A DNA stretch of 64,000 bases, from assembly GCA_026671195.1 (NCBI GenBank), contig JAPOHD010000068.1, positions 1-64,000 of the forward strand, in the 5' to 3' direction. The notes below the pieces were generated by a model. The model worked only from the letters and a program-made list of their open reading frames with translations, did no database searches and was not told the origin of the DNA. Source of the stretch: Draconibacterium aestuarii. GTDB taxonomy: Bacteria; Bacteroidota; Bacteroidia; Bacteroidales; Prolixibacteraceae. Positions within the stretch are counted from its first letter, which is position 1; every line of letters starts with the position of its first letter. A program made the position numbers and the translations under genes. Positions 1 through 64,000 of the stretch are shown one piece after another.

Positions 1-62
1 TTAGAATTTATTACTTTCATAACTGGTATTTTGTAGCAACACCAATTTAGGTGAAAGTACCG

Positions 63-104
63 AAGCTGTAAAGCATTCATTTGAATAGTTTTACAGCTTT
101 TTTT
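63..104 (+). terminator. Rho-independent terminator of a gene left of the window
   Basis: A 10-bp stem (AAGCTGTAAA pairing with TTTACAGCTT) encloses a loop that has its own short ATTC/GAAT pairing, and a run of seven T follows on the plus strand. The T run makes it a plus-strand terminator, so it should end a transcript entering from the left. The minus-strand sulfatase also ends just to its right, but on that strand no U-tract follows the hairpin. Confidence 0.65.
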
Positions 105-167
105 CAACAATACTTGCGGATTTTAGGAAAAGGAACAAGTGGTTTTACGAAACTATATGTGTATTCG

Positions 168-1784
168 TTATTTTTGTTTTGCTTGTTGTTCAGCCCTTCT
201 TTGTCGGGCTTTTTCCTGATGGGCGAGATAAGCCTCCAGGTACTTTTTGTCGTTTTCATCGCTGTCTCCGTATTTGTTACGAAGTTCGGTAAGTTTGGCG
301 TGCAAATCTTTCTGAACATCAGTATAAGCCGGATCGTTGTAAATGTTTTTCATCTCGCTTGGATCGGTTTGTAGATCGTACATTTCCCATTCGTCGATGT
401 CGTAATAGAAGTGCATCAGTTTATAGCGTTCGGTGGCAACTCCATAGTGTCGTTTAACCATGTGTACCGATGGATATTCATAGTAGGTATAGTAAACAGC
501 ATCGCGCCACTCACCGGTTTTTCCACTTACCAAATCACGGAACGATTCACCTTGCATATCTGCAGGAACTTCAACTCCTGCATAATCGAGAAAGGTGGGT
601 GCAAAGTCGAGGTTTTGTACCAATTTATCAATTTTGGTGCCCGGGTTAATTTCTTTTGGATAACGCACCAGCAGAGGTGTACGGAATGATTCTTCATACA
701 TAAAACGTTTGTCGAACCAGCCATGCTCGCCCAAATAAAAACCCTGGTCGGAGGTGTACACCACAATGGTGTTTTCAGCCAATCCAGCTTCTTCCAGATA
801 GTCCAAAACTTCACCCACTCCATCGTCAACCGACTTTATAGTACGCAAATAGTCTTTAATATAACGATTGTATTTCCAGATGGCCAGTTCTTTTCCTTTC
901 AGTTTTGCTGCTTTCATGGCTTCGTTTTTTGGGGTGTATGCCGCCAGCCAATCTGCTTTCTGTTTTTCATTAAAACGTTGTAGTTCGTTTTCAAAACCTG
1001 TCGGATTTCCATCAGGATCGGTAATCATTTTAAAATCGTGTCCCCACTGGGCATGTCCATCCACTTGCATTTCCTGCGTGTGGGCAGCAGTGCCACGTCC
1101 TTCATAATCGTCGAAATAATTGGCTGGAGGATCAAATGTAATACCATCATACAGGTTCAGGTATTTAGGTGCCGGCTTCCAGTTACGGTGAGGTGCTTTT
1201 TGATGGTACAAGGCACAGAACGGTTTGTTGGGATCGCGTTTGTTCTTTAGCCAGTCCAGCATTGTTTCTGTAATAATTTCGGTACAATAACCTTCAAAAC
1301 GTTTTTTTTCGCCATTAACCAGAAAATCGGGATTGTAATATGCTCCCTGTCCTGGAAGTACCATAGAAAAATCAAATCCCTGAGGAAGACCGTCGAGATG
1401 TATTTTACCAATCATTGCGGTTTGGTAGCCGTTTGCCTGCAATAGTTTTGGAAAATTGTCCTGATCCCAGTTAAATGGCTGAGCATTATCAACTTTTCCG
1501 TTTATGAAACTGTGTTTTCCGGTTAACAATACGGCACGACTTGGTGCACATATCGAATTGGTTACACAGGCATGTGTAAAAATTGCACCTTCCTCGGCCA
1601 ATCGGTCTATGTTTGGTGTTTCGTTTAAATCATAACCATAAGCGCTAATGGCTTGATAGGCATGATCATCACTCATTATAAACAAGATGTTGGGTTTTTG
1701 TACTTCCTCTTTTGGCGTATTGCACGAAAAAAAGGCTGTACCCAAGAGTAGAATGATAATAGAGTTCAGTAGTCTTCGGTTCAT
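168..1784 (-). CDS. Formylglycine-dependent lipoprotein sulfatase (family S1)
   Basis: This is a sulfatase expected to remove sulfate esters from glycans at the cell envelope. The signal peptide ends in a lipobox with Cys21, so it is probably lipid-anchored. The active-site signature C-A-P-S-R is at residues 79-83, where Cys79 would be oxidised to formylglycine by an anaerobic or aerobic maturase not present here. Calcium ligands are Asp39-Asp40 and Asp346-Gln347, and Lys90, Lys127, His129, His194 and Lys359 lie where the catalytic residues of the family usually are. The length of 538 aa is normal for Bacteroidota S1 enzymes, and the general look is like the GlcNAc-6-sulfatase type subfamilies, but the substrate cannot be fixed from sequence alone. 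It is divergent from the SusC/SusD cassettes, which suggests a shared polysaccharide-utilisation role. Confidence 0.93.
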   Translation of the reverse strand: MNRRLLNSIIILLLGTAFFSCNTPKEEVQKPNILFIMSDDHAYQAISAYGYDLNETPNIDRLAEEGAIFTHACVTNSICAPSRAVLLTGKHSFINGKVDNAQPFNWDQDNFPKLLQANGYQTAMIGKIHLDGLPQGFDFSMVLPGQGAYYNPDFLVNGEKKRFEGYCTEIITETMLDWLKNKRDPNKPFCALYHQKAPHRNWKPAPKYLNLYDGITFDPPANYFDDYEGRGTAAHTQEMQVDGHAQWGHDFKMITDPDGNPTGFENELQRFNEKQKADWLAAYTPKNEAMKAAKLKGKELAIWKYNRYIKDYLRTIKSVDDGVGEVLDYLEEAGLAENTIVVYTSDQGFYLGEHGWFDKRFMYEESFRTPLLVRYPKEINPGTKIDKLVQNLDFAPTFLDYAGVEVPADMQGESFRDLVSGKTGEWRDAVYYTYYEYPSVHMVKRHYGVATERYKLMHFYYDIDEWEMYDLQTDPSEMKNIYNDPAYTDVQKDLHAKLTELRNKYGDSDENDKKYLEAYLAHQEKARQRRAEQQAKQK

Positions 1785-1989
1785 GGTGTTGTTTTTTTGA
1801 TTTAATAAACTACTGCAATTTTAATAAAAAGAAAACGTAAGGTGAAATTAAAACAGATTCATTTTATAAGTCTTTATCAAGTATTAAATAAAATTAAAGA
1901 ATCAAAAAATAGAAAAACGGAATTGTAACTTGTTAAGGGTAAATAGGCTTAAAAGACAAAATCAAAATAAATATAATTATAAAGAATAT

Positions 1990-2048
1990 ACACTTATTAA
2001 AAAAAATTAATTAAAATTTGCATTTGGGTTAAAAATGTGTTTACATTG
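1990..2048 (+). promoter_or_regulatory. Conserved promoter block of the decayed ROK cassette
   Basis: The 57 bp here match the block in front of the intact ROK gene at 8310 almost base for base. It contains TTTG at 2017-2020, a 21-bp spacer, and TACATTG at 2042-2048, which fits the Bacteroidota -33/-7 promoter pattern (TTTG, TAnnTTTG) with one base missing from the -7 element. The spacer core GTTAAAAATGTGTT is identical in both copies and could be an operator. Conservation here, while the gene behind it has decayed, suggests that it may still drive SusC. Confidence 0.5.
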
Positions 2049-2076
2049 TGCCTGAAATTAAAACTTGTTAACTAAG

Positions 2077-2463
2077 ATGGTTCTGATAAAAAATATCAAT
2101 GATATCACTTTAGTCGGTAATGAACGAGAACACTACCGAAGAAAAAATGGAATTCCGGATCTTTTGTGTGGTCATGTAACACTTTCTGTAAGGGCTCTTT
2201 CTGCAAGGATAGGTGTAAGCTCGCTAAAGGTCATAACTCTATTTAAAAAAATAGGCAATCTTAATTTAGTAGAATTACGAGGTGTTGGAGCGTCAGAAGG
2301 CCAAAACCAACCAGTATATGCTCCCTGCTCAGTATTCTACAATTCAATAGTATTAAGCACAAATTTCAAGAAATACAGAAACGAAATCTCAGAAAACTGG
2401 GAATAGTCCGGACAGTCAGGAGTAATCGCAAAGTTATTCCCAAAGCTGTTTCGCGATGTATAA
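2077..2463 (+). pseudogene. Decayed ROK-family regulator with large internal deletion
   Basis: The first 75 or so codons clearly match the N-terminal winged helix of the ROK regulator at 8310: they share the M-x-L-I start, the ITLVGNE-like segment and an RIGVS helix. The last 105 bp (2359-2463) match the final 105 bp of the same gene at DNA level, including the tail that runs into the SusC start. About 840 bp in between, which encode the whole sugar-binding half, are gone. The join is followed by a frameshift, and translation would stop at 2406. A short DNA-binding peptide could still be made from ATG 2077, a start chosen by alignment. The most likely reading is a dead copy left after duplication of the ROK-SusC-SusD cassette. 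Confidence 0.88.
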
Positions 2464-2508
2464 TTCAGTTAATTATTAATCTTTTAAAAATCATTTAAAT
2501 TCAAATCT

Positions 2509-5500
2509 ATGCAAAAGATTTTGTTAATCTTTGGCCTATGCTTTGCGCTGTTTACCAGTGCTTACGCACAGCAAAAAGTAACCGGTACGGTTACAGATGA
2601 AGATGGCGCCGGAATTCCCGGAGCATCCATTGTTCAGAAGGGAACCAGCCATGGTACTATTACCAATATCGATGGTGAGTACACAATTGATGTTCCTGAA
2701 AATGTTACTCTGGTTTATTCGTTCGTAGGAATGAAAAACGAGGAGGAACTAGTTTCAAATCGTTCAGTAATAAATGTAACCATGAAGGTTGATGCAATTG
2801 GTATCGACGAAGTTGTGGTAACTGCCCTTGGTATTAAAAGAGACGCCAAAGCGCTTGGTTATGCCATGACAGAAGTAAAAGGTGAGGACGTTGCCTCGAC
2901 AAATACGGTTAACCCGGTGCAGGCACTTCAGGGGAAATCTGCAGGTTTAAGTATTGGTGGATCCGATGGTGGATTGGCAGGTAACAGCAAAATTCAGATT
3001 CGTGGTGTTTCTGTTTTGAACTCCAACAACAACCAGCCTATTTTTGTAATCGACGGTGTTATTGTTGAGAATGAAGTTTCTAATGCCGGCGAGTGGAGCG
3101 ACAATGCCAACGACTTTGGTAATATGCTTAAAAACTTAAATCCCGATGATTACGAATCGATTTCAGTACTGAAAGGTGCTGCAGCTACTGCACTTTACGG
3201 TTCGCGCGGTATTAACGGAGCTATTATAATTAAAAACAAAGATGGTAAAGGCCGTAAAGGACTGGGAGTAAAAGTTACCCAATCAATTGGGTTTGATCAT
3301 GTTTATGCCCAGCCAGATATGCAATACGAATTTGGTCCTGGTGATCTAGTCGGATATATTGGCTATGGTAATAAGGATGAAAATGGCAATTATTATAAGT
3401 ATGATTATACGCAGGCTTACACCCGTGAAATTAATGGGCAGCAGGTGATGACAAAAATCGGTAATCCAAATGCCGGCTTCCTTTGGGGACCAAAATACGA
3501 TGGTCGTCCGATTGAAGATTTTGACGGCGTTATCAGATCTTACGAAGGATATGAGAATTCGATGGTAGATGCTTATGATATAGGTGTTAACTCGAATACC
3601 TCTTTAGCATTAAATGGGGCCAACGATAAAGGTAGTTTCTACTTGTCGAATTCATATAACAAAAGAGAAGGAACCGGACCTAGCGATGAATTTGAAAGAT
3701 ATTCAACTTTATTTAAAGGTTCGTACAATTTAGCAAAATGGTTAAGAGCAGATGCATCCGTATCTTTTACCAATTCAAAGGTAACCAATCCGGGTAATTC
3801 TTTGTCGTTAAACTATGCTACAGGAAGCTGGGCCGGATGGTACGATACCAAACGATGGAAAAATAGTGATGTTTACCAGGCTTCACACGGAGGTGTTCCT
3901 AACAATAATTATGGCGATATTTACGGAAATGTTCCGGGTAACTCCACATGGTTTAACTATAATTTAGATACAGAAACACGTAATGAGCAAGTTACGCGTC
4001 CTATTGTTCGTTTAACTGCCGATCTTACTGACTGGATGTCGGTAACAGTAGAAGGTAATATGAACCACTACACTAAATTTTACGAAAAGAAAGATTTAGG
4101 TACCGGTTATGCCAAGGAAGGTGGTGGCTATGAAATACGTCATGACCTTGATGTGAGTCGTACCGGAAAATTGGTGGTTAATATGAAGAAAGAATTAGGC
4201 GATTTTTCTGTTAACGGTATGCTTGGTGGCGAATTATGGGATCAGGAAAAATCTTATAGCCGCACTCGTACCGACGGTGGATTAATTGTTCCCGGTAAGT
4301 TTTTTATTGATAACTCAAAAAGAACGGTTTTAGGAGAGGCAAAAATTCAGGGAACCAAACAAATCAACTCATTGTACTTCCTGGCAAGTGCAAGCTGGAA
4401 AGACCAACTCTTCCTTGATGTTACCGGACGTAACGACTGGTCATCTGCCTTGGTATATTCTGATGGAACGGGTAACTTCTCGTATTTCTATCCTTCGGTG
4501 AGTGGTTCTTGGATCTTTACCGAATCATTCGCAATGCCTGATGCTATCTCGTTCGGTAAATTACGTGCATCGTGGGCTCAGGTTGGTAACGATACAAGTC
4601 CTTACTTCATAAACCAGGGATATCAATCGGAAAACTGGGAAATGGATGGAGGGAATAATATCTATCTGAATACTAAATCAACCACAATGGTTGATCCGAG
4701 CATTAAACCCGAGCGTAAAAATTCATTCGAAGTGGGTGCCGATGTACGTTTGTACAACAATCGTTTAAGTCTTGATGTGGCTTATTATAACGAGGCTATT
4801 AAAAACCAAATTTCTACTGTTGATCTTCCTGCCGAATCAGGACTACAGAAGATGCTGACAAATGTGGGTACCATGACCAACAGCGGTATTGAGTTATCGT
4901 TTGGTTTTGTTCCGGTACAAACAAAAGATTTCGAGTGGAAATCAACATTTAACTACTGGAAAAATAAAACGGTAATTTCGGATTTAGTTGATGAAGTTGG
5001 TGCGTATACTGTTTTGGCAGGTAATATAACCTATGGAAACTACCGTGTTGGTTCTGTTGCATTCGAAGATGGAGAATACGGTGTTTTAATGTCGGACATT
5101 CTGCCAAAGGTTGATGAGAATGGCAATAAAGTTCTAACCTGGAGAGATGACAAAAGAGGTGCTCACTATACAAGAAGCGGTGAAGTGCAGGAAGTAGGAA
5201 AAATAAACCCAGACTTTGAAGGTTCATGGGATAACTCTTTCCGATACAAAAATCTATCACTTTCGGTATTGTTGGACGCTCGTTTTGGAGGTCACATTGC
5301 TTCTTACTCAAATCGTTACGGAACAGCTTATGGTATTCTGGGCACTTCGCTGAAATATCGCGATGAGGAGCATGGAGGTATTACCTGGACCAGCCAATAT
5401 CCTGATACAAAAGGACAGGTGTTTACAGATGGTATGATTCCCGAAGGTATTTTTTCAGACGGACAGATGGTAACTACCCCTGCCGGTGAAAGTGTAAATG

Positions 5501-5874
5501 TTGGAGGACTGACTTACCGTGAAGCATACGAAGCAGGTTATGTTGAGCCAACACACGCAAGTTTTAATACTTACTTTAATAATTCATGGGGCAACGGAGT
5601 TATAAACGACGACTGGTTCACTGAAGTTAAATACATTGCTATTCGTAATATCTCGGTAGGATACAATTTACCTAAAACTTTGGCAAAGAAAATTAAAGCA
5701 CAAAACTTATATGTTTCGTTAAATGCCCGTAACATAGGTTATTTGTATAACTCAATGCCAAACAACCTGAATCCGGAAAGTTTCCGTGGAACAACAAGTA
5801 ACTACTCGTATTTCGAGCGGAACTTTACGCCATACACAGCAACATATACCATGTCAGTAAGTATTGATTTTTAA
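2509..5874 (+). CDS. SusC/RagA-family TonB-linked outer-membrane protein, cassette 1
   Basis: This is a TonB-dependent glycan importer of the outer membrane that works with the SusD partner just downstream. It has a 20-residue signal peptide ending in A-Y-A, a CarboxypepD_reg-like domain at about 21-110, a TonB plug at about 115-245 (with the IRG, VIDG and ALYGSRG motifs typical of SusC), and then a large beta-barrel that ends in an aromatic residue (S-I-D-F). The length of 1121 aa is standard. It starts 45 bp after the ROK remnant and is followed by its SusD after 19 bp. It is a close paralogue of the protein at 9578 along its whole length, so the pair arose by tandem duplication. The ligand is unknown. 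Confidence 0.96.
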   Translation: MQKILLIFGLCFALFTSAYAQQKVTGTVTDEDGAGIPGASIVQKGTSHGTITNIDGEYTIDVPENVTLVYSFVGMKNEEELVSNRSVINVTMKVDAIGIDEVVVTALGIKRDAKALGYAMTEVKGEDVASTNTVNPVQALQGKSAGLSIGGSDGGLAGNSKIQIRGVSVLNSNNNQPIFVIDGVIVENEVSNAGEWSDNANDFGNMLKNLNPDDYESISVLKGAAATALYGSRGINGAIIIKNKDGKGRKGLGVKVTQSIGFDHVYAQPDMQYEFGPGDLVGYIGYGNKDENGNYYKYDYTQAYTREINGQQVMTKIGNPNAGFLWGPKYDGRPIEDFDGVIRSYEGYENSMVDAYDIGVNSNTSLALNGANDKGSFYLSNSYNKREGTGPSDEFERYSTLFKGSYNLAKWLRADASVSFTNSKVTNPGNSLSLNYATGSWAGWYDTKRWKNSDVYQASHGGVPNNNYGDIYGNVPGNSTWFNYNLDTETRNEQVTRPIVRLTADLTDWMSVTVEGNMNHYTKFYEKKDLGTGYAKEGGGYEIRHDLDVSRTGKLVVNMKKELGDFSVNGMLGGELWDQEKSYSRTRTDGGLIVPGKFFIDNSKRTVLGEAKIQGTKQINSLYFLASASWKDQLFLDVTGRNDWSSALVYSDGTGNFSYFYPSVSGSWIFTESFAMPDAISFGKLRASWAQVGNDTSPYFINQGYQSENWEMDGGNNIYLNTKSTTMVDPSIKPERKNSFEVGADVRLYNNRLSLDVAYYNEAIKNQISTVDLPAESGLQKMLTNVGTMTNSGIELSFGFVPVQTKDFEWKSTFNYWKNKTVISDLVDEVGAYTVLAGNITYGNYRVGSVAFEDGEYGVLMSDILPKVDENGNKVLTWRDDKRGAHYTRSGEVQEVGKINPDFEGSWDNSFRYKNLSLSVLLDARFGGHIASYSNRYGTAYGILGTSLKYRDEEHGGITWTSQYPDTKGQVFTDGMIPEGIFSDGQMVTTPAGESVNVGGLTYREAYEAGYVEPTHASFNTYFNNSWGNGVINDDWFTEVKYIAIRNISVGYNLPKTLAKKIKAQNLYVSLNARNIGYLYNSMPNNLNPESFRGTTSNYSYFERNFTPYTATYTMSVSIDF

Positions 5875-5893
5875 TTTTTAAAATTTAGTAAAA

Positions 5894-7729
5894 ATGAAGA
5901 CTACATATAAATTAATATTTGCTCTGATTTTTATTTTTTCGATTGGATGTGACAGGTTTTCCGACCTTAACTCAGATCCATCCGATCTTACAGAGCCGGA
6001 TTTGAGATTCTCTATGACCAAAGCCATAGAGCAAATGTACGATAACGACTACACCATTTGGTTTTACAATAACTTTCAGTACATCCATCCCTGGATTCAG
6101 GTGGGTACCATGCAGGGTGGAAATGCCGGCGATTTTAACCAAATGGGACCTGATGCCGAACAAAACATTTATGCAAAGTTATTTCCACAAACCATGGATA
6201 TTCGCTATCGCATCGATGAAATGGAAGAGGGAACAAAAGAAACATATCAGGCATTGCGCGCAATGACTTTTCCAATTCAAATTGCACCTGCATTAACAAA
6301 TACCGATAATACCGGTTCGTTAACCTATACTGAAGCGGGTTTGGCTCCTTACACCAATCCTCCGTTATTGACACCGGTTGTGGATAACCAGGAAACTTTG
6401 TTTACCACCTGGTTGGCTGAACTGGATGAAGCTATTGAAGGATTAACTGCCGATAATCAATTCTCAATGAGTAGTCAGGATGCTATTTACGGCGGCGATT
6501 ACACAAAATGGGCAAAATATTGCAATCTTTTAAAACTTAGAATTGCAGCCCGTTTGGTAACTCAAAACCGTACAAAAGCGCTCAGTATTGTTGAAGAAGT
6601 TGCTAACTCATCAGTTGGTTATATGGATGAATTAAATGATGATTTCATTTATAGAAGAAATGTAAAATATTTTGGTACAGGTAACGGAATGTGGATTGGT
6701 TACGCAGGCAGAAATCTGGTTGACTTTTTGTTGGAAAACAAGGATCCTCGTGTACGTTTTATTTTCGATAAAAACGATTTTAATGGTGAGGTTGTTCAGG
6801 CTTTTATCGATGCAGGAAAAGATTTACCACCATATATCGAGCCTTTGGTAAAGTATGATACTGGCGGAAATTTTGCAGGATGGGAAGGTGATGGCGAACC
6901 ATGGGTGCGTTACCATGGTGCTCCTGTTTCTCCTGACGCGACATTGGATCCAGCTAACGATATATATTTTAACCAGAGTGCAACCAATCAAATCGAGAAT
7001 AAATCATACGATGCCTTATCGTTGTATTCTGAGAAGCTGACGCGTACATCTTATCGGTTTACTTATCCAACAAAACCTGGCGGACGGGTTATTGAACTTA
7101 GAGACAATGAGCCTCCACATAACGTTGTTTTGGGATCGGCAGCTGAAACCAATCTTTATTTTGCCGAGTTCAAATTGTTAGGGGCAAACCTTCCTAAAAG
7201 TGCGCAGGAATATTTAAACTGGGGAGTGGAGTTGTCGGTTAAACGTGCCGATAAATTGGCCGAAAACCAACAAATGCCATATTATAATGGCGATCCGGTT
7301 TATACAAATGAGATCGATGCAGATGCAGCAGCTACAAAGTTGAGAGATGGTGAAATTGCTGAATTGTTAAGCCATTCAGCTTACGATCTTTCTATCGATG
7401 CATTGGAAAAAGTGTATATTCAGCAGTACATTAATTTTATGAATACTCCGAATGATTTATGGACACTGGTTCGTCGTTCAGGTATTCCGAAAAAAGGTAG
7501 TGCTTATCTTCCATGGGAGAACTTCACCCTTTCAGATCAAGATGTTTCTGTTCCGCGCCGTTTTGTTGTGGATACTCCAACTGAAGATGATTTGAATTTT
7601 GCAAACAAAAAGGCTTCAATCGATGAACAGGGTTTTACATCTGGTACAAATAGTCCGTCTGTTTTAGAAAGTGAAAGATTGTGGTTTGATGAAAACAATC
7701 CTGCTTACGGAGCCGGTCCAAATAATTAA
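5894..7729 (+). CDS. SusD/RagB-like nutrient-binding lipoprotein, cassette 1
   Basis: This surface lipoprotein should form the lid that captures glycan above the SusC barrel. The signal peptide has the lipobox S-I-G-C with Cys19, and the rest is the TPR-like helical fold of the SusD-like-2 type (611 aa, longer than classic SusD at about 550). The C-terminus contains the W-x-x-x-R-R-S-G-x-P motif (TLVRRSGIPKKG region) common in this subgroup. It lies 19 bp behind SusC and ends before a clear terminator. Its first 14 residues are identical to those of the paralogue at 12967, and the two align throughout. No binding residues can be assigned to a sugar. Confidence 0.95.
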   Translation: MKTTYKLIFALIFIFSIGCDRFSDLNSDPSDLTEPDLRFSMTKAIEQMYDNDYTIWFYNNFQYIHPWIQVGTMQGGNAGDFNQMGPDAEQNIYAKLFPQTMDIRYRIDEMEEGTKETYQALRAMTFPIQIAPALTNTDNTGSLTYTEAGLAPYTNPPLLTPVVDNQETLFTTWLAELDEAIEGLTADNQFSMSSQDAIYGGDYTKWAKYCNLLKLRIAARLVTQNRTKALSIVEEVANSSVGYMDELNDDFIYRRNVKYFGTGNGMWIGYAGRNLVDFLLENKDPRVRFIFDKNDFNGEVVQAFIDAGKDLPPYIEPLVKYDTGGNFAGWEGDGEPWVRYHGAPVSPDATLDPANDIYFNQSATNQIENKSYDALSLYSEKLTRTSYRFTYPTKPGGRVIELRDNEPPHNVVLGSAAETNLYFAEFKLLGANLPKSAQEYLNWGVELSVKRADKLAENQQMPYYNGDPVYTNEIDADAAATKLRDGEIAELLSHSAYDLSIDALEKVYIQQYINFMNTPNDLWTLVRRSGIPKKGSAYLPWENFTLSDQDVSVPRRFVVDTPTEDDLNFANKKASIDEQGFTSGTNSPSVLESERLWFDENNPAYGAGPNN

Positions 7730-7765
7730 AATGTAGTAGATTAAAAATTTAAGTGTGGCATAAAT

Positions 7766-7797
7766 AAACCGCTGTTCTTCGGAGCAGCGGTTTTTTT
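7766..7797 (+). terminator. Rho-independent terminator of cassette 1
   Basis: A 9-bp stem (AAACCGCTG / CAGCGGTTT) with a 10-nt loop is followed by a T run. The same stem sequence closes cassette 2 at 14868, which shows that the terminator was copied together with the genes. Confidence 0.9.
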
Positions 7798-8239
7798 GTA
7801 TTACCAATTTGATTATAAGCGGTATTGTCAGACTCATTTGATGTAGCCTGGTTTTTATTTTTCCACCGGTTGTTTAAAGAGATTTTTCCACTTCTTTTTA
7901 AGTCAGCAGAAACAACTTGAAGATATTTTGAAGTGTTTTACTCTATGAAAATGAGCATGATATATGTTGAGATTGTGTGCAATTATGTTTTCTAATAGTA
8001 TTTAAATGTATACAGGCCCATCGTAAAATTAAAACTTAAGTTTGAATGAAAACGGATAGCAAAGTCGTATTTAGCTTATACGTAAATTTCATTTTTGAAT
8101 GTTTTTACTTTAGGTTTGAATATTTAAATAATAAAAAGTTAAAGTGTAAGTGTATCTAAAATAAATATGTGTAAAGTGTTATTGGAAAGGGCAATAATAT
8201 TTAAAAATTCAAACACTTATTAAAAAAAATTAAAAATAA
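7798..8239. other. AT-rich intergenic spacer between cassettes 1 and 2
   Basis: This 440-bp stretch carries no convincing reading frame. It is strongly AT-rich toward its right end, where it becomes the conserved upstream block of the ROK gene (from 8213). No repeat or RNA gene was recognised. Confidence 0.5.
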
Positions 8240-8271
8240 TTTGCATATGCGTTAAAAATGTGTTTAACTTG
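8213..8271 (+). promoter_or_regulatory. Promoter block of the intact ROK-SusC-SusD cassette
   Basis: TTTG at 8240-8243, a 21-bp spacer and TAACTTG at 8265-8271 form a Bacteroidota-type promoter about 40 bp before the ROK start. The block is nearly identical to that at 1990-2048. Because SusC begins only 41 bp after the ROK stop, this promoter probably serves the whole cassette, and the regulator may control itself here. Confidence 0.55.
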
Positions 8272-8309
8272 CATAAGAATTTAACGATACTTAACTATTC
8301 TTAACTAAA

Positions 8310-9536
8310 ATGATCCTGATTGAAGATATCCATGATATTGATCTTACAGGTAATGAACTTAAAAATTACCGAAGTAAAAAAAGAATACTGGATCTTTTGT
8401 ATCGCTACGATACACTTTCCGCAACGGCTCTTTCAAAAAGGATAGGCGTAAGTTTACCAAAGGCCATTGCTCTGTTAAAAGAATTAAGCAATCTTAATTT
8501 AGTAGAATCACGCGGGGCCGGCAAATCGAGAGGCGGAAGAAAACCCATGTTGTTTGGATTAAAGAACGATTCCATTTTTGTTGTTGCCTGCGAATTGGGT
8601 CGATTTAAAGGTAAAATTGGGATTTATGATTCGCACACCCAGCTGGTAGCACCAGTTTCTGAGTTTGCCACATCGGTAGATGATGAAGAGTTGGTTGACA
8701 AAATTTATAGCAACGCGCAAAAAATTATTCGTAAAAATAAGATTGACGATAGCCGCGTATTAGGCATAGGATTAGCCATGCCGGGTTTGGTCGACGAACT
8801 GCAGGGAATAAATTATACCATTAAAAACAAAGCTTTTCAGAATGTTAAGGAACGTTTGCAAAAAAAGTTCCATGGTTTGGTATATGTAAATAACGATGCT
8901 CGCATGCAGGCATATGGCGAATTTATTTTTGGAGAAGCAATTGGCCATAACAATGCGATGATTATCAACTGGAACTGGGGACTGGGACTGGGAATGATAC
9001 TGGATGGCAAACTTTATAACGGAGCAACCGGTTTTGCCGGTGAATTGTCGCACACCAAGTTTGTGGACGACGGAGAACTTTGTATCTGCGGGAAACGAGG
9101 TTGTTTAGAAACCGTTACTTCGGCCTATGTGCTTATTGCAAAAGCCAAAGAAGCGATTAAACAAGGTAAAATATCGCAATTAACCGAAAAATTTAAAAAC
9201 AGAGAGGAAGACCTGGGAATTGAAGATATTATTCAGGCAGCCAAATTGGGTGATGAATTTTCAATTGCCCTGATAAATGAAGTGGGACTTGCACTGGGGA
9301 AGGCTCTTTCGAAAACGATACAGTTATTAAATCCCGATATTATTGTTTTGGGAGGAGTCGTTTCGGAAGCCAATCAATATGTGCTTACGCCCATTCAGCA
9401 AGCAATAAATCAACATTGTTTAGAACAAATTTCAGGAAATACAAAAATTGTAATCTCAGAGGACTGGAAACAGTCAGGATTACAGGGCGTAACTGCCATG
9501 TTGTTTCAGAAGCTATTTAGCGATATGTATAAGTAA
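8310..9536 (+). CDS. ROK-family transcriptional regulator, cassette 2
   Basis: This is a NagC/XylR-type regulator of the adjoining SusC/SusD genes. Residues 20-80 form a winged helix-turn-helix (S-A-T-A-L-S-K-R-I-G-V-S region). Residues 88-400 form the ROK actin-like sugar-binding fold, with G-E-L-S-H at 244-248 and the zinc motif C-I-C-G-x-x-G-C-x-E (Cys258, Cys260, Cys265). The segment N-N-D-A-R-x-Q-A-x-G-E keeps Asp196 at the place of the kinase catalytic base, so sugar kinase activity cannot be excluded, although the N-terminal DNA-binding domain makes regulation more likely. The length of 408 aa is normal. It precedes SusC by 41 bp. The effector is likely to be a mono- or oligosaccharide freed from the target glycan. 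Confidence 0.94.
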   Translation: MILIEDIHDIDLTGNELKNYRSKKRILDLLYRYDTLSATALSKRIGVSLPKAIALLKELSNLNLVESRGAGKSRGGRKPMLFGLKNDSIFVVACELGRFKGKIGIYDSHTQLVAPVSEFATSVDDEELVDKIYSNAQKIIRKNKIDDSRVLGIGLAMPGLVDELQGINYTIKNKAFQNVKERLQKKFHGLVYVNNDARMQAYGEFIFGEAIGHNNAMIINWNWGLGLGMILDGKLYNGATGFAGELSHTKFVDDGELCICGKRGCLETVTSAYVLIAKAKEAIKQGKISQLTEKFKNREEDLGIEDIIQAAKLGDEFSIALINEVGLALGKALSKTIQLLNPDIIVLGGVVSEANQYVLTPIQQAINQHCLEQISGNTKIVISEDWKQSGLQGVTAMLFQKLFSDMYK

Positions 9537-9577
9537 TCTATTAATTAATCTATTAAAAACCACTTAAATTAAAATCT

Positions 9578-12500
9578 ATGCGAAAGATTTTTTTGATTTT
9601 GGGAATGTGCTTTGCGCTGCTCAGTAGCGCTTACGCACAGCAAAAAGTAACCGGTACGGTTACTGATGAAGATGGCGCCGGAATTCCTGGTGTATCCATC
9701 ATTCAGAAAGGAACAAGTCGTGGTACCATCACCAATATTGATGGTGAGTACTCAATCGATGTTCCGGGAGAGGCTACTCTGGTTTTTGAATTCGTAGGAA
9801 TGAAAGACGTTGAGGAGCAAGTAACTAATCGTTCTGTCATTGATGTAACCATGGTTGTTGATGCGGTTGGTATCGACGAAGTTGTGGTTACTGCTTTGGG
9901 TATCAAGAGAGAGGTAAAAGCTCTGGGATATGCCATGACAGAAGTAAAAGGAGAAGATATTGTCTCAGCAAACACTGTGAATCCGGTGTTGGCACTGCAA
10001 GGTAAATCGGCAGGTTTGAGTATTGGTGCATCCGATGGTGGATTAACCGGTAACAGCAAAATCCAGATACGTGGTGTATCGGTTTTGAACTCGAACAACA
10101 ACCAGCCAATTTTTGTAATCGACGGTGTTATTGTTGAAAATGGTATTTCAAATGCAAGTGCCGACTGGAGTGGAAACGCCAATGACTTTGGTAATATTCT
10201 GAAGAACTTAAATCCGGATGATTACGAATCGGTATCGGTGCTGAAAGGTGCTGCTGCTACTGCTCTTTACGGTTCGCGCGGTATTAACGGTGCAATTGTT
10301 ATTAAAAACAAAGACGGCCGTGGAAGAAAAGGATTAGGTGTAAAAGTAACACAATCGGTAGGTATCGATCATGTGTATAAAATACCTGATATGCAGTTCG
10401 AATATGGTCCGGGTACTTTGGCCGGATATGTTGGTTATGGTGAAAAAGACGAAAACGGTAACTATTACAAATTTGATGTAACACAGGCTTATACCCGTGA
10501 TATTAACGGACAGCAGGTGATGACTAAAATTGGTAACCCGAATGGTGATGGTTTCCTTTGGGGACCAAAATACGATGGTCGCCCGATTGAAGATTATGAC
10601 GGGGTTATCAGAACATATGAAGGCTATCCGGATGCGATGCTTGATGCTTATGATACAGGTTTAAGCACCAACACGGCAGTAGCATTAAATGGTGCCAGCG
10701 ATAAAGGTAGTTTCTACTTGTCTAACTCGTATAATAAGCGCGAAGGTACCGGACCAACCAACGAATTCGATCGTTATTCATTATTATTCAAAGGTTCGTA
10801 TAACCTGGCATCATGGTTAAGAGCCGATGCTTCTGTATCGTTTACTAATTCTAAAGTAACCAATCCTGGTAACGATTTGGCAACAAGTTATGTATTCTCT
10901 AACTGGGCAGGTTGGTACGATACCAAACGATGGAAAAATCGTGACGTTTGGCAGGCTTCGCATGGTGGTACTCCAAACGGTAATTATGGCGATGAATATG
11001 CCAATGTACCTGGTAATAGCACATGGTTTAATTACTATCTTGATTCGCAGGTACGCGAAGAACAGGTAACCCGTCCGATCGTTCGTTTAACAGCCGATCT
11101 TACCGATTGGATGTCGGTAACAGCTGAGGCTAACATGAACGATTATACTACTTTCTACGAAAACAAAGATTTGGGTACAGGTTATGCCATGGAAGGTGGT
11201 AGTTATCAGATACGTCACGACCGTGATGTTAGCCGCACCGGGAAGTTAGTTGTTAACATGAGCAAAGAATTTGGCGATTTCAATGTAAACGCCATGGTTG
11301 GTGGTGAATTGTGGGACCAGGAAAAATCATTTAGCCGTACATGGACGAATGGTGGTTTAATCGTTCCTGGTAAATTTTACATGGCTAACTCGAAACAAAC
11401 TTTAGGTACCGAAGCCAAAGTTTTCGGAACTAAACAAGTAAACTCTTTGTACTTCTTGGGTAGCGTAAGCTGGAGAGAACAGTTATTCCTCGATATCACC
11501 GGCCGTAACGACTGGTCGTCGGCGTTGGTTTATACCGATGGAACCGGTAACTATTCTTACTTCTATCCTTCAGTAAGTGGTTCATGGCTATTTACCGAAA
11601 CCTTCGCTTTGCCAAGTGCATTCTCATTTGGTAAATTGCGTGCATCGTGGGCACAGGTAGGTAACGATACTAATCCATATGATATTAACAGAGGTTACGG
11701 ATTAGGCAACTGGGAAGTTGAAAGTGGTAATGTTTACCTGAACACGAAATCAACTACTTTGGTTGACCCGAATATTAAACCAGAACGTAAAAATTCGTTC
11801 GAAATTGGTGCTGATGTTCGTTTGTTCGAAAATCGTTTAAGTGCCGATGTGGCTTACTATAACGAAGCAATTACAAACCAGATTTCTACTGTACCACTTC
11901 CTTCTGAATCAGGTCTTAGTAACATGTTAACCAATGTTGGTACTTTAACCAACAGTGGTTTCGAGTTAACCTTAGGTTTTACTCCGGTCCGTACCAAAGA
12001 TTTTGAGTGGGAATCAACTTTTAACTACTGGCATAATAAAACAGTTGTTTCTGATTTGGTTGATGAAGTAGGAGAATACAAAAGCCTGGCAGGATATGTT
12101 AATTACGGTAACTTCCGCGTTGGATCGGTTGCATTCGAAGATGGTGAGTATGGTGTGTTAATGTCAGATACCAAACCAAAAGAAGATGCAAACGGAAACA
12201 AAATCTTAACCTGGAGATCGGGTCAGCACAGTGCGGTTTTAACCCGTAGTTACGAAGTTCAGGAAGTTGGTAAGATCAATCCTGATTTTGAAGGTTCATG
12301 GGATAACACATTCCGTTACAAAAACCTATCACTTTCGGTATTGTTAGATGCCCGTTTTGGAGGACACATTGCTTCTTTCAACAACAAATACGGTACTGCT
12401 TATGGTATGATGGAAACATCGTTGGTTTATCGTGACGAAGAGCATGGCGGTATGACCTGGACCAGTCAGTATCCTGATTCTGAAGGACAGACTTTCCATG

Positions 12501-12946
12501 ATGGTATGATTCCTGACGGTGTATTTGCTGACGGACAGGAAGTGGTTACTCCGCTCGGAGAAACTGTAAATGTAGGTGGTATGAGTTACCAGGAGGCTTA
12601 CGAGGCAGGTTATGTTGAACCAACTCACGCCAGTATCTGGACATACTTTAACAGTGCATGGAGTTCAGGTGTTGTAAACGACAACTGGTTTAACGAAGTA
12701 AAATACATTGCTTTACGTAATATCTCAATTGGCTATAACTTACCTAAAAGTTTAGCCCAACGAATTAAAGCGCAAAATCTTTACGTTTCATTAAATGCAC
12801 GTAATATCGGGTATTTGTACAACTCGTTACCAAACCATTTGAATCCTGAAAGTTTCCGTGGTACATCTAGTAGTGCATCATACTACGAGCGTTCGTTTAC
12901 TCCGTATACGGCAACTTATACAATGTCAGTGAGTATTGATTTTTAA
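9578..12946 (+). CDS. SusC/RagA-family TonB-linked outer-membrane protein, cassette 2
   Basis: This is a TonB-dependent importer paired with the SusD at 12967. It has a signal peptide ending in A-Y-A, a CarboxypepD_reg-like domain, a plug with VIDG and ALYGSRG motifs, and a barrel ending in S-I-D-F (1122 aa). It is the full-length twin of the protein at 2509. The plug and most barrel strands are nearly identical, and differences cluster in segments expected to be extracellular loops. One added residue in the loop at about 190 (NASADW versus NAGEW) accounts for most of the length difference. The pair therefore may bind related but not identical glycans. Confidence 0.96.
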   Translation: MRKIFLILGMCFALLSSAYAQQKVTGTVTDEDGAGIPGVSIIQKGTSRGTITNIDGEYSIDVPGEATLVFEFVGMKDVEEQVTNRSVIDVTMVVDAVGIDEVVVTALGIKREVKALGYAMTEVKGEDIVSANTVNPVLALQGKSAGLSIGASDGGLTGNSKIQIRGVSVLNSNNNQPIFVIDGVIVENGISNASADWSGNANDFGNILKNLNPDDYESVSVLKGAAATALYGSRGINGAIVIKNKDGRGRKGLGVKVTQSVGIDHVYKIPDMQFEYGPGTLAGYVGYGEKDENGNYYKFDVTQAYTRDINGQQVMTKIGNPNGDGFLWGPKYDGRPIEDYDGVIRTYEGYPDAMLDAYDTGLSTNTAVALNGASDKGSFYLSNSYNKREGTGPTNEFDRYSLLFKGSYNLASWLRADASVSFTNSKVTNPGNDLATSYVFSNWAGWYDTKRWKNRDVWQASHGGTPNGNYGDEYANVPGNSTWFNYYLDSQVREEQVTRPIVRLTADLTDWMSVTAEANMNDYTTFYENKDLGTGYAMEGGSYQIRHDRDVSRTGKLVVNMSKEFGDFNVNAMVGGELWDQEKSFSRTWTNGGLIVPGKFYMANSKQTLGTEAKVFGTKQVNSLYFLGSVSWREQLFLDITGRNDWSSALVYTDGTGNYSYFYPSVSGSWLFTETFALPSAFSFGKLRASWAQVGNDTNPYDINRGYGLGNWEVESGNVYLNTKSTTLVDPNIKPERKNSFEIGADVRLFENRLSADVAYYNEAITNQISTVPLPSESGLSNMLTNVGTLTNSGFELTLGFTPVRTKDFEWESTFNYWHNKTVVSDLVDEVGEYKSLAGYVNYGNFRVGSVAFEDGEYGVLMSDTKPKEDANGNKILTWRSGQHSAVLTRSYEVQEVGKINPDFEGSWDNTFRYKNLSLSVLLDARFGGHIASFNNKYGTAYGMMETSLVYRDEEHGGMTWTSQYPDSEGQTFHDGMIPDGVFADGQEVVTPLGETVNVGGMSYQEAYEAGYVEPTHASIWTYFNSAWSSGVVNDNWFNEVKYIALRNISIGYNLPKSLAQRIKAQNLYVSLNARNIGYLYNSLPNHLNPESFRGTSSSASYYERSFTPYTATYTMSVSIDF

Positions 12947-12966
12947 TTTTTTAAAATTTAGTAAAT

Positions 12967-14820
12967 ATGAAAACAACATATAAATTAATATTTGCTCTGA
13001 TTTTTATCCTCGCCATTGGATGCGATAAGAATGAGTTTGCGGAACTTAACTCCGACCCTTCTACGTTATCAGAGCCGGATTTAAGATACTCGATGACCAA
13101 GGCCATTGAGCAGATGTATGGTAACGACTATACCAATTGGTTTTATGCCAATTTCCAATACATACATCCCTGGGTTCAGGTAGGTACAAAACAAGGTGGT
13201 AACGGAACCGATTTTAACCTGATGGGGCCTACAGGCGGCCAAAATATCTACGGTTCGTTAATGCCACAAACTATGGATGTGCGAATGCGTATTGATGCTA
13301 TGCCTGAAGAAGAGCAGGCTTCATACAAAGCACTGCGGGGCTTAACATTCCCGATTCAGATTGCAACGGCATTAACAATTACCGATAACACCGGTTCTAT
13401 GGTGTACACCGAGGCTGGTTTGGCACCTTATACCAATCCTCCGCTGTTAACTCCGGTGGTTGACAACCAGGAAACTTTATTTAATACCTGGCTGGCCGAA
13501 CTGGATGAAGCAATAATTGGTTTAACAGCCGATAATCAGTTTGCAATGGGTAACCAGGACCGTATTTACGGTGGCGATTATACAAAATGGGCAAAATACT
13601 GTAACCTGTTAAAACTTCGAATAGCAGCTCGTTTGGTAAATAAAAACCGTGCAAAAGCTATTCAAATTGTTGAGCAGGTTGCTAGCTCTGCAGTAGGTTA
13701 TATGGATGAATTGAATGACGATTTTATTTACAAGCGTGGTGTAAAATACTACGGAACCGGTAACGGAATGTGGATTGGTTATGGAAGTAAAAGTTTATTG
13801 GAGTATATGAAAGCCAATAAAGATCCACGTTTACGTTTTATTTTCGAAAAGAACCATTTTAACGGTGAAGTTGTTCAGGCATTCATCGATACTGATCATG
13901 ATCTGCCTCCATACATTGAGCCATTAGTGGAATATGATGGTGAAGGTAATTTTGCAGGTTGGAAAGGCGATGGCGAACCTTGGGTGCGTTACCACGGAGC
14001 TCCGCTTTCTCCTGATGCAACTTTGGATCCTGCCAATGGTATTTATTTTAACCAAAGTGCAACCAATAAAATCGATATCGATACTTACAGTAAAACATAC
14101 AGCGCAACTTCTATGTATTCTGAAAAGTTGACACGTACCACCTACAATTATACTTATCCAACAAAACCTGGCGGACGTATTATCGAGCTAAAAGACAACG
14201 ATCCACCACTTTATGCGATTTTAGGTACAGCGGCTGAAACCAACCTGTATTTTGCCGAGTTTAAGTTGTTGGGTGCAAGTCTTCCAAAAACAGCACAGGA
14301 ATACTTCGACTGGGGTGTAGAATTGTCGGTATTGCGTGGTGATAAATTTGCAGAACACCAGGAAATGCCTTATTATAACTCTGATCCTGTTTATGTTGAC
14401 GAGGCAGAAGCAGAAGCCGGTGCAACTAAATTGAGAGATACTGAAATTGCTGACTTATTGAGCCAGGAATCTTACGATCTTTCTGCCAATGGACTGGAAA
14501 AAGTGTACATTCAGCAGTACATTAACTTTATGAATACTCCGAACGATATCTGGACAACAGTGCGTCGTTCTGGTATTCCTAAAAAAGGAAGTGCTTATTT
14601 AGCATGGGAAGATTTTACTGTGTCGGGTAGCGAAATACCAATTCCACGTCGTATGACAGTTAATTCTCCTACCGAGGATGATATTAACTATGCCAATAAA
14701 TTGGCTGCTATTACAGAACAAGGATTCACTGGTGGAAGCCCTGATCCATCTGTTTTGGCAGGTGAAAGACTGTGGTTTGATAAAGAAAATCCGAATTACG
14801 GAGCCGGTCCTAAAAATTAG
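12967..14820 (+). CDS. SusD/RagB-like nutrient-binding lipoprotein, cassette 2
   Basis: This surface lipoprotein (lipobox A-I-G-C, Cys19; 617 aa) of the SusD-like-2 group is the partner of the SusC 20 bp upstream. It aligns along its length with the protein at 5894; an insertion of about six residues near residue 365 (the NKIDIDTYSKTYSATS region) is the main difference. The V-R-R-S-G-I-P-K-K-G motif near the C-terminus is kept. A terminator follows within 50 bp. Confidence 0.95.
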   Translation: MKTTYKLIFALIFILAIGCDKNEFAELNSDPSTLSEPDLRYSMTKAIEQMYGNDYTNWFYANFQYIHPWVQVGTKQGGNGTDFNLMGPTGGQNIYGSLMPQTMDVRMRIDAMPEEEQASYKALRGLTFPIQIATALTITDNTGSMVYTEAGLAPYTNPPLLTPVVDNQETLFNTWLAELDEAIIGLTADNQFAMGNQDRIYGGDYTKWAKYCNLLKLRIAARLVNKNRAKAIQIVEQVASSAVGYMDELNDDFIYKRGVKYYGTGNGMWIGYGSKSLLEYMKANKDPRLRFIFEKNHFNGEVVQAFIDTDHDLPPYIEPLVEYDGEGNFAGWKGDGEPWVRYHGAPLSPDATLDPANGIYFNQSATNKIDIDTYSKTYSATSMYSEKLTRTTYNYTYPTKPGGRIIELKDNDPPLYAILGTAAETNLYFAEFKLLGASLPKTAQEYFDWGVELSVLRGDKFAEHQEMPYYNSDPVYVDEAEAEAGATKLRDTEIADLLSQESYDLSANGLEKVYIQQYINFMNTPNDIWTTVRRSGIPKKGSAYLAWEDFTVSGSEIPIPRRMTVNSPTEDDINYANKLAAITEQGFTGGSPDPSVLAGERLWFDKENPNYGAGPKN

Positions 14821-14867
14821 TAATCGATCCGATTTTCATAGATAGATCATTAAGTTTTGGTAAGTTT

Positions 14868-14900
14868 AAACCGCTGTTCATTTGGGGCAGCGGTTTTTCT
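14868..14900 (+). terminator. Rho-independent terminator of cassette 2
   Basis: AAACCGCTG pairs with CAGCGGTTT around an 11-nt loop, and five T followed by CTTT come after. The stem is identical to that at 7766. Confidence 0.88.
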
Positions 14901-15021
14901 TTAGAACCAAATCTTTAATTACTGGTAAAACTGTTTTTAGAAATTAAATTACTGGTGTTAGGAAAACATACAAATAAGATTACTTCTTCGTAAACTGACG
15001 AATCGCAAGTGCGGTAATACT

Positions 15022-15083
15022 GGGATAGTAAGTATGGCAGGGGCCTGATTTTTGGCATAAGCCAATAACCAGACCCCCACTAT
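15022..15083 (+). other. Long regular stem-loop in the leader of the plug-only gene pair
   Basis: GGGG at 15040 pairs with CCCC at 15074-15078, and the stem continues inward through CTG/CAG, TT/AA and TTGGC/GCCAA to an ATAA loop, with single mismatches between blocks. ATAGT (15025) and ACTAT (15078) extend it outward. It lies about 80 bp before the ATG at 15160 and is not followed by T, so it is not a terminator. The rest of the 340-bp gap (14821-15159) holds only the cassette 2 terminator. It could be a regulatory leader or a mobile hairpin repeat. Confidence 0.5.
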
Positions 15084-15159
15084 TCAAAAACATTGTAGTA
15101 ACGAGCAAAGTGAAGTTATCTCTATTTTTAACCTTACATCAGTTAAACTCAAAATAATT

Positions 15160-15843
15160 ATGAATTACAGATTATATGTTTTGTTCTTATTTTTGGGGGC
15201 TGTTTTTATGCAGCCTGCCAATGCCCAAAAACGAGAGGTGATAGGAAAAGTAACAACCTTTCATACAATTCCGTTACACAAAGTGTCTATTGTTGCAAAA
15301 AGCATGGAGAAGGAAGTACTGACCGACGAAAACGGATGTTTTGCATTTACTTGCGACGACAGTGAAAAGGTTTCTTTTATTGCCCAGGGATTTTTTACCG
15401 AAAAAATAAAAATCTCAGATATTCCTGAACAAGATTCATTGCATGTTGATCTAAGGTTTAAAAACGGGAAAAAGAATTTTGAGGTGGCTACGGGGTATGG
15501 TTACATTAGCGAAAAACAATTAACCTATGCTATTGAACATTTGAATGCCGGCCCTGATTACAGCAATTATAACTCTATTCTGGAAGCCATACAAGGAAGA
15601 GTATCAGGAGTACAGGTTAGCAATTCTGCAATAAATATAAGGGGAACCACTACACTCGATGGAGGCCCAACGCCGGCCCTTTTGGTGGTTGATGGGACCA
15701 TTGTAGAGTTTGCAGTGTTTGCCAATATTCCTACCACACAAATTAAATCAATCGATGTAATTAAAGGAGGAGCCGCCTCGGCACGTTATGGATCACGTGG
15801 AATGGGAGGCGTTGTTGTAGTGAAAACAAAAACGCAAAATTAG
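15160..15843 (+). CDS. Secreted CarboxypepD_reg plus TonB-plug protein without barrel (copy A)
   Basis: No function is known to me. The 227-aa product has a signal peptide (residues 1-22, ending A-N-A), a CarboxypepD_reg-like beta-sandwich at about 26-110 (with a D-E-N-G-x-F turn), and a TonB-receptor plug domain at about 125-225 with the usual INIRG, LVVDG and SARYGSRGMGG motifs. The protein stops right at the last plug strand, where a SusC protein would enter its barrel. The next gene has the same layout and the same end point, so this is an architecture and not a broken SusC. It would be periplasmic. It might bind TonB, SusC-like barrels or an anti-sigma factor, but this is inference. Confidence 0.88.
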   Translation: MNYRLYVLFLFLGAVFMQPANAQKREVIGKVTTFHTIPLHKVSIVAKSMEKEVLTDENGCFAFTCDDSEKVSFIAQGFFTEKIKISDIPEQDSLHVDLRFKNGKKNFEVATGYGYISEKQLTYAIEHLNAGPDYSNYNSILEAIQGRVSGVQVSNSAINIRGTTTLDGGPTPALLVVDGTIVEFAVFANIPTTQIKSIDVIKGGAASARYGSRGMGGVVVVKTKTQN

Positions 15844-15921
15844 TATAGTTTTTTTATGTAAAGGATGGAATGATTTTTGTTGTTTTATTAATACTTTAAT
15901 AAATCCATAAAAACTATAATT

Positions 15922-16584
15922 ATGAATACTTTACGTTTGTTCGCCGGCCTGCTTTTATTGTCGTTGATTTCGACAATAAATATTTCTGCAAAAGAAATAG
16001 TGATTAATGGTAAAATAACCACTTTCGACAAGTATCCTCTTAAAAATGTTTCAGTTTTAATAAAGGGTACACAAAAGGAGGTTGTTTCTGATATTGATGG
16101 CACGTTCCGAATTGTATGTGATGAGAAAGATAAATTGATGGTACGCGCCAATGGATTTGTTCCTAAAAGCATTTCACCTAGAGAAATGGGAAGTGAAACA
16201 CCAATCCAGGTGAATTTAAAACTAAAAAGCGGTGAAAAAAATTATGAACTGGCAACGGTTTTCGGACATATAAAAGCCGAAACCTTATCGCATGCCATCA
16301 ATCTGGTAGAGCCCAACCTCAATTATGGCTCGTACAGTAAAATAACCGATATTCTTACCGAAAAAGACAATCGAATATCAGCCTCAAGTTTCGGGGTGAA
16401 AATTTCAGGTATGAGTGGAAAAACACTATATGTTGTGGATGGTTCCGAAGTTCAGTATTCTTATTTTGAAAGTATTCCAACTACAGATATCGAATCCATT
16501 GCAGTGCTTAAACATACCGCCTCAGCCCGATATGGTCTGAAAGCAGATGGAGCAGTTATTGAAGTGGTAACAAAGTCGAACTAA
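15922..16584 (+). CDS. Secreted CarboxypepD_reg plus TonB-plug protein without barrel (copy B)
   Basis: This is a 220-aa paralogue of the gene 78 bp upstream and shares its order of parts: signal peptide to about residue 24 (ending I-S-A), CarboxypepD_reg-like domain (S-D-I-D-G-x-F turn), the linker K-x-G-E-K-N-Y-E-L-A-T, and a plug with VVDGSE and SARYGLKADGA ending at residue 220. Phrases such as KITTF, YPLKNVSV and TTDIESI match KVTTF, IPLHKVSI and TTQIKSI of copy A. The glycine-rich IRG element is weaker here (KISGMSG). It is convergent with the MG2-plug gene through a shared terminator. It is probably periplasmic; the role is unknown. Confidence 0.88.
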   Translation: MNTLRLFAGLLLLSLISTINISAKEIVINGKITTFDKYPLKNVSVLIKGTQKEVVSDIDGTFRIVCDEKDKLMVRANGFVPKSISPREMGSETPIQVNLKLKSGEKNYELATVFGHIKAETLSHAINLVEPNLNYGSYSKITDILTEKDNRISASSFGVKISGMSGKTLYVVDGSEVQYSYFESIPTTDIESIAVLKHTASARYGLKADGAVIEVVTKSN

Positions 16585-16598
16585 TTAAAATAAATGCC

Positions 16599-16637
16599 AA
16601 AAAAAATGCTTGATTTACCGAATCAAGCATTTTTTTT
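16599..16637. terminator. Bidirectional terminator between convergent genes
   Basis: A 15-bp stem (AAAAAATGCTTGATT / AATCAAGCATTTTTT) with a 5-nt loop has A and T runs on its two sides. It can therefore end both the plug-only pair (plus) and the MG2-plug gene (minus). Confidence 0.9.
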
Positions 16638-16650
16638 AAGCGACAGTTTT

Positions 16651-19143
16651 TTACTTATTCGAAAGGTTATTGGTTTTAACGATAAACGTTGCTTCCGATT
16701 TTGCTATACTGCCGTTGAAGCCAACTCCTTCAACCGTAATATTGTACTTGCCTGAATCATCAGAGTTAAAAAACGACAATTCCGCTTTTCCCTCCTTCCC
16801 GGTTGTAATAAAAGGTTCCCAGTATAAAGTATTCCTGTAATCAGGACCTTCAAATTGCTCTTGTGCCATTTTGTAATTTGGCGAATAAAATTCACGTGCG
16901 CGATAATAGCCTTTAGGTTTTATTTTGTTTATCCCGATAGGAAAATATTCCCATTTTACGTTGGCTTTTTTTAAATACACTGCAATAATTCCATTCATGG
17001 CCCGACTACCAAAAATAGCGGCTGAACTTCCTTTTAATACTTCAATTTTATCAACTTGAGTAACCGGGATATTGCATATATCATTAACATCAACAAACAT
17101 ACCATCCAAAAGGAAGGATGAATTAGAGTTAGCTGTCAAGGTATTTCCTAACGATCTGCTTCCTCTTATTATAACTTGAACTTCGGGGCAAACACCATAC
17201 ACCTGAACAGATGGAATTTCCTGGTCAACAATATCCAAAATATTATAGTAGCCGGCATATTTGTCAGTAATCTCAATTACTTCATCCGGATGATGATAGA
17301 GTCGGAAGTGGTCGTCTAAAGTTCGTTTTTTTTGTGCTTTGATAGTAACTTCATCCAATATTTTGTAATTCTTTGCCGCCAACGAATCCTGTATGTGTCT
17401 AATTTTTTTTGCTTGTTCTGCAATTTCATTCAAATCTGATTTATTTGAATTTTGAACGGTTTGAGCCACAGGTTTAGTTTTCGGTACATCATACCTGACT
17501 TCATCTATTTCAATTGTTGTATTTCTTTTGTCCTTTTTAGTATAAGCCTGAAAAACAACGGTTGTAGTATCCATTAAATGGGTATTTTCAAACATAAACC
17601 TTCCATTTTTGTCGGCAGTTACTTCATCATAGTAAAAACCTTCGTCGCTCATTACCAACGATACTTTACTGTTGGGAATAGGACGTTTTAAAGCCAGTGT
17701 TTTTGATGTGCCGGTAAATGTAAATCCACTTTCATAGTCAAAATCCATGGCAAATTCCGGCAAATCCACTTTTTCTTTCCAAATATATTTTCGCCAGCCA
17801 TGGGTTAACAATACCAAATCGAGGAGCTGATGTTTTTTCATATCAAAATTTTCGAAGTAAAAGTCCGGGTTTTCAACCTGCCCTTTAATATCAGAGCACA
17901 ACAATACGGATGACCGGATGCTTGCGTTGTTACTCAGAATTTCTTTCTGGTTATCGATAATACTTTGCCCGATTACTGCCAGCGATAGATTGGCCGGAAC
18001 CGGTTTACCTTCTTCATCCAAGGTTGTAATGTTTAAGGTAACTTCTTCGCGAGTATCGTATTGTGTTTTATTGGTGGTAATATTCACCTCTACTTTTGGC
18101 GAAATCTGGTTGTAAATCAATCGTTCGCAAACCGGAACTCCGTTTTCATTATACACTGTTACATACGATATTCCGGCGGGTAATTCCTTTTTTTCGATCC
18201 GAACTAACTGTTGGGCTTCGTTCATTCTCAGGTTATTCGATGAACAGAGCTTACCTCGCGACTGGATGATGTAAGATATTTGCTGGCCCCGGGCATTTTC
18301 GGGCGAAGTACTGATCGTAAAATCGAGTAGTTCGTTAAACTGATTTCCAACTAAAATCGAATATTCCAAAGTGGACTCGGGTAAAGGTATTTTTATTGAC
18401 GCACTTTCGGGGGAGTTAATGGTGGCGAAATAATGTTTGTTTGGTTCTGGTGTAAATATAAACTGTCCCATGCCGTTGTGAATAGATTCGCACTCTCGTA
18501 CGGGATTTCCACTGTCGTCGAAAATGATGAGCTTAACATGTTTGCCGTTCCCTTTTTCATCAGTGGCTTTAAACGCAACACGGTTGCTCACGTTTTGTAC
18601 CAACTGTCCACCTTCCGGGAAAAACTGCAGATCGATACCGGACCCCTGTTCTTTTTCAGGTGTTTTAGTGACGCTGGTACTTGTTAAAAGTACATTCTTT
18701 TTAAAATAAAGTGCTTCGTTAAAATTGCGCATAAAATTGGTGTAGGCGCGTATCTCGTAAATCCCGTCTTTTAACTGCTTGTATTTTAAATGGATGTCAC
18801 CATTCCCAACTCCGTTGTGAATTAATGTAACCTGGCTTGCTACGATTTCACCCTCGGGAGAAATAAGTTCAATGTGCAGATTGTTGCTGGTAGAGGTCAG
18901 GGCATGGAAAGTACCTTCCAGCAGATACGCTTTAAACCATATGTCTTCACCTGGAGAAAAGATGGTTCGATCGAGATGGAGATAAACTTTTTCGGTTTTA
19001 CTTTTCTCAAGTTGTTTAATGTTGTTTAATTCTGTTTTGTAGTTGGTTTGGGCAATTGTGTTGAACGAAAAAGATACTAATAACAGAAAATTGAATGACC
19101 ACAAAAGAAAAGGCGATTTCGAATGATAGGTATTGATTGTCAT
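16651..19143 (-). CDS. Secreted MG2-domain protein with C-terminal barrel-less TonB plug
   Basis: The 830-aa product has a signal peptide (about residues 1-31, ending I-A-Q), an alpha-2-macroglobulin-type MG2 domain at about 50-145 (E-K-V-Y-L-H-L-D-R-T-I-F-S-P-G-E-D-I-W-F-K-A-Y signature spread over residues 52-74), further beta-sandwich repeats to about 560, a TonB-plug domain at about 600-740 (VIIRGSRS, FLLDGMF, AIFGSRAMNGI) and a last beta domain that ends at residue 830. No barrel is present. Proteins with this layout are widespread in Bacteroidota but their function is not established. It faces the two plug-only genes, so all three barrel-less plug proteins sit together between SusC/SusD cassettes. 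Confidence 0.9.
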   Translation of the reverse strand: MTINTYHSKSPFLLWSFNFLLLVSFSFNTIAQTNYKTELNNIKQLEKSKTEKVYLHLDRTIFSPGEDIWFKAYLLEGTFHALTSTSNNLHIELISPEGEIVASQVTLIHNGVGNGDIHLKYKQLKDGIYEIRAYTNFMRNFNEALYFKKNVLLTSTSVTKTPEKEQGSGIDLQFFPEGGQLVQNVSNRVAFKATDEKGNGKHVKLIIFDDSGNPVRECESIHNGMGQFIFTPEPNKHYFATINSPESASIKIPLPESTLEYSILVGNQFNELLDFTISTSPENARGQQISYIIQSRGKLCSSNNLRMNEAQQLVRIEKKELPAGISYVTVYNENGVPVCERLIYNQISPKVEVNITTNKTQYDTREEVTLNITTLDEEGKPVPANLSLAVIGQSIIDNQKEILSNNASIRSSVLLCSDIKGQVENPDFYFENFDMKKHQLLDLVLLTHGWRKYIWKEKVDLPEFAMDFDYESGFTFTGTSKTLALKRPIPNSKVSLVMSDEGFYYDEVTADKNGRFMFENTHLMDTTTVVFQAYTKKDKRNTTIEIDEVRYDVPKTKPVAQTVQNSNKSDLNEIAEQAKKIRHIQDSLAAKNYKILDEVTIKAQKKRTLDDHFRLYHHPDEVIEITDKYAGYYNILDIVDQEIPSVQVYGVCPEVQVIIRGSRSLGNTLTANSNSSFLLDGMFVDVNDICNIPVTQVDKIEVLKGSSAAIFGSRAMNGIIAVYLKKANVKWEYFPIGINKIKPKGYYRAREFYSPNYKMAQEQFEGPDYRNTLYWEPFITTGKEGKAELSFFNSDDSGKYNITVEGVGFNGSIAKSEATFIVKTNNLSNK

Positions 19144-19410
19144 AATTTTAAGTTTTTTAGGTTTATCCGTTTAATAAACAAATAGCATGCCATTTGTTTT
19201 CATAATAATAGTTTGAACTTATTAACTTTTAAAATGAATAGAGTTGCTGAAGGCTTATGTAACAGTTAGTAAATAAAGAAAATACGATTCGAAAAACAGC
19301 AGATTAATTTGCTGGTTTTATCAAATGGAAAAACTTAGTAAAATATTTGTTTAATGAATTTTGAGATTTTGTTAATTATTTGTTGTTTTGTGATAAGCTA
19401 ACAAATGCAT

Positions 19411-20637
19411 ATGATTCTAATAGAAAACATCAACAAGGTAGAATTAAGCGGCAATGAACGTAAAAACTATCTGCGCAAAAAAAAGATTTTAAATCTTTTA
19501 TACCAACGTGAAACTTTATCGGCCACAACCATTAGCCATAAGATTGGGGTGAGTTTACCAACTGCAATTACTTTGTTAAAAGAATTGGCCTCCAATAATC
19601 TGGTAGAGTCGCGGGGGCAAGGAAAGTCGAAAGGTGGACGAAAACCCATGTTGTTTGGTTTAAAAAACGATGCCATTTTGGTTGTGGCCTGCGAATTGGG
19701 TCGTTTTAAAGGAAAAATCGGTATTTACGATTCGCACAACCAATTGGTAGCTCCAATTGAAATAGTAGAAACCAATATTGACGAAAATGAACTGGTGGAG
19801 AAATTATACCAGGCAACCAAAAAAGTAATTAAAGAAAACAATATCGATCCTGAGCGCATTTATGGAGTAGGTTTGGCCATGCCCGGTTTGATTGACGAAT
19901 ATTCAGGTGTAAATTACACCATAAAAAACGAGGCTTTTCGGAATATTAAGGAACGAATGCAGGAAAAGTTCGACCGTTTGGTTTTTGTGAATAACGACGC
20001 CCGTATGCAGGCTTATGGCGAATTTATTTTTGGAGAAGCCGTGGGGCATAAAAATGCACTGATTATTAACTGGAACTGGGGACTTGGCCTGGGTATGATT
20101 ATAGATGGAAAACTGTATAACGGAGCAACCGGATTTGCAGGAGAGCTGTCGCACATAAAATTTGTTGACGAGGGTGATTTATGCATTTGTGGGAAACGGG
20201 GTTGTTTAGAAACCGTTACTTCGGTTTATGTGTTGTTGGCAAAAGCAAAAGAGGCCATACGCGAAGGACGAATCTCCCAGCTTACACAAAAATTTAAAGG
20301 CCGCGAAGACGAACTCCGGACTGAGGATATCATAAATGCCGTGAAACAAGGCGATGAATTTTCTATTTCGTTAATAAATACTGTTGGATTGGCGCTGGGA
20401 AAAGCGTTGTCAAATACTATTCAATTACTGAATCCTGATATGATTGTAATTGGAGGAGTGGTTTCCGAAGCCAATCAGTATGTGTTAACACCAATTCAAC
20501 AGGCAGTAAATCAGTATTGTCTGGAACAAATTTCAGGTAATACAAAAATTGTAATTTCTAAAACCTGGAAACAATCAGGATTACTAGGAGTTACAGCTAT
20601 GCTCTTTCAAAAGCTTTTTAGCCACATGAATAAATAA
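19411..20637 (+). CDS. ROK-family transcriptional regulator, cassette 3
   Basis: This is a paralogue of the regulator at 8310 with the same winged-helix N-terminus, G-E-L-S-H, and zinc motif C-I-C-G-K-R-G-C-L-E. An in-frame ATG lies two codons upstream (19405), but the start at 19411 gives the M-I-L-I-E beginning shared with cassette 2, so it is preferred; the other start would only add Met-His. The central and C-terminal parts are almost identical to the paralogue, while the third base of many codons differs, so the duplication is not recent. Unlike in cassettes 1 and 2, nearly 700 bp separate it from SusC. Confidence 0.93.
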   Translation: MILIENINKVELSGNERKNYLRKKKILNLLYQRETLSATTISHKIGVSLPTAITLLKELASNNLVESRGQGKSKGGRKPMLFGLKNDAILVVACELGRFKGKIGIYDSHNQLVAPIEIVETNIDENELVEKLYQATKKVIKENNIDPERIYGVGLAMPGLIDEYSGVNYTIKNEAFRNIKERMQEKFDRLVFVNNDARMQAYGEFIFGEAVGHKNALIINWNWGLGLGMIIDGKLYNGATGFAGELSHIKFVDEGDLCICGKRGCLETVTSVYVLLAKAKEAIREGRISQLTQKFKGREDELRTEDIINAVKQGDEFSISLINTVGLALGKALSNTIQLLNPDMIVIGGVVSEANQYVLTPIQQAVNQYCLEQISGNTKIVISKTWKQSGLLGVTAMLFQKLFSHMNK

Positions 20638-20649
20638 ATAAGTTGGGGG

Positions 20650-20678
20650 TACATGATTTCGGGATTAAAAATCATGTA
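20650..20678 (+). terminator. Stem-loop just after the cassette 3 ROK gene
   Basis: A perfect 10-bp inverted repeat (TACATGATTT / AAATCATGTA) with a 9-nt loop starts 12 bp after the stop codon. No T run follows, so termination is only possible, not certain. It would uncouple this regulator from the SusC gene. Confidence 0.4.
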
Positions 20679-20814
20679 GTCCATACTTATCAGGGTATAT
20701 CTCCAGGTGTTCTATCTAATAATTGAGAATATTCATTCATTTTAACTTGCCATACGGTAGTTCAATTTGCTTTTTCTTGCGCAGAACTGATGAATTCATG
20801 ATTCTAATCACTTT

Positions 20815-20893
20815 GGGGTTAGTTCCCCGCTGCTTGCAGCGAATTGAAGAACTAATTCCTCTGTGATACCCCGTCTGCTTGCAGCGGGGTAGT
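20815..20893. repeat. REP-like GC-rich palindromic repeat pair
   Basis: Two copies of a CTGCTTGCAGCG core lie 45 bp apart (20830 and 20875). The right copy is inside a perfect TACCCCG / CGGGGTA stem, and the left one inside TTAGTTC / GAACTAA. The GC-rich hairpins stand out in AT-rich DNA and resemble the REP-type elements that are scattered in many genomes and mobilised by RAYT transposases. No such transposase is in this window. The rest of the 694-bp gap 20638-21331 shows no gene; only AT-rich sequence was seen up to SusC. Confidence 0.55.
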
Positions 20894-21331
20894 TCATTTG
20901 AATGTCAGTTTTCTCCAGAGATATTTATTTCGATAGAAAAAATAGGTATAAAACATTACTACAACTTATTTCATATGTACTTAGCTATGTTGTGTTAAGT
21001 AGTTGTAATTCAGTTAGAATTTTATGTGTGAGAGTTACGAGGACATGCATTTATATTCCATTTTGTAAAATTTACACTTTGTAAGTAATTTTAATAACCA
21101 TCGATTTAAATAGCATAAAAATTAGGAATTGTTAATTGAGTTTTTGTAACTTGTATGGGTTGTAAAGCCTTAATAGGTGGGAAGAATATGACAGTGAACA
21201 ATTTAACTAAACTTACTTATATTAAACAGTATAAGATATTCCTATGTAGAATTCACTCTACGGATTCTAAACAACTTAGTACTATACGAGAGAAATACTT
21301 TGTTACTAATTAACCATTTAAATTTTTTTCT

Positions 21332-24300
21332 ATGCTAAAGCTTCTTATTGTTTTAACGATGTGTTTTGGGCTGATAACCAGCACATTTGCACAGCAAAAG
21401 GTGACAGGAACAGTTACCGGTGAGGATGGTCTTACACTTCCAGGAGTGGCCGTAGTTCAGAAAGGTACCAGTAATGGTACAACTACTGATATAGACGGTA
21501 AGTATACCATTACTGTGCCAACAGATGCCATTCTCGAGTTTTCATTTGTGGGTATGGAAACGTTGGATGAAAATGTTAATGGCCGTTCTATTGTTGATGT
21601 TATGTTAATCACCAGTACGATTGGACTTGGGGAGGTTGTTGTAACCGCGTTGGGTATCCAGCGCGAAAAAAAGACACTGACTTATGCTTCACAACAGGTT
21701 TCGGGAGAAGATCTTATGAAAGCAAAAAGTGTCAACTTTATGGATGCCATGAGTGGTAAAGCCGCAGGACTTGAAATTAAAAAAAGTGCTTCAGGTGCCG
21801 GGGGATCCACAAGGGTTGTACTAAGGGGATTTAAATCCTTAGGTGGATCTAGCGAACCTTTGTATGTAATCGATGGTATTCCGATAATGAATATCAAACG
21901 TTCACAACCCGGGATGTGGGGAGGAACTGACCAAGGTGATGGTTTGTCGCAACTTAATCCCGATGACATTGAGAGTGTTAACGTATTAAAGGGGTTGAAT
22001 GCATCAATTCTTTACGGTAGTCAGGGTGCCAACGGAGTTGTACTTATCACAACCAAAAAGGGTAGGGCAGGTAAAACAAGTGTTTCATTGAGCTCAACAA
22101 CAACTTTGGAAAGTGTATTGCTTTATCCTGAATTACAGTTCGACTACGGTGCAATGAATGGTGCAAAAGAAAGTTGGTCAGAAACAAAAGGCGGGACAAA
22201 TTACAGCGAAGACCAGATGAAAGATTTCTTTAATACTGGAAATAATTTGGTAAACAGCGTAACAGTTAGTGGGGGTAATAACAGAACTACTGCCTACTTT
22301 TCCTATTCAAATACGTCTGCAAAGGGTATTATTCCAAACAACGAGTATGGAAAGAACAACGTATCGTTTAAACAATCGACCAAACTGTTGAATGATAAGT
22401 TAACCCTGGGATCAAATGTTATGCTTTCTTCAGAGCTTATTAATAACCGTAATGTTGCTGGTTATTATTTGAATCCTTTAACAGGGCTTTATAATTTTCC
22501 TCGCGAAAGAAATTGGGAGGATTATAAAAACAATTACAAGGTTTTTGATGAAACAAGGAATATGTACCTTCAAAATGTATATGTTGTTGATCATCACCTA
22601 AGTAATCCTTACTGGATTGTTAATATGGAACCTCAGGAAGAGAAAATTCAAAGAATGATTGCAACTGCTTCGGCGGATTACAAATTTACAGATCATATGT
22701 CGCTTATAGCTCGGGGAACGTATGATTTTGTTGATTTTGGAAGAACGCAGAAAGATGCTGCCGGATCGAATGTTACCAACGTATCAGCCAACGGAAGATA
22801 TGTTTTTGCAAACAGAACAGACCGTAAAATTTATACGGATGCTCTGTTGAAGTACGACAATAGCTTTGGCAAGCTAAACGTTCTTGGTTATGCTGGTGCA
22901 AGTTACAGCAAACATGAATGGGATGGAATGGGTGCAGACAACGGAACAAACGACCTGCTTTATCCAAATGTTTTTTCAACACAAAACTATCCTACAAATG
23001 TTGTGATATCTGAATATGGAGGTGAAACGATTCTGCAATCGGTTTATGCCAGTGCAACCGTTGGATACAATGACATGATTTATGTCGATATATCGGGCCG
23101 TAACGACTGGTCATCAACTCTGATTGGAACAGAAGACGGAGCCTCTTATTTTTATCCTTCGGTAGGTGTTGTAGCACTAGTAAGCAATATATTTGAACTT
23201 CCTGAATTTATTTCCTTCCTGAAAGTAAGAGCCTCAAGTGCTAAGGCAGCTAAAGAGGTGCCTTGGAATGCTATTCGTTCCGATAATTCAATTTCAGGTT
23301 CGCTTGGTGGAATTAACAGAAACACCAGACAACCTTGGCTCGATCTGAAACCTGAGTTGATAACAAGTAATGAGCTTGGGTTTGAATTTGATTTGTATCA
23401 GGGAAGACTGGGAATGGATTTTACTTACTATCATAATACCAGTAAAGATCAGTTCCTGACTGTTGATTTACCTCCCGAAGAAAAGGGGCAATACACAACC
23501 AAAAATATCAACGTTGGTGAAATTGTAAATAAAGGTTACGAAATAACTCTTGATGGAATTCCGGTGAGTAATAATACCGTTACCTGGAAAACCGCGTTTA
23601 ACTTTCATGCAAACAATAATGAAATTATTGAATTGGATCCTGACAATCCGGAACGCCGGATTGGAATGGGAAGTTCTGAAGGGTATGAAACATACCTTAT
23701 TGCAGGAGGTTCCTATGGTGACCTTTATGGTTATATGTTCAGGAGAAATGATGCCGGACAGATAATGCTTGATGAGACCAGTGGGCGTCCGTTGAAAACT
23801 CAAACCCGTGAATATATGGGAAATCTTGAGCCGGACTGGAACCTTGGATGGAATAACGACATTCAAATTAAACGTTTTAGTATTGCTGCTCTTATTTCGG
23901 GAAAATTTGGCGGTAAAGTCGTGAGTCAGACTGAAGCGATGTTGGATGGATGGGGAGTTAGTAAACGAACCGGTGAAGCCAGAGATAAAGGATATGTTGA
24001 AATCAACGCTATTCAGGGAAGTACTCCTGTTACACAGATCTCTGCATTTGATTTATATGCAGAAGGTGGTGGTACCGGAGGTAGAAACGGAATTATTGAA
24101 CCTTATGTATACGACAGGACAAACGTGAGATTGAGCCAGTTGTCAATAGCTTATGATATTGATGTTCAAAAACTAAATCTACCGTTAACTGGGGCAACGA
24201 TATCACTTGTAGGGCAAAATTTATTTATATTCTACAAAGATGCACCTTATGATCCGGAGTTGGCAATGAATACAACAATGAGTTCTCAGTCTCTTGATAA

Positions 24301-24355
24301 CTTCAATGCTCCGGCAACCAGAACTTATGGTTTCAATTTAAAAGTAACTTTCTAA
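21332..24355 (+). CDS. SusC/RagA-family TonB-linked outer-membrane protein, cassette 3
   Basis: This TonB-dependent importer has a signal peptide ending in T-F-A, a CarboxypepD_reg-like domain, and a plug with VVLRGFKS, YVIDGIP and ILYGSQGANG motifs, followed by a barrel ending in L-K-V-T-F. At 1007 aa it is about 115 residues shorter than the other two and is only distantly related to them outside the N-terminus, so its ligand is likely different. It is 12 bp upstream of its SusD. The N-terminal 90 residues remain similar to those of the other cassettes, as is common for the TonB-facing half. Confidence 0.95.
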   Translation: MLKLLIVLTMCFGLITSTFAQQKVTGTVTGEDGLTLPGVAVVQKGTSNGTTTDIDGKYTITVPTDAILEFSFVGMETLDENVNGRSIVDVMLITSTIGLGEVVVTALGIQREKKTLTYASQQVSGEDLMKAKSVNFMDAMSGKAAGLEIKKSASGAGGSTRVVLRGFKSLGGSSEPLYVIDGIPIMNIKRSQPGMWGGTDQGDGLSQLNPDDIESVNVLKGLNASILYGSQGANGVVLITTKKGRAGKTSVSLSSTTTLESVLLYPELQFDYGAMNGAKESWSETKGGTNYSEDQMKDFFNTGNNLVNSVTVSGGNNRTTAYFSYSNTSAKGIIPNNEYGKNNVSFKQSTKLLNDKLTLGSNVMLSSELINNRNVAGYYLNPLTGLYNFPRERNWEDYKNNYKVFDETRNMYLQNVYVVDHHLSNPYWIVNMEPQEEKIQRMIATASADYKFTDHMSLIARGTYDFVDFGRTQKDAAGSNVTNVSANGRYVFANRTDRKIYTDALLKYDNSFGKLNVLGYAGASYSKHEWDGMGADNGTNDLLYPNVFSTQNYPTNVVISEYGGETILQSVYASATVGYNDMIYVDISGRNDWSSTLIGTEDGASYFYPSVGVVALVSNIFELPEFISFLKVRASSAKAAKEVPWNAIRSDNSISGSLGGINRNTRQPWLDLKPELITSNELGFEFDLYQGRLGMDFTYYHNTSKDQFLTVDLPPEEKGQYTTKNINVGEIVNKGYEITLDGIPVSNNTVTWKTAFNFHANNNEIIELDPDNPERRIGMGSSEGYETYLIAGGSYGDLYGYMFRRNDAGQIMLDETSGRPLKTQTREYMGNLEPDWNLGWNNDIQIKRFSIAALISGKFGGKVVSQTEAMLDGWGVSKRTGEARDKGYVEINAIQGSTPVTQISAFDLYAEGGGTGGRNGIIEPYVYDRTNVRLSQLSIAYDIDVQKLNLPLTGATISLVGQNLFIFYKDAPYDPELAMNTTMSSQSLDNFNAPATRTYGFNLKVTF

Positions 24356-24367
24356 AACTGAAAAATT

Positions 24368-25933
24368 ATGAAAAAGATATTTTTTGCAATATTATTAACT
24401 CTTGGATTTTTGGCTTGTACCGATAATTTTGAAGAGGCAAACAGAAATCATTTTCTAATTTCAGATGAGGAATTGGATCAGGATTTCAATCGATTAGGCT
24501 CTCCTTTTCAGTCTTTGTTGAGCAATCTATTTGGACATCAGATTGAGGAAGACCTGTGTCATGACAATTGGGTTCGTCATTTGGGAACTCCAACGCCATT
24601 TGTGGGCGGTGTAAATAATACAACGTATTACATGCGGTGGAATACTTACTGGAACAGGATTTATAATAGCGTGATGTCGCCCGCTGCCCAGGTAATTAAA
24701 CAGGCAGACGAGGGAGGTTATGAGGTATTCTCGGCATGGGCGAAACTTTTACAGATATATGCCATTTCCAAACTTACAGTATACCATGGTCCTGTAATTT
24801 ATTCTAATTATGGTGTATCCGGTCAGGCAAATATTTATGACAGTGAGCCGGCTCTTTACGCACAATTATTTACCGATTTGGATGCCGTACAAAGTGTCTT
24901 CTCTTCCAATAAAGATTATCAGGGCTTAAAAAAGTTTGATGCCAGTTATAGCGGAAATATGGCACAATGGTGTAAACTTATTAATTCCTTACGTCTTAGA
25001 TTAGCGATGCGAATTGTAAAAGCAGATGCAAATCTGGCACAAACACAGGGTGAAAAAGCGCTGGGGCACGCTGATGGATTGCTTGCTTCAAACGGTGATA
25101 ACTTTAATGTATCGCTTTACGGAGCAAAACTGCCAATGAACGTAATTTGCTTCGAGTGGGGAGATACTCGTATGGGAGCTGCTATGGAATCGTTTTTAAT
25201 CGGTTTAAAAGACAGTCGTATTGCCAGTTACTTTGCACCTGCATCGGACAATACGCTTTATCCCGACCACCCGGATTGGCCATATAAAGGTATTCACAGC
25301 GGTGCATTCCTGGAGGCTAAAGATCAACGTCTCACATACTCAACGGTAAATGAATCATTCAAAGCGGTTACATCAAGAAGATCCTTTACTTATTCAGAAG
25401 TATGTCACCTGAAAGCTGAAGCTGCTTTAAGAGGTTGGGATAATGCAGGGGATGCCAAAACCAATTATGAAGAAGGTATAATTGCTTCGTTTGCGGATTG
25501 GGGAGCCGGTGGTGTTGATGCTTATCTGGCAGATGCAACCAGTACGCCAATTGATTATGTCGATCCGAAAGATTCAAAGAATAACTGGACCAGTCGTTCA
25601 ACTGTTACGGTTGCATGGAATGAAGCCGACAGTGATGAACTGAAACTGGAAAAAATTATTACTCAAAAGTGGATCAATAACTTTACAAATGCCAACGAAG
25701 CATGGACTGACCATCGAAGAACTGGTTATCCAAAACTTCCTTATAACACTAAAAATGATAGTGGTGCTGACTGGGGAGTAATTGCTGCCGACGATTTCTT
25801 AAGAAGAGTACCTTTCTTAAATAGCGAACGGGAAAATAACGCTGAGGGTGTTGCTGATGCGACACAAAAATTAGGAGGACCCGATGAAATTGGTACTCAT
25901 TTATGGTGGGATACCGGTGGTTCAAACTTTTAA
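24368..25933 (+). CDS. SusD/RagB-like nutrient-binding lipoprotein, cassette 3
   Basis: This surface lipoprotein (lipobox F-L-A-C, Cys17; 521 aa) is the partner of the SusC upstream. It shows the SusD-like-2 hallmarks: an M-A-Q-W-C-K-L-I-N-S-L-R-L-R-L helix at about 200, and a D-H-R-R-T-G-Y-P-K-L segment near the C-terminus. It is much more diverged from the other two SusD proteins than they are from each other. A strong terminator follows. Confidence 0.94.
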   Translation: MKKIFFAILLTLGFLACTDNFEEANRNHFLISDEELDQDFNRLGSPFQSLLSNLFGHQIEEDLCHDNWVRHLGTPTPFVGGVNNTTYYMRWNTYWNRIYNSVMSPAAQVIKQADEGGYEVFSAWAKLLQIYAISKLTVYHGPVIYSNYGVSGQANIYDSEPALYAQLFTDLDAVQSVFSSNKDYQGLKKFDASYSGNMAQWCKLINSLRLRLAMRIVKADANLAQTQGEKALGHADGLLASNGDNFNVSLYGAKLPMNVICFEWGDTRMGAAMESFLIGLKDSRIASYFAPASDNTLYPDHPDWPYKGIHSGAFLEAKDQRLTYSTVNESFKAVTSRRSFTYSEVCHLKAEAALRGWDNAGDAKTNYEEGIIASFADWGAGGVDAYLADATSTPIDYVDPKDSKNNWTSRSTVTVAWNEADSDELKLEKIITQKWINNFTNANEAWTDHRRTGYPKLPYNTKNDSGADWGVIAADDFLRRVPFLNSERENNAEGVADATQKLGGPDEIGTHLWWDTGGSNF

Positions 25934-25953
25934 AATTAAGTTATTCGTCATAT

Positions 25954-25985
25954 AAAAAGGCCGCCCGGTGTGGCGGCCTTTTTTA
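25954..25985 (+). terminator. Rho-independent terminator of cassette 3
   Basis: A stem of about 12 bp (AAAAAGGCCGCC / GGCGGCCTTTTT) around a 6-nt loop is followed by a T run. Confidence 0.93.
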
Positions 25986-26063
25986 ATACCCCATTTTTCG
26001 TTCTGTCTCTTATTTTATTCAGTGTATTTCTGCACTTTACTTTCATTTACCTAAACCTATACT

Positions 26064-28736
26064 ATGAAATTAAGTGAAAAATATTTAAAAGCGGGTCTTG
26101 TTTTACTAATTACATTATCCGGCATTTCCTTTTCTTTCGGGCAGTCCTTACCCGATTTTGAAGTCGAAGATTCAAAAAAAACTACAGGCACAATTGAGCG
26201 TGAAATTCAGTTTAACGGCTATACTAATCATTGGCAAAATAATTATACGAACTGGTACAGGTATGGAAACCTGTTTAAAATAGCTGCACCCGACATTCAA
26301 AAAACTATTTTGCAAAGCAAAGTTGATGCAGCCGATGATCTTAAGATCCCCGATTTGTTAATGCAGGAAGGATTTCTTTTCGAACTCTTTGCCCACCTAT
26401 ACACCAGCCTCGACAATCCAACCTTAACCGAACTGGAGAATGAGCTTTTAAAGGGCGATGTTCTTGTGCTCATTAATTCAACTTCTGAGTTGGGGAAACA
26501 ACTTGAGAGTAAGGCAGAAAGTATTTTCTTGTGGGCAGAAAAACTTCAGAGCTACCAGTTTGGAGCTGTCGATTATGAAAAAATAAAAGCATTTTACCTG
26601 GTTAACGGAAATCATCGGTTGTTTGTAATATCATCCGATTCAGCAGAAAAAAGGCATGCTCTTTTACAAGAAATAGAATCAACAAAAGAAATTCTCGCAC
26701 AGTATAAACTTTTCAAAGGTTGGTTTGGAGCTTCAACTTTATTAAAAAGTGTAACGTGCGAACAGGGTCATCCTCTCGATTTAATAGGAATAGGAATGAA
26801 CGAAGGAAATTCGTGGTTTATTTTTGATGGTTACATGGATTTTCTTGCCAAAGATGAAATTGAGACCTGGGTAAAGGAAGTGAACCTGCCGGTGGTAGCC
26901 AATGTTGGTTTTTCGCCTGTTTACGGTTGCGAAAATTATGAAGGTTTGCAGGTGCAGGATATGGCTACCAAACAGAGTTGGATTGATTATGCCCGTAAAA
27001 AAGGGGGGTATACATTCAGGCCGGTGTACGATCCGGAAAGTGATAGCTTCGATTTTGACGGCTACATTGCAATGGAAGGAAACAAGGATCAAATCGATAA
27101 TGAAAATATACCTTTCATCAACAAAACAGGTTTTTTAAGTGGTAATTTAACGTCGTCAATGGTGTTGTTTATTGAGAAAGACAAATCCTTAACCAACAGT
27201 AGCATTTGGGATGCCATTATGGACCGCAGGGAAGTTGCCGTTTTGGATAAAGCCAAATTGATGGGGCCTGACCGTTTTCGAAAAACGCTGCAGTTACTTT
27301 ATTTGGATAAACAGTATCTGGAAGAATATTTTGGTGATAATATTGACATTAGAACTGAGATGGATGGTTATGACCTGCTGGTGACTCTTGAAAATTATTA
27401 TCCGGTAGAAGTTTCAGGAGATTTGGCAATTACACCGCCTCAGGGATTGCAAATTGTAAACGGATTTTCGGGTAGCATTGTTTTAAAGGTAAATGAAACC
27501 AAAACCGTTCGAATTCCACTACGAGTAACAAAAGAGGCAATGGGAAAAACGAATCCTGTTGCAATTCGGTTTTCGTGGGCAGATAAAAACAAAAATACGG
27601 TTGCAAAACTCGATTTGCCACCTGCAATTTCTGTTCATCAGCTTTTATATGGCCATGCACCAAAAGTGCTTTACCCGGTAAGTATTCATAACTTCACAAA
27701 ACAAAACTCTTTTCCGGTAAAGGTTGACGTATACCAAACAAACAATCTTAAAAAGGCTGTTTTTAGCCAGACGAAATCTTGCAATGCTGAAACGGCAACA
27801 CACAGGGAACTGAACTTCGAATTAGAATTACCGGCCGGAGAATATGCTGTAAAAACCAGTGCTCTGGACGTAGAATATACAAGCCAGCTCGGTGTTGGAA
27901 AAGGCGAAGGAAAACCGTATTTGTACGAAGTAGATTTAAACAGCGATGGAATTGATGAATATCGAATGGAGAACGATTCTGTTCAGGTTACTTTGCTTCG
28001 GACGGGTGCCCGCGTGATTGAGTACATCGTAAAAAGTAAAAATGATAATGTGTTGTTTAAAATCTGGCCCGAAAAAACATATAACCATAAACGTCCTTTC
28101 CGTATGCGGGGATATTATCCTTATGGTGGATTTGAAGATTTTTTAGGGCAGGCGAGTATGGAAACCCATCAGCTTTACAATGCTAAAATCATTCAAAAAG
28201 AAGGTGATTTTGTGCGGGTTGAAATGGAAACAGATTATTTTGGAAATCATCTGAAGAAAACATTTACGCTTTATGGTAATTCTCCGTTGCTGGAAGTCAG
28301 GTTTGAACTTGATTTTAAAAATCCGGAAGCAAATGTAATTGGACCACAACCCATATTGGAATTGGGACAAGTACACGGCACCGAAGAGGTTTTTACCGTT
28401 CCAACAATGGATGGTTTAAAGGAATACCGAATGCGACCGGAAAAATACTACGGACAGGCTATCAATGTTAAGGAAGGGTGGAATGCCGGCTACGATACTT
28501 CTGAACACATCTCATTTGTTGGAGCTTTCCCGGTTAAACAACCCATATTTTTACACATGTGGATGAACCATCCGGATAACAGTGAGGCTCCGCATTACTA
28601 TGTTGAGTTTCAACCCTGGACGCCCATCATTCAAAAGTCTACAATGTTCTTTTCATATTATATATGGGGTAGCGGAGATACCTGGGAAAACGGAGTGATG
28701 GAACTAAGAAAAAGAAACCTGATTTCAACCAGATAA
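26064..28736 (+). CDS. Large secreted protein of unknown function, possible carbohydrate-active enzyme
   Basis: I do not recognise this 890-aa protein. It has a signal peptide of about 26 residues (ending S-F-G-Q). Residues 30-430 are a mixed alpha/beta part without a motif I can name, 440-600 look like Ig-type beta-sandwich repeats, and at about 622-635 there is a D-L-N-S-D-G-x-D-E loop that resembles a calcium-binding EF-hand-like or thrombospondin-3-like turn. The rest (about 635-890) alternates short strands in a way that recalls the galactose-mutarotase-like beta-sandwich of many glycoside hydrolases and lyases; this is inference. It is 10 bp upstream of another large secreted protein, so both form one transcript, and both lie next to a GH109-like gene and SusC/SusD genes. 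Confidence 0.8.
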   Translation: MKLSEKYLKAGLVLLITLSGISFSFGQSLPDFEVEDSKKTTGTIEREIQFNGYTNHWQNNYTNWYRYGNLFKIAAPDIQKTILQSKVDAADDLKIPDLLMQEGFLFELFAHLYTSLDNPTLTELENELLKGDVLVLINSTSELGKQLESKAESIFLWAEKLQSYQFGAVDYEKIKAFYLVNGNHRLFVISSDSAEKRHALLQEIESTKEILAQYKLFKGWFGASTLLKSVTCEQGHPLDLIGIGMNEGNSWFIFDGYMDFLAKDEIETWVKEVNLPVVANVGFSPVYGCENYEGLQVQDMATKQSWIDYARKKGGYTFRPVYDPESDSFDFDGYIAMEGNKDQIDNENIPFINKTGFLSGNLTSSMVLFIEKDKSLTNSSIWDAIMDRREVAVLDKAKLMGPDRFRKTLQLLYLDKQYLEEYFGDNIDIRTEMDGYDLLVTLENYYPVEVSGDLAITPPQGLQIVNGFSGSIVLKVNETKTVRIPLRVTKEAMGKTNPVAIRFSWADKNKNTVAKLDLPPAISVHQLLYGHAPKVLYPVSIHNFTKQNSFPVKVDVYQTNNLKKAVFSQTKSCNAETATHRELNFELELPAGEYAVKTSALDVEYTSQLGVGKGEGKPYLYEVDLNSDGIDEYRMENDSVQVTLLRTGARVIEYIVKSKNDNVLFKIWPEKTYNHKRPFRMRGYYPYGGFEDFLGQASMETHQLYNAKIIQKEGDFVRVEMETDYFGNHLKKTFTLYGNSPLLEVRFELDFKNPEANVIGPQPILELGQVHGTEEVFTVPTMDGLKEYRMRPEKYYGQAINVKEGWNAGYDTSEHISFVGAFPVKQPIFLHMWMNHPDNSEAPHYYVEFQPWTPIIQKSTMFFSYYIWGSGDTWENGVMELRKRNLISTR

Positions 28737-28746
28737 AAAAAATGTT

Positions 28747-30561
28747 ATGAAGAATATGATAAAACTGACTGTAATTTTTTTCTGCTTTATCACTTGTATT
28801 TCTCATCTTGAGGCGAAGGAAAAACAGAATTCATTTAAAATTTCGGAAATAGAATTGGGCTATCCCGTACCCGCCATTCCATACTATCATTTAAAAGCGA
28901 AGCTGGAATTGGAAGAAGCTTCAATTATTGAAGTTGAAGCCAGCATTAACGGTGAAACAATGCGCTTTGTTAACTTGTATCGTGGCGATGTTGTTGAGGA
29001 TGAAAGTAAACCGGCAATGATCCACCGGCCACCATCGGGATATGCACTTTCGCAGGATAATACACGCTATAAAACTCCGTTAATTATTGGATGGATGAAA
29101 TGGCAACCCGGTGAGAAATACGAGATTAGAATTACCCTGAGATTAAAAGAATCAGCTAAATCTTCGGAAGATGATAAGTTTGTTTCAGCTGATGCAACTG
29201 TAACTGCTCCCGAAGGTGTTAAGGTATTTGATCCGGCATGGAAAAACTACAAATCTGTAGTGGTGAGCGAAACTGTAGGAATAGATCGGGAAAAAGAACC
29301 GGTTGAAGTCCTTCTTCCTTTTTATCCCGATGAGGCCAATGATTTAAAGCGAGAGATTCGCGTAGTATCAGTCAATCCGGATAATTTTAACCTGACGGAA
29401 GTTCCGTATCAGGTATTTGATATTCAGAAGTACACAACAGAAGATGATCTGGCGCCGGTTGAAGAGGGACAGCCCAAACGACATATTCCGCTTTGGATGC
29501 CTACCGTTACCTGTAAACTAGCCTTTTTAGCGGATGTGCCCGCAAAAAGCAGCCAGGTTTATCTCATTTATTATAACAACGAAAAAGCGATGGCAAAAAC
29601 CTGGCAGACCGATCTTCGGGTACAGGGTGAGTTGCCCGGATTAACCATCGATAATAAATATTTCAATGCCGTTCTTCATCCGAACTCTGGACATCTCGAT
29701 CAGATTACGCTAAAAACCAAACAGAATAATCCGCTGTTTCATCGAATGGAAACGAATGGGGCTATTCATTGGAATCCGGGAATATATGTTCCTCCGCGGG
29801 CCTGGACACATACTGCAGATTGGAAACATGACCAAAATATGCATTCTATAACCGGGCCGATACTTGCAACCAGCGAAGTTTGGGGAAATTTACGAGAGAT
29901 GCCGGAAGTGGACGCATCTGTACGTTACGATTTTTATCCGGGGGTACCCTATTTTATCAGTACATCAAATATGCGAATTAACGAAACCGTTCAAACCATT
30001 GCGCTACGGAATGCTGAAATCGTTTTTAAACGGGAACTGATGACACATGCCGCCTGGTACGATGTTATAAGGGATAAAGTAATAACATATAATGTGGCCA
30101 ATATGGCTGATTTAACCGATTTAAAGATGGAAGCCGATGTGCCGTGGATTACCTTTTACAACGAGGAGACCGGAATTGGTTTTGCAGGTATGCAACTGGA
30201 ATATGCGAATGCTTCACTCGAATCGCGGTCACGGCTGTTGAATCCGTACTTTTATATTACTGCAGGCCCTTGGATATATTGGTCGCGAGCATTGTCGCTT
30301 AGTTTTCTGGCTTCAAATATGCAACAGGTTATTCCGGCAACGAAAGGAAGTATGTTTATGGAAAAATGGGCCTATCTGGTTTATGAAACCGATGGGGGAG
30401 TACCCTATCAAAAGGTACTTGACTGGAAAGAACGACTTACAAATCCTTTGCGCATACAATTGGTGGAGGAAGTGGATGAAAGGGTTTCAAAATCGCTGAT
30501 AGAAATTTATATGGATGAAGGGAAAAGTGGTTGGGAAGAACGGGAAACCGGAAAACACTGA
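28747..30561 (+). CDS. Secreted protein of unknown function, paired with the preceding gene
   Basis: The 604-aa product has a signal peptide (about residues 1-24, ending L-E-A) and is otherwise beta-rich. Residues 30-160 and 170-280 look like beta-sandwiches. The region from about 295 (L-T-I-D-N-K-Y-F-N-A-V followed by G-H-L-D-Q-I) matches the way the C-terminal super-sandwich of mutarotase-fold glycosidases often begins, followed by many conserved-looking aromatic and His residues (R-A-W-T-H-T-A-D-W-K-H, T-H-A-A-W-Y-D) that could form an active site. No family can be named with confidence. A polysaccharide lyase or hydrolase role would fit the PUL context. The 10-bp spacing to the upstream gene implies co-expression. 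Confidence 0.8.
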   Translation: MKNMIKLTVIFFCFITCISHLEAKEKQNSFKISEIELGYPVPAIPYYHLKAKLELEEASIIEVEASINGETMRFVNLYRGDVVEDESKPAMIHRPPSGYALSQDNTRYKTPLIIGWMKWQPGEKYEIRITLRLKESAKSSEDDKFVSADATVTAPEGVKVFDPAWKNYKSVVVSETVGIDREKEPVEVLLPFYPDEANDLKREIRVVSVNPDNFNLTEVPYQVFDIQKYTTEDDLAPVEEGQPKRHIPLWMPTVTCKLAFLADVPAKSSQVYLIYYNNEKAMAKTWQTDLRVQGELPGLTIDNKYFNAVLHPNSGHLDQITLKTKQNNPLFHRMETNGAIHWNPGIYVPPRAWTHTADWKHDQNMHSITGPILATSEVWGNLREMPEVDASVRYDFYPGVPYFISTSNMRINETVQTIALRNAEIVFKRELMTHAAWYDVIRDKVITYNVANMADLTDLKMEADVPWITFYNEETGIGFAGMQLEYANASLESRSRLLNPYFYITAGPWIYWSRALSLSFLASNMQQVIPATKGSMFMEKWAYLVYETDGGVPYQKVLDWKERLTNPLRIQLVEEVDERVSKSLIEIYMDEGKSGWEERETGKH

Positions 30562-30747
30562 CAGATAGTTGTAGGTGAAACTTACCGAAATAGAGAATCT
30601 AAACCCGATGATAATATAAGCATCACTTTTAAATTAATTCAATATTTTTTAGGGGTAATTTCTGTTTGGGGTGTCTGGTCAATATAAAGTCAGAAAATAG
30701 TTTTTTCCATAAATTTGAAGTGTTAGATTTGATTAGATGAACACTAA

Positions 30748-30774
30748 AAAGGGCAACCAACCGGCTGCCCTTTC
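30748..30774. terminator. Bidirectional terminator between the secreted-protein pair and the GH109-like gene
   Basis: GGGCA pairs with TGCCC and the stem is flanked by A and T runs (AAAAA before, TTTCTTT after). The minus-strand reading ends in CCCTTTTT, which fits the GH109-like gene best. Confidence 0.75.
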
Positions 30775-30796
30775 TTTGTATATCATAGCTTCTCTC

Positions 30797-32281
30797 TTAA
30801 ACATTCAGTTGTCCTTCGGCATCAGCATGAACCAGATTACGTACTTTTGTTGTTCCACCTCCATTTAAGGTTAGTTCAAGCGGCTTGTTTGTTTTCCAGG
30901 CACCACGTGTAAAATCCGGAATTTCGATTGGTTTTGAACCGTTGGCTATTGACCATTCGCTTAACGGAGTAATACAACTCCAGGCTGCCGCATCGTACAC
31001 ATCCATATCAACCGGAAGCCCGTTTCGCAAACAATCGATCAAACGCCAATCCATAATAAAATCCATGCCGCCGTGGCCGCCAACCTGTTTCGCCATTTCG
31101 CCCACACGTTTTACAATTTCGGGTTGATACTGTTCTTCCAGCTCTTTCATTTTTGCTTCATCGGCAACATTATGCCCGAATGCAATTTGCTGAACCGGAT
31201 ATTTTTGTGCAAATGCTTTTGTTCCACTCAACAGGTGAATCCGTGAATACGGTCTTGGTGAAGAAATATCGTGCTGGATCATGATTGTACGTCCTTTGTT
31301 GGTTCGAATCATTTGCATATCCATGTTTCCACGCATTTCCCAGCCCACAAATTGTTCAAAAAACGGATCTTCCTTAGCTTTTTCTGCAATTCTTTGTTTT
31401 AATGTAAAATCATCACCCATCATGGCTGTCAGATAATCCATTTTATCGCCGCGATTTATATTCATGGCCTGGCAAATTGGCCCCAACCCGTGAGTTGGAT
31501 AAACATTCGCTTTTCGTTTATTTTCGTGCAGCCTCCACATTTTTGTATAGGCACCATCCGTCATTTTCTCGTCCTTTGGTTTATTAAAATGCCAGTAATC
31601 GAGGTCATGAATGTAGGCACCTTCACCATGAATTATATCTCCAAAGGCTCCCTGGCGAACCATGTTCAGTGTTAGTAGCTCAAAGAAATCGTAACAACAG
31701 TTTTCCAGAATTACACAGTGTTTTTTTGTGCGTTCCGATGTTTCAACCATTTGCCAGCACTCTTCCATGGTTTTAGCAGCCGAAACCTCAAGTGCCGTGT
31801 GACACCCGGCTTCCATAGCTGCCAATCCTACCGGGACGTGCCATTCCCAAGGGGTAGCTGTGTACACCAGATCGCATAAACCACTTTCGCAAAGTTCTTT
31901 AAATGCCGTGTCGGTACCGGTAAATTCTTTTGCTTTTGGCAGCCCCGCTTCACTTAGTATTTTTTGTGCTCCATCAAGCGCTGCTTGACGGATATCACAG
32001 ATGGCAGTAATTTCCACGCCATCAATATAAGTCATTCGTTTTACTGCACCAGATCCACGGTCTCCAATTCCCACAAAACCTACACGAACTTTATCGAGTT
32101 TTGGGGTGGCATATCCACACATGTTAAAGTGTTGTGGATTGGTATTTACAGCCTCTTCTTTAATGTGGTGCATTGCCGATTGTTCATCTGTCGGCTGATT
32201 ACATGATGTAAGTCCTCCGGCTACCATGCCGGCACCGGCTGCACCGGTGATCTGGAAAAACTTTCTACGGTTTGTCTTCAT
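30797..32281 (-). CDS. Tat-exported Gfo/Idh/MocA-family protein, GH109-like (alpha-N-acetylgalactosaminidase type)
   Basis: The 494-aa protein has a twin-arginine signal (R5-R6-K-F-F) ending in a lipobox L-T-S-C27, so it may be a Tat-exported lipoprotein. A Rossmann NAD-binding motif G-I-G-D-R-G is at 71-76. The order W-E-W-H, E-V-S, E-N-C-C-Y, Y-P-T-H-G-L-G-P, N-R-G-D, G-H-G-G-M-D and V-Y-D-x-A-x-W-x-x-I-T-P-L-S-E-x-S-I follows the GH109 family, whose known members remove terminal alpha-GalNAc by a redox NAD mechanism with catalytic residues in the Y-P-T-H-G region. The substrate of this protein is not proven, since GH109 members vary. The location beside SusC/SusD genes and a sulfatase fits glycan breakdown. 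Confidence 0.9.
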   Translation of the reverse strand: MKTNRRKFFQITGAAGAGMVAGGLTSCNQPTDEQSAMHHIKEEAVNTNPQHFNMCGYATPKLDKVRVGFVGIGDRGSGAVKRMTYIDGVEITAICDIRQAALDGAQKILSEAGLPKAKEFTGTDTAFKELCESGLCDLVYTATPWEWHVPVGLAAMEAGCHTALEVSAAKTMEECWQMVETSERTKKHCVILENCCYDFFELLTLNMVRQGAFGDIIHGEGAYIHDLDYWHFNKPKDEKMTDGAYTKMWRLHENKRKANVYPTHGLGPICQAMNINRGDKMDYLTAMMGDDFTLKQRIAEKAKEDPFFEQFVGWEMRGNMDMQMIRTNKGRTIMIQHDISSPRPYSRIHLLSGTKAFAQKYPVQQIAFGHNVADEAKMKELEEQYQPEIVKRVGEMAKQVGGHGGMDFIMDWRLIDCLRNGLPVDMDVYDAAAWSCITPLSEWSIANGSKPIEIPDFTRGAWKTNKPLELTLNGGGTTKVRNLVHADAEGQLNV

Positions 32282-32495
32282 TAAGATGGTTTTTATTTAG
32301 TTTTGAATAAATTACAAAAGAAGCACTAAGTAAGTATAAAAAATTATAAATAGCAATGATGAAAATCAATATTATTTTTCGATCAAAGTTTTCAATTTAA
32401 ATTCTCTATATTCGTTTTGGTTTATATTACAATTACTGGTTAAATTTAAATAACCCGATATTTCTTTTGTTCTAACTAACAAAAAACTATTCTGT

Positions 32496-33842
32496 ATGAA
32501 ACAGATTCTGCTATTTTTCTTGTCGCTTGGTATTATCACAAGTTTGTTTGCTCAGGAAGAACTTACAAAACAAGGTTGGAATTTTGGGGCTTTGCCTACA
32601 ATCACCTTCGACACCGACCTTGGTTTTCAGTATGGTGGATTAATAAATCTGTATCATTACGGCGATGGTAGCCGTTATCCGCAGTATAACCATTCTATTT
32701 ATCTTGAAGTTTCGCGTTTTACAAAAGGAAGTGGAATTAATCGTATTTATTATGATTCGGACCAATTACTGCCCGGAATTCAAACTTCGGTTGATTTGAG
32801 TTATTTGTCGGATAAAGCCTACGATTTTTACGGTTTTAATGGTTACGATGCGGTGGTGAATAAAGACTGGTTTGATGATGAAGCTGAAAGTTACAGATCG
32901 AGGATGTTTTACAAATACGATCGAAAAATGTTTCGTTTTAAAGTGGATCTTCAGGGAAAACTATCGAGAGATAAATTGAAATGGATTGGAGGAATAAATC
33001 TGTTAAATTTTGATTTGGACCTGGTTGACATTGATCAGTTAAATAAAGGAAAGGATGGTAATGATTTGCTGCCATCCCACGATGAAGAGCCGGGTTTGTA
33101 TCAGAAGTATCAGGAGTGGGGAATTATTTCGGAGGAGGATGCAAACGGTGGATTTGTGCCAACTTTAAAAGGAGGTATTGTTTTCGATACACGCGATAAC
33201 CAGCCTAATCCGATGAAAGGAATTTGGACGGAGGCTGTTTTGTTAGGTTCTCCCGAGTTTTTGGGAGGGGAAGGTAATTTTGCAAAACTAAGTTTAATCC
33301 ACCGCCAGTATTTTACCATTGTTCCCAACGATTTGTCGTTTGTGTACCGTTTGGCTTACCAGGCTACACTTGCCGGTGATGTGCCTTTTTATTACCAGAC
33401 ACAAATGATTACATCGGTTTTAAAAGGTGCCAGTTCTGAAGGTTTGGGCGGTGCAAATTCGTTACGTGGTATCCGGCGAAACCGGGTGGTTGGCGATGCC
33501 TATTTTTTGGGGAACGTGGAAGCCCGATGGAAGTTTGCCCGTTTTCAATTTATAAACAATAACTTTTATCTGGGATTAAATGCTTTTGCCGATTTTGGCC
33601 GCGTTACCGATAAAATTGATGTGATTACACCTGCAGAATATGCCACTTTTTTGCCGGCAGCGGGAGCTCAAAGTGCAAACGACTATTTTGATGATGGTGC
33701 AGAAGAAATGCACTATTCGTTCGGACTGGGTTTGCGTGTTGCCATGAACCAAAACTTTATTATCCGCTGCGATTACGGTATGGCTGCCGACGCACGCGAT
33801 GGCGATTCGGGTGTTTATATTGGATTGAATTATTTGTTTTAA
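32496..33842 (+). CDS. Omp85/BamA-superfamily outer-membrane barrel protein without POTRA domains
   Basis: The 448-aa protein has a signal peptide (ending L-F-A-Q) and then only beta-barrel strands. It contains L-R-G-I-R-R-N-R at about 325, the position of the V-R-G-F loop of Omp85 proteins, a F-D-T-R-D-N segment, and ends in Y-I-G-L-N-Y-L-F, an outer-membrane insertion signature. It has no POTRA domains, so it is a short surface-antigen-type member and not BamA. The role is unknown (transport or patatin-like export has been suggested for relatives). It stands alone, divergent from the GH109-like gene, and a tandem repeat array begins 27 bp after its stop. Confidence 0.9.
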   Translation: MKQILLFFLSLGIITSLFAQEELTKQGWNFGALPTITFDTDLGFQYGGLINLYHYGDGSRYPQYNHSIYLEVSRFTKGSGINRIYYDSDQLLPGIQTSVDLSYLSDKAYDFYGFNGYDAVVNKDWFDDEAESYRSRMFYKYDRKMFRFKVDLQGKLSRDKLKWIGGINLLNFDLDLVDIDQLNKGKDGNDLLPSHDEEPGLYQKYQEWGIISEEDANGGFVPTLKGGIVFDTRDNQPNPMKGIWTEAVLLGSPEFLGGEGNFAKLSLIHRQYFTIVPNDLSFVYRLAYQATLAGDVPFYYQTQMITSVLKGASSEGLGGANSLRGIRRNRVVGDAYFLGNVEARWKFARFQFINNNFYLGLNAFADFGRVTDKIDVITPAEYATFLPAAGAQSANDYFDDGAEEMHYSFGLGLRVAMNQNFIIRCDYGMAADARDGDSGVYIGLNYLF

Positions 33843-33868
33843 ACAACCGGTGTAAATGAAATAAACCG

Positions 33869-34154
33869 TCAAAATCGTTGTTTTGGCTTCAAAACATGAA
33901 AATTGATTTTCAAAATCGTTGTTTTCTGCGCAAAACACGAAAAAAAACTGTCAGGATTGTTGTTTTGTATTCAAAACGTGAAAATTGACTGTCAAAATCG
34001 TTGTTTTGGTTTCAAAACATAAAAATGGATTTTCAAAATCGTTGTTTTCTGTGCAAAATGTGAAAATTGACCATCAAAATTGTTGTTTTGAGTTCAGAAC
34101 GAGAAAATAAAACTCGAAACCATTGTTTTGTATCCGTAATACATAAATAAACCG
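33869..34154. repeat. 41-bp tandem repeat array, seven imperfect copies
   Basis: Units begin with TCAAAATCGTTGTTTT and start at 33869, 33910, 33951, 33992, 34033, 34074 and 34114; the period is 41 except for one step of 40. Each unit splits into two half-units of 20 and 21 bp that both begin with TCAAAA or a variant of it, and GTTTTG / CAAAAC within the unit forms a dyad of 5-6 bp. All positions drift, so there are no unique spacers. It fills most of the 421-bp gap between the Omp85 gene and the lipoprotein gene. The remaining 34155-34263 shows no gene. Confidence 0.85.
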
Positions 34155-34263
34155 TCGGTTTTGCTTTTCCCATCTTAACGACAAAAATCATCATGTCAAC
34201 GAAAAAATTCGTCATTCATATAAATAGCGTTTACATTTGATTTATAAATTAAAATCGAATAAA

Positions 34264-34899
34264 ATGAAAACACGGAATTTTACACTTGCCATACTCCTGG
34301 CAATTTTTCTATCGGGGTGTGTTGTATATTCGTTCTATCCGCTTTACACCGAAAAAGATTTGTTTGAAAACGATATACTTTTGGGCGAGTGGTTCGAAGA
34401 GGATAACCAGGACGTTACATTTACCGACGATGACGATGAGTGGACATTTGAGCATCCGTTTATTGGGAATAAAAAAGATGGCGTTCGCGACAAAAAATCC
34501 TATCGCTTAACACTAAAGTCAAAAGAAAATGATGTCATAACGGAGTCGGTTTTTAAGGTGCATGTTATCGAACTTGCCGGTCAGTATTTTCTCGATTTTT
34601 ACATTGAAGATTATGGTGATGACGATGATATTACCTTGTCGACTTTACATTTAATTCCGGTACATACTTTTGCTAAACTAACTGTGCAGCACAACGACAG
34701 GCTTGAAATCAGGTGGTTCGATCCGGAATGGCTCGAAAACCTGATTAAGGAAAATAAAATCAGGATTCACCACGAAAACAATGGCGATTTTATTTTACTA
34801 ACTGCCAGGCCAAAAGAGCTGCAGAAATTTGTAACTAAATATGTTGATTCTGAAGAAGCTTTTAAGGACGGACTTGAGGTGGAACTGCATCGGAAATAA
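34264..34899 (+). CDS. Small acidic lipoprotein, first gene of a LytS/LytTR unit
   Basis: The start is set at 34264, because from there a lipoprotein signal peptide with L-S-G-C (Cys19) appears directly; the longer frame from TTG 34237 would put nine odd residues before it. The mature part of about 190 aa is acidic and beta-rich, with no domain I recognise. The stop codon touches the start of the histidine kinase (TAA then ATG), so the two are translated from one message. The lipoprotein may be a target or an input of the kinase. Its function is unknown. Confidence 0.82.
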   Translation: MKTRNFTLAILLAIFLSGCVVYSFYPLYTEKDLFENDILLGEWFEEDNQDVTFTDDDDEWTFEHPFIGNKKDGVRDKKSYRLTLKSKENDVITESVFKVHVIELAGQYFLDFYIEDYGDDDDITLSTLHLIPVHTFAKLTVQHNDRLEIRWFDPEWLENLIKENKIRIHHENNGDFILLTARPKELQKFVTKYVDSEEAFKDGLEVELHRK

Positions 34900-35934
34900 A
34901 TGAAAACGTATATCAAACATATACTGGCGGGTTTGGTGAAAGACAGGATATTGCAACATGTCCTGTTTTGGTGTTTGTCGTTTTTAATTCTCTTGAATGT
35001 TCTTAAAGTTTCGGCCGAAGTAAAACGCATCGATCTTGTTTATACAGCGGTTTTTCATCTTCCCATTGTTTTGGTGGTTTATTTTAATTTGCAACTCTTG
35101 TTTCCGCTGGCCTGGTACCGCGGCCACTATTTTGCCTATGGCACTGCGGTTGTTGCCCTGGCTGCCTTTGGCTCGGGGTTTTACCTGCTGCTTTTCGACC
35201 GCCTGATCGACCATGTTTTTACCGGCTATTATTTTATTGCCTATTACAGCTTCTGGGATATTTCGCTGTATTTTGCCATCTATCTGTTTTTGTCGAGCCT
35301 GTTGCATTTGGCGCGGGGGTGGTTTCGGGTGCAGGAACTGGAAAATGAAAAAACAATGGCAGAACTGAAGGCACTAAAGTCGCAGGTAAATCCGCATTTT
35401 TTATTCAACTCGTTAAACAGTATTTACAGCCTTGCCCGAAAGGAATCGAAAGAAGTTCCCGATAAAATTGTACAGTTGAGTGACCTGATGCGGCACATCA
35501 TTTACGATTCGGATGTCGATTTTATTCTGTTGGAAAAAGAGGTGGAAATGGTTCGTAATTATATTGAATTGCAAAACTTACGTACACAAAAGGAAAATAA
35601 AATTCAGTTCGAAACAGTGGGGGAGTTTCGGGGGAAAAAGGTTGCACCATTACTATTTCTTCCTTTTATTGAAAACAGTTTTAAACATGGATTAAAGAGC
35701 GGGATAAAAAACGCGTTTGTAAAAATAAAGCTTCAGGTTTCGGGTAAAGTGCTTTATTTTGACATTGAAAACAGCAGAGGTGCGTCAGCTGAACCTATTA
35801 ATTTGAAATACAACGGGATTGGCATTGAAAATGTAAAAAAACGTTTGGAATTGATTTATCCCGATCAGCATTTGCTTGATATTTCTGAAACAGATGACAC
35901 TTTTAAAGTACTTTTACAGGTGCAGTTAAAATAA
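34900..35934 (+). CDS. LytS-type sensor histidine kinase
   Basis: The 344-aa membrane sensor has about four transmembrane segments (residues about 22-36, 46-70, 77-100 and 108-137), a short coiled linker, and the His_kinase domain with K-S-Q-V-N-P-H166-F-L-F-N-S-L-N-S, where His166 is the phosphorylation site. An ATPase part with F-I-E-N-S-F-K-H-G and G-I-G-I-E-N-V-K-K-R-L completes it. The partner is the LytTR regulator 128 bp downstream. No sensory domain is seen outside the membrane, so the signal may be sensed within or near it. Confidence 0.94.
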   Translation: MKTYIKHILAGLVKDRILQHVLFWCLSFLILLNVLKVSAEVKRIDLVYTAVFHLPIVLVVYFNLQLLFPLAWYRGHYFAYGTAVVALAAFGSGFYLLLFDRLIDHVFTGYYFIAYYSFWDISLYFAIYLFLSSLLHLARGWFRVQELENEKTMAELKALKSQVNPHFLFNSLNSIYSLARKESKEVPDKIVQLSDLMRHIIYDSDVDFILLEKEVEMVRNYIELQNLRTQKENKIQFETVGEFRGKKVAPLLFLPFIENSFKHGLKSGIKNAFVKIKLQVSGKVLYFDIENSRGASAEPINLKYNGIGIENVKKRLELIYPDQHLLDISETDDTFKVLLQVQLK

Positions 35935-36062
35935 GGAGAAAGATCTCGCAAAGACGCAGAGATACAAAGAGAGAACAGAATTATGAATCATTAAATAGAA
36001 TAGACCTTTGGCGAAGGTACTTATTTGTCTTCCGACTTCGGTCTTCCAACTTCGAGTTAAAA

Positions 36063-36746
36063 ATGAAACTAAATTGCCTGATAATCGATGATGAGCCACT
36101 TTCTCAGGATATACTTGAGGATTTTGTAAAAGCATGCCCGGAACTTAACCTGGCTGGCATTTGCAGCGATGCTTTGGAAGCCGGTGAGGTTCTTAAACAA
36201 GAACAAGTGGATTTACTTTTTCTGGATATTAACATGCCGCGGCTCAGTGGAATTGGTTTTGTAAAAAGCCTGAAAGAACCGCCGTTGGTTATTCTGGTTA
36301 CGGCTTACCCCGATTATGCCATTGAAGGATTCGAAATTGAAGCCCTCGATTATCTATTAAAACCTGTTTCTTTCGAACGGTTCAGAACAGCTGTAAATCG
36401 TGCCGTCGAACGTTTTGAGGCAAAAGAAGATGCAGGATCGCAGCATATTATGGTGCGGGCCAATAAAAAGAATTACCGCCTTAATTACGATGAAATTTTA
36501 TTCCTGGAAGCACAAGGCGATTATGTGCGGTTTGTAACCGGGGAGCAAACACTTATAGTCCACGGAACTCTGAAGGATTTTATAGAACAACTTCCCCCAA
36601 ATAAATTCGGACGTATTCATAAATCATATGTAATTGCACTGGGTAAAGTGGTTTATCTTGAAGGTAATAGGGTAAAACTGGGCGAGTACAAATTACCCGT
36701 TAGTCTCAGCTATAAAGACGAATTATTCGAAAAGTTAAAGTTGTAG
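36063..36746 (+). CDS. LytTR-type response regulator
   Basis: The 227-aa regulator has a receiver domain with acidic Asp9/Asp10, phospho-acceptor Asp55 (F-L-D-I-N-M-P) and Lys100 (L-L-K-P), and then a LytTR DNA-binding domain from about 128 to 227 (I-L-F-L-E-A-Q-G-D-Y-V-R-F; I-H-K-S-Y-V). It is the partner of the kinase at 34900. In the gap before it, two imperfect 14-bp direct repeats (cttccgacttcg and cttccaacttcg types at about 36030-36056) are of a kind common in Bacteroidota spacers. Confidence 0.95.
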   Translation: MKLNCLIIDDEPLSQDILEDFVKACPELNLAGICSDALEAGEVLKQEQVDLLFLDINMPRLSGIGFVKSLKEPPLVILVTAYPDYAIEGFEIEALDYLLKPVSFERFRTAVNRAVERFEAKEDAGSQHIMVRANKKNYRLNYDEILFLEAQGDYVRFVTGEQTLIVHGTLKDFIEQLPPNKFGRIHKSYVIALGKVVYLEGNRVKLGEYKLPVSLSYKDELFEKLKL

Positions 36747-36764
36747 TAAAGTTCAACCCTCAGT

Positions 36765-36914
36765 ATGCATTAAAAAGTCTATCGTGCATTGAAACTACTT
36801 CAAAACAAGGCGCTTCACTCACTTGCTTCAACTCTCCAAAACGGTATTATACCTCGTCTCAGCAAGTGCTTGTTTTATTGTATTTTCAATGCTCATAACA
36901 ATTCCTTAATGCAT
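36765..36914. repeat. 150-bp imperfect palindrome between convergent genes
   Basis: Four blocks of the left arm recur, in order, as the reverse complement in the right arm: ATGCATTAA (36765), GCATTGAAA (36786), AAAACAAG (36812) and CACTTGCT (36820), paired with AGCAAGTG (36861), CTTGTTTT (36869), TTTTCAATGC (about 36883) and TTAATGCAT (36906). The left arm has 10 extra bases between the third and fourth block, and the loop is about 33 bp. It could be a MITE-like element or a decayed recombination site. No reading frame of note is inside. Confidence 0.7.
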
Positions 36915-36946
36915 ATCCATGTTTAAAGTCTTGGTTTAAAACAGAC

Positions 36947-36978
36947 AAAAAAAAGCACAAACCAACTGATTTGTGCTT
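36947..36978 (-). terminator. Rho-independent terminator of the FadL-type gene
   Basis: AAGCACAAA pairs with TTTGTGCTT around an 8-nt loop. On the minus strand the hairpin is followed by a run of eight T, as expected for the gene ending at 37002. Confidence 0.88.
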
Positions 36979-37001
36979 CCCTAATTAATTTATATATTTT
37001 T

Positions 37002-38504
37002 CTAAAATTTAAATCCTAAAGTAAGAAGTACGTCGTTGTTTATGATTTTTTGTTCAATCCATCGCGGTTCAGGATAAGTAAACCTGCCTTCAATCGGATT
37101 TGCGTAAGGTAGAGCAAAATCATTAATAAAGGAATATTTATAGGCCACATCAACAAAGAATGTTCCTGCCCGGTAACCGATACCACCTGAAATAACATTT
37201 AAATTTGCATCGGAATTGGGTTGCGACGCACCCAGCGCATAGCTGTTGTATGCCGACTGTTGAAATTGGTAACCACCACGCAAACTTACTGCATTGTTAA
37301 CCCTGTATTCGCCTCCAATACGAAGATTGCCTGCCGTTTTGTATGAGTCAGAGATATCCATATTCTCATCACTGAAATTATATCCGTCTCCACCGTGTCT
37401 GAGTTTTGCACTTCCATAGTTAATCAGCTCATAATCCACACTCAGCAAACCTTTCTTTGCAATAATAAAAGCACCGCTAAATGTTGTTCTTAACGGAGTT
37501 TCCAAACGATAATCGTAGTAATTACGTGGTGAGTATTCTTCGTAGTTTGAAAGTCTTCCGCTTTCATCTTCAATGGCCGATTGCATCGAGGTTGTATGCT
37601 CATCAGTCAACCTGTAAAAAGTTGGTGTTTGCAACGAAATTCCTAAACGCACTTCATTAACCGGTTTATAAATGGCACCAAACTTAAAGTTATGGCCGTA
37701 ACCGTATGTTTTTAGTGTATTGTTAAAGGTGAAATCATTAAAATAGGGAATATTACCAGCGGCGTCAACCTCATAAATCTGCCATGCTTCGCGGTAGTAT
37801 ACATCGGTTAAACCATACGATGCTCCCAAATAAAATTTGTGATTAAAATTAAGTCCTATTGCAAAAGAATACTCGTCAATAGAACCACTTGTTGAAGTAG
37901 CTTTTCTTTGGTTTTGTCCATAACCTGCATCACCTAATTCTGTCCAATATTCATCCAGTTCTTCATCGTAGTTTAATACGTATGTTTCCCAGGCCAGATT
38001 CTCATAATGATCGCTCCAGTGTCCTGCATTCGCATACGATGCAATGTAGTCCATAAACGAACCATCCACACCGTTTCCTACAGCCAGCGCATTGCTGCTG
38101 AAATCTTTTAAACGATTGTATCCAATTCCCAGGTTTACACTAACTAATCCTGCTTCGTTTGTTTTAAAAGTAGGCAAGGTAGATACATAGCTAATATTAT
38201 TTAGCGTAAATTTATAGTCCGTGTCATCAACATTACTTCCCCAGTAGCTACTTTCAGTTTTTGTGTGTTTCGATACCGGCGTAATTGCGAATTCACTTGA
38301 ACGATACAGCCCTAATCCGGCAGGATTTATACTTACTGAAGTAAAATCACCACCAAGAGCTCCGAATGCATTTCCCATGGCACCTGCCCGTGCAGTTCCC
38401 TGCACCTCAAATTGCGAAAAACGAAGAGCATCTGAAACACCTTGCGCACTGATTAGAAAAGGCACAAACAATGTAATCAAAAGTAGTATTGCACTTTTTT
38501 TCAT
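37002..38504 (-). CDS. FadL/OmpP1-type outer-membrane transport protein
   Basis: The 500-aa barrel protein has a signal peptide (ending I-S-A-Q-G) and the start typical of FadL-type porins in Bacteroidota: A-L-R-F-S-Q, G-T-A-R-A-G-A-M-G-N-A-F-G-A-L-G-G-D and S-I-N-P-A-G-L-G. The C-terminus L-L-T-L-G-F-K-F ends in Phe as outer-membrane barrels do. Family members carry hydrophobic compounds such as fatty acids; the substrate here is unknown. It lies 48 bp behind the low-complexity lipoprotein gene on the same strand and may be co-transcribed with it. Confidence 0.9.
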   Translation of the reverse strand: MKKSAILLLITLFVPFLISAQGVSDALRFSQFEVQGTARAGAMGNAFGALGGDFTSVSINPAGLGLYRSSEFAITPVSKHTKTESSYWGSNVDDTDYKFTLNNISYVSTLPTFKTNEAGLVSVNLGIGYNRLKDFSSNALAVGNGVDGSFMDYIASYANAGHWSDHYENLAWETYVLNYDEELDEYWTELGDAGYGQNQRKATSTSGSIDEYSFAIGLNFNHKFYLGASYGLTDVYYREAWQIYEVDAAGNIPYFNDFTFNNTLKTYGYGHNFKFGAIYKPVNEVRLGISLQTPTFYRLTDEHTTSMQSAIEDESGRLSNYEEYSPRNYYDYRLETPLRTTFSGAFIIAKKGLLSVDYELINYGSAKLRHGGDGYNFSDENMDISDSYKTAGNLRIGGEYRVNNAVSLRGGYQFQQSAYNSYALGASQPNSDANLNVISGGIGYRAGTFFVDVAYKYSFINDFALPYANPIEGRFTYPEPRWIEQKIINNDVLLTLGFKF

Positions 38505-38552
38505 GACAAAAGTTTTTTTGTTAATATTTTCTGTTAGATAGTAGTCTGCTGT

Positions 38553-39926
38553 TTATCGTCTGCTACTGCCCGAACTTCTTGAACTACCACTGCTTGAAGA
38601 ACCTGAACTTCTTGATGAACTGCCAGAAGAACCACTGCTGTAGCTTCGGCTGCTACTGCCGCTGCTACTGCTACTACTTCTGTAACTGCTTCCACTTCTG
38701 CTACGTGATGAAGAGCTACTTACGCTGCCGCTCGATTTTGTTGATGAAGGAGCCCTGTAGCTTCTTGACGAAGTGCCACTACTTGAACTTTTATTGTAAG
38801 TAGAGCTTGATCGGTAGCTTTTATTGTACGTAGATGAAGAACGAGGTGCAGCATAACCTGAAGACGACGATTGTGTCCGGTTACTATTGCTAACCACACG
38901 TGGTGTCGAATAAGAGCTACGAGTACTGCTGCTTGGACGTGTGTAACTTTGTGTACGAGCTGTTGAAGCTGATTTTGTTGTTGTCGCACGTGTTAAATCT
39001 GTCGAAGAAGAACTTCTTCTTCTTTCGGTTAATACTTGCGAATTTGCAGTTGATCTGTCAGTACTTCTCGTAGTTGTTGCTGTTGATCTGTCGCGCGATG
39101 TTGTTGCCGATTTTGTTCCGGCACTATTTAATCTGCTGTTTGTGCGTGAATTGGATGCTGAAACTGCCGATGAACTTCTCGAACCACTATCTCTTCTTAC
39201 ATTTGTGTCAGATGATCTTCGTTGTCCATAAGTATAATTCCTACCTCCGCCGGGATAAATCGGATGCGATGGATAACCGGGGTAATAACCGCCACCCCAG
39301 CCGGGATAGTATCCTCCGCCCCAGCCCCAGCCAGGATAACCCCATCCCCAGGCGTAACTGGGATAGCCCCATCCTAAACCATAGCGAGGATAGCCCCATC
39401 CCCAGCTCCAGGATAACGACCATGATGGACCATACCATGACGAGTACCATGGATCGTAGAATGGATCGTAGTAACACCAGCTGTCCCAGTAAAAAGGATC
39501 GTAATAAAATGGACGGTGGAAACGACGGATGCGGTAAGCGTAATCTAATTCATCTCCATCATAATAGTTATTAATGACGTATTTCATTTCATCATCATCA
39601 TAATAAACGGTTGTATCGCTGTCTTGCATTTCCATTTGGTCCATGTTGTAGCGCAATACATCCGCATCTTCTTCGCTGCCTTCAAAAATGTAGTTGTTCA
39701 TTGTATTCGAACCATCATCATTTTTTCCAATTTGGCTAATAATCATCGTATTTGCTGATTTCTCAACCGGTTTTTCGGCTACTTTTTCTTCAATTACTAT
39801 TGGTGGAGGTACGTCTCCCGGATTGAAATAAATGTCATCGGAATATGTGCCGGAAACGTAACTCCCCGTGGTACAGGCTCCTAAAAAAATGGCCAGCACA
39901 CCTAATAATGTTAATCTTGATTTCAT
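38553..39926 (-). CDS. Low-complexity lipoprotein: acidic, then Tyr/Trp/Gly-rich, then Ser/Arg-rich
   Basis: The 457-aa protein has a lipoprotein signal (L-G-A-C, Cys18), an acidic part to about residue 130 (many Asp/Glu and Y-Y-D-D-D), an aromatic glycine-rich part at about 131-235 with repeats of Y-P-x-Y-G-L-G-W-G-type, and a tail at about 236-457 made nearly only of Ser, Arg, Thr, Gly and Tyr. Charge thus runs from negative to positive along the chain. I know no function. The tail could bind polyanions or polymerise; the composition also makes it a poor subject for homology search. Codons in the tail (many TCT/AGC/AGT) are repetitive and may be length-variable between strains. Confidence 0.82.
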   Translation of the reverse strand: MKSRLTLLGVLAIFLGACTTGSYVSGTYSDDIYFNPGDVPPPIVIEEKVAEKPVEKSANTMIISQIGKNDDGSNTMNNYIFEGSEEDADVLRYNMDQMEMQDSDTTVYYDDDEMKYVINNYYDGDELDYAYRIRRFHRPFYYDPFYWDSWCYYDPFYDPWYSSWYGPSWSLSWSWGWGYPRYGLGWGYPSYAWGWGYPGWGWGGGYYPGWGGGYYPGYPSHPIYPGGGRNYTYGQRRSSDTNVRRDSGSRSSSAVSASNSRTNSRLNSAGTKSATTSRDRSTATTTRSTDRSTANSQVLTERRRSSSSTDLTRATTTKSASTARTQSYTRPSSSTRSSYSTPRVVSNSNRTQSSSSGYAAPRSSSTYNKSYRSSSTYNKSSSSGTSSRSYRAPSSTKSSGSVSSSSSRSRSGSSYRSSSSSSGSSSRSYSSGSSGSSSRSSGSSSSGSSRSSGSSRR

Positions 39927-40024
39927 AACGTATCCTCCGTTTATTTAATGTCAATAATAATTACTTTATTTGTAAGCTCAAAATATAATTAAGTTAAAAC
40001 AAAATCTATACCAAATATTAGATT

Positions 40025-41500
40025 ATGGCGAAAGAATTGACTTCGCGAAGCGAAAATTATTCACAATGGTACCAGGATTTGGTAATGAAGGCAGACCTTG
40101 CAGAGAATTCAGCAGTAAGAGGATGTATGGTTATTAAGCCTTATGGTTATGCTATTTGGGAGAAAATGCAGGCCGAGTTAGACCGCATGTTTAAAGAAAC
40201 GGGTCATGTAAATGCATACTTCCCATTATTTATCCCAAAATCGTTTTTTAGTAAAGAGGCTGACCACGTTGAGGGCTTTGCCAAAGAATGTGCGGTTGTT
40301 ACCCACTATCGTTTAAAAAATGACGAGGAAAATGGCGGTGTGGTTGTCGATCCGGATGCAAAACTGGAAGAGGAACTGATTGTTCGTCCTACTTCGGAAA
40401 CGATTATATGGAATACTTATAAAAACTGGATTCAGTCGTATCGCGATCTGCCAATTTTGGTTAATCAGTGGGCCAATGTGGTGCGTTGGGAAATGCGTAC
40501 ACGTTTGTTTTTACGTACCTCCGAATTCCTGTGGCAGGAAGGGCATACAGCTCACGCAACAAAAGCAGAAGCTATTGAGGAGACTGAAAAGATTATAAAT
40601 GTGTATGCCGATTTTGCTGAAAATTATATGGCAGTTCCGGTTATTAAAGGATTAAAATCGGCAAACGAGCGTTTTGCAGGTGCTTTGGAAACCTATTCCA
40701 TTGAAGCCTTAATGCAGGATGGTAAAGCATTACAATCGGGAACCTCACACTTTTTAGGTCAAAACTTTGCAAAAGCCTTTGATGTAAAATTTGCTAATAA
40801 GGAAGGAAAAGAAGAATATGTTTGGGCTACATCATGGGGAGTTTCAACCCGTTTGATGGGGGCACTTATTATGGCTCACTCCGACGATAATGGTTTAGTT
40901 CTGCCTCCAAAACTGGCTCCTCACCAGGTGGTAATTGTTCCAATTTACCGTAACGAAGAACAGTTGGCAGCTATTACTGAAAAGGTAGATGAGATTATAG
41001 CCAAATTAAAAGTAAAAGGTATTTCTGTGAAATACGATGACCGCGATACACGCAAACCAGGCTGGAAATTTGCAGAGTACGAATTAAAAGGAGTACCGGT
41101 GCGTTTGGCAATGGGACCACGTGATTTGGAAAACGGAACCGTTGAGGTTGCTCGTCGTGATACATTGGAAAAGAATGTCACTGAACTAGAAAATATTGAA
41201 GAATACATTGAAAATCTGTTGGAAGATATTCAAAACAATATTTTCAAAAAAGCGGCCGATTACAGAACGGAACACACTACCAAGGTGGATACCTGGGAAG
41301 AGTTTAAAGACGTTTTGAAAAATAAAGGAGGTTTTATCTCGGCACACTGGGATGGCACACCAGAGACTGAGGATCTGATTAAGAATGAAACCAAAGCAAC
41401 CATTCGTTGCCTTCCTCTGGAATACGAAGAGGAAGAAGGTGTTTGTATATACTCGGGTAAGCCATCGAAACGAAGGGTTTTATTTGCGTTGGCATATTAA
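40025..41500 (+). CDS. proS: Prolyl-tRNA synthetase, short archaeal/eukaryotic type (ProS3)
   Basis: This enzyme charges tRNA-Pro with proline. The 491-aa class II enzyme shows motif 2 (R-W-E-M-R-T-R[15 protein letters not shown]), the R-P-T-S-E-T motif, motif 3 (A-M-G-P-R-D region belongs to the anticodon half), an anticodon-binding domain from about 290, and the extra C-terminal domain ending in Ala-Tyr. It lacks the editing insertion of the long bacterial type. The short type is the usual one in Bacteroidota. It is a single gene with its own terminator. Confidence 0.97.
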
Positions 41501-41536
41501 ATGTCGATAGGCAAAAAAATACAATATTTTTAAAAG

Positions 41537-41568
41537 AAGCAGCTCAAAAGGGCTGCTTTCTTTTTTTA
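41537..41568 (+). terminator. Rho-independent terminator of proS
   Basis: AAGCAGC pairs with GCTGCTT around an 8-nt loop, followed by TCTTTTTTT. Confidence 0.9.
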
Positions 41569-41613
41569 TACTGATTGCTTTGCTTAATTTAGATTTTAAA
41601 ATCAAAGAGCAAA

Positions 41614-42300
41614 ATGACAGAAAAAGAAGTTCGGGCGTCATTTCTTGAGGCGCTGGTTATCAAATCAACAGTTAAACAAAAAGTTTACACCAACACACAG
41701 CAAACCTTTACCATCTTAAAAAAGGTATTGAATCAGTTGGAAAAGGACTACTTGAAAGCTGTTAAAGGCAAGGTGTCCGATGTTGTACTGCCTGAATATA
41801 AGGAACGTGGCCCATTTGAGGTTGAGTTTAAAATAGGAGGTGATTTGCTTATTTTTAGTATGCATTCCAATGTATTCGAGTTCGACGACAAACATCCGGT
41901 TTGGAAAACTGCTTATATCGAGGAAGATCCGATGCGCTCCTATTGCGGCACAATTAATATTTATAATTTTTTGGCCGATTCTTTTAAATACAACCGATTA
42001 AATGATTTAGGATATCTGGTGGCCCGTATTTTTGTAAACAAAGACAATCACTTTTTTGTAGAAGGGAAACGTCAGTCAGATGAATTGGTAAAAGATTTTT
42101 CTATCGATACCATTTCTCCGGGAGTAATCAGGCAAATTGTAGAGACAGCCATTCAGTACAGTATTGAATTTGATTTATTGGTACCTCTCTACGACCAGAT
42201 TAAAGTAGCCACAGTTGATCAAATGCGTCAAAAAATTAGTCATTCTAAAATGACAACCGGAAAACGCCTTGGGTTTGCATTTAATTCGGATGATGTTTGA
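41614..42300 (+). CDS. Conserved hypothetical protein (228 aa, cytoplasmic)
   Basis: I do not recognise a domain. The protein has no signal peptide or membrane segment, is mixed alpha/beta, and has a look typical of conserved cytoplasmic proteins: E-V-E-F-K-I-G-G-D-L-L-I-F-S-M-H-S-N in a beta-strand pair near residue 70 and a helical C-terminus. A short AT-rich gap separates it from proS and from pepT, so it may be its own transcription unit. In the gap to pepT (42301-42433) a nine-base phrase with CAGAGTTAAG/GAGTTAAGAG repeats was seen but nothing functional. Confidence 0.8.
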   Translation: MTEKEVRASFLEALVIKSTVKQKVYTNTQQTFTILKKVLNQLEKDYLKAVKGKVSDVVLPEYKERGPFEVEFKIGGDLLIFSMHSNVFEFDDKHPVWKTAYIEEDPMRSYCGTINIYNFLADSFKYNRLNDLGYLVARIFVNKDNHFFVEGKRQSDELVKDFSIDTISPGVIRQIVETAIQYSIEFDLLVPLYDQIKVATVDQMRQKISHSKMTTGKRLGFAFNSDDV

Positions 42301-42433
42301 GCTCTGAGTTAAGAGTTCATTCTTCAGAGTTAAGTTTCAGTTTGTAGTTGTTAAAAGGAAATATACTTTTGCGTGTTAGTGTAAATAGGAATAAAGTAAC
42401 AAGGCACAGATTGAAAACACATGATATAGAACT

Positions 42434-43660
42434 ATGGAAAAAGTAGTAGAAAGATTTATTGGTTACGCCAAACAATATACCACATCCGATCCAAACAGTA
42501 AAACTTACCCGAGTACCGACCGTCAACTGGTTTTTATGCGGAAGCTCGTTGATGAACTAAAAGAAATTGGATTAAGTGAAGTTGAAATGGACAAGTTTGG
42601 ATATGTAACCGCAACCATCCCTGCCAAGGGTGTTGAAAATTGTCCGGTAGTAGGTTTTATTGCCCATGTTGATACCAGTCCTGATTTTTCAGGTGAAAAT
42701 GTGAATCCGCAGATTATTGAAAAATACGATGGAACACCAGTGGCATTAAAAAACGGTGTGACCATCGATCCCAAGGAATTTCCCGAAATCTTAAAATATG
42801 TAGGACAGGATATTATTACTGCCGATGGAACAACCCTGCTTGGTGCCGATGATAAAGCCGGTGTTGCAGAAATTGTTACTGCTGCCGAAATTGTATTAAA
42901 CTCGAACAATATCAGACACGGTAAAATACGACTTGGTTTTACTCCCGATGAAGAGGTGGGGCATGGAACCGATCATTTTGACGTGAAAAAATTCGGAGCC
43001 GATTTTGCATATACTTTGGATGGTGGTGAAATTGGAGAACTGGAGTTTGAAAATTTTAATGCTGCCGGAGCAAAGATCAAAATAAAGGGGCGTAGTGTTC
43101 ACCCGGGTGCTTCAAAAAACAAAATGATAAATGCCTTGTTGGTTGGGCACAAATTAATAAGCATGTTACCACCTACTCAACGTCCTGAGCACACCGAAAA
43201 CTACGAAGGATTCTATCACCTTTTATCCTTTAAAGGAAACGTGGAAACTGCCGAGATGTATTATTTAATTCGCGACCATAGCTCCAAAAAGTTTGAGAAG
43301 AAAAAGAAATTGATGAAGGAGTTGGTTGATTTGATCAACCTTGAATATGGCAAAGAACTGGTGCAGCTTGAAGTGGAAGATCAGTATTTTAACATGCGAG
43401 AGAAAATAGAACCGGTAATGTACGTAGTTGATGTGGCAAAAGAAGCCATGATAAAAGCGGGTGTGGAACCTAAAATTAAAGCCATTCGTGGTGGTACCGA
43501 CGGAGCACGGCTTTCGTACGATGGCTTGCCTTGTCCGAATGTATTTGCCGGTGGTCATAATTTTCACGGACCTTTCGAATTTGTGCCTGTTCCTTCCATG
43601 CTAAAATCGGTTGAAGTAATTTTAAATGTAATTGAAGGAGTTGGCAAACTGAACAAATAA
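42434..43660 (+). CDS. pepT: Peptidase T (tripeptide aminopeptidase)
   Basis: This M20-family dizinc exopeptidase cuts the N-terminal residue from tripeptides in the cytoplasm. It has the expected length of 408 aa. Visible metal-ligand motifs are H-V-D-T-S-P-D (about 76-82), L-G-A-D-D-K-A-G (Asp at about 140), P-D-E-E-V-G-H-G (about 173-180) and, near the C-terminus, R-G-G-T-D-G-A-R followed by A-G-G-H-N-F-H-G-P-x-E. It is 7 bp upstream of tilS and probably forms an operon with it. Confidence 0.96.
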   Translation: MEKVVERFIGYAKQYTTSDPNSKTYPSTDRQLVFMRKLVDELKEIGLSEVEMDKFGYVTATIPAKGVENCPVVGFIAHVDTSPDFSGENVNPQIIEKYDGTPVALKNGVTIDPKEFPEILKYVGQDIITADGTTLLGADDKAGVAEIVTAAEIVLNSNNIRHGKIRLGFTPDEEVGHGTDHFDVKKFGADFAYTLDGGEIGELEFENFNAAGAKIKIKGRSVHPGASKNKMINALLVGHKLISMLPPTQRPEHTENYEGFYHLLSFKGNVETAEMYYLIRDHSSKKFEKKKKLMKELVDLINLEYGKELVQLEVEDQYFNMREKIEPVMYVVDVAKEAMIKAGVEPKIKAIRGGTDGARLSYDGLPCPNVFAGGHNFHGPFEFVPVPSMLKSVEVILNVIEGVGKLNK

Positions 43661-43667
43661 ACCACAG

Positions 43668-44984
43668 ATGCTCGAACAATTCATTCAGAACATAATAGAA
43701 AAGCAGCTTTTTGAACCGGATCAGAAAGTTTTACTGGCGATAAGCGGTGGAATCGACAGTATGGTGCTTTTAAATCTGTTCGAAAGATCGGGATATGATT
43801 ATGGAATTGTTCATTGCAATTTCCGTTTGCGGGAGAACGAATCGGATGGCGACGAAGAGTTTGTAAAAAAGCAGGTACTGGTACATGGTGTTCCTGCCTT
43901 TTTCGAAAGCTTTGATACAACCGAGTATGCCCGGCTAAAAGGAATTTCTATTGAAATGGCGGCCCGCGAACTGCGCTACGAATATTTCGAAAGAATCAGA
44001 TCGGAACACGACTACGATTATATTGTAACCGCGCATCATCAGGACGATCTGATTGAGACATTCTTTCTGAATCTATCGCGGAAAACCGGAATAAAAGGGT
44101 TAACCGGAATAAAAGAGAAGAGTGGAAAACTTGTTCGCCCGCTGCTTTTTGCCAGCCGTGAAGATATTGAAGCCTATGGATCGGAAAACTATATCTCATT
44201 TCGCGAGGATTCAACCAACAACGAGGTAGTTTATCAACGTAATTTTCTGCGGCATAAAATCCTGCCTCTCTTTTCCGAATTAAATCCTGCCTTTAAAAAG
44301 AATTTCCTGGCAAGTGTTGAAAATCTGAAAGTGGCCGAACAGGTTTATTTGGGATTTTTAGGTAAAGAGAAAGAAAACGTGGTTTCACAAAAGGGTGGGG
44401 AAGTGTTGATTCACATTAACAGGCTGAAAGAATCGTCGTATCCGAAACCCTTATTACTCGAAATTCTTTCGGAGTATAATTTTAATACAACTGTTATTGA
44501 CGATGTTTATCAAAGCCTTGAAAATGAATCTGGGAAACAATTCTTTTCCAAAACCCACCGGCTGGTAAAAGATCGGGAGCACCTTTTTGTTTCGGAAATT
44601 AATACCGGCGAGGAGAAAATCTACTACATTGAAGAAGACGATATGGAACTGTTTGCCCCTTTTGATATTAACATCGAAAAAAGGAATGCAAGCGGATTTT
44701 CGATCATAAAAAAGGCAAATATGGCTTGTATCGATATCGACAAGATTGAATTTCCCTTGTTGATCAGGAAATGGAAACAAGGCGACTATTTTCAACCACT
44801 TGGAATGACAGGCTTCAAAAAAGTAAGCGATTTTTTTATCGACCAGAAAATTCCGATTCACGAAAAAGAAAACACCTGGTTGCTGTGTAGCGGCAAAAAA
44901 ATTGTCTGGATTATGGGACACCGGCTGGACAACCGGTTTAAGGTTACACCAAACTCCAATAAGTTGCTGATAATCGAAATTTGA
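43668..44984 (+). CDS. tilS: tRNA(Ile)-lysidine synthase
   Basis: TilS adds lysine to C34 of the CAU anticodon of tRNA-Ile2, so that it reads AUA and accepts isoleucine. The 438-aa protein has the PP-loop S-G-G-I-D-S at 26-31, the N-terminal N-type ATP pyrophosphatase domain (H-C-N-F-R-L-R; A-H-H-Q-D-D-L-I-E-T; R-P-L-L), a middle helical part, and the C-terminal TilS domain (F-Q-P-L-G-M-x-G-x-K-K-V-S-D-F). It follows pepT closely. Confidence 0.96.
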   Translation: MLEQFIQNIIEKQLFEPDQKVLLAISGGIDSMVLLNLFERSGYDYGIVHCNFRLRENESDGDEEFVKKQVLVHGVPAFFESFDTTEYARLKGISIEMAARELRYEYFERIRSEHDYDYIVTAHHQDDLIETFFLNLSRKTGIKGLTGIKEKSGKLVRPLLFASREDIEAYGSENYISFREDSTNNEVVYQRNFLRHKILPLFSELNPAFKKNFLASVENLKVAEQVYLGFLGKEKENVVSQKGGEVLIHINRLKESSYPKPLLLEILSEYNFNTTVIDDVYQSLENESGKQFFSKTHRLVKDREHLFVSEINTGEEKIYYIEEDDMELFAPFDINIEKRNASGFSIIKKANMACIDIDKIEFPLLIRKWKQGDYFQPLGMTGFKKVSDFFIDQKIPIHEKENTWLLCSGKKIVWIMGHRLDNRFKVTPNSNKLLIIEI

Positions 44985-45054
44985 TGCTGCACCGAGGTGA
45001 TTTTCCCAAAAACAATTAAGCATTATCACTGTCACCGTATACAGCATTTTTTTT
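44984..45054 (+). terminator. Possible long terminator after tilS
   Basis: ATGCTG at 44984 pairs with CAGCAT at 45042, and GGTGA / TCACC extend the stem inside with small mismatches. A run of eight T follows at once. The stem begins in the tilS stop codon. Confidence 0.65.
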
Positions 45055-45246
45055 GTGAACCCTACTGTTAACAGATCATAAAAGATAAACTTCTCAGTAA
45101 AATTGATTGTATCTTTACCCCTGATAAAAATTACAATTCAAAACAAAATAAGGTGACTCTTGTTGCGTTAAGTATGTATGTGCATTGCCCCGATGCAAGA
45201 ATTATTAAAACCAATATTAAAGAAGGATTATTTAAAACAATTAAAA

Positions 45247-46032
45247 ATGAAGAAGATTTTATTTGTATTATCAATGGCGGGCATAGTATTTACCGCATGT
45301 AACAACGAAAAAACTGATGTTGAGGGAGACGGAAGACTTGTAGTTAGGTTGACGGATGCACCTGCTGATTACGAGGAAGTTTTAATTGATTTGCAGGAAC
45401 TTTGGGTGAATGTTGCCGACGATTCTACCGGATGGACAGAATTACCCCTTGAAGTTAACGGACAGATTGATCTGCTGGAACTTGCAAATGGAGGCGATAC
45501 GTTACTGTTTAATGACAACTTCCCGTCAGAAAAAATTTCGCAAATGCGAATGATTTTGGGTGAAAATAACGAGATTAAGGTTGGCGGTGAATATTACGAC
45601 TTAAAAACACCATCGGCACAACAATCAGGATTAAAATTCCAGGTGAACGCCACAATTGATCCAGGAGTTGATTATGAGATGTGGATCGATTTTGATGCCG
45701 CCCGTTCTATTGTTGAAACCGGTAACGGAAAATATATACTAAAACCGGTTATAAAAGTATTTACCGAAGTGAGCAGCGGATCAATTAAAGGTGTTGTTTC
45801 TCCGGTTGATGCACGACCTCTGATACAGGCTATTTCTGCCGCAAATGATACTACCAGTACACTGGCCGATACGATTACAGGCGAGTTCCTGATTCGCGGG
45901 TTGGAAGCAGGTGCTTATAAAGTTGATTTTGTTCCGGTAAGCAGTTATCTTGAAGAAGAACTGCTGGATGTTGACGTAACTGTTGGAATGGTTACCGATG
46001 TTGATACGGTGTTTTTTACCGGAAGTAATTAA
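45247..46032 (+). CDS. DUF4382-domain lipoprotein
   Basis: The start is set at 45247, where a short lipoprotein signal (F-T-A-C, Cys18) begins; the longer frame from 45178 adds 23 non-signal residues. The mature protein starts with a DUF4382 domain (R-L-V-V-R-L-T-D-A-P-A-D-Y-E-E-V, then D-L-L-E-L-A-N-G and L-K-P-V-I-K-V-F, to about residue 180), a beta-sandwich family of unknown role common in Bacteroidota. A second carboxypeptidase-regulatory-like sandwich follows (G-S-I-K-G-V-V-S-P; F-L-I-R-G-L-E-A-G-A-Y-K-V-D-F). The function is unknown; likely an envelope protein. A terminator follows. Confidence 0.9.
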   Translation: MKKILFVLSMAGIVFTACNNEKTDVEGDGRLVVRLTDAPADYEEVLIDLQELWVNVADDSTGWTELPLEVNGQIDLLELANGGDTLLFNDNFPSEKISQMRMILGENNEIKVGGEYYDLKTPSAQQSGLKFQVNATIDPGVDYEMWIDFDAARSIVETGNGKYILKPVIKVFTEVSSGSIKGVVSPVDARPLIQAISAANDTTSTLADTITGEFLIRGLEAGAYKVDFVPVSSYLEEELLDVDVTVGMVTDVDTVFFTGSN

Positions 46033-46053
46033 AGAATTTTTCGAATACAGCAG

Positions 46054-46086
46054 AAGCCATTTCTTTTTAAGGAATGGCTTTTTTAT
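46054..46086 (+). terminator. Rho-independent terminator of the DUF4382 gene
   Basis: AAGCCATT pairs with AATGGCTT around an 11-nt loop whose ends (TC/GA, CTT/AAG) can pair further; six T follow. Confidence 0.9.
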
Positions 46087-46094
46087 TAGTAGAT

Positions 46095-46136
46095 GGATCC
46101 GATCCGTAATTACGTTGAAGAATACGGATTGGATCC
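46095..46136. other. Strong 14-bp stem-loop in the gap before the methyltransferase
   Basis: GGATCCGATCCGTA pairs with TACGGATTGGATCC with one mismatch, around a 14-nt loop. No T run follows, and the preceding hairpin already serves as terminator. It might be a protein-binding site or a small repeat element. The rest of the 371-bp gap 46033-46403 holds no gene that I can support. Confidence 0.5.
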
Positions 46137-46403
46137 CTTGGAGACACATCTGCTTATTAATAACGATTTGTGGTTGTTTTTGAGAAAAACACTATCTTTA
46201 CTCCACTAAAATTATTTGATGTTTAAAGTTAATTCGGATCTGGTAAAGTAAATAACCACTGGAATTTTTTCAGGGGTTATCCATTTATTGTACTCGGGCA
46301 AAGTCTTGTCCGGGCATTTTTTATAGTCTTTTATTTAACAATCGTTTGAAGCTTTGAGCACATATTGTGTCCGGGTTAAAACAAAATAGTTCATTTAAAC
46401 ATC

Positions 46404-47177
46404 ATGAGTAACGAAAATACATCCATACACGATTTCGACCTGAATTTAATCTGCGAATATTATTCTAATCTTGATCGTCAGGGGCCGGGTAGCCCCGAAG
46501 TAACGGTAAAAGCACTGAGTTTTATCGAAGGGCTGAACCAGACATCCAACATTGTTGACCTTGGTTGCGGAACAGGTGGCCAGACTATGGTACTGGCGCA
46601 GCATACGTCCGGAAAGGTGAGGGGAATCGATCTGTTTCCCACTTTTATCGACCTGTTTAATAAGAATGCGACAAAACTGAATCTTCAGGAGCGGGTAAAA
46701 GGCCTTGTTGGTTCGATGGATAATTTGCCGTTTCAGGATGAAGAGTTAGACCTGATCTGGTCGGAAGGAGCGATTTATAACATTGGCTTTGAGCGTGGTT
46801 TGCGCGAATGGCGGAAGTATCTGAAGACGAACGGGTATATAGCAGTTTCAGAAGCATCGTGGTTTACCGAAAAGCGGCCTTCTGAAATTGAAACGTTTTG
46901 GATGGATGCTTATCCCGAAATCGATACCATTCCGAATAAAGTGCAACAGCTGCAAAATGCAGGTTACATTCCTGTAGCAAGTTTCATTTTACCCGACAAC
47001 TGCTGGACAGAGTATTTTTATGAACCGCAGATTCAGGTTCAGGAAGACTTTTTGAGGGCAAAAGCAGGGAATAAAATGGCGGAGGATTTTATAGCGAATC
47101 AACGTCACGAAACGCAGTTGTATTACAAGTACAAGGCGTTTTACGGATATGTATTTTATATTGGTAAAAAAGTATAG
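46404..47177 (+). CDS. Class I SAM-dependent methyltransferase
   Basis: The 257-aa cytoplasmic protein has the SAM-binding motif V-D-L-G-C-G-T-G-G (51-59), the acidic residue that closes motif II (G-I-D-L-F at about 75), and [10 protein letters not shown] for motif IV. Bacteroidota relatives with this [10 protein letters not shown] start are usually annotated as small-molecule methyltransferases of unknown substrate. No partner gene is adjacent, so the substrate is unknown. Confidence 0.9.
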
Positions 47178-47190
47178 AACATAAACAAAG

Positions 47191-47220
47191 AAAGGTCACA
47201 TCCGGGAGTGACCTTTCCTA
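47191..47220 (+). terminator. Hairpin terminator of the methyltransferase gene
   Basis: AAAGGTCAC pairs with GTGACCTTT around an 8-nt loop (ATCCGGGA). Only CCTAAAA follows, so the T tract is weak. Confidence 0.6.
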
Positions 47221-47282
47221 AAACGTGGTTTTCCGCTTTTCTCCCCCGAAAAACATTTATTTCCCCCTGCTTTTTTACTCTC

Positions 47283-47540
47283 CGCCCCTTGAGGCAAATC
47301 CTGTGCCCCAATATTTTTGTTTTGTGCCCCTTGGGGACGGCTTTGCGAAAATGGGGGCTGGTATTGAGCCCCTTGGGGATCGTTCTTCGAAATCAGGGGA
47401 TTATCTCGTGCCCCTTGGGGCGAAGCTTGTGCCCCAATATTTTTGTTTTGTGCCCCTTGGGGACGGCTTTGCGAAAACGGGGGCTGGTATTGTACCCCTT
47501 GGAGATTGTTCTTGGAAATCAGGGGATTATCTCGTGCCCC
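47283..47540. repeat. 42-bp tandem repeat array with GCCCCTTGGGG cores
   Basis: Units of 42 bp begin with GTGCCCCTTGGGG or variants; three successive unit types form a 126-bp higher-order repeat that occurs nearly twice (GCCCCAATAT at 47305 and 47431). One unit type splits into two 21-bp halves that both start with GTGCCCC. The core CCCCTTGGGG is palindromic. Because 42 is divisible by three, frames of about 119 codons stay open on the plus strand (from 47208 and 47225) and would give a 14-residue P-L-G-D repeat, but they lack a ribosome site and codon sense, so I call it noncoding. The GC content is well above the surroundings. The rest of the 502-bp gap shows nothing else. Confidence 0.82.
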
Positions 47541-47679
47541 AAATATGGCGTTGTTCTAAAATAGGTTTACACAAAAAGTAAACTTATGGCAGGACTAATA
47601 ATGTATCGTAAAAAAACGGGTGCCTGTAAATCGTTTGCTAATTCGTTTGGTTTTGCAGTCTGTATATTTCTGGTAAGAG

Positions 47680-48591
47680 CTATTGAGTTAGTTTCCAGCC
47701 AATAGAAAAGGTATGCGCATTACCAACCATATGTGTTGAGTTCAATGCGTTTTCGGAAGTATAGCTAAACATTAATTTTCGAACAGGGATTTGGGTATAT
47801 ATAAAAATCGAATTCTCGCTCCGGTAGCCCAGGCCTACTTTTAAATGGGTAAAGTCGAAAGCAACCGAAGTATCGTAACAGAAACGTTCCAGTCGTGAAT
47901 TGCGCAAGGTCATTCCGGGTTCAAAATGAATTTTATCGTATAGTTGGAATGTGTAGCTACTGCTGACATAATATTTCCTGTAATTTTCAATATCAGCGAT
48001 CGCGGCATTGTCAAAACTGTAATCACCGGGAGCTAAATTTAGTACCGAAAGTGCGATGCTATATTTTTCTCCATGAATTGCTGCTCCAAAACCACCATCC
48101 AGTATAAATGCATTATTGTTGCCGGTTAAAAGCCTGGGATCGTCACCTTCGAGCGGCGAAAGAGATGTAACGTTAATGGCAAGGTTTTCCACTATTCCCG
48201 ATAATCCAAGCGAGAGCACAGTGGCCCGGTTTAGTTGAATATGATAGGCGTAAATAAGCTGAAGTATATTTTGTTCGAATGGGCCGATTTGTTCTTTTAA
48301 GAACGCAAGGCCAAGTCCTACATCGGGTTGAAAGCCATAGTTACGTTTGTGCTTTTGGCCTTTGGGAGCAAACGAAAAACTGAGCATGTAATCGTTTAGC
48401 GGTTTAAAACCGCCTGCCCAAACATTGTGTACTGCAATATCTGCCGCCATGTTGCTATTGAAACAGGCAAACGAGGGATTATTCAGCATGGGATTAATAT
48501 GCGAATAATAATGATACGGAAAATCCTGGGCATTTAATGCGTTTACAAAAAATACCAGAAGTAGCACAACTGTATTTCTGAATCTGTTCAT
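47680..48591 (-). CDS. PorP/SprF-family type IX secretion membrane protein
   Basis: The 303-aa barrel protein has a signal peptide (ending L-N-A-Q) and the family start Y-Y-S-H-I-N-P-M-L-N-N-P-S-F-A, then barrel strands ending in F-S-I-G-W-K-L-T-Q. PorP/SprF members anchor or help attach T9SS cargo that carries a type B sorting domain. The upstream gene encodes such a cargo, and its stop overlaps this start by ATGA (48588-48591), so they are translationally coupled. Confidence 0.94.
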   Translation of the reverse strand: MNRFRNTVVLLLVFFVNALNAQDFPYHYYSHINPMLNNPSFACFNSNMAADIAVHNVWAGGFKPLNDYMLSFSFAPKGQKHKRNYGFQPDVGLGLAFLKEQIGPFEQNILQLIYAYHIQLNRATVLSLGLSGIVENLAINVTSLSPLEGDDPRLLTGNNNAFILDGGFGAAIHGEKYSIALSVLNLAPGDYSFDNAAIADIENYRKYYVSSSYTFQLYDKIHFEPGMTLRNSRLERFCYDTSVAFDFTHLKVGLGYRSENSIFIYTQIPVRKLMFSYTSENALNSTHMVGNAHTFSIGWKLTQ

Positions 48592-51341
48592 TGCAATAGG
48601 GTTATCTGTCCGTACCTTTTATCATTGTCGAATGTAATTTGGTAGAAATAGGTTCCCTGATAAATTTTACCCTTAATTTTGCCGTCCCAGGGAACAAACT
48701 CATTTTTACATTCATAAACTTTTTCTCCGAAACGATTAAAAATTTCCACGCTTTTAAAAGTGTGATAGTTGATGTTTCTGATTGCCCAAACATCATTAAA
48801 TCCATCGCCGTTGGGCGTAAAAACATCGGGGATTTCTATGTTGTCATCAATTTCAATTTTAATGGTATTTGACCACGATTCCAGGTTTTTATCCTCGTTT
48901 ATCTCTTTTACTCGGAATAGATGAAGCAATGAATTTTCCTGTACCATAAAATCGTAGTCGGTACGATCGTCCAGTTGGGCTACTTTTTGCCAGCTTCCGT
49001 TTTCCTGCTCGGAATGCCAGATTTCGTGACTTAACCGGTTGGTTTCCCAAAACTGGTTTCTGTTCCAGTTTAGTTGAATGATATCCTCGCTAAATAGCTG
49101 ATTGCCCTTTAACGCAATAGTTTGCTGAGGATTTGAATAAAATACTTCATCGCATAGGTTTATTACCTTAAGTCGAAGAATTTCAGAATATATTTCTCTA
49201 TTCATTCTATGGTACCTGCCCAATGTAGGAAGTTCATCGTGTAAACTGCCCGTTTCATTTTCTATTTCCAGCCGAAGACGATGTTTGTTAAAATCCAGTT
49301 TTTCGCTTTCAAAACTTAATTCAATTTCATTGCCCGACAGGTAAGAAACATTGGTTAGCTGAATAGTGAGGCTGTCGTTAATAACTTCAACAAACAGTGG
49401 TTCCGACTCCCCGTAACAAATGGTATCTATGGTTGTACTTGTTTCTTTAACCACAATGTTATTCAACCCATCCTTTTTCCATTCTACTGAAATCCGGTTA
49501 GTACCCTGACCTGAAAGAATCTGCCCGTTTTCAACGCTCCAGTCGTAAACCGAACCATTGGTATTTTTAATTTGATAAATAACATTCTTGCCTTCGGCCA
49601 TACAAAGTTTATCCGGTCCTTTTGGGGTTTCAGTAATCAGCTCAACATTAATTCGTACAGCGAATATTGAAGTGTCGCTTACACAGCCAAAGTTGTTCTT
49701 TCCGTAAACACGCACAGAAGCATTTGTATTGGTTTCCCACCAATTGATTTTTATGCTGTCTTTGGCCTTTCCTGGAACAACTTCACCCCCATCAACCAAC
49801 CAGTATAAGTTGTATTTTTCTTCTTCATCAATCCAATAATCCACCTCTTCAACAAACGGACAGACCGACCAGCTGCCATCGATAGGCAGTTTTTTAGGTT
49901 GTGTTAAAACGGTTATTGTTGTTTCGTCGAAATTAAGCCAGCAGTTCCCGTCAGTTACACGCAGCGTTTTGGTATACGATTCTGATGAATTCAGAAGCAG
50001 AGGTGCCTTAAAAACTGCCTCTGCCGATAACGGATCGTCAATAAAGGTTTCCGGCTGCCAGTGATAAAGTGCTTCCGGATGACCTTCGGTTCCTATTTTT
50101 ACCGATGCTTTCGAACATATCTCCAGATCAGGTCCGGCATTGGGAAATTGTTCATCCAGGTTCTCCGGATTCTTATCCCGGAAAAAACTGGTTACAAATT
50201 TTGGGAAATCAATACTGGATTCAAATGTATAAAGATCCAACTCCACGTCGCATGCCAAACCCGGGTTATTAGGTTGGTTTATTCTACCCAATTTTATTTC
50301 GTTATTATCACCATAGTAGGTAAAATAGATCTTCCCATCCGGGGCAAGTTGTAGTCCAAGTCCCTGGTATTCTGCATCGTCATGGTGTGGAATGTCAATA
50401 ATAGTAGTGTTACGCATTCTGCTTCCCGAAGTATAGACAGCATCAAGCTGCATGAGTTTTGTTCCTGAGAAATAGTATAAATACCGGCTGTTGGATGAAA
50501 ATTCCCGGGCATAATTTATCGTTATCGAAGGTGTTCTTATGTTGTATAACGTTCCTGTTAAAAAGTTAAAATCGGCAACTACATAACGAATATCATGTTG
50601 CACATTCTCCTGGTAAGTAAAACATATTTTATCTCCGTTGGGTGAAAATTTATATCCATGAGAATTCCCGATGTTAATATACGAGTCAACATTAGCCTTT
50701 GTGTTTAATCCGTTTTCATCAATTTTATACAGATTTATTATATCTCTTCTCTCCCCATAATCTATCACGGGATTGTTCCGGTCAATTACTATCCAGAAAT
50801 AGCTGTTGTTACAAAATCCGGCAATTGTAGGTTCATAATGATAATTGCTATGGATCAATATATCTTTTGAAACAACTTCTCCTCTTCCTCCAGACCCAAT
50901 ACTGTTAATTTCGGCATAAACCATTTTCTTGTTGGGAATATTATAATCGTCTTTGGGACTGTATTGATAAATTAGAAAATAGGAGCCTTCTTTTTTGGGG
51001 TAGGGCACAAATACCGGTCTTCTGATAACCCTGTGTTTTTCCGAAGTTAAATCTTCGCCATTTACAAGTACCTCGTTTTGGGCGTTCCAAATAGTTCTGC
51101 CATCGGAATATAAAACCAGGTTACCTTCTTTGTCGCAAATGGTTGCATACCCGGCATTATTCTCATCTGTTTTTGAAATTACGGCATCTCCTGACTGGAA
51201 GTTTATTTGGTAACCGTTTCCAGCCGACCAGATTGCTGCTTCGTTTTGAGCATCAACCAGTGGAGATAAAAAGAGCAGAACTAAAAGGGAAAAAAAGCGC
51301 TTAAAATTAATCGGATAATTTAATATTGGTTTGAATAGCAT
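48588..51341 (-). CDS. Large T9SS cargo with gliding-motility-type C-terminal (type B) sorting domain
   Basis: The 917-aa protein has a signal peptide after a positively charged start (to about residue 31, ending V-D-A-Q-N). An N-terminal beta-propeller-like part (about 35-370) has W-x-A-G-N-G-Y-x-I-x-F, Y-S-D-G-R-T-I-W-N and repeated blade-like strands; PKD/Ig-like domains follow (about 400-660), and the final 80 residues are the CHU_C domain (F-T-P-N-G-D-G-F-N-D-V-W; I-F-N-R-F-G-E-K-V-Y; W-D-G; G-T-Y-F-Y-Q-I). It would be secreted by T9SS and bound to the surface with the PorP partner. The ligand or role is unknown. Confidence 0.92.
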   Translation of the reverse strand: MLFKPILNYPINFKRFFSLLVLLFLSPLVDAQNEAAIWSAGNGYQINFQSGDAVISKTDENNAGYATICDKEGNLVLYSDGRTIWNAQNEVLVNGEDLTSEKHRVIRRPVFVPYPKKEGSYFLIYQYSPKDDYNIPNKKMVYAEINSIGSGGRGEVVSKDILIHSNYHYEPTIAGFCNNSYFWIVIDRNNPVIDYGERRDIINLYKIDENGLNTKANVDSYINIGNSHGYKFSPNGDKICFTYQENVQHDIRYVVADFNFLTGTLYNIRTPSITINYAREFSSNSRYLYYFSGTKLMQLDAVYTSGSRMRNTTIIDIPHHDDAEYQGLGLQLAPDGKIYFTYYGDNNEIKLGRINQPNNPGLACDVELDLYTFESSIDFPKFVTSFFRDKNPENLDEQFPNAGPDLEICSKASVKIGTEGHPEALYHWQPETFIDDPLSAEAVFKAPLLLNSSESYTKTLRVTDGNCWLNFDETTITVLTQPKKLPIDGSWSVCPFVEEVDYWIDEEEKYNLYWLVDGGEVVPGKAKDSIKINWWETNTNASVRVYGKNNFGCVSDTSIFAVRINVELITETPKGPDKLCMAEGKNVIYQIKNTNGSVYDWSVENGQILSGQGTNRISVEWKKDGLNNIVVKETSTTIDTICYGESEPLFVEVINDSLTIQLTNVSYLSGNEIELSFESEKLDFNKHRLRLEIENETGSLHDELPTLGRYHRMNREIYSEILRLKVINLCDEVFYSNPQQTIALKGNQLFSEDIIQLNWNRNQFWETNRLSHEIWHSEQENGSWQKVAQLDDRTDYDFMVQENSLLHLFRVKEINEDKNLESWSNTIKIEIDDNIEIPDVFTPNGDGFNDVWAIRNINYHTFKSVEIFNRFGEKVYECKNEFVPWDGKIKGKIYQGTYFYQITFDNDKRYGQITLLQ

Positions 51342-51648
51342 AAGCTGGTTTTGTTACATAAGTGTTGTCTATTTTGACCAAATTTCATGCCATGGTAGCT
51401 AATTTATGTGATTTGAAGCATCATTATTTTGGTTTTTTGAGTGTAGTATTTATGCTTTTAAAAATACATAAGCTGATTGGTAGTATCAAATTTATGTAAA
51501 TAAAATTTTTATATGTGCTAAATTTACTCTCCATCCAGGCGAGGTTTTAATGTTAGATGATTTTCCATGCAAGAATATTTTTCAACGATGACAGTGTGGT
51601 TCTTGTTAAGTCGGTATCGAACGATCTTTGCCTCGCACACCAGGGCAC

Positions 51649-51667
51649 TCCTCCCAGTAGGAGGAGA
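51649..51667. other. Perfect 7-bp GC-rich hairpin in the 467-bp gap
   Basis: CTCCTCC pairs with GGAGGAG around the loop CAGTA, with no T run on either side. The gap 51342-51808 otherwise holds AT-rich sequence with promoter-like TTTG elements on both ends for the divergent genes. No reading frame is convincing. The hairpin includes a GGAGGAG that resembles a ribosome site but no start follows it. Confidence 0.4.
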
Positions 51668-51808
51668 AACGTTGTACAGTATTATGTTTTAGATGGATTC
51701 AGTGGAATGAATATTTTTTAGCGCCATGTTAAAATAAGAGGTCCTATTAAACGTTTATCATAACAAAATAATTTTTAACATCATTTGCATAAATAAGTGT
51801 GACTTATT

Positions 51809-52378
51809 ATGAGTTCAGTAACTGAAGATGAATTAGAATTAATCCGCCACCGCGAGAAATTGCGAAAATCGGCTGCGACCGATGAAATTAATCGTTTGCG
51901 AAGTCATAATCGTAAACTAAAACGTCAGGCTACCGGAATACTTTACAGCGCAATTGGGTTTGTACTTGTTGCTGGTAGTCTTTTGGTATTAAACAGTTGG
52001 TTATTTAAGGAAAACACCACACAAGTTTCAACAGAAATTTTGATAGTACCCGACGAGCAGGCAGAGGCGGTTTTGGTAAATTATACCGAAATCCCTCCCC
52101 AAGATAGTAATCTCATCTTTGCGATTCAGCTGGGGGCTTTCCGAAACAGGATATCGACTTTCCCCAATTTCGACAACAACGATATTGAACAACTCTGGGA
52201 CGGAAAATACTATTTGTATTACACTGGAAATTATGCCACTATTGCCGAGGCCGAAAATTTTGCATTTCAGCTGCGCCAAAACGGGCACAAAGGTGCATTT
52301 GTTATTCCAATATATAAAAGTCAAAAGATTAGCTGGGAAGAGGCGAATGTCATTTTGCGAAAGACGACATTCAATTAA
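51809..52378 (+). CDS. Membrane-anchored SPOR-like domain protein
   Basis: The 189-aa protein has a charged, coiled-coil-like N-terminus in the cytoplasm (residues 1-40), one transmembrane helix (about 42-62), and a periplasmic part whose end (F-A-I-Q-L-G-A-F-R at about 109-117; L-W-D-G-K-Y-Y-L-Y-Y-T-G; A-E-N-F-A-F-Q-L-R-Q-N-G) matches the SPOR fold that binds denuded peptidoglycan at division or growth sites. The family name of the whole protein is not known to me. Confidence 0.85.
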   Translation: MSSVTEDELELIRHREKLRKSAATDEINRLRSHNRKLKRQATGILYSAIGFVLVAGSLLVLNSWLFKENTTQVSTEILIVPDEQAEAVLVNYTEIPPQDSNLIFAIQLGAFRNRISTFPNFDNNDIEQLWDGKYYLYYTGNYATIAEAENFAFQLRQNGHKGAFVIPIYKSQKISWEEANVILRKTTFN

Positions 52379-52667
52379 ATCAGTTAGACTGTGATTGTGG
52401 TCTTCAAAATCACATAGTCGAATTCCTGTCCATCTGGTTAGGCGGGGATCAATTTCATTAAAGTATGAGTCGATAATTGGGGTGCGATACTCGCTCCAAA
52501 GGGCGAAAAAGCCTGATTTGTCATCCATTTGCCAACCAGATTGATACTTGTTCCCCAAAGCGAATAAAATACGCCGGTATTTCATTTTACACCAATACCA
52601 CCTAACTTTGATTAGGTTTTCGGCAGAATGGTTTTGAAACAACAACTTTCACAACCAGGAGGGAAGT

Positions 52668-55600
52668 ATGATGGGAAAGATAAAGTATATAGGCATTGAT
52701 ATTGGTTCGGTTGCCATTGCACTGGCGATACTTGATTCCCGTAAACAAATCGTACACACTGCCTATGCTTTTCACAACGGACGTATTGTGGAAAACCTGC
52801 AGAAATTATTTCACGACACTGATCTCAGTGAGGTGCGATCCATTGGCTACACTTCTTCATCTCCTTCCATTTTCAGTCAGGGGAAGGAGGTCGATTCACG
52901 TATTGCATATATCTCGGCTGCCAGGCACCTTCACCCCGGATTACGGTCGTTACTTATTGTGGGTGCCGAAAAGTTCGGGCTGGTTTCGTTCGATGAAAAC
53001 GGCGTTTACCGGAACTTCAAATCCAACTCATCGTGTGCAGCCGGAACAGGCAATTTCCTCGATCAGCAGGCCGAGCGGTTGAACCTCGCAAACATTCAGG
53101 AGTTTAGCTGGCTGGCTTATGAGAACACAGGAGAATGTCCTCAAATCGCTTCGCGTTGTGCCGTATTTGCCAAAACCGATTTGATTCATGTACAGCAGGA
53201 AGGTTATTCACTGGGTGAGATCTGCGATGGATTGTCGTACGGACTGGCAAAAAATATTGTGGATACGGTATTTCAAAACCAAAACAGCAGCCAAGTGGTT
53301 GCCGCCGGAGGAGTCGCCTTAAACAAAGCCGTTATCGGGCACATCGAACAATTGACAGGTTGTACAATCACAGTTGGTGAATATCCGCATTTGTATGGCG
53401 CCATCGGTGCGGCCCTGCAAACTTTAGCCGATGAGGAAGCTGCTGTTGGTGTGCTGAAACAAGCGGTAGATTTTATAAACACAGAAAAGAAGGAGCGGCA
53501 CTATTATTATCCATCCCTACAATTAAAACTTTCGGATTACCCCGATTTTGGGTCACACGAAACCTATGAATTCCGTTCCGCAATTTTTCCTTCGATGAAG
53601 GCAGTTGAAGTGGATGTATACATTTCGGTGGAAGATAAAACAGAACTGGGAGTGTATCTCGGAATTGATATCGGGTCGACCAGTACCAAGGCGGTGTTGC
53701 TCGACATACAGAAGGAAGTTATTGCCGGATTTTATACCCGCACTTCGGGGCAGCCCTTACAGGCCGTTCAGCTGCTTTTCGAATGTATCGATGATTTTTC
53801 GACAAAGAGGAATGTTCAGTTTGAAATACTTGCCGCAGGCACAACAGGATCGGGCAGAAAATTTACAGGGCAAATTATCGGGGCCGATACCATTGTTGAT
53901 GAAATATCGGCGCATGCCCGGGCAGCGTACGAGTTAAATCCCGAAACCGATACCATCATTGAAATTGGGGGGCAGGACTCGAAATTTACGCTGATGCACA
54001 AGGGGATGGTAACTTTTTCGGTGATGAACAATGTATGTGCGGCCGGAACCGGTAGTTTTATTGAAGAGCAGGCCAAACGACTGGGATGTTCTTTGTTCAA
54101 CTATGCCGACCGGGTGGAAAAAGTACAGTCGCCCATGGCCAGCGACCGGTGTACCGTTTTTATGGAGCGCGATCTGAATCATTACCTGATGGCAGGCTAT
54201 TCGTCGGATGAAATTCTGGCTGCCGTATTACATTCCACCCGAGAAAATTACCTGATAAAAGTGGCCAAACAAGGCAACATTGGGAATACTATATTTTTCC
54301 AGGGAGCCACAGCAAAAAACAGGGCCTTGGTAGCCGCCTTCGAGCAAAAACTACAAAAGCCGATTCTGGTTTCCAGGTATTGCCATTTAACCGGTGCATT
54401 GGGTGTAGCTCTCGATCTGCACGATAATCCTTTGGAGGTGTCAAAATTTAAAGGGCTTGATTTATACCGGAAATCCATTCCCATTCGCTCGGAAGTGTGC
54501 CAGCTGTGTACCAACCATTGCAAACTAAAAGTGGCCGAGGTGGATGGCCGGACAGAAGCCTATGGTTTTTTGTGTGGCCGCGATTACGAGGTGAACAAAT
54601 ATGTACAGAACAAGAACGCTGCCTTTCAGTTGATCAGGAAACGAAATCAGTTGTTCAGGGTAAAACCAACCACAAAACAGTCCACACTGACCATTGGTAT
54701 TCCCGCCGGCCTGCATTTGTACGAAGAGGTTTCGTTCTGGCAGAAATTCTTCGATCTGCTATCGATCCGGACCGTGACAAGTGCCGATTATACATCGCCG
54801 GTAAAAGACGGGAAGAAGTTAACGGGCGCCGAGTTTTGTGCACCCATTGCCGCGTTGCACGGTCATGTAGATTATTTGAAAGATAAGGCCGATTATATTT
54901 TCCTGCCCACCTATCTGGAAGAACACCAGTCGGGAGAAAAAAACAGACAATATTGTTATTACACGCAATTTGTTACTTCGGTTATCTCGGTGCAGAAAAA
55001 CATCATCAAACGCGAAAAGCTGCTTATTCCTTTGCTGAAGTCGGCACAGGGCGAGTTGTTTAACCGGCTCGAGTTGTATCGTATGCTGAGAAAAACCGGG
55101 ATCAGCAATCTGAACTTTGTAAAACTTACACTGGCCTACGAAACGGCAAAAAAAGAGCATCATGCAGCCAGAGAAAAATGGCGTGCACTTTACCGGAATG
55201 AGATCGAAGCGAATGACGACATTCATATTATGCTATTGGGCAGGCCTTATACCGTGTTGTCGCGAGCCATGAATAATCACATCCCCACGATTTTTGAGAA
55301 GATGGGCGTGAAGACTTTTTTTATGGATATGCTGCCCGGTGAAACCCGACCGATCACAAAATCGGAAGAACTGATAAAAGCCATGAAGTGGAAATTCGCT
55401 TCAAAAATTCTGCGGGCTGCTGAGGTTGTGGCACAGACTCCCGATTGTTACCCGGTGCTGATTACTTCGTTTAAATGTACTCCCGATTCGTTTGTAATGG
55501 AGTATTTCAAAGATATTCTGGATGCATATACTAAACCGTACCTGATTTTGCAACTCGACGAACACGACTCGGCAGTGGGGTACGAAACACGCATTGAAGC

Positions 55601-57029
55601 CGGAATCCGTGCTTTTCGGAATCACCGCGAAAGAAAAGAACAGGAACCCGGCAGTGATGTTCCGGAGATCAATATAAAACAAAAAGCCACCATTCCCATT
55701 TCCAATCACGCCTGGAACGATCCTGTTAAATCGCTGGTTAACGAAGCCTCGCGTATTCTGCAAAGTCACAGTATCGATTTTAAGTTGTTCAGTAAGTCCA
55801 TTCAACAAATTGAGGTGCCCGAAACCCAGTTATCGGATCCCATTATTACCGGGGCAAAAAACATGAAAGGCAAAACCTTGTTGCTTCCTTCTTACGATCT
55901 CTACTCCGGGCCGCTGCTCGAAGCTGTACTTCAGAACAGTGGAATTGATGCACGGTTAACAGCTTGTACCCTTGAATCGACACAACGCAGTTTGAGTTTT
56001 AACACCGGCCAGTGTATTCCGCTAAATATTATTGTACAAAATGCCATTGATTATATCGAAGAAAACAAGCTAAATCCGGCCGATACTTTGCTGTGGATTA
56101 TGCAAACCGAGTTGACCTGCAACCTGAGCATGTTTCCTCACTATATGAAAAAATTGCTGAATAATTACGGGAAGGGAATGGAGCAGGCTTCGGTATATGT
56201 GGGGCACATGATCTTTTACGATTTCTCGTTGCCAACGGCCATAAATGCGTATGTGGCGCACATGTTCAGCGGGTATATTCGTCGGATAAGTTGCGGCATA
56301 CGGCCTTATGAAAAACAGGCTGGTGCAACCGATGCTGTTATTCAGGAATCGTTACAGATGCTGTACGATGTGTTTCTTACCGGGAAATCAAAAGAACAGG
56401 CGCTGGAAAAGATCATCCGCGATTTTGAGGCCATTGAAACGGTAAAAACAGACCGCCCCAAGGTGGCGATATTTGGCGATTTATATGTGCGCGACAACGA
56501 CCTGATGAACCAGAACCTGATACAAACTATTGAGGCAAACGGGGGAGAGGTAATTACCACACCCTACAGCGAATACGTGAAGATTATTGCCGAACCCATG
56601 AGCGAACGGTTTTTTAAGGAAGGTTTTTACAGGAAATATGTGCAGACTAAATTTTTAACCTCGCTGATTCCGCTGGTGGAAGGTAAATACCGGAAATACC
56701 TCGACGGATTTTCGGGTACAGAGCAGGCGATACAGGCCGCAGAAGCTGATGACTGGTTGAATGCGTTTGGCCTGAACATTTTTCAGCGGGGCGAGTCGAT
56801 CGAGAATATCCTGAAAATTCATCACCTGATGAAACAGCACCCCGATCTGGATTTGTTTATTCAAACCAATCCTTCGTATTGTTGCCCGTCGCTGGTTACC
56901 GAAGCCATGAACTCAAAAATAGAAGAGCTGACAGGTGTACCCGTGTTAACCATTGAGTATGACGGGACGGCCGGCTTTAAAAACCAGGACCTGATTCCTT
57001 ATCTCAAGTACCGAAAGAAAAAGAACTGA
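52668..57029 (+). CDS. Giant acyl-CoA dehydratase activase fusion (two BadF/HgdC ATPase domains, DUF2229, HgdB-like part)
   Basis: The family's activators hydrolyse ATP to push an electron into 2-hydroxyacyl-CoA dehydratases or benzoyl-CoA-type reductases. In this 1453-aa protein, two ASKHA ATPase domains (about 1-270 and 325-590) both keep the cluster motif C-A-A-G-T-G-x-F (Cys123 and about Cys456) and the second cysteine in S-R-C-A-V-F (Cys164) and D-R-C-T-V-F (about Cys495). A cysteine-rich linker (C-Q-L-C-T-N-H-C, about 610) follows, then DUF2229 (about 690-910) and a C-terminal dehydratase-like part (about 1080-1453). Such fusions are common in anaerobic Bacteroidota, where their substrate is unknown. 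The start has an unusually strong AGGAGG site 8 bp upstream for this phylum. No separate dehydratase gene is nearby. Confidence 0.93.
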   Translation: MMGKIKYIGIDIGSVAIALAILDSRKQIVHTAYAFHNGRIVENLQKLFHDTDLSEVRSIGYTSSSPSIFSQGKEVDSRIAYISAARHLHPGLRSLLIVGAEKFGLVSFDENGVYRNFKSNSSCAAGTGNFLDQQAERLNLANIQEFSWLAYENTGECPQIASRCAVFAKTDLIHVQQEGYSLGEICDGLSYGLAKNIVDTVFQNQNSSQVVAAGGVALNKAVIGHIEQLTGCTITVGEYPHLYGAIGAALQTLADEEAAVGVLKQAVDFINTEKKERHYYYPSLQLKLSDYPDFGSHETYEFRSAIFPSMKAVEVDVYISVEDKTELGVYLGIDIGSTSTKAVLLDIQKEVIAGFYTRTSGQPLQAVQLLFECIDDFSTKRNVQFEILAAGTTGSGRKFTGQIIGADTIVDEISAHARAAYELNPETDTIIEIGGQDSKFTLMHKGMVTFSVMNNVCAAGTGSFIEEQAKRLGCSLFNYADRVEKVQSPMASDRCTVFMERDLNHYLMAGYSSDEILAAVLHSTRENYLIKVAKQGNIGNTIFFQGATAKNRALVAAFEQKLQKPILVSRYCHLTGALGVALDLHDNPLEVSKFKGLDLYRKSIPIRSEVCQLCTNHCKLKVAEVDGRTEAYGFLCGRDYEVNKYVQNKNAAFQLIRKRNQLFRVKPTTKQSTLTIGIPAGLHLYEEVSFWQKFFDLLSIRTVTSADYTSPVKDGKKLTGAEFCAPIAALHGHVDYLKDKADYIFLPTYLEEHQSGEKNRQYCYYTQFVTSVISVQKNIIKREKLLIPLLKSAQGELFNRLELYRMLRKTGISNLNFVKLTLAYETAKKEHHAAREKWRALYRNEIEANDDIHIMLLGRPYTVLSRAMNNHIPTIFEKMGVKTFFMDMLPGETRPITKSEELIKAMKWKFASKILRAAEVVAQTPDCYPVLITSFKCTPDSFVMEYFKDILDAYTKPYLILQLDEHDSAVGYETRIEAGIRAFRNHRERKEQEPGSDVPEINIKQKATIPISNHAWNDPVKSLVNEASRILQSHSIDFKLFSKSIQQIEVPETQLSDPIITGAKNMKGKTLLLPSYDLYSGPLLEAVLQNSGIDARLTACTLESTQRSLSFNTGQCIPLNIIVQNAIDYIEENKLNPADTLLWIMQTELTCNLSMFPHYMKKLLNNYGKGMEQASVYVGHMIFYDFSLPTAINAYVAHMFSGYIRRISCGIRPYEKQAGATDAVIQESLQMLYDVFLTGKSKEQALEKIIRDFEAIETVKTDRPKVAIFGDLYVRDNDLMNQNLIQTIEANGGEVITTPYSEYVKIIAEPMSERFFKEGFYRKYVQTKFLTSLIPLVEGKYRKYLDGFSGTEQAIQAAEADDWLNAFGLNIFQRGESIENILKIHHLMKQHPDLDLFIQTNPSYCCPSLVTEAMNSKIEELTGVPVLTIEYDGTAGFKNQDLIPYLKYRKKKN

Positions 57030-57166
57030 GTGCTTCAATTCAATAAAAACGGGAAATATATATTCAGTAAAGAGCCCAAATCGCTAAAAGTTTATTCCAG
57101 CCAATACCGGAGAAAACAACACCCGGAAAAGAATGATGTAATGCGTGAAGTGGCTGATTAACAGTA

Positions 57167-57365
57167 TCCTGTTACGACTTGGGGCATCCTGTTGGTTTTT
57201 ACCTCTCCCTGTTCTGTTTTTGGCTCTCCCTGTTACACAGGACGGCAAAAAAGTGAACAGGATTCAAAAAAAAATGCAACAGGATGATTAAATAGGGTAC
57301 AGGGCCGCTAAAAAACCTACAGGAAGCCTAAAAAATAGTACAGGACACAAAAAATAGTAACAGGA
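57167..57365. repeat. 20-22-bp repeat array with orientation switch and phased A-tracts
   Basis: TCCTGTT or CCCTGTT occurs at 57167, 57187, 57207 and 57228; the complementary form AACAGGA (or CACAGGA, TACAGGG, TACAGGA) follows at 57236, 57256, 57278, 57298, 57318, 57339 and 57359. Steps are 20-22 bp (one of 8 bp at the switch point). Between the cores lie runs of 5-9 T (left half) or A (right half), so the tracts recur about every two helical turns, which predicts curved DNA. The array fills the middle of the 495-bp gap 57030-57524; I see no gene in the rest. Confidence 0.85.
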
Positions 57366-57524
57366 CCAGATTTTTATTGACAGCTCTGTGACTTTTCCTA
57401 AAATAGCTTGACAGATTTATACTTAATAGGATAGGAGGTAAACCAAAGTGTAATGATATGGCTTTAACCATACAAATGTTGTAATTAGGACTGAATAGAA
57501 ATTCATAACATTAAATATTTTACT

Positions 57525-59573
57525 ATGATGAAGAATTTAGTTACACGAGTACCTGCATACCTGGTGCTTGTTACTTTGTTTTTATTTGCAGTTGCCTGCT
57601 CTGAGCAAAAGGGAGAACCGGCAATAAAGAAAGAATACATGGATTTGACTGTCAATCCCGGGGACAACTTTTTTAAGTATGCCAACGGAAACTGGATTGC
57701 AGAAACCGAAATTCCGGAAGACCGTTCGAGTTATGGATCGTTCGACATTGTTCGACAAAAGCGTGATGCTGATGTGCGTGTTTTGCTCGATGAGGTTTCG
57801 AAGAACAAGGATGCAGAGAAGGGCACCATTGCACAAAAAATTCGCGATTTCTATTCAGCCGGAATGGATTCGGCAAAAATTGAGGAAGCCGGTATTGCAT
57901 CGCTACAACCCGAGCTGGATTTAATTGCCGGTATCGAAACAATAGAAGATTTTCAGGATGTGGTGGCCAAATTTCATATTTATGGTTTAGATCCCTTGTT
58001 TGGAGGCGGTTTGGAGCAGGATTTAATGGATAGTAAAATCTATAAATTCTACCTGATGCAGGCCGGAATTGGTTTGCCCGACCGCGATTATTACACCACC
58101 GACGACGAACGTTCGGAAGAAATACGAAGCGAATATGTAAAACATGTTGCAAAAATGTTTGAGTTAAAAGGCGACGATGCTGCAACCGCAAAAGCAAATG
58201 CCGAAACTGTTATGCGCATTGAAACAAGGTTGGCCGAAAAATCGAAAACCAATACTGAACTGAGGAATATTCCTGCATGGTACAATAAAATGAGTTTGGA
58301 TGAACTGTCAGAAATGGCTCCGGGATTCGATTGGAAAAGGTATTTTGCCAATATCAGCGACACAGATTTTGGAGACGTGATTGTTGCAGCACCAAAGTTT
58401 TTTGCGGAAGTGGGAAAAATTGTGCCTGAAGTACCGGTGGACGAATGGAAAGTATACCTGACCTGGAATCTGATTAACCGTAGTGCTGAGTTTTTAAGCA
58501 GCGATTTTGTAAATCAGGACTTTAATTTTTACAGTAAATTTCTTTCGGGAAGTGAAAAAATTAAGCCCCGCTGGGAACGAGTGGTTGGAGTAACAAACTC
58601 GGCAATGGGGCAGCCTTTGGGACAGTTGTATGTAGAAAAATATTTCCCGCCTGCGTCGAAAGAAAAAATGGTTGAACTGGTGGGTTATCTAAAAAAAGCA
58701 CTTAAAATACGTCTGGAAAACCTGGAATGGATGAACGATTCAACCAAGATGGCAGCTTTGGAAAAGCTTGAGCTAATGGGGGTGAAAATTGGTTATCCCG
58801 ACAAGTGGGAGGATTATTCAAAACTGAATATTGAAACGGATTCGTATGTGCAAAATGTGTTCCGTGCACGGGAGTTTGCGCATTACAAAGACCTTGATCG
58901 TTTTGGTAAACCGGTGGATAAAGCCAAATGGTCGATGGATCCTCAAACCGTAAATGCCGGGTACCATCCGCTGATGAACGACATTACTTTCCCGGCCGCT
59001 ATTTTACAGCCTCCTTTCTTTTATGCCAATGCCGACGATGCTGTAAATTATGGCGCGATCGGAATGGCAATCGGCCACGAAATGACGCATGGTTTTGACG
59101 ACCAGGGACGTAATTTTGACAAGGACGGTAATATGATTGACTGGTGGACCGGTGCCGATAGCGAAGAGTTTAGCAAGCGTACGCAATTGTTGGTCGATCA
59201 GTACAATGGTTTTGTTGCCCTTGATGATGTGCATGTTAACGGTGAGTTGTCGCTGGGTGAAAACATTGCCGATTTTGGCGGTTTAACAGTATCGCTGGAA
59301 GCCTACAAATTAAGCTTACAGGATAAACCAACACCAGCAGATATCGACGGTTTTACTGATGTGCAGCGCTTTTTCTTGTCGTATGCCCAACTGTGGAAAG
59401 GCAAAATCAGAGACAAAGCTTTGTTACGCCTTGTGCAGGAAGATGTACATCCATGGGGCGAGTATCGTGTAAATGGAGCCATGTTTAATGTGCCGGAGTT
59501 TTATGAAGCTTTTAATATTAAACCTGAAGATAAACTTTACCGCACTGCAGAACAACGTCCTGTTATCTGGTAA
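57525..59573 (+). CDS. M13-family (neprilysin/PepO-like) metallopeptidase lipoprotein
   Basis: This zinc endopeptidase of 682 aa cuts small peptides in the envelope. The signal peptide ends in a lipobox A-V-A-C (Cys25). The N-terminal M13 domain starts at about 40 (N-P-G-D-N-F-F-K-Y-A-N-G-x-W), and the catalytic domain carries H518-E-M-T-H522 with the glutamate ligand in G-E579-N-I-A-D583 and the C-terminal R-V-N-G-A-M-F-N-V-P-E-F with R-P-V-I-W at the end (usually C-x-V-W). The length is normal. It stands alone with its own terminator. Confidence 0.96.
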   Translation: MMKNLVTRVPAYLVLVTLFLFAVACSEQKGEPAIKKEYMDLTVNPGDNFFKYANGNWIAETEIPEDRSSYGSFDIVRQKRDADVRVLLDEVSKNKDAEKGTIAQKIRDFYSAGMDSAKIEEAGIASLQPELDLIAGIETIEDFQDVVAKFHIYGLDPLFGGGLEQDLMDSKIYKFYLMQAGIGLPDRDYYTTDDERSEEIRSEYVKHVAKMFELKGDDAATAKANAETVMRIETRLAEKSKTNTELRNIPAWYNKMSLDELSEMAPGFDWKRYFANISDTDFGDVIVAAPKFFAEVGKIVPEVPVDEWKVYLTWNLINRSAEFLSSDFVNQDFNFYSKFLSGSEKIKPRWERVVGVTNSAMGQPLGQLYVEKYFPPASKEKMVELVGYLKKALKIRLENLEWMNDSTKMAALEKLELMGVKIGYPDKWEDYSKLNIETDSYVQNVFRAREFAHYKDLDRFGKPVDKAKWSMDPQTVNAGYHPLMNDITFPAAILQPPFFYANADDAVNYGAIGMAIGHEMTHGFDDQGRNFDKDGNMIDWWTGADSEEFSKRTQLLVDQYNGFVALDDVHVNGELSLGENIADFGGLTVSLEAYKLSLQDKPTPADIDGFTDVQRFFLSYAQLWKGKIRDKALLRLVQEDVHPWGEYRVNGAMFNVPEFYEAFNIKPEDKLYRTAEQRPVIW

Positions 59574-59610
59574 GGATTTTGTTTGCAAGAGCAGACTGAA
59601 AGAAAAAACT

Positions 59611-59686
59611 AAAACGCCGGAGATAATTTGCCATCTAAACTGATTTAATTCAGTTTGGAACGCAGATTGGCTCCGGCGTTTTTTTG
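59611..59686. terminator. Long bidirectional terminator with inner hairpin
   Basis: AACGCCGGAG pairs with CTCCGGCGTT over a 48-bp interval that itself contains AAACTGA / TCAGTTT. T runs flank the structure on both strands, so it can end both the M13 gene and the convergent exported PNPOx-like gene. Confidence 0.85.
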
Positions 59687-59741
59687 TGGCTATCGCGGAT
59701 TTATAATAAGTGCTATTGGTAAAGACTATTCGGTGCCTGAA

Positions 59742-60281
59742 TTACTCGAATACTACCCGGGGCGGTTGCCAGGTATGTGGGTCGCTATATATACCACGTG
59801 TGTTGCTCGAAACTTCTATCCATTTAGGCGTAATTTTAATAAGCAGGAAGGTCTCAGCTTTATTAGGGTAAAAAGCCTCCCATTCCTTTTTCCACCACTT
59901 TTTTTTCCCCTTTTTATCGTTTATTAATTCGGATGTTCCTTGAATAACAACGTAACCCGAAGCATCACTGTCGAGGTAATACAAGCTTACTTCCGGATGT
60001 TTTTTTATCTGCTTCACTTTTCTGCTGTTTGCGTTTGTGCCCAACCAAATCGTAAAGTTTTCTTCCGGCAGAAATGGATCCATGGTTCGCACACGTGTAT
60101 TCCCTTCTTCATCAAGCGTTATCAATGCACAGGTATGGGCTGCCTGTATTATTTCGCGCGCTGCAAGTATTACTTTGTTTTGCGTGGTATCATTTGCTTC
60201 AGCAGGTTGACTATAGCCGCAAAACGGAATAAACAGAAAAACAACAAATAGTACGGAAATGAATTTTTTAGATGTTGGCAT
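59742..60281 (-). CDS. Exported pyridoxamine-5'-phosphate-oxidase-fold (flavin split-barrel) protein
   Basis: The 179-aa protein has a signal peptide (residues 1-24, ending G-Y-S-Q) before a split-barrel domain of the PNPOx type (A-L-I-T-L-D-E-E-G-N-T-R-V-R-T-M-D-P; I-W-L-G-T-N-A-N-S-R-K-V-K-Q-I; V-S-L-Y-Y-L-D). Family members bind FMN, F420 or heme and most are cytosolic; an exported one is uncommon. The general-stress-type subfamily (PNPOx-like, Gsp26-like) fits best. The substrate is unknown. Confidence 0.88.
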   Translation of the reverse strand: MPTSKKFISVLFVVFLFIPFCGYSQPAEANDTTQNKVILAAREIIQAAHTCALITLDEEGNTRVRTMDPFLPEENFTIWLGTNANSRKVKQIKKHPEVSLYYLDSDASGYVVIQGTSELINDKKGKKKWWKKEWEAFYPNKAETFLLIKITPKWIEVSSNTRGIYSDPHTWQPPRVVFE

Positions 60282-60417
60282 AACAGTTCATTTATGATTT
60301 TTAGGTTGCTTATATTTTACTTCTTTAAAAGTACAGTGTACAAAGCGTAATGGCAAATAAAAGGGAGGGGGCAACTTTGCTTAACCCTTCAACGAAATAG
60401 TCCAGATCGGATGGTCT

Positions 60418-61287
60418 TCACCCAAAATACGCTAACACATCGTTTAACAGGGTATGCCGCGCTTTTATGGGGAATAAAATAAAGTCGTGTTGCATGCCGC
60501 TGTATTCTTTGTAAAACAGAGGAGTGTTGGAACTTTCCAGTTTTTGTTTTAGCAGGCGGCAGTCGGGGAGGAAAAGTTCGTGGCTTCCCACAAATGCGGC
60601 AACACTTTTTAAGTCATTCATTGTTCCGTAAAGCGGAGATAGAACAGGGGACTTTAAATCCAACCCATTGGCAAACCAGTTGGCACAGCTTAACAGGGTT
60701 TTCGTGGAAAGTAATAGATCCAAAGGCTCCATTTCAGCAATAGCCGGATTGCACATGGAAAGATCGAGCCAGGGCGAAAGTAAGGCAATCTTTTCGGGTT
60801 GCGGGGCAAAGTGGGTATCGCGCAGGTTTTGTGCAAAAGCCAAACAAAATCCGCCTCCGGCCGAGTCGCCCAGCAAATAAAAAATATCGTTGGGGTGTTT
60901 TTGGCAAAGTTGGGTGTAGGCTTCGGTAAGCATGGCGTGTGCGTGCAGGTAGTTGTGTTCGGGTGCCAGCGGGTAGTCAATAAAGCTGAGTTTGTTCGCC
61001 GATTTTTTTACAAGCTGCTCCACCAGCCACCAATGACCGTTTTGCACTTCAACGGTATATCCACCGCCGTGCAGAAATACAATGTGTTTGCTGCTTGTTG
61101 CTGCGTTGGAGGCAAAGGTTACCACATTTCGCCGGTGTACCAAAAACTGCTCGTGAAGGTATTTTTTTAACCGGTGCGGGAATTTAAATTGTTTCGACCG
61201 TTTTGGGTGCAACAGCGTTTTGCTCGCCAGCTTTTTAGCATCTACCAGTTTGAGCAAAAAGAATGTGAATTTGCTTTGCGCATCCAT
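60418..61287 (-). CDS. Alpha/beta-hydrolase of the hormone-sensitive-lipase type
   Basis: The 289-aa esterase-like protein has the oxyanion motif H-G-G-G (73-76), nucleophile Ser142 in G-D-S-A-G-G, and a final histidine in G-M-Q-H-D-F. It has no signal peptide. It starts 2 bp after the CrtI-like gene ends and is the last gene of this operon. The substrate is probably a short-chain or modified lipid ester, by family only. Confidence 0.92.
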   Translation of the reverse strand: MDAQSKFTFFLLKLVDAKKLASKTLLHPKRSKQFKFPHRLKKYLHEQFLVHRRNVVTFASNAATSSKHIVFLHGGGYTVEVQNGHWWLVEQLVKKSANKLSFIDYPLAPEHNYLHAHAMLTEAYTQLCQKHPNDIFYLLGDSAGGGFCLAFAQNLRDTHFAPQPEKIALLSPWLDLSMCNPAIAEMEPLDLLLSTKTLLSCANWFANGLDLKSPVLSPLYGTMNDLKSVAAFVGSHELFLPDCRLLKQKLESSNTPLFYKEYSGMQHDFILFPIKARHTLLNDVLAYFG

Positions 61288-61289
61288 TT

Positions 61290-62915
61290 TTAACCGCCTT
61301 TTTTCTTACTGTTTTTAATGACTTTATCGGCAGCCAGTTTGCCTGTAAGTACCGATATGGGCATGCCCGAAGGACTGTAAGCCCATTGCCCGGCCTGGTA
61401 TACATGGGGTAAAACGGTATTCACCGATTTGGCAACGGTAAGCATTTTATTTACCACCGGCATGTACGGATTGGTAAAAGCCCAGCCGGTAATTCCGCCT
61501 TCGGTTGAATCGGTTAATTTTTCTATGGTTAGCGGCGACGATGAAAAACGGTGCGACACTTTTTCTTTAAATCCGGGATAAATGCTTTCATCCATGATTT
61601 TAATAAGCTGTGCCTCTAGAATTTTTTTTATTTCGGCTGTCCAGCCTGCATCGTCAATTTTTTTAGCCAGACAGTAATCGTACAATAAACTTACCACCAC
61701 ACCGGTTTTCCCTTTGGGGGCCATAGCCGGATCGCGCAGTGCCGGAATAGCAATTTCCAGTGTGTTTAAATCGCAATATTCTTTGAGGTAGCTAATCAGC
61801 TTTTCTTTTAATTCTGTGTCGTTCTGATCAACCGTTTGTTTGCCCATAAATTCGTTAAGCCCGATTTTGTCAACTGCCGATAATCCTTTTTCCCTTGGTG
61901 TATAAAAAAAATGACCGGTACATTTCTCTGCAAAATATTCAGGTTCCAAATCAACGGTTGTATATACCGAGAACACTGAATCGCCACCGCGTAAACCTTT
62001 GTAATAATTTATTTTGTCCTTTATTTTTCGAACCAGTTTTTTGCTTTTTAAAGTATCGGTGGGAATACGTTTGTACAACTGGTTTAAATCGGCAGCCCAA
62101 ATTAAATGCTCGTAATCAAAGCGATTCCCTTCGTCATCAATTACAAATTTTTGTTCAGGATTGTGTTGTTCAATGTTTGTTGAGGTTCGAATTACACCGC
62201 CTTTATCTTTTATGTAATCGGCCAGCCCGTAAATAACCGTTGCCGTTCCGCCTTTGGGGTAGTAATAATCGAGATACAAACTAAAATAACTCAAGGCAAA
62301 TGAAGCCGGTGTTTTCTGAAAAAAGTGTTGTCCTATTAAATCAATCAGCGCCTGGTTTTTGGTGAAACGCTGCAGGTATTCGTCAACAGGTTCCTTTAAC
62401 TTGTTTATTTTTCGGATGGCCATCAAAAATTTAAACAGCCAGGGCAGCAGTTCTTTCCGAACGTATTCCTTATCGTTTTTTAAATCCATAAAAGTTGGAT
62501 TATCGATGCCGTACAATACGTCCATGTAATCCATACTTTTTCGCACTTCATTTATAATGTTTTTGATGTCGTTCTCATTTTCAGGGAATTCCTTAATCAG
62601 AAAAGCCTGGTACTCCTCAATGCTTTCGTGGTTTTCGAGCACCATTACCGAGTTGCCCACTCCAATTGATGTTTTACTTTGAATAAAGTCGATTTCAATT
62701 CCGAGGCTGCGTAACATTGGGAAAAGTGTTCCCGAGTTTTCCATCGATCGCAGGCCTCCATCAAAATACACACCGTTTCGCTCAAAGGTTTGAATCAATC
62801 CACCTACCTTGCTTTGCTTTTCGAAAAGCATCACCTTTTGGCCCGCTTTTGCCACAAAGGCAGCCGCTGTTAATCCTGCAATTCCACCTCCAACTACAAT
62901 GGTATCATATTTCAT
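61290..62915 (-). CDS. CrtI/phytoene-desaturase-like FAD-dependent oxidoreductase
   Basis: The protein (541 aa from ATG 62915, or 547 aa from the ATG at 62933) has the FAD-binding motif V-G-G-G-I-A-G-L-T-A-A, then F-E-K-Q-S-K-V-G-G, and a C-terminal G-Q-W-A-Y-S-P-S-G-M-P-I-S-V-L-T-G-K region as in carotenoid desaturases/isomerases or retinol saturase. The start at 62915 (Met-Lys-Tyr-Asp) is preferred because the motif then begins at the usual distance; the longer start would overlap the SDR by 29 bp. It overlaps the end of the SDR gene by 11 bp. The neighbourhood (SDR, hydrolase) suggests lipid or retinoid-like chemistry. Confidence 0.9.
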   Translation of the reverse strand: MKYDTIVVGGGIAGLTAAAFVAKAGQKVMLFEKQSKVGGLIQTFERNGVYFDGGLRSMENSGTLFPMLRSLGIEIDFIQSKTSIGVGNSVMVLENHESIEEYQAFLIKEFPENENDIKNIINEVRKSMDYMDVLYGIDNPTFMDLKNDKEYVRKELLPWLFKFLMAIRKINKLKEPVDEYLQRFTKNQALIDLIGQHFFQKTPASFALSYFSLYLDYYYPKGGTATVIYGLADYIKDKGGVIRTSTNIEQHNPEQKFVIDDEGNRFDYEHLIWAADLNQLYKRIPTDTLKSKKLVRKIKDKINYYKGLRGGDSVFSVYTTVDLEPEYFAEKCTGHFFYTPREKGLSAVDKIGLNEFMGKQTVDQNDTELKEKLISYLKEYCDLNTLEIAIPALRDPAMAPKGKTGVVVSLLYDYCLAKKIDDAGWTAEIKKILEAQLIKIMDESIYPGFKEKVSHRFSSSPLTIEKLTDSTEGGITGWAFTNPYMPVVNKMLTVAKSVNTVLPHVYQAGQWAYSPSGMPISVLTGKLAADKVIKNSKKKGG

Positions 62916-63846
62916 AAATGTCTTCTTTATCAAGTTGTGTTAGTTCTTTACTTATCTGAAATATTTGTTTCCCCAATTCTCTGTCAACTGCATGTTTGGC
63001 CGGAATTTCTTCGTTGGTAAGGTTGTAAAATTTACCACTAACGCCTTCCATTTCGGGTGAAGAGGCATGGTAGTAAATGGCTTCGCCCGATATTTTCGGA
63101 TCTTTTAGTAGCGGCTGAACGATGTATTTCGAATACAAATTGTACAAAAGTCCGTTGTTGGTTCCAATATTTGATTTTACGGCTCCGGGGTGCATGGCAT
63201 TTATAGTAACTCCTTTGCCATCGAGCAAATCATTAAGCTCCCAAACGGTCATTAACTGTGCGGTTTTAGAGGCTCCGTACCCTTTTATGCCTTTGTACCG
63301 GCGCTTTGCCCAGGTAAGGTCGTCTATGTCCAGTCCGTTAAAACGGTGTCCTTCCGAGTTTACCTGAATAATGCGTGAGGGGGCACTTTCAACCAAACGT
63401 TTCAGCAGTAAGCTGGTGATTAAAAATGCTGCCAAATGATTCACACAAAAAGCTACTTCGTGACCGTCGTTTGTAAGTTGGCGTGTGGTCATGTGCACTC
63501 CTGCGTTGTTAATCAATACATCTATTTTGGGGTACTCAGCAAGAATAGCTTCGGTGGCTTGCCGCACCTGTTTTAAATCGGAAAAGTCGGCAATAAAATA
63601 CTGTGCTTCCGTATTGTATTTTTCTTTCAGCTCTTTGCTTAGTTCTTCTGCTTTTTGTTTGTCGCGAACCATTATAGCTAGGGTAGCGCCTGCCCCGACC
63701 AGTGTATTTGCGGCTTCGTACCCCACTCCCGAAGTTGCTCCGGTAAGTACACATACTTTGCCGTTCATGCGCTCCCGCGAATATTTCTGTGGCAATCGCC
63801 CCGCCCGAATAAAATCCAGTTCCTCTGGTAGTTTAAATCGCCCCAT
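62905..63846 (-). CDS. Short-chain dehydrogenase/reductase (retinol-dehydrogenase-like)
   Basis: The NAD(P)-dependent oxidoreductase has the Rossmann motif T-G-A-T-S-G-V-G, N-N-A-G, an active-site serine in Q-V-N-S-E-G and Y-G-A-S-K (Tyr192 and Lys196 counted from the GTG at 63852). ATG 63846 is chosen over GTG 63852 because it lies 2 bp after the stop of the upstream gene. The layout is like RDH11-type reductases. It overlaps the CrtI-like gene and is likely in the same operon. Confidence 0.92.
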   Translation of the reverse strand: MGRFKLPEELDFIRAGRLPQKYSRERMNGKVCVLTGATSGVGYEAANTLVGAGATLAIMVRDKQKAEELSKELKEKYNTEAQYFIADFSDLKQVRQATEAILAEYPKIDVLINNAGVHMTTRQLTNDGHEVAFCVNHLAAFLITSLLLKRLVESAPSRIIQVNSEGHRFNGLDIDDLTWAKRRYKGIKGYGASKTAQLMTVWELNDLLDGKGVTINAMHPGAVKSNIGTNNGLLYNLYSKYIVQPLLKDPKISGEAIYYHASSPEMEGVSGKFYNLTNEEIPAKHAVDRELGKQIFQISKELTQLDKEDIYEI

Positions 63847-63848
63847 GT

Positions 63849-64000
63849 TCACCCAAATTTTTTAATTATAAATCTACGATACATTTTCCCAAAACGCGGA
63901 ATGTTGTTGAAAATATCGCCCCATAAATCGTAGTAATCGCGTTGCTCCAGAATAAAATTATCGTCGCTAATAAGTAGTTTGGTGCAGCCATAAAGAGGGG
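63849..64000 (-). CDS. C-terminal fragment of a gene entering from the right edge
   Basis: On the minus strand a frame runs open from the edge to a TGA at 63849-63851 and gives about 49 residues, ending R-R-F-I-I-K-K-F-G. It includes the segment L-E-Q-R-D-Y-Y-D-L-W-G-D, which is similar in look to the end of NTF2/SnoaL-like proteins, though that is weak evidence. It ends 2 bp before the SDR start, so it belongs to the same operon. The start lies outside the window. Confidence 0.7.
   Translation of the reverse strand, partial: PLYGCTKLLISDDNFILEQRDYYDLWGDIFNNIPRFGKMYRRFIIKKFG

What the first reader, a model, noticed from the sequence alone, without database searches (positions are those of the whole stretch)
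33869..57365. Three unrelated intergenic arrays share one architecture with a 20-21-bp step
The arrays at 33869-34154, 47283-47540 and 57167-57365 have different core sequences (TCAAAA, GTGCCCC, TCCTGTT), yet all have a basic step of 20-21 bp (two DNA turns), inverted cores, A/T or G/C tracts in phase, lengths of 200-290 bp, and a site downstream of a plus-strand gene. The same design with different sequence suggests that a common process makes or uses them, which might be an undescribed repeat-generating or DNA-organising system.
Basis: inference. Interest (0 to 1): 0.75.

Follow-up and report, generated by a model that had tools for sequence, protein, structure and literature searches.

The report
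Helix-phased DNA arrays with partner proteins
Arrays of short DNA motifs repeated every two turns of the double helix are scattered through this bacterium's genome, and many arrays of this kind sit right beside genes for small uncharacterised proteins whose motif changes along with the protein, which points to an undescribed family of DNA-addressing systems.

Summary
The three window arrays are significant (0 of 1000 shuffles each). In 1.26 Mb of the same genome (Draconibacterium relatives), 16 of the 18 strongest noncoding tandem signals show a 20-22-bp lattice. Cores recur at distant loci. The new result is partner genes. Three uncharacterised protein families lie beside such arrays: an unnamed ~240-aa family (array downstream in 45 of 59 genes), DUF6261 (45 of 57, 43 of them upstream) and PQLLE/NF052641 (6 of 8, upstream; all six above the family cut-off). 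Control ORFs: 2 of 114. Many arrays are dyads that flip orientation within one helical turn. Spacers of dyad partners do not pair (0.399 versus 0.403), which argues against hairpins. Motif similarity tracks protein similarity (Mantel r 0.67, permutation maximum 0.23). Array 3 has a remnant of such a gene just upstream; array 1 belongs to the sequence family of a DUF6261-linked array. Best reading: helically phased duplex-DNA site arrays read by the adjacent gene's product. Binding, protein structure and role are not shown. Nine literature searches found no description.

The parts
33869..34154 (.). Array 1: seven 41-bp units with inverted CAAAA/TTTTG cores every 20-21 bp; same sequence family as the array beside a DUF6261 gene at C64:2532-2990 and a solo array at C12:112201
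47283..47540 (.). Array 2: 21-bp lattice of GCCCC / GGGG (CCCCTTGGGG palindromes), duplicated as 2 x 126 bp; same core at three other loci of the genome
57167..57365 (.). Array 3: four TCCTGT-type sites in one orientation, then seven ACAGGA-type sites in the other, step 20-22 bp, innermost sites 9 bp apart
   Evidence: same core and similar flanks on both sides at L070
57030..57158 (+). C-terminal remnant (matches of 31-43 residues, one stop inside the match) of the unnamed array-partner family, ending 8 bp before array 3
   Evidence: 57006-57134, E 6.6e-4; tblastn, 50-55% identity over 31-36 residues; hmmsearch E 1.4e-4
33859..33870 (+). left copy of a 12-bp direct repeat AAATAAACCGTC that brackets array 1
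   Evidence: D. orientale, D. sediminis and D. mangrovi lack the array at this site
34145..34156 (+). right copy of the 12-bp direct repeat; the distance of 286 bp is also close to seven array units, so it need not be a target-site duplication

Best explanation
The arrays are rows of duplex-DNA binding sites. Each site is a core of about 6-8 bp, repeated every 20-21 bp (two turns), so that all sites lie on one face of the helix. Many arrays are a dyad: sites in one orientation, a flip within about one turn, then the other orientation. Each paired array is read by the small protein encoded beside it: an unnamed ~240-aa family related to PQLLE, PQLLE itself, or the not detectably related DUF6261. 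The proteins would line up along one face and form a nucleoprotein body, symmetric where the array is a dyad. Solo arrays such as arrays 1 and 2 are either further sites for a protein encoded elsewhere (array 1: perhaps a DUF6261 protein) or remains of modules whose gene was lost (array 3). Shown: gene-array pairing, helical lattice, dyad, core conservation against spacer change, covariation of core and protein. Inferred: that the protein binds its array, and every later step. Most likely role, weakly supported: architectural (an anchor, boundary or pairing site, mostly near gene 3' ends) rather than a promoter switch.
For: Pairing: unnamed family, 45 of 59 genes with a lattice array (0 of 100 shuffles) downstream and 2 of 57 upstream. 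DUF6261: 45 of 57 genes (own genome 8/8, 29 loci of other genus members 23/29, rest of phylum 14/20), 43 upstream and 2 downstream (a first run gave 13/20 for the phylum set). PQLLE: 6 of 8 upstream and 0 of 8 downstream; the two without are the two below the family's cut-off. Control ORFs of 180-300 aa: 2 of 114, both flanking the same array. Geometry: steps in 20 dyad arrays 21 (113), 20 (52), 22 (3), 41 (8), 42 (3), 40 (2); innermost cores of the two arms start 8-10 bp apart in 20 of 21 arrays. Spacers of dyad partners are no more alike than those of non-partners (0.399 versus 0.403; 20 arrays, centre units left out), which speaks against arm-to-arm pairing in RNA or cruciforms. Eight TGCGAG modules from eight genomes (proteins 66-91% identical): core identity 0.91 and spacer 0.50, against 0.93 and 0.45 for units that do not correspond; a column about one turn from the core (T in the rows read by eye) is 0.84 identical. 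Protein identity versus core similarity over 38 modules: Mantel r 0.673, maximum of 2000 permutations 0.231. In 9 of 10 compared (partly overlapping) pairs the array is less conserved than the gene; in one (L174/L175: upstream flank 99%, gene 93%, downstream flank 95% identical) the array is 61% identical yet keeps core and lattice, and L176/L177 differ by a gap of exactly 21 bp.
Against: No binding data and no structure; the families gave no significant match to a known DNA-binding domain. Covariation of core and protein would also arise from joint descent of linked gene and array. The core finder favours steps of 20-22, so the step counts are partly selected, and the dyad arrays tested were picked by hand. 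In 12 of 38 arrays sites lie in one orientation only, which an RNA reading could also use. Of the 16 lattice arrays in the sampled genome only 3 (L021, L070, L077) have a gene of the three families beside them. A lattice array (L113) lies in a genome without the unnamed family; whether it has the other two is not known. Fourteen of 59 and 12 of 57 genes have no significant lattice array. In L176/L177 the array is more conserved than the gene.
Confidence: 0.68

Rival explanations
1. The arrays act as RNA: 3'-UTR or leader structures, or repeated RNA motifs bound by the partner proteins.
For: In the unnamed family the first core lies 1-164 bp after the stop codon in 37 of 38 arrays and 247 bp after it in one; 12 of 38 have sites in one orientation only.
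Against: Spacers of dyad arms show no pairing. RNA folds of the three window arrays are not beyond shuffles (z -1.5, -1.2, -0.9). Half of the motifs of a dyad array would be antisense in any transcript. DUF6261 and PQLLE arrays lie mostly upstream of the gene.
Confidence: 0.12
2. Relics of replication or partition loci (iteron or parC-like arrays plus their binding protein) left by integrated plasmids or other elements.
For: 20-22-bp repeats beside the gene of their reader are what iterons look like (recalled). Remnant genes occur at array 3 and L169, and species differ in their modules.
Against: One query protein of the unnamed family has no match in 72,556 plasmid or 50,697 phage records, and none in viral contigs. 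Up to ten DUF6261 genes per genome, three protein families, dyad layout. Neighbouring replication or partition genes were not searched for systematically.
Confidence: 0.12
3. REP/BIME-like elements or slippage minisatellites without a binding protein.
For: Palindromic units, mostly at gene 3' ends; near-exact 105-126-bp duplications inside arrays; an array pair 85% alike over 348 bp at two loci; sites without the array in relatives.
Against: Cores differ between families with no common tag seen. Only two Y1 transposase hits in the genome, with no array in their fetched flanks. The lattice is kept while spacers are close to unrelated. Three gene families sit beside arrays.
Confidence: 0.05
4. 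Ordinary transcription-factor sites: the proteins are regulators and the arrays are their operators, with solo arrays as a regulon.
For: DUF6261 and PQLLE arrays are mostly upstream of their genes. Array families recur at several loci.
Against: The unnamed family has its array downstream of the gene. Arrays are common in convergent and rare in divergent gaps (10 and 2 of 18, against 25 and 45 of 163). Ten or so sites per array would be unusual for an operator (recalled).
Confidence: 0.2

Closest known systems
Plasmid iterons and Rep initiators (recalled)
   Same: tandem sites of about 20-22 bp, in phase with the helix, beside the gene of the protein thought to read them
   Different: several modules per genome, dyad layout, no Rep-like domain found, three protein families
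ParR/parC and other centromere arrays (recalled)
   Same: rows of sites on one face of DNA next to a small partner gene
   Different: no known DNA-binding fold found by profile; cores differ between modules; ParM- or ParA-like neighbours were not searched for
REP/BIME arrays and RAYTs (PMC3733652: passages seen)
   Same: inverted repeats in arrays in intergenic DNA
   Different: fixed 20-21-bp lattice, cores by locus family without a GTAG or CGTC tag seen, partner is not a transposase by profile
TAACTGA heptamer repeats of Beggiatoaceae, Cyanobacteria and some Bacteroidetes (PMC4679880: abstract and passages seen)
   Same: intergenic short-repeat arrays, also found in Bacteroidetes
   Different: one heptamer sequence repeated directly; the proposed binders are S1, Csp or Csr proteins; no adjacent partner gene in the passages seen
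DUF6261 (PF19775) and PQLLE family (NF052641)
   Same: they are two of the three partner families
   Different: both are catalogued without function; a full-text search listed one paper with DUF6261, on daptomycin resistance in streptococci (listing only), and none with PQLLE

Membership tests
REP/BIME with RAYT | palindrome carrying a constant GTAG or CGTC tag | tested here: not met
   cores vary (TGCGAG, TCCTG, AAGAT, CCCCTTGGGG, CAAAA...); no common tag in the printed arrays, judged by eye
REP/BIME with RAYT | Y1 transposase flanked by the repeats | tested here: not met
   two PF01797 hits; no signal at score 0.55 or more in their loci L119 and L120
CRISPR array | near-identical repeats of 20 bp or more separated by spacers, with cas genes | tested here: not met
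   about 6-8 bp conserved, many arrays with inverted sites; cas genes were not searched for
Plasmid iteron / Rep | Rep initiator domain in the partner protein | tested here: not met
   unnamed family: no Pfam family matches more than one of 27 members at E 0.1, best E 0.013
Plasmid iteron / Rep | array needed for replication | not testable with these tools
   needs an experiment
Minisatellite by slippage | units homologous along their whole length | tested here: not met
   TGCGAG modules: spacers 0.45-0.50 identical while cores are 0.91-0.93; some arrays do hold true duplications
PQLLE family (NF052641), for the unnamed family | score over the curated cut-off of 80 bits | tested here: not met
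   19.9-35.7 bits for three proteins; 17 of 27 members match at E 0.01 or better; related by profile comparison (hhalign probability 91.8). Two other genes of the genome, at C21:2458 and C20:736512, do pass
DUF6261 (PF19775) | score over the gathering cut-off of 27 bits | tested here: met
   8 of 8 matches in the genome; profile comparison finds no relation of the unnamed family to it (hhalign probability 1.7)

The most novel reading that the evidence does not exclude
A phylum-wide, undescribed class of addressable chromosome-organising systems. Each genome carries a set of small proteins, each with its own DNA address written as a helically phased array. A protein assembles on its own array and on distant arrays with the same address, and joins or marks those loci. 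Protein families without detectable kinship have arrived at the same DNA geometry, and addresses change as proteins diverge.
Probability: 0.3. Interest if true: 0.95.

Novelty: categorically new. Interest (0 to 1): 0.85.

Why it matters
Two catalogued families without function (DUF6261, PQLLE) and one uncatalogued family gain a concrete, testable partner: a DNA array written beside the gene. Because each module states its own probable recognition motif, dozens of protein-motif pairs can be read from genomes, which could make the recognition rule of an unknown DNA-binding protein directly learnable. If the arrays organise chromosomes, they would be an address system of a kind for which the searches here found no description.

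Tried and rejected
RNA folding of the three arrays: no signal beyond shuffles. A transposase as maker: two Y1 hits, no array in their fetched flanks. Coding repeats: steps of 20, 22 and 41 are not multiples of 3. Arm pairing: the first run seemed positive because the central palindrome was included; one search leaves it out and finds none. Folding the TGCGAG arrays on a fitted dyad mis-registered some rows and was replaced. Plasmid, phage and viral homologs: none found with one protein of the unnamed family, its small alignment and three DUF6261 proteins (viral contigs only). Signals that are not this system: a duplicated tRNA-Asp gene (L150, lag 115), L140 (45), L045:7366 (127), L074 (103). 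Of 14 noncoding signals at 0.55 or more in the 40 stretches of relatives, 9 have lattice lags (20-22, 41, 42, 102) and 5 do not (115, 45, 47, 54, 14); one of the 9 (L123:3918) is not clear by eye. The 200 kb of G026, G027 and G039 in that set hold no noncoding signal. Common ancestry of DUF6261 and the unnamed family: no support. Literature: nine searches; no description of these arrays found.
Full report
OBSERVATION. The arrays at 33869-34154, 47283-47540 and 57167-57365 are real. Their best autocorrelations (lags 41, 42 and 20) are reached by 0 of 1000 dinucleotide shuffles each. Array 1 is seven 41-bp units with CAAAA/TTTTG cores every 20-21 bp; array 2 is a strict 21-bp lattice of GCCCC and GGGG; array 3 is four TCCTGT-type sites followed by seven ACAGGA-type sites, with 9 bp between the innermost two.

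GENOME-WIDE TEST. The window lies in a 6.37-Mb genome whose nearest named relatives are Draconibacterium and Maribellus. In 61 stretches, 1,259,000 bases with 167,481 noncoding, I measured self-similarity at lags 10-129. Eighteen noncoding signals score 0.60 or more; their lags are 22, 41, 42, 103, 105, 123, 126 and 127. Sixteen show a 20-22-bp lattice when printed; two (L045:7366, L074:7849) do not. Coding signals (14 at 0.54 or more) have lags in multiples of 3. The first 20 stretches were largely chosen around matches to array 1; in the 40 systematic stretches there are 7 such noncoding signals, 5 with the lattice. In three relatives sampled at 200 kb each, and 200 kb of three more distant ones, 9 of 14 noncoding signals at 0.55 or more have lattice lags; each of the three near relatives has at least one, the distant ones none. 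G006 is D. orientale by its contig length. E. coli K-12, 200 kb, has no noncoding lattice array.

CORE FAMILIES. Array 1 is 78% identical over 204 bp to an array on C12, after a gene whose product reads like glycine dehydrogenase (by eye), and similar to one on C64 beside a DUF6261 gene. Array 2's CCCCTTGGGG core recurs on C66, C62 and C15; on C66 as near-perfect 21-bp units. Array 3's core and similar flanks on both sides recur at L070. So the same cores are written at several loci. Relatives lack array 1 at the orthologous site, and D. mangrovi has 284 bp with an array between two conserved stretches where D. sediminis has 15 bp: arrays come and go.

PARTNER GENES. Comparing arrays and flanks showed a ~240-aa protein gene directly upstream of several arrays. 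It looks helical by eye; no structure was predicted. It has no Pfam family shared by more than one of 27 members, a sub-threshold match to NCBIfam PQLLE (17 of 27 members at E 0.01 or better), no convincing solved relative (best E 0.32) and no plasmid, phage or viral-contig match. The genome has eight genes and two C-terminal remnants; one remnant is at window 57006-57134, just before array 3. The family occurs in 22 of 37 genus genomes at E 1e-10, in 15 of 295 order genomes at 1e-8, own genome included, and in a draw of 395 phylum genomes only in the own genome. Of 60 genes whose loci were handed out (not all matches), 59 had enough DNA downstream: 45 of 59 have a significant lattice array there, one has a significant array of another lag (32), and 2 of 57 have a lattice array upstream.

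Reading the neighbours of other arrays led to DUF6261 (PF19775). The genome has eight such genes and all eight have a lattice array, seven upstream and one downstream. Of 57 DUF6261 genes (8 own, 20 from the rest of the phylum, 29 from other genus members; loci handed out, not all matches) 45 have one, 43 upstream and 2 downstream. Two flanks in that set hold a significant array of another lag (L242 upstream, 23; L256 downstream, 31). DUF6261 occurs in 26 of 37 genus genomes, up to ten per genome, and in 11 of 395 phylum genomes. The PQLLE family is in 5 of 296 phylum genomes: six of eight matches have a significant lattice array upstream and none downstream; L233 also has a significant non-lattice signal downstream. 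The six are those above the family's cut-off, and two of them are from a GC-rich genome (G425). Control ORFs of similar size in the same genome: 2 of 114, both flanking one array. The unnamed family and PQLLE are related by profile comparison; DUF6261 is not detectably related to the unnamed family. So protein families without detectable kinship sit beside the same DNA geometry.

ANATOMY. In 38 arrays of the unnamed family with a confident core, 26 have at least three sites in each orientation and 12 do not. In 20 hand-picked dyad arrays the steps are 21 (113 times), 20 (52), 22 (3), 41 (8), 42 (3) and 40 (2); the method looks for steps of about 20-22, so larger departures would be missed. At the centre the two orientations are 8-10 bp apart in 20 of 21 arrays, about one helical turn. 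If the arms paired in RNA or a cruciform, spacers of mirror units should complement each other; they do not (0.399 against 0.403 for non-mirror units). I infer that sites are read one by one on duplex DNA.

EVOLUTION. In eight TGCGAG modules from eight genomes, cores are 0.91 identical and spacers 0.50, hardly above the 0.45 of units that do not correspond; a column about one turn from the core is 0.84 identical. In 9 of 10 compared pairs (partly overlapping) the array is less conserved than the gene; the exception is L176/L177 (array 0.87, gene 0.83), which differ by a gap of exactly 21 bp. L174 and L175 share 99% of the upstream flank, 93% of the gene and 95% of the downstream flank, yet their arrays are 61% identical with core and lattice kept. 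Flank comparisons put these modules in at least three upstream contexts. Across 38 modules, protein identity and core similarity correlate (Mantel r 0.673; maximum of 2000 permutations 0.231), as expected if each protein reads its own core, though joint descent alone would also give a correlation.

POSITION. Of 18 arrays (the 16, array 3 and L062), 10 lie between convergent genes, against 25 of 163 intergenic gaps of 150 bp or more; divergent gaps hold 2 of 18 against 45 of 163. Of the 16 lattice arrays of the sample, 3 have a gene of the three families beside them (L021, L070, L077); the others are solo or have an unrecognised partner.

MECHANISM. Shown: lattice, dyad, gene pairing, conservation of core and phase. 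Inferred: binding by the partner protein, assembly along one face, and reading of solo arrays in trans. The biological role is open; I favour an architectural role over a promoter switch because of position and size, with low confidence.

LITERATURE. Nine full-text searches gave no description. The nearest, TAACTGA repeats (PMC4679880; abstract and passages seen) and REP elements (PMC3733652; passages seen), differ in layout and partner. The library lacks most subscription papers and all preprints.

Noticed in passing
L040:860-1183 and 1300-1650: A 107-aa orphan protein (PQLLE profile E 0.41 only) lies just before an AAGAT/ATCTT lattice array; similar cores occur in arrays at L030 and L036. 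Possibly a fourth partner family.
   Followed up: partly
window 57388-57424; L070:14429-14565; L147:16057-16194; end of L165: A shared stretch (TTTTCCTAAAATAGCTTGACAGATT...) lies on the far side of several TCCTG/TCCTAC arrays; at L147 a pair of ORFs that reads like an IS3-type transposase (by eye) is nearby.
   Followed up: partly
L174 and L175 downstream of the gene: Two genomes with nearly identical flanks carry arrays only 61% identical, and differences rise at the very 3' end of the gene, as if the array had been exchanged with that of another module.
   Followed up: partly
L169 (C67:51790-51951): C-terminal remnant of the unnamed family with three stops, next to a 42-bp-period TTGGCAA array.
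   Followed up: no
window 33859-33870 and 34145-34156: 12-bp direct repeat AAATAAACCGTC at both ends of array 1; relatives have no array here. Could be a target-site duplication or just array units.
   Followed up: partly
L113:3635-3755 (G026, another family of the order): A 21-bp TTGCGGACGG array beside the homolog of the window's peptidase gene 57525-59573, in a genome without the unnamed family.
   Followed up: no
genomes G118, G221 and G310 (one genus of another family): Nine, five and seven matches to the unnamed family per genome, some broken: an expansion outside the window's genus.
   Followed up: no
window 47680-48591 (-): PorP/SprF type IX secretion protein gene beside array 2.
   Followed up: no
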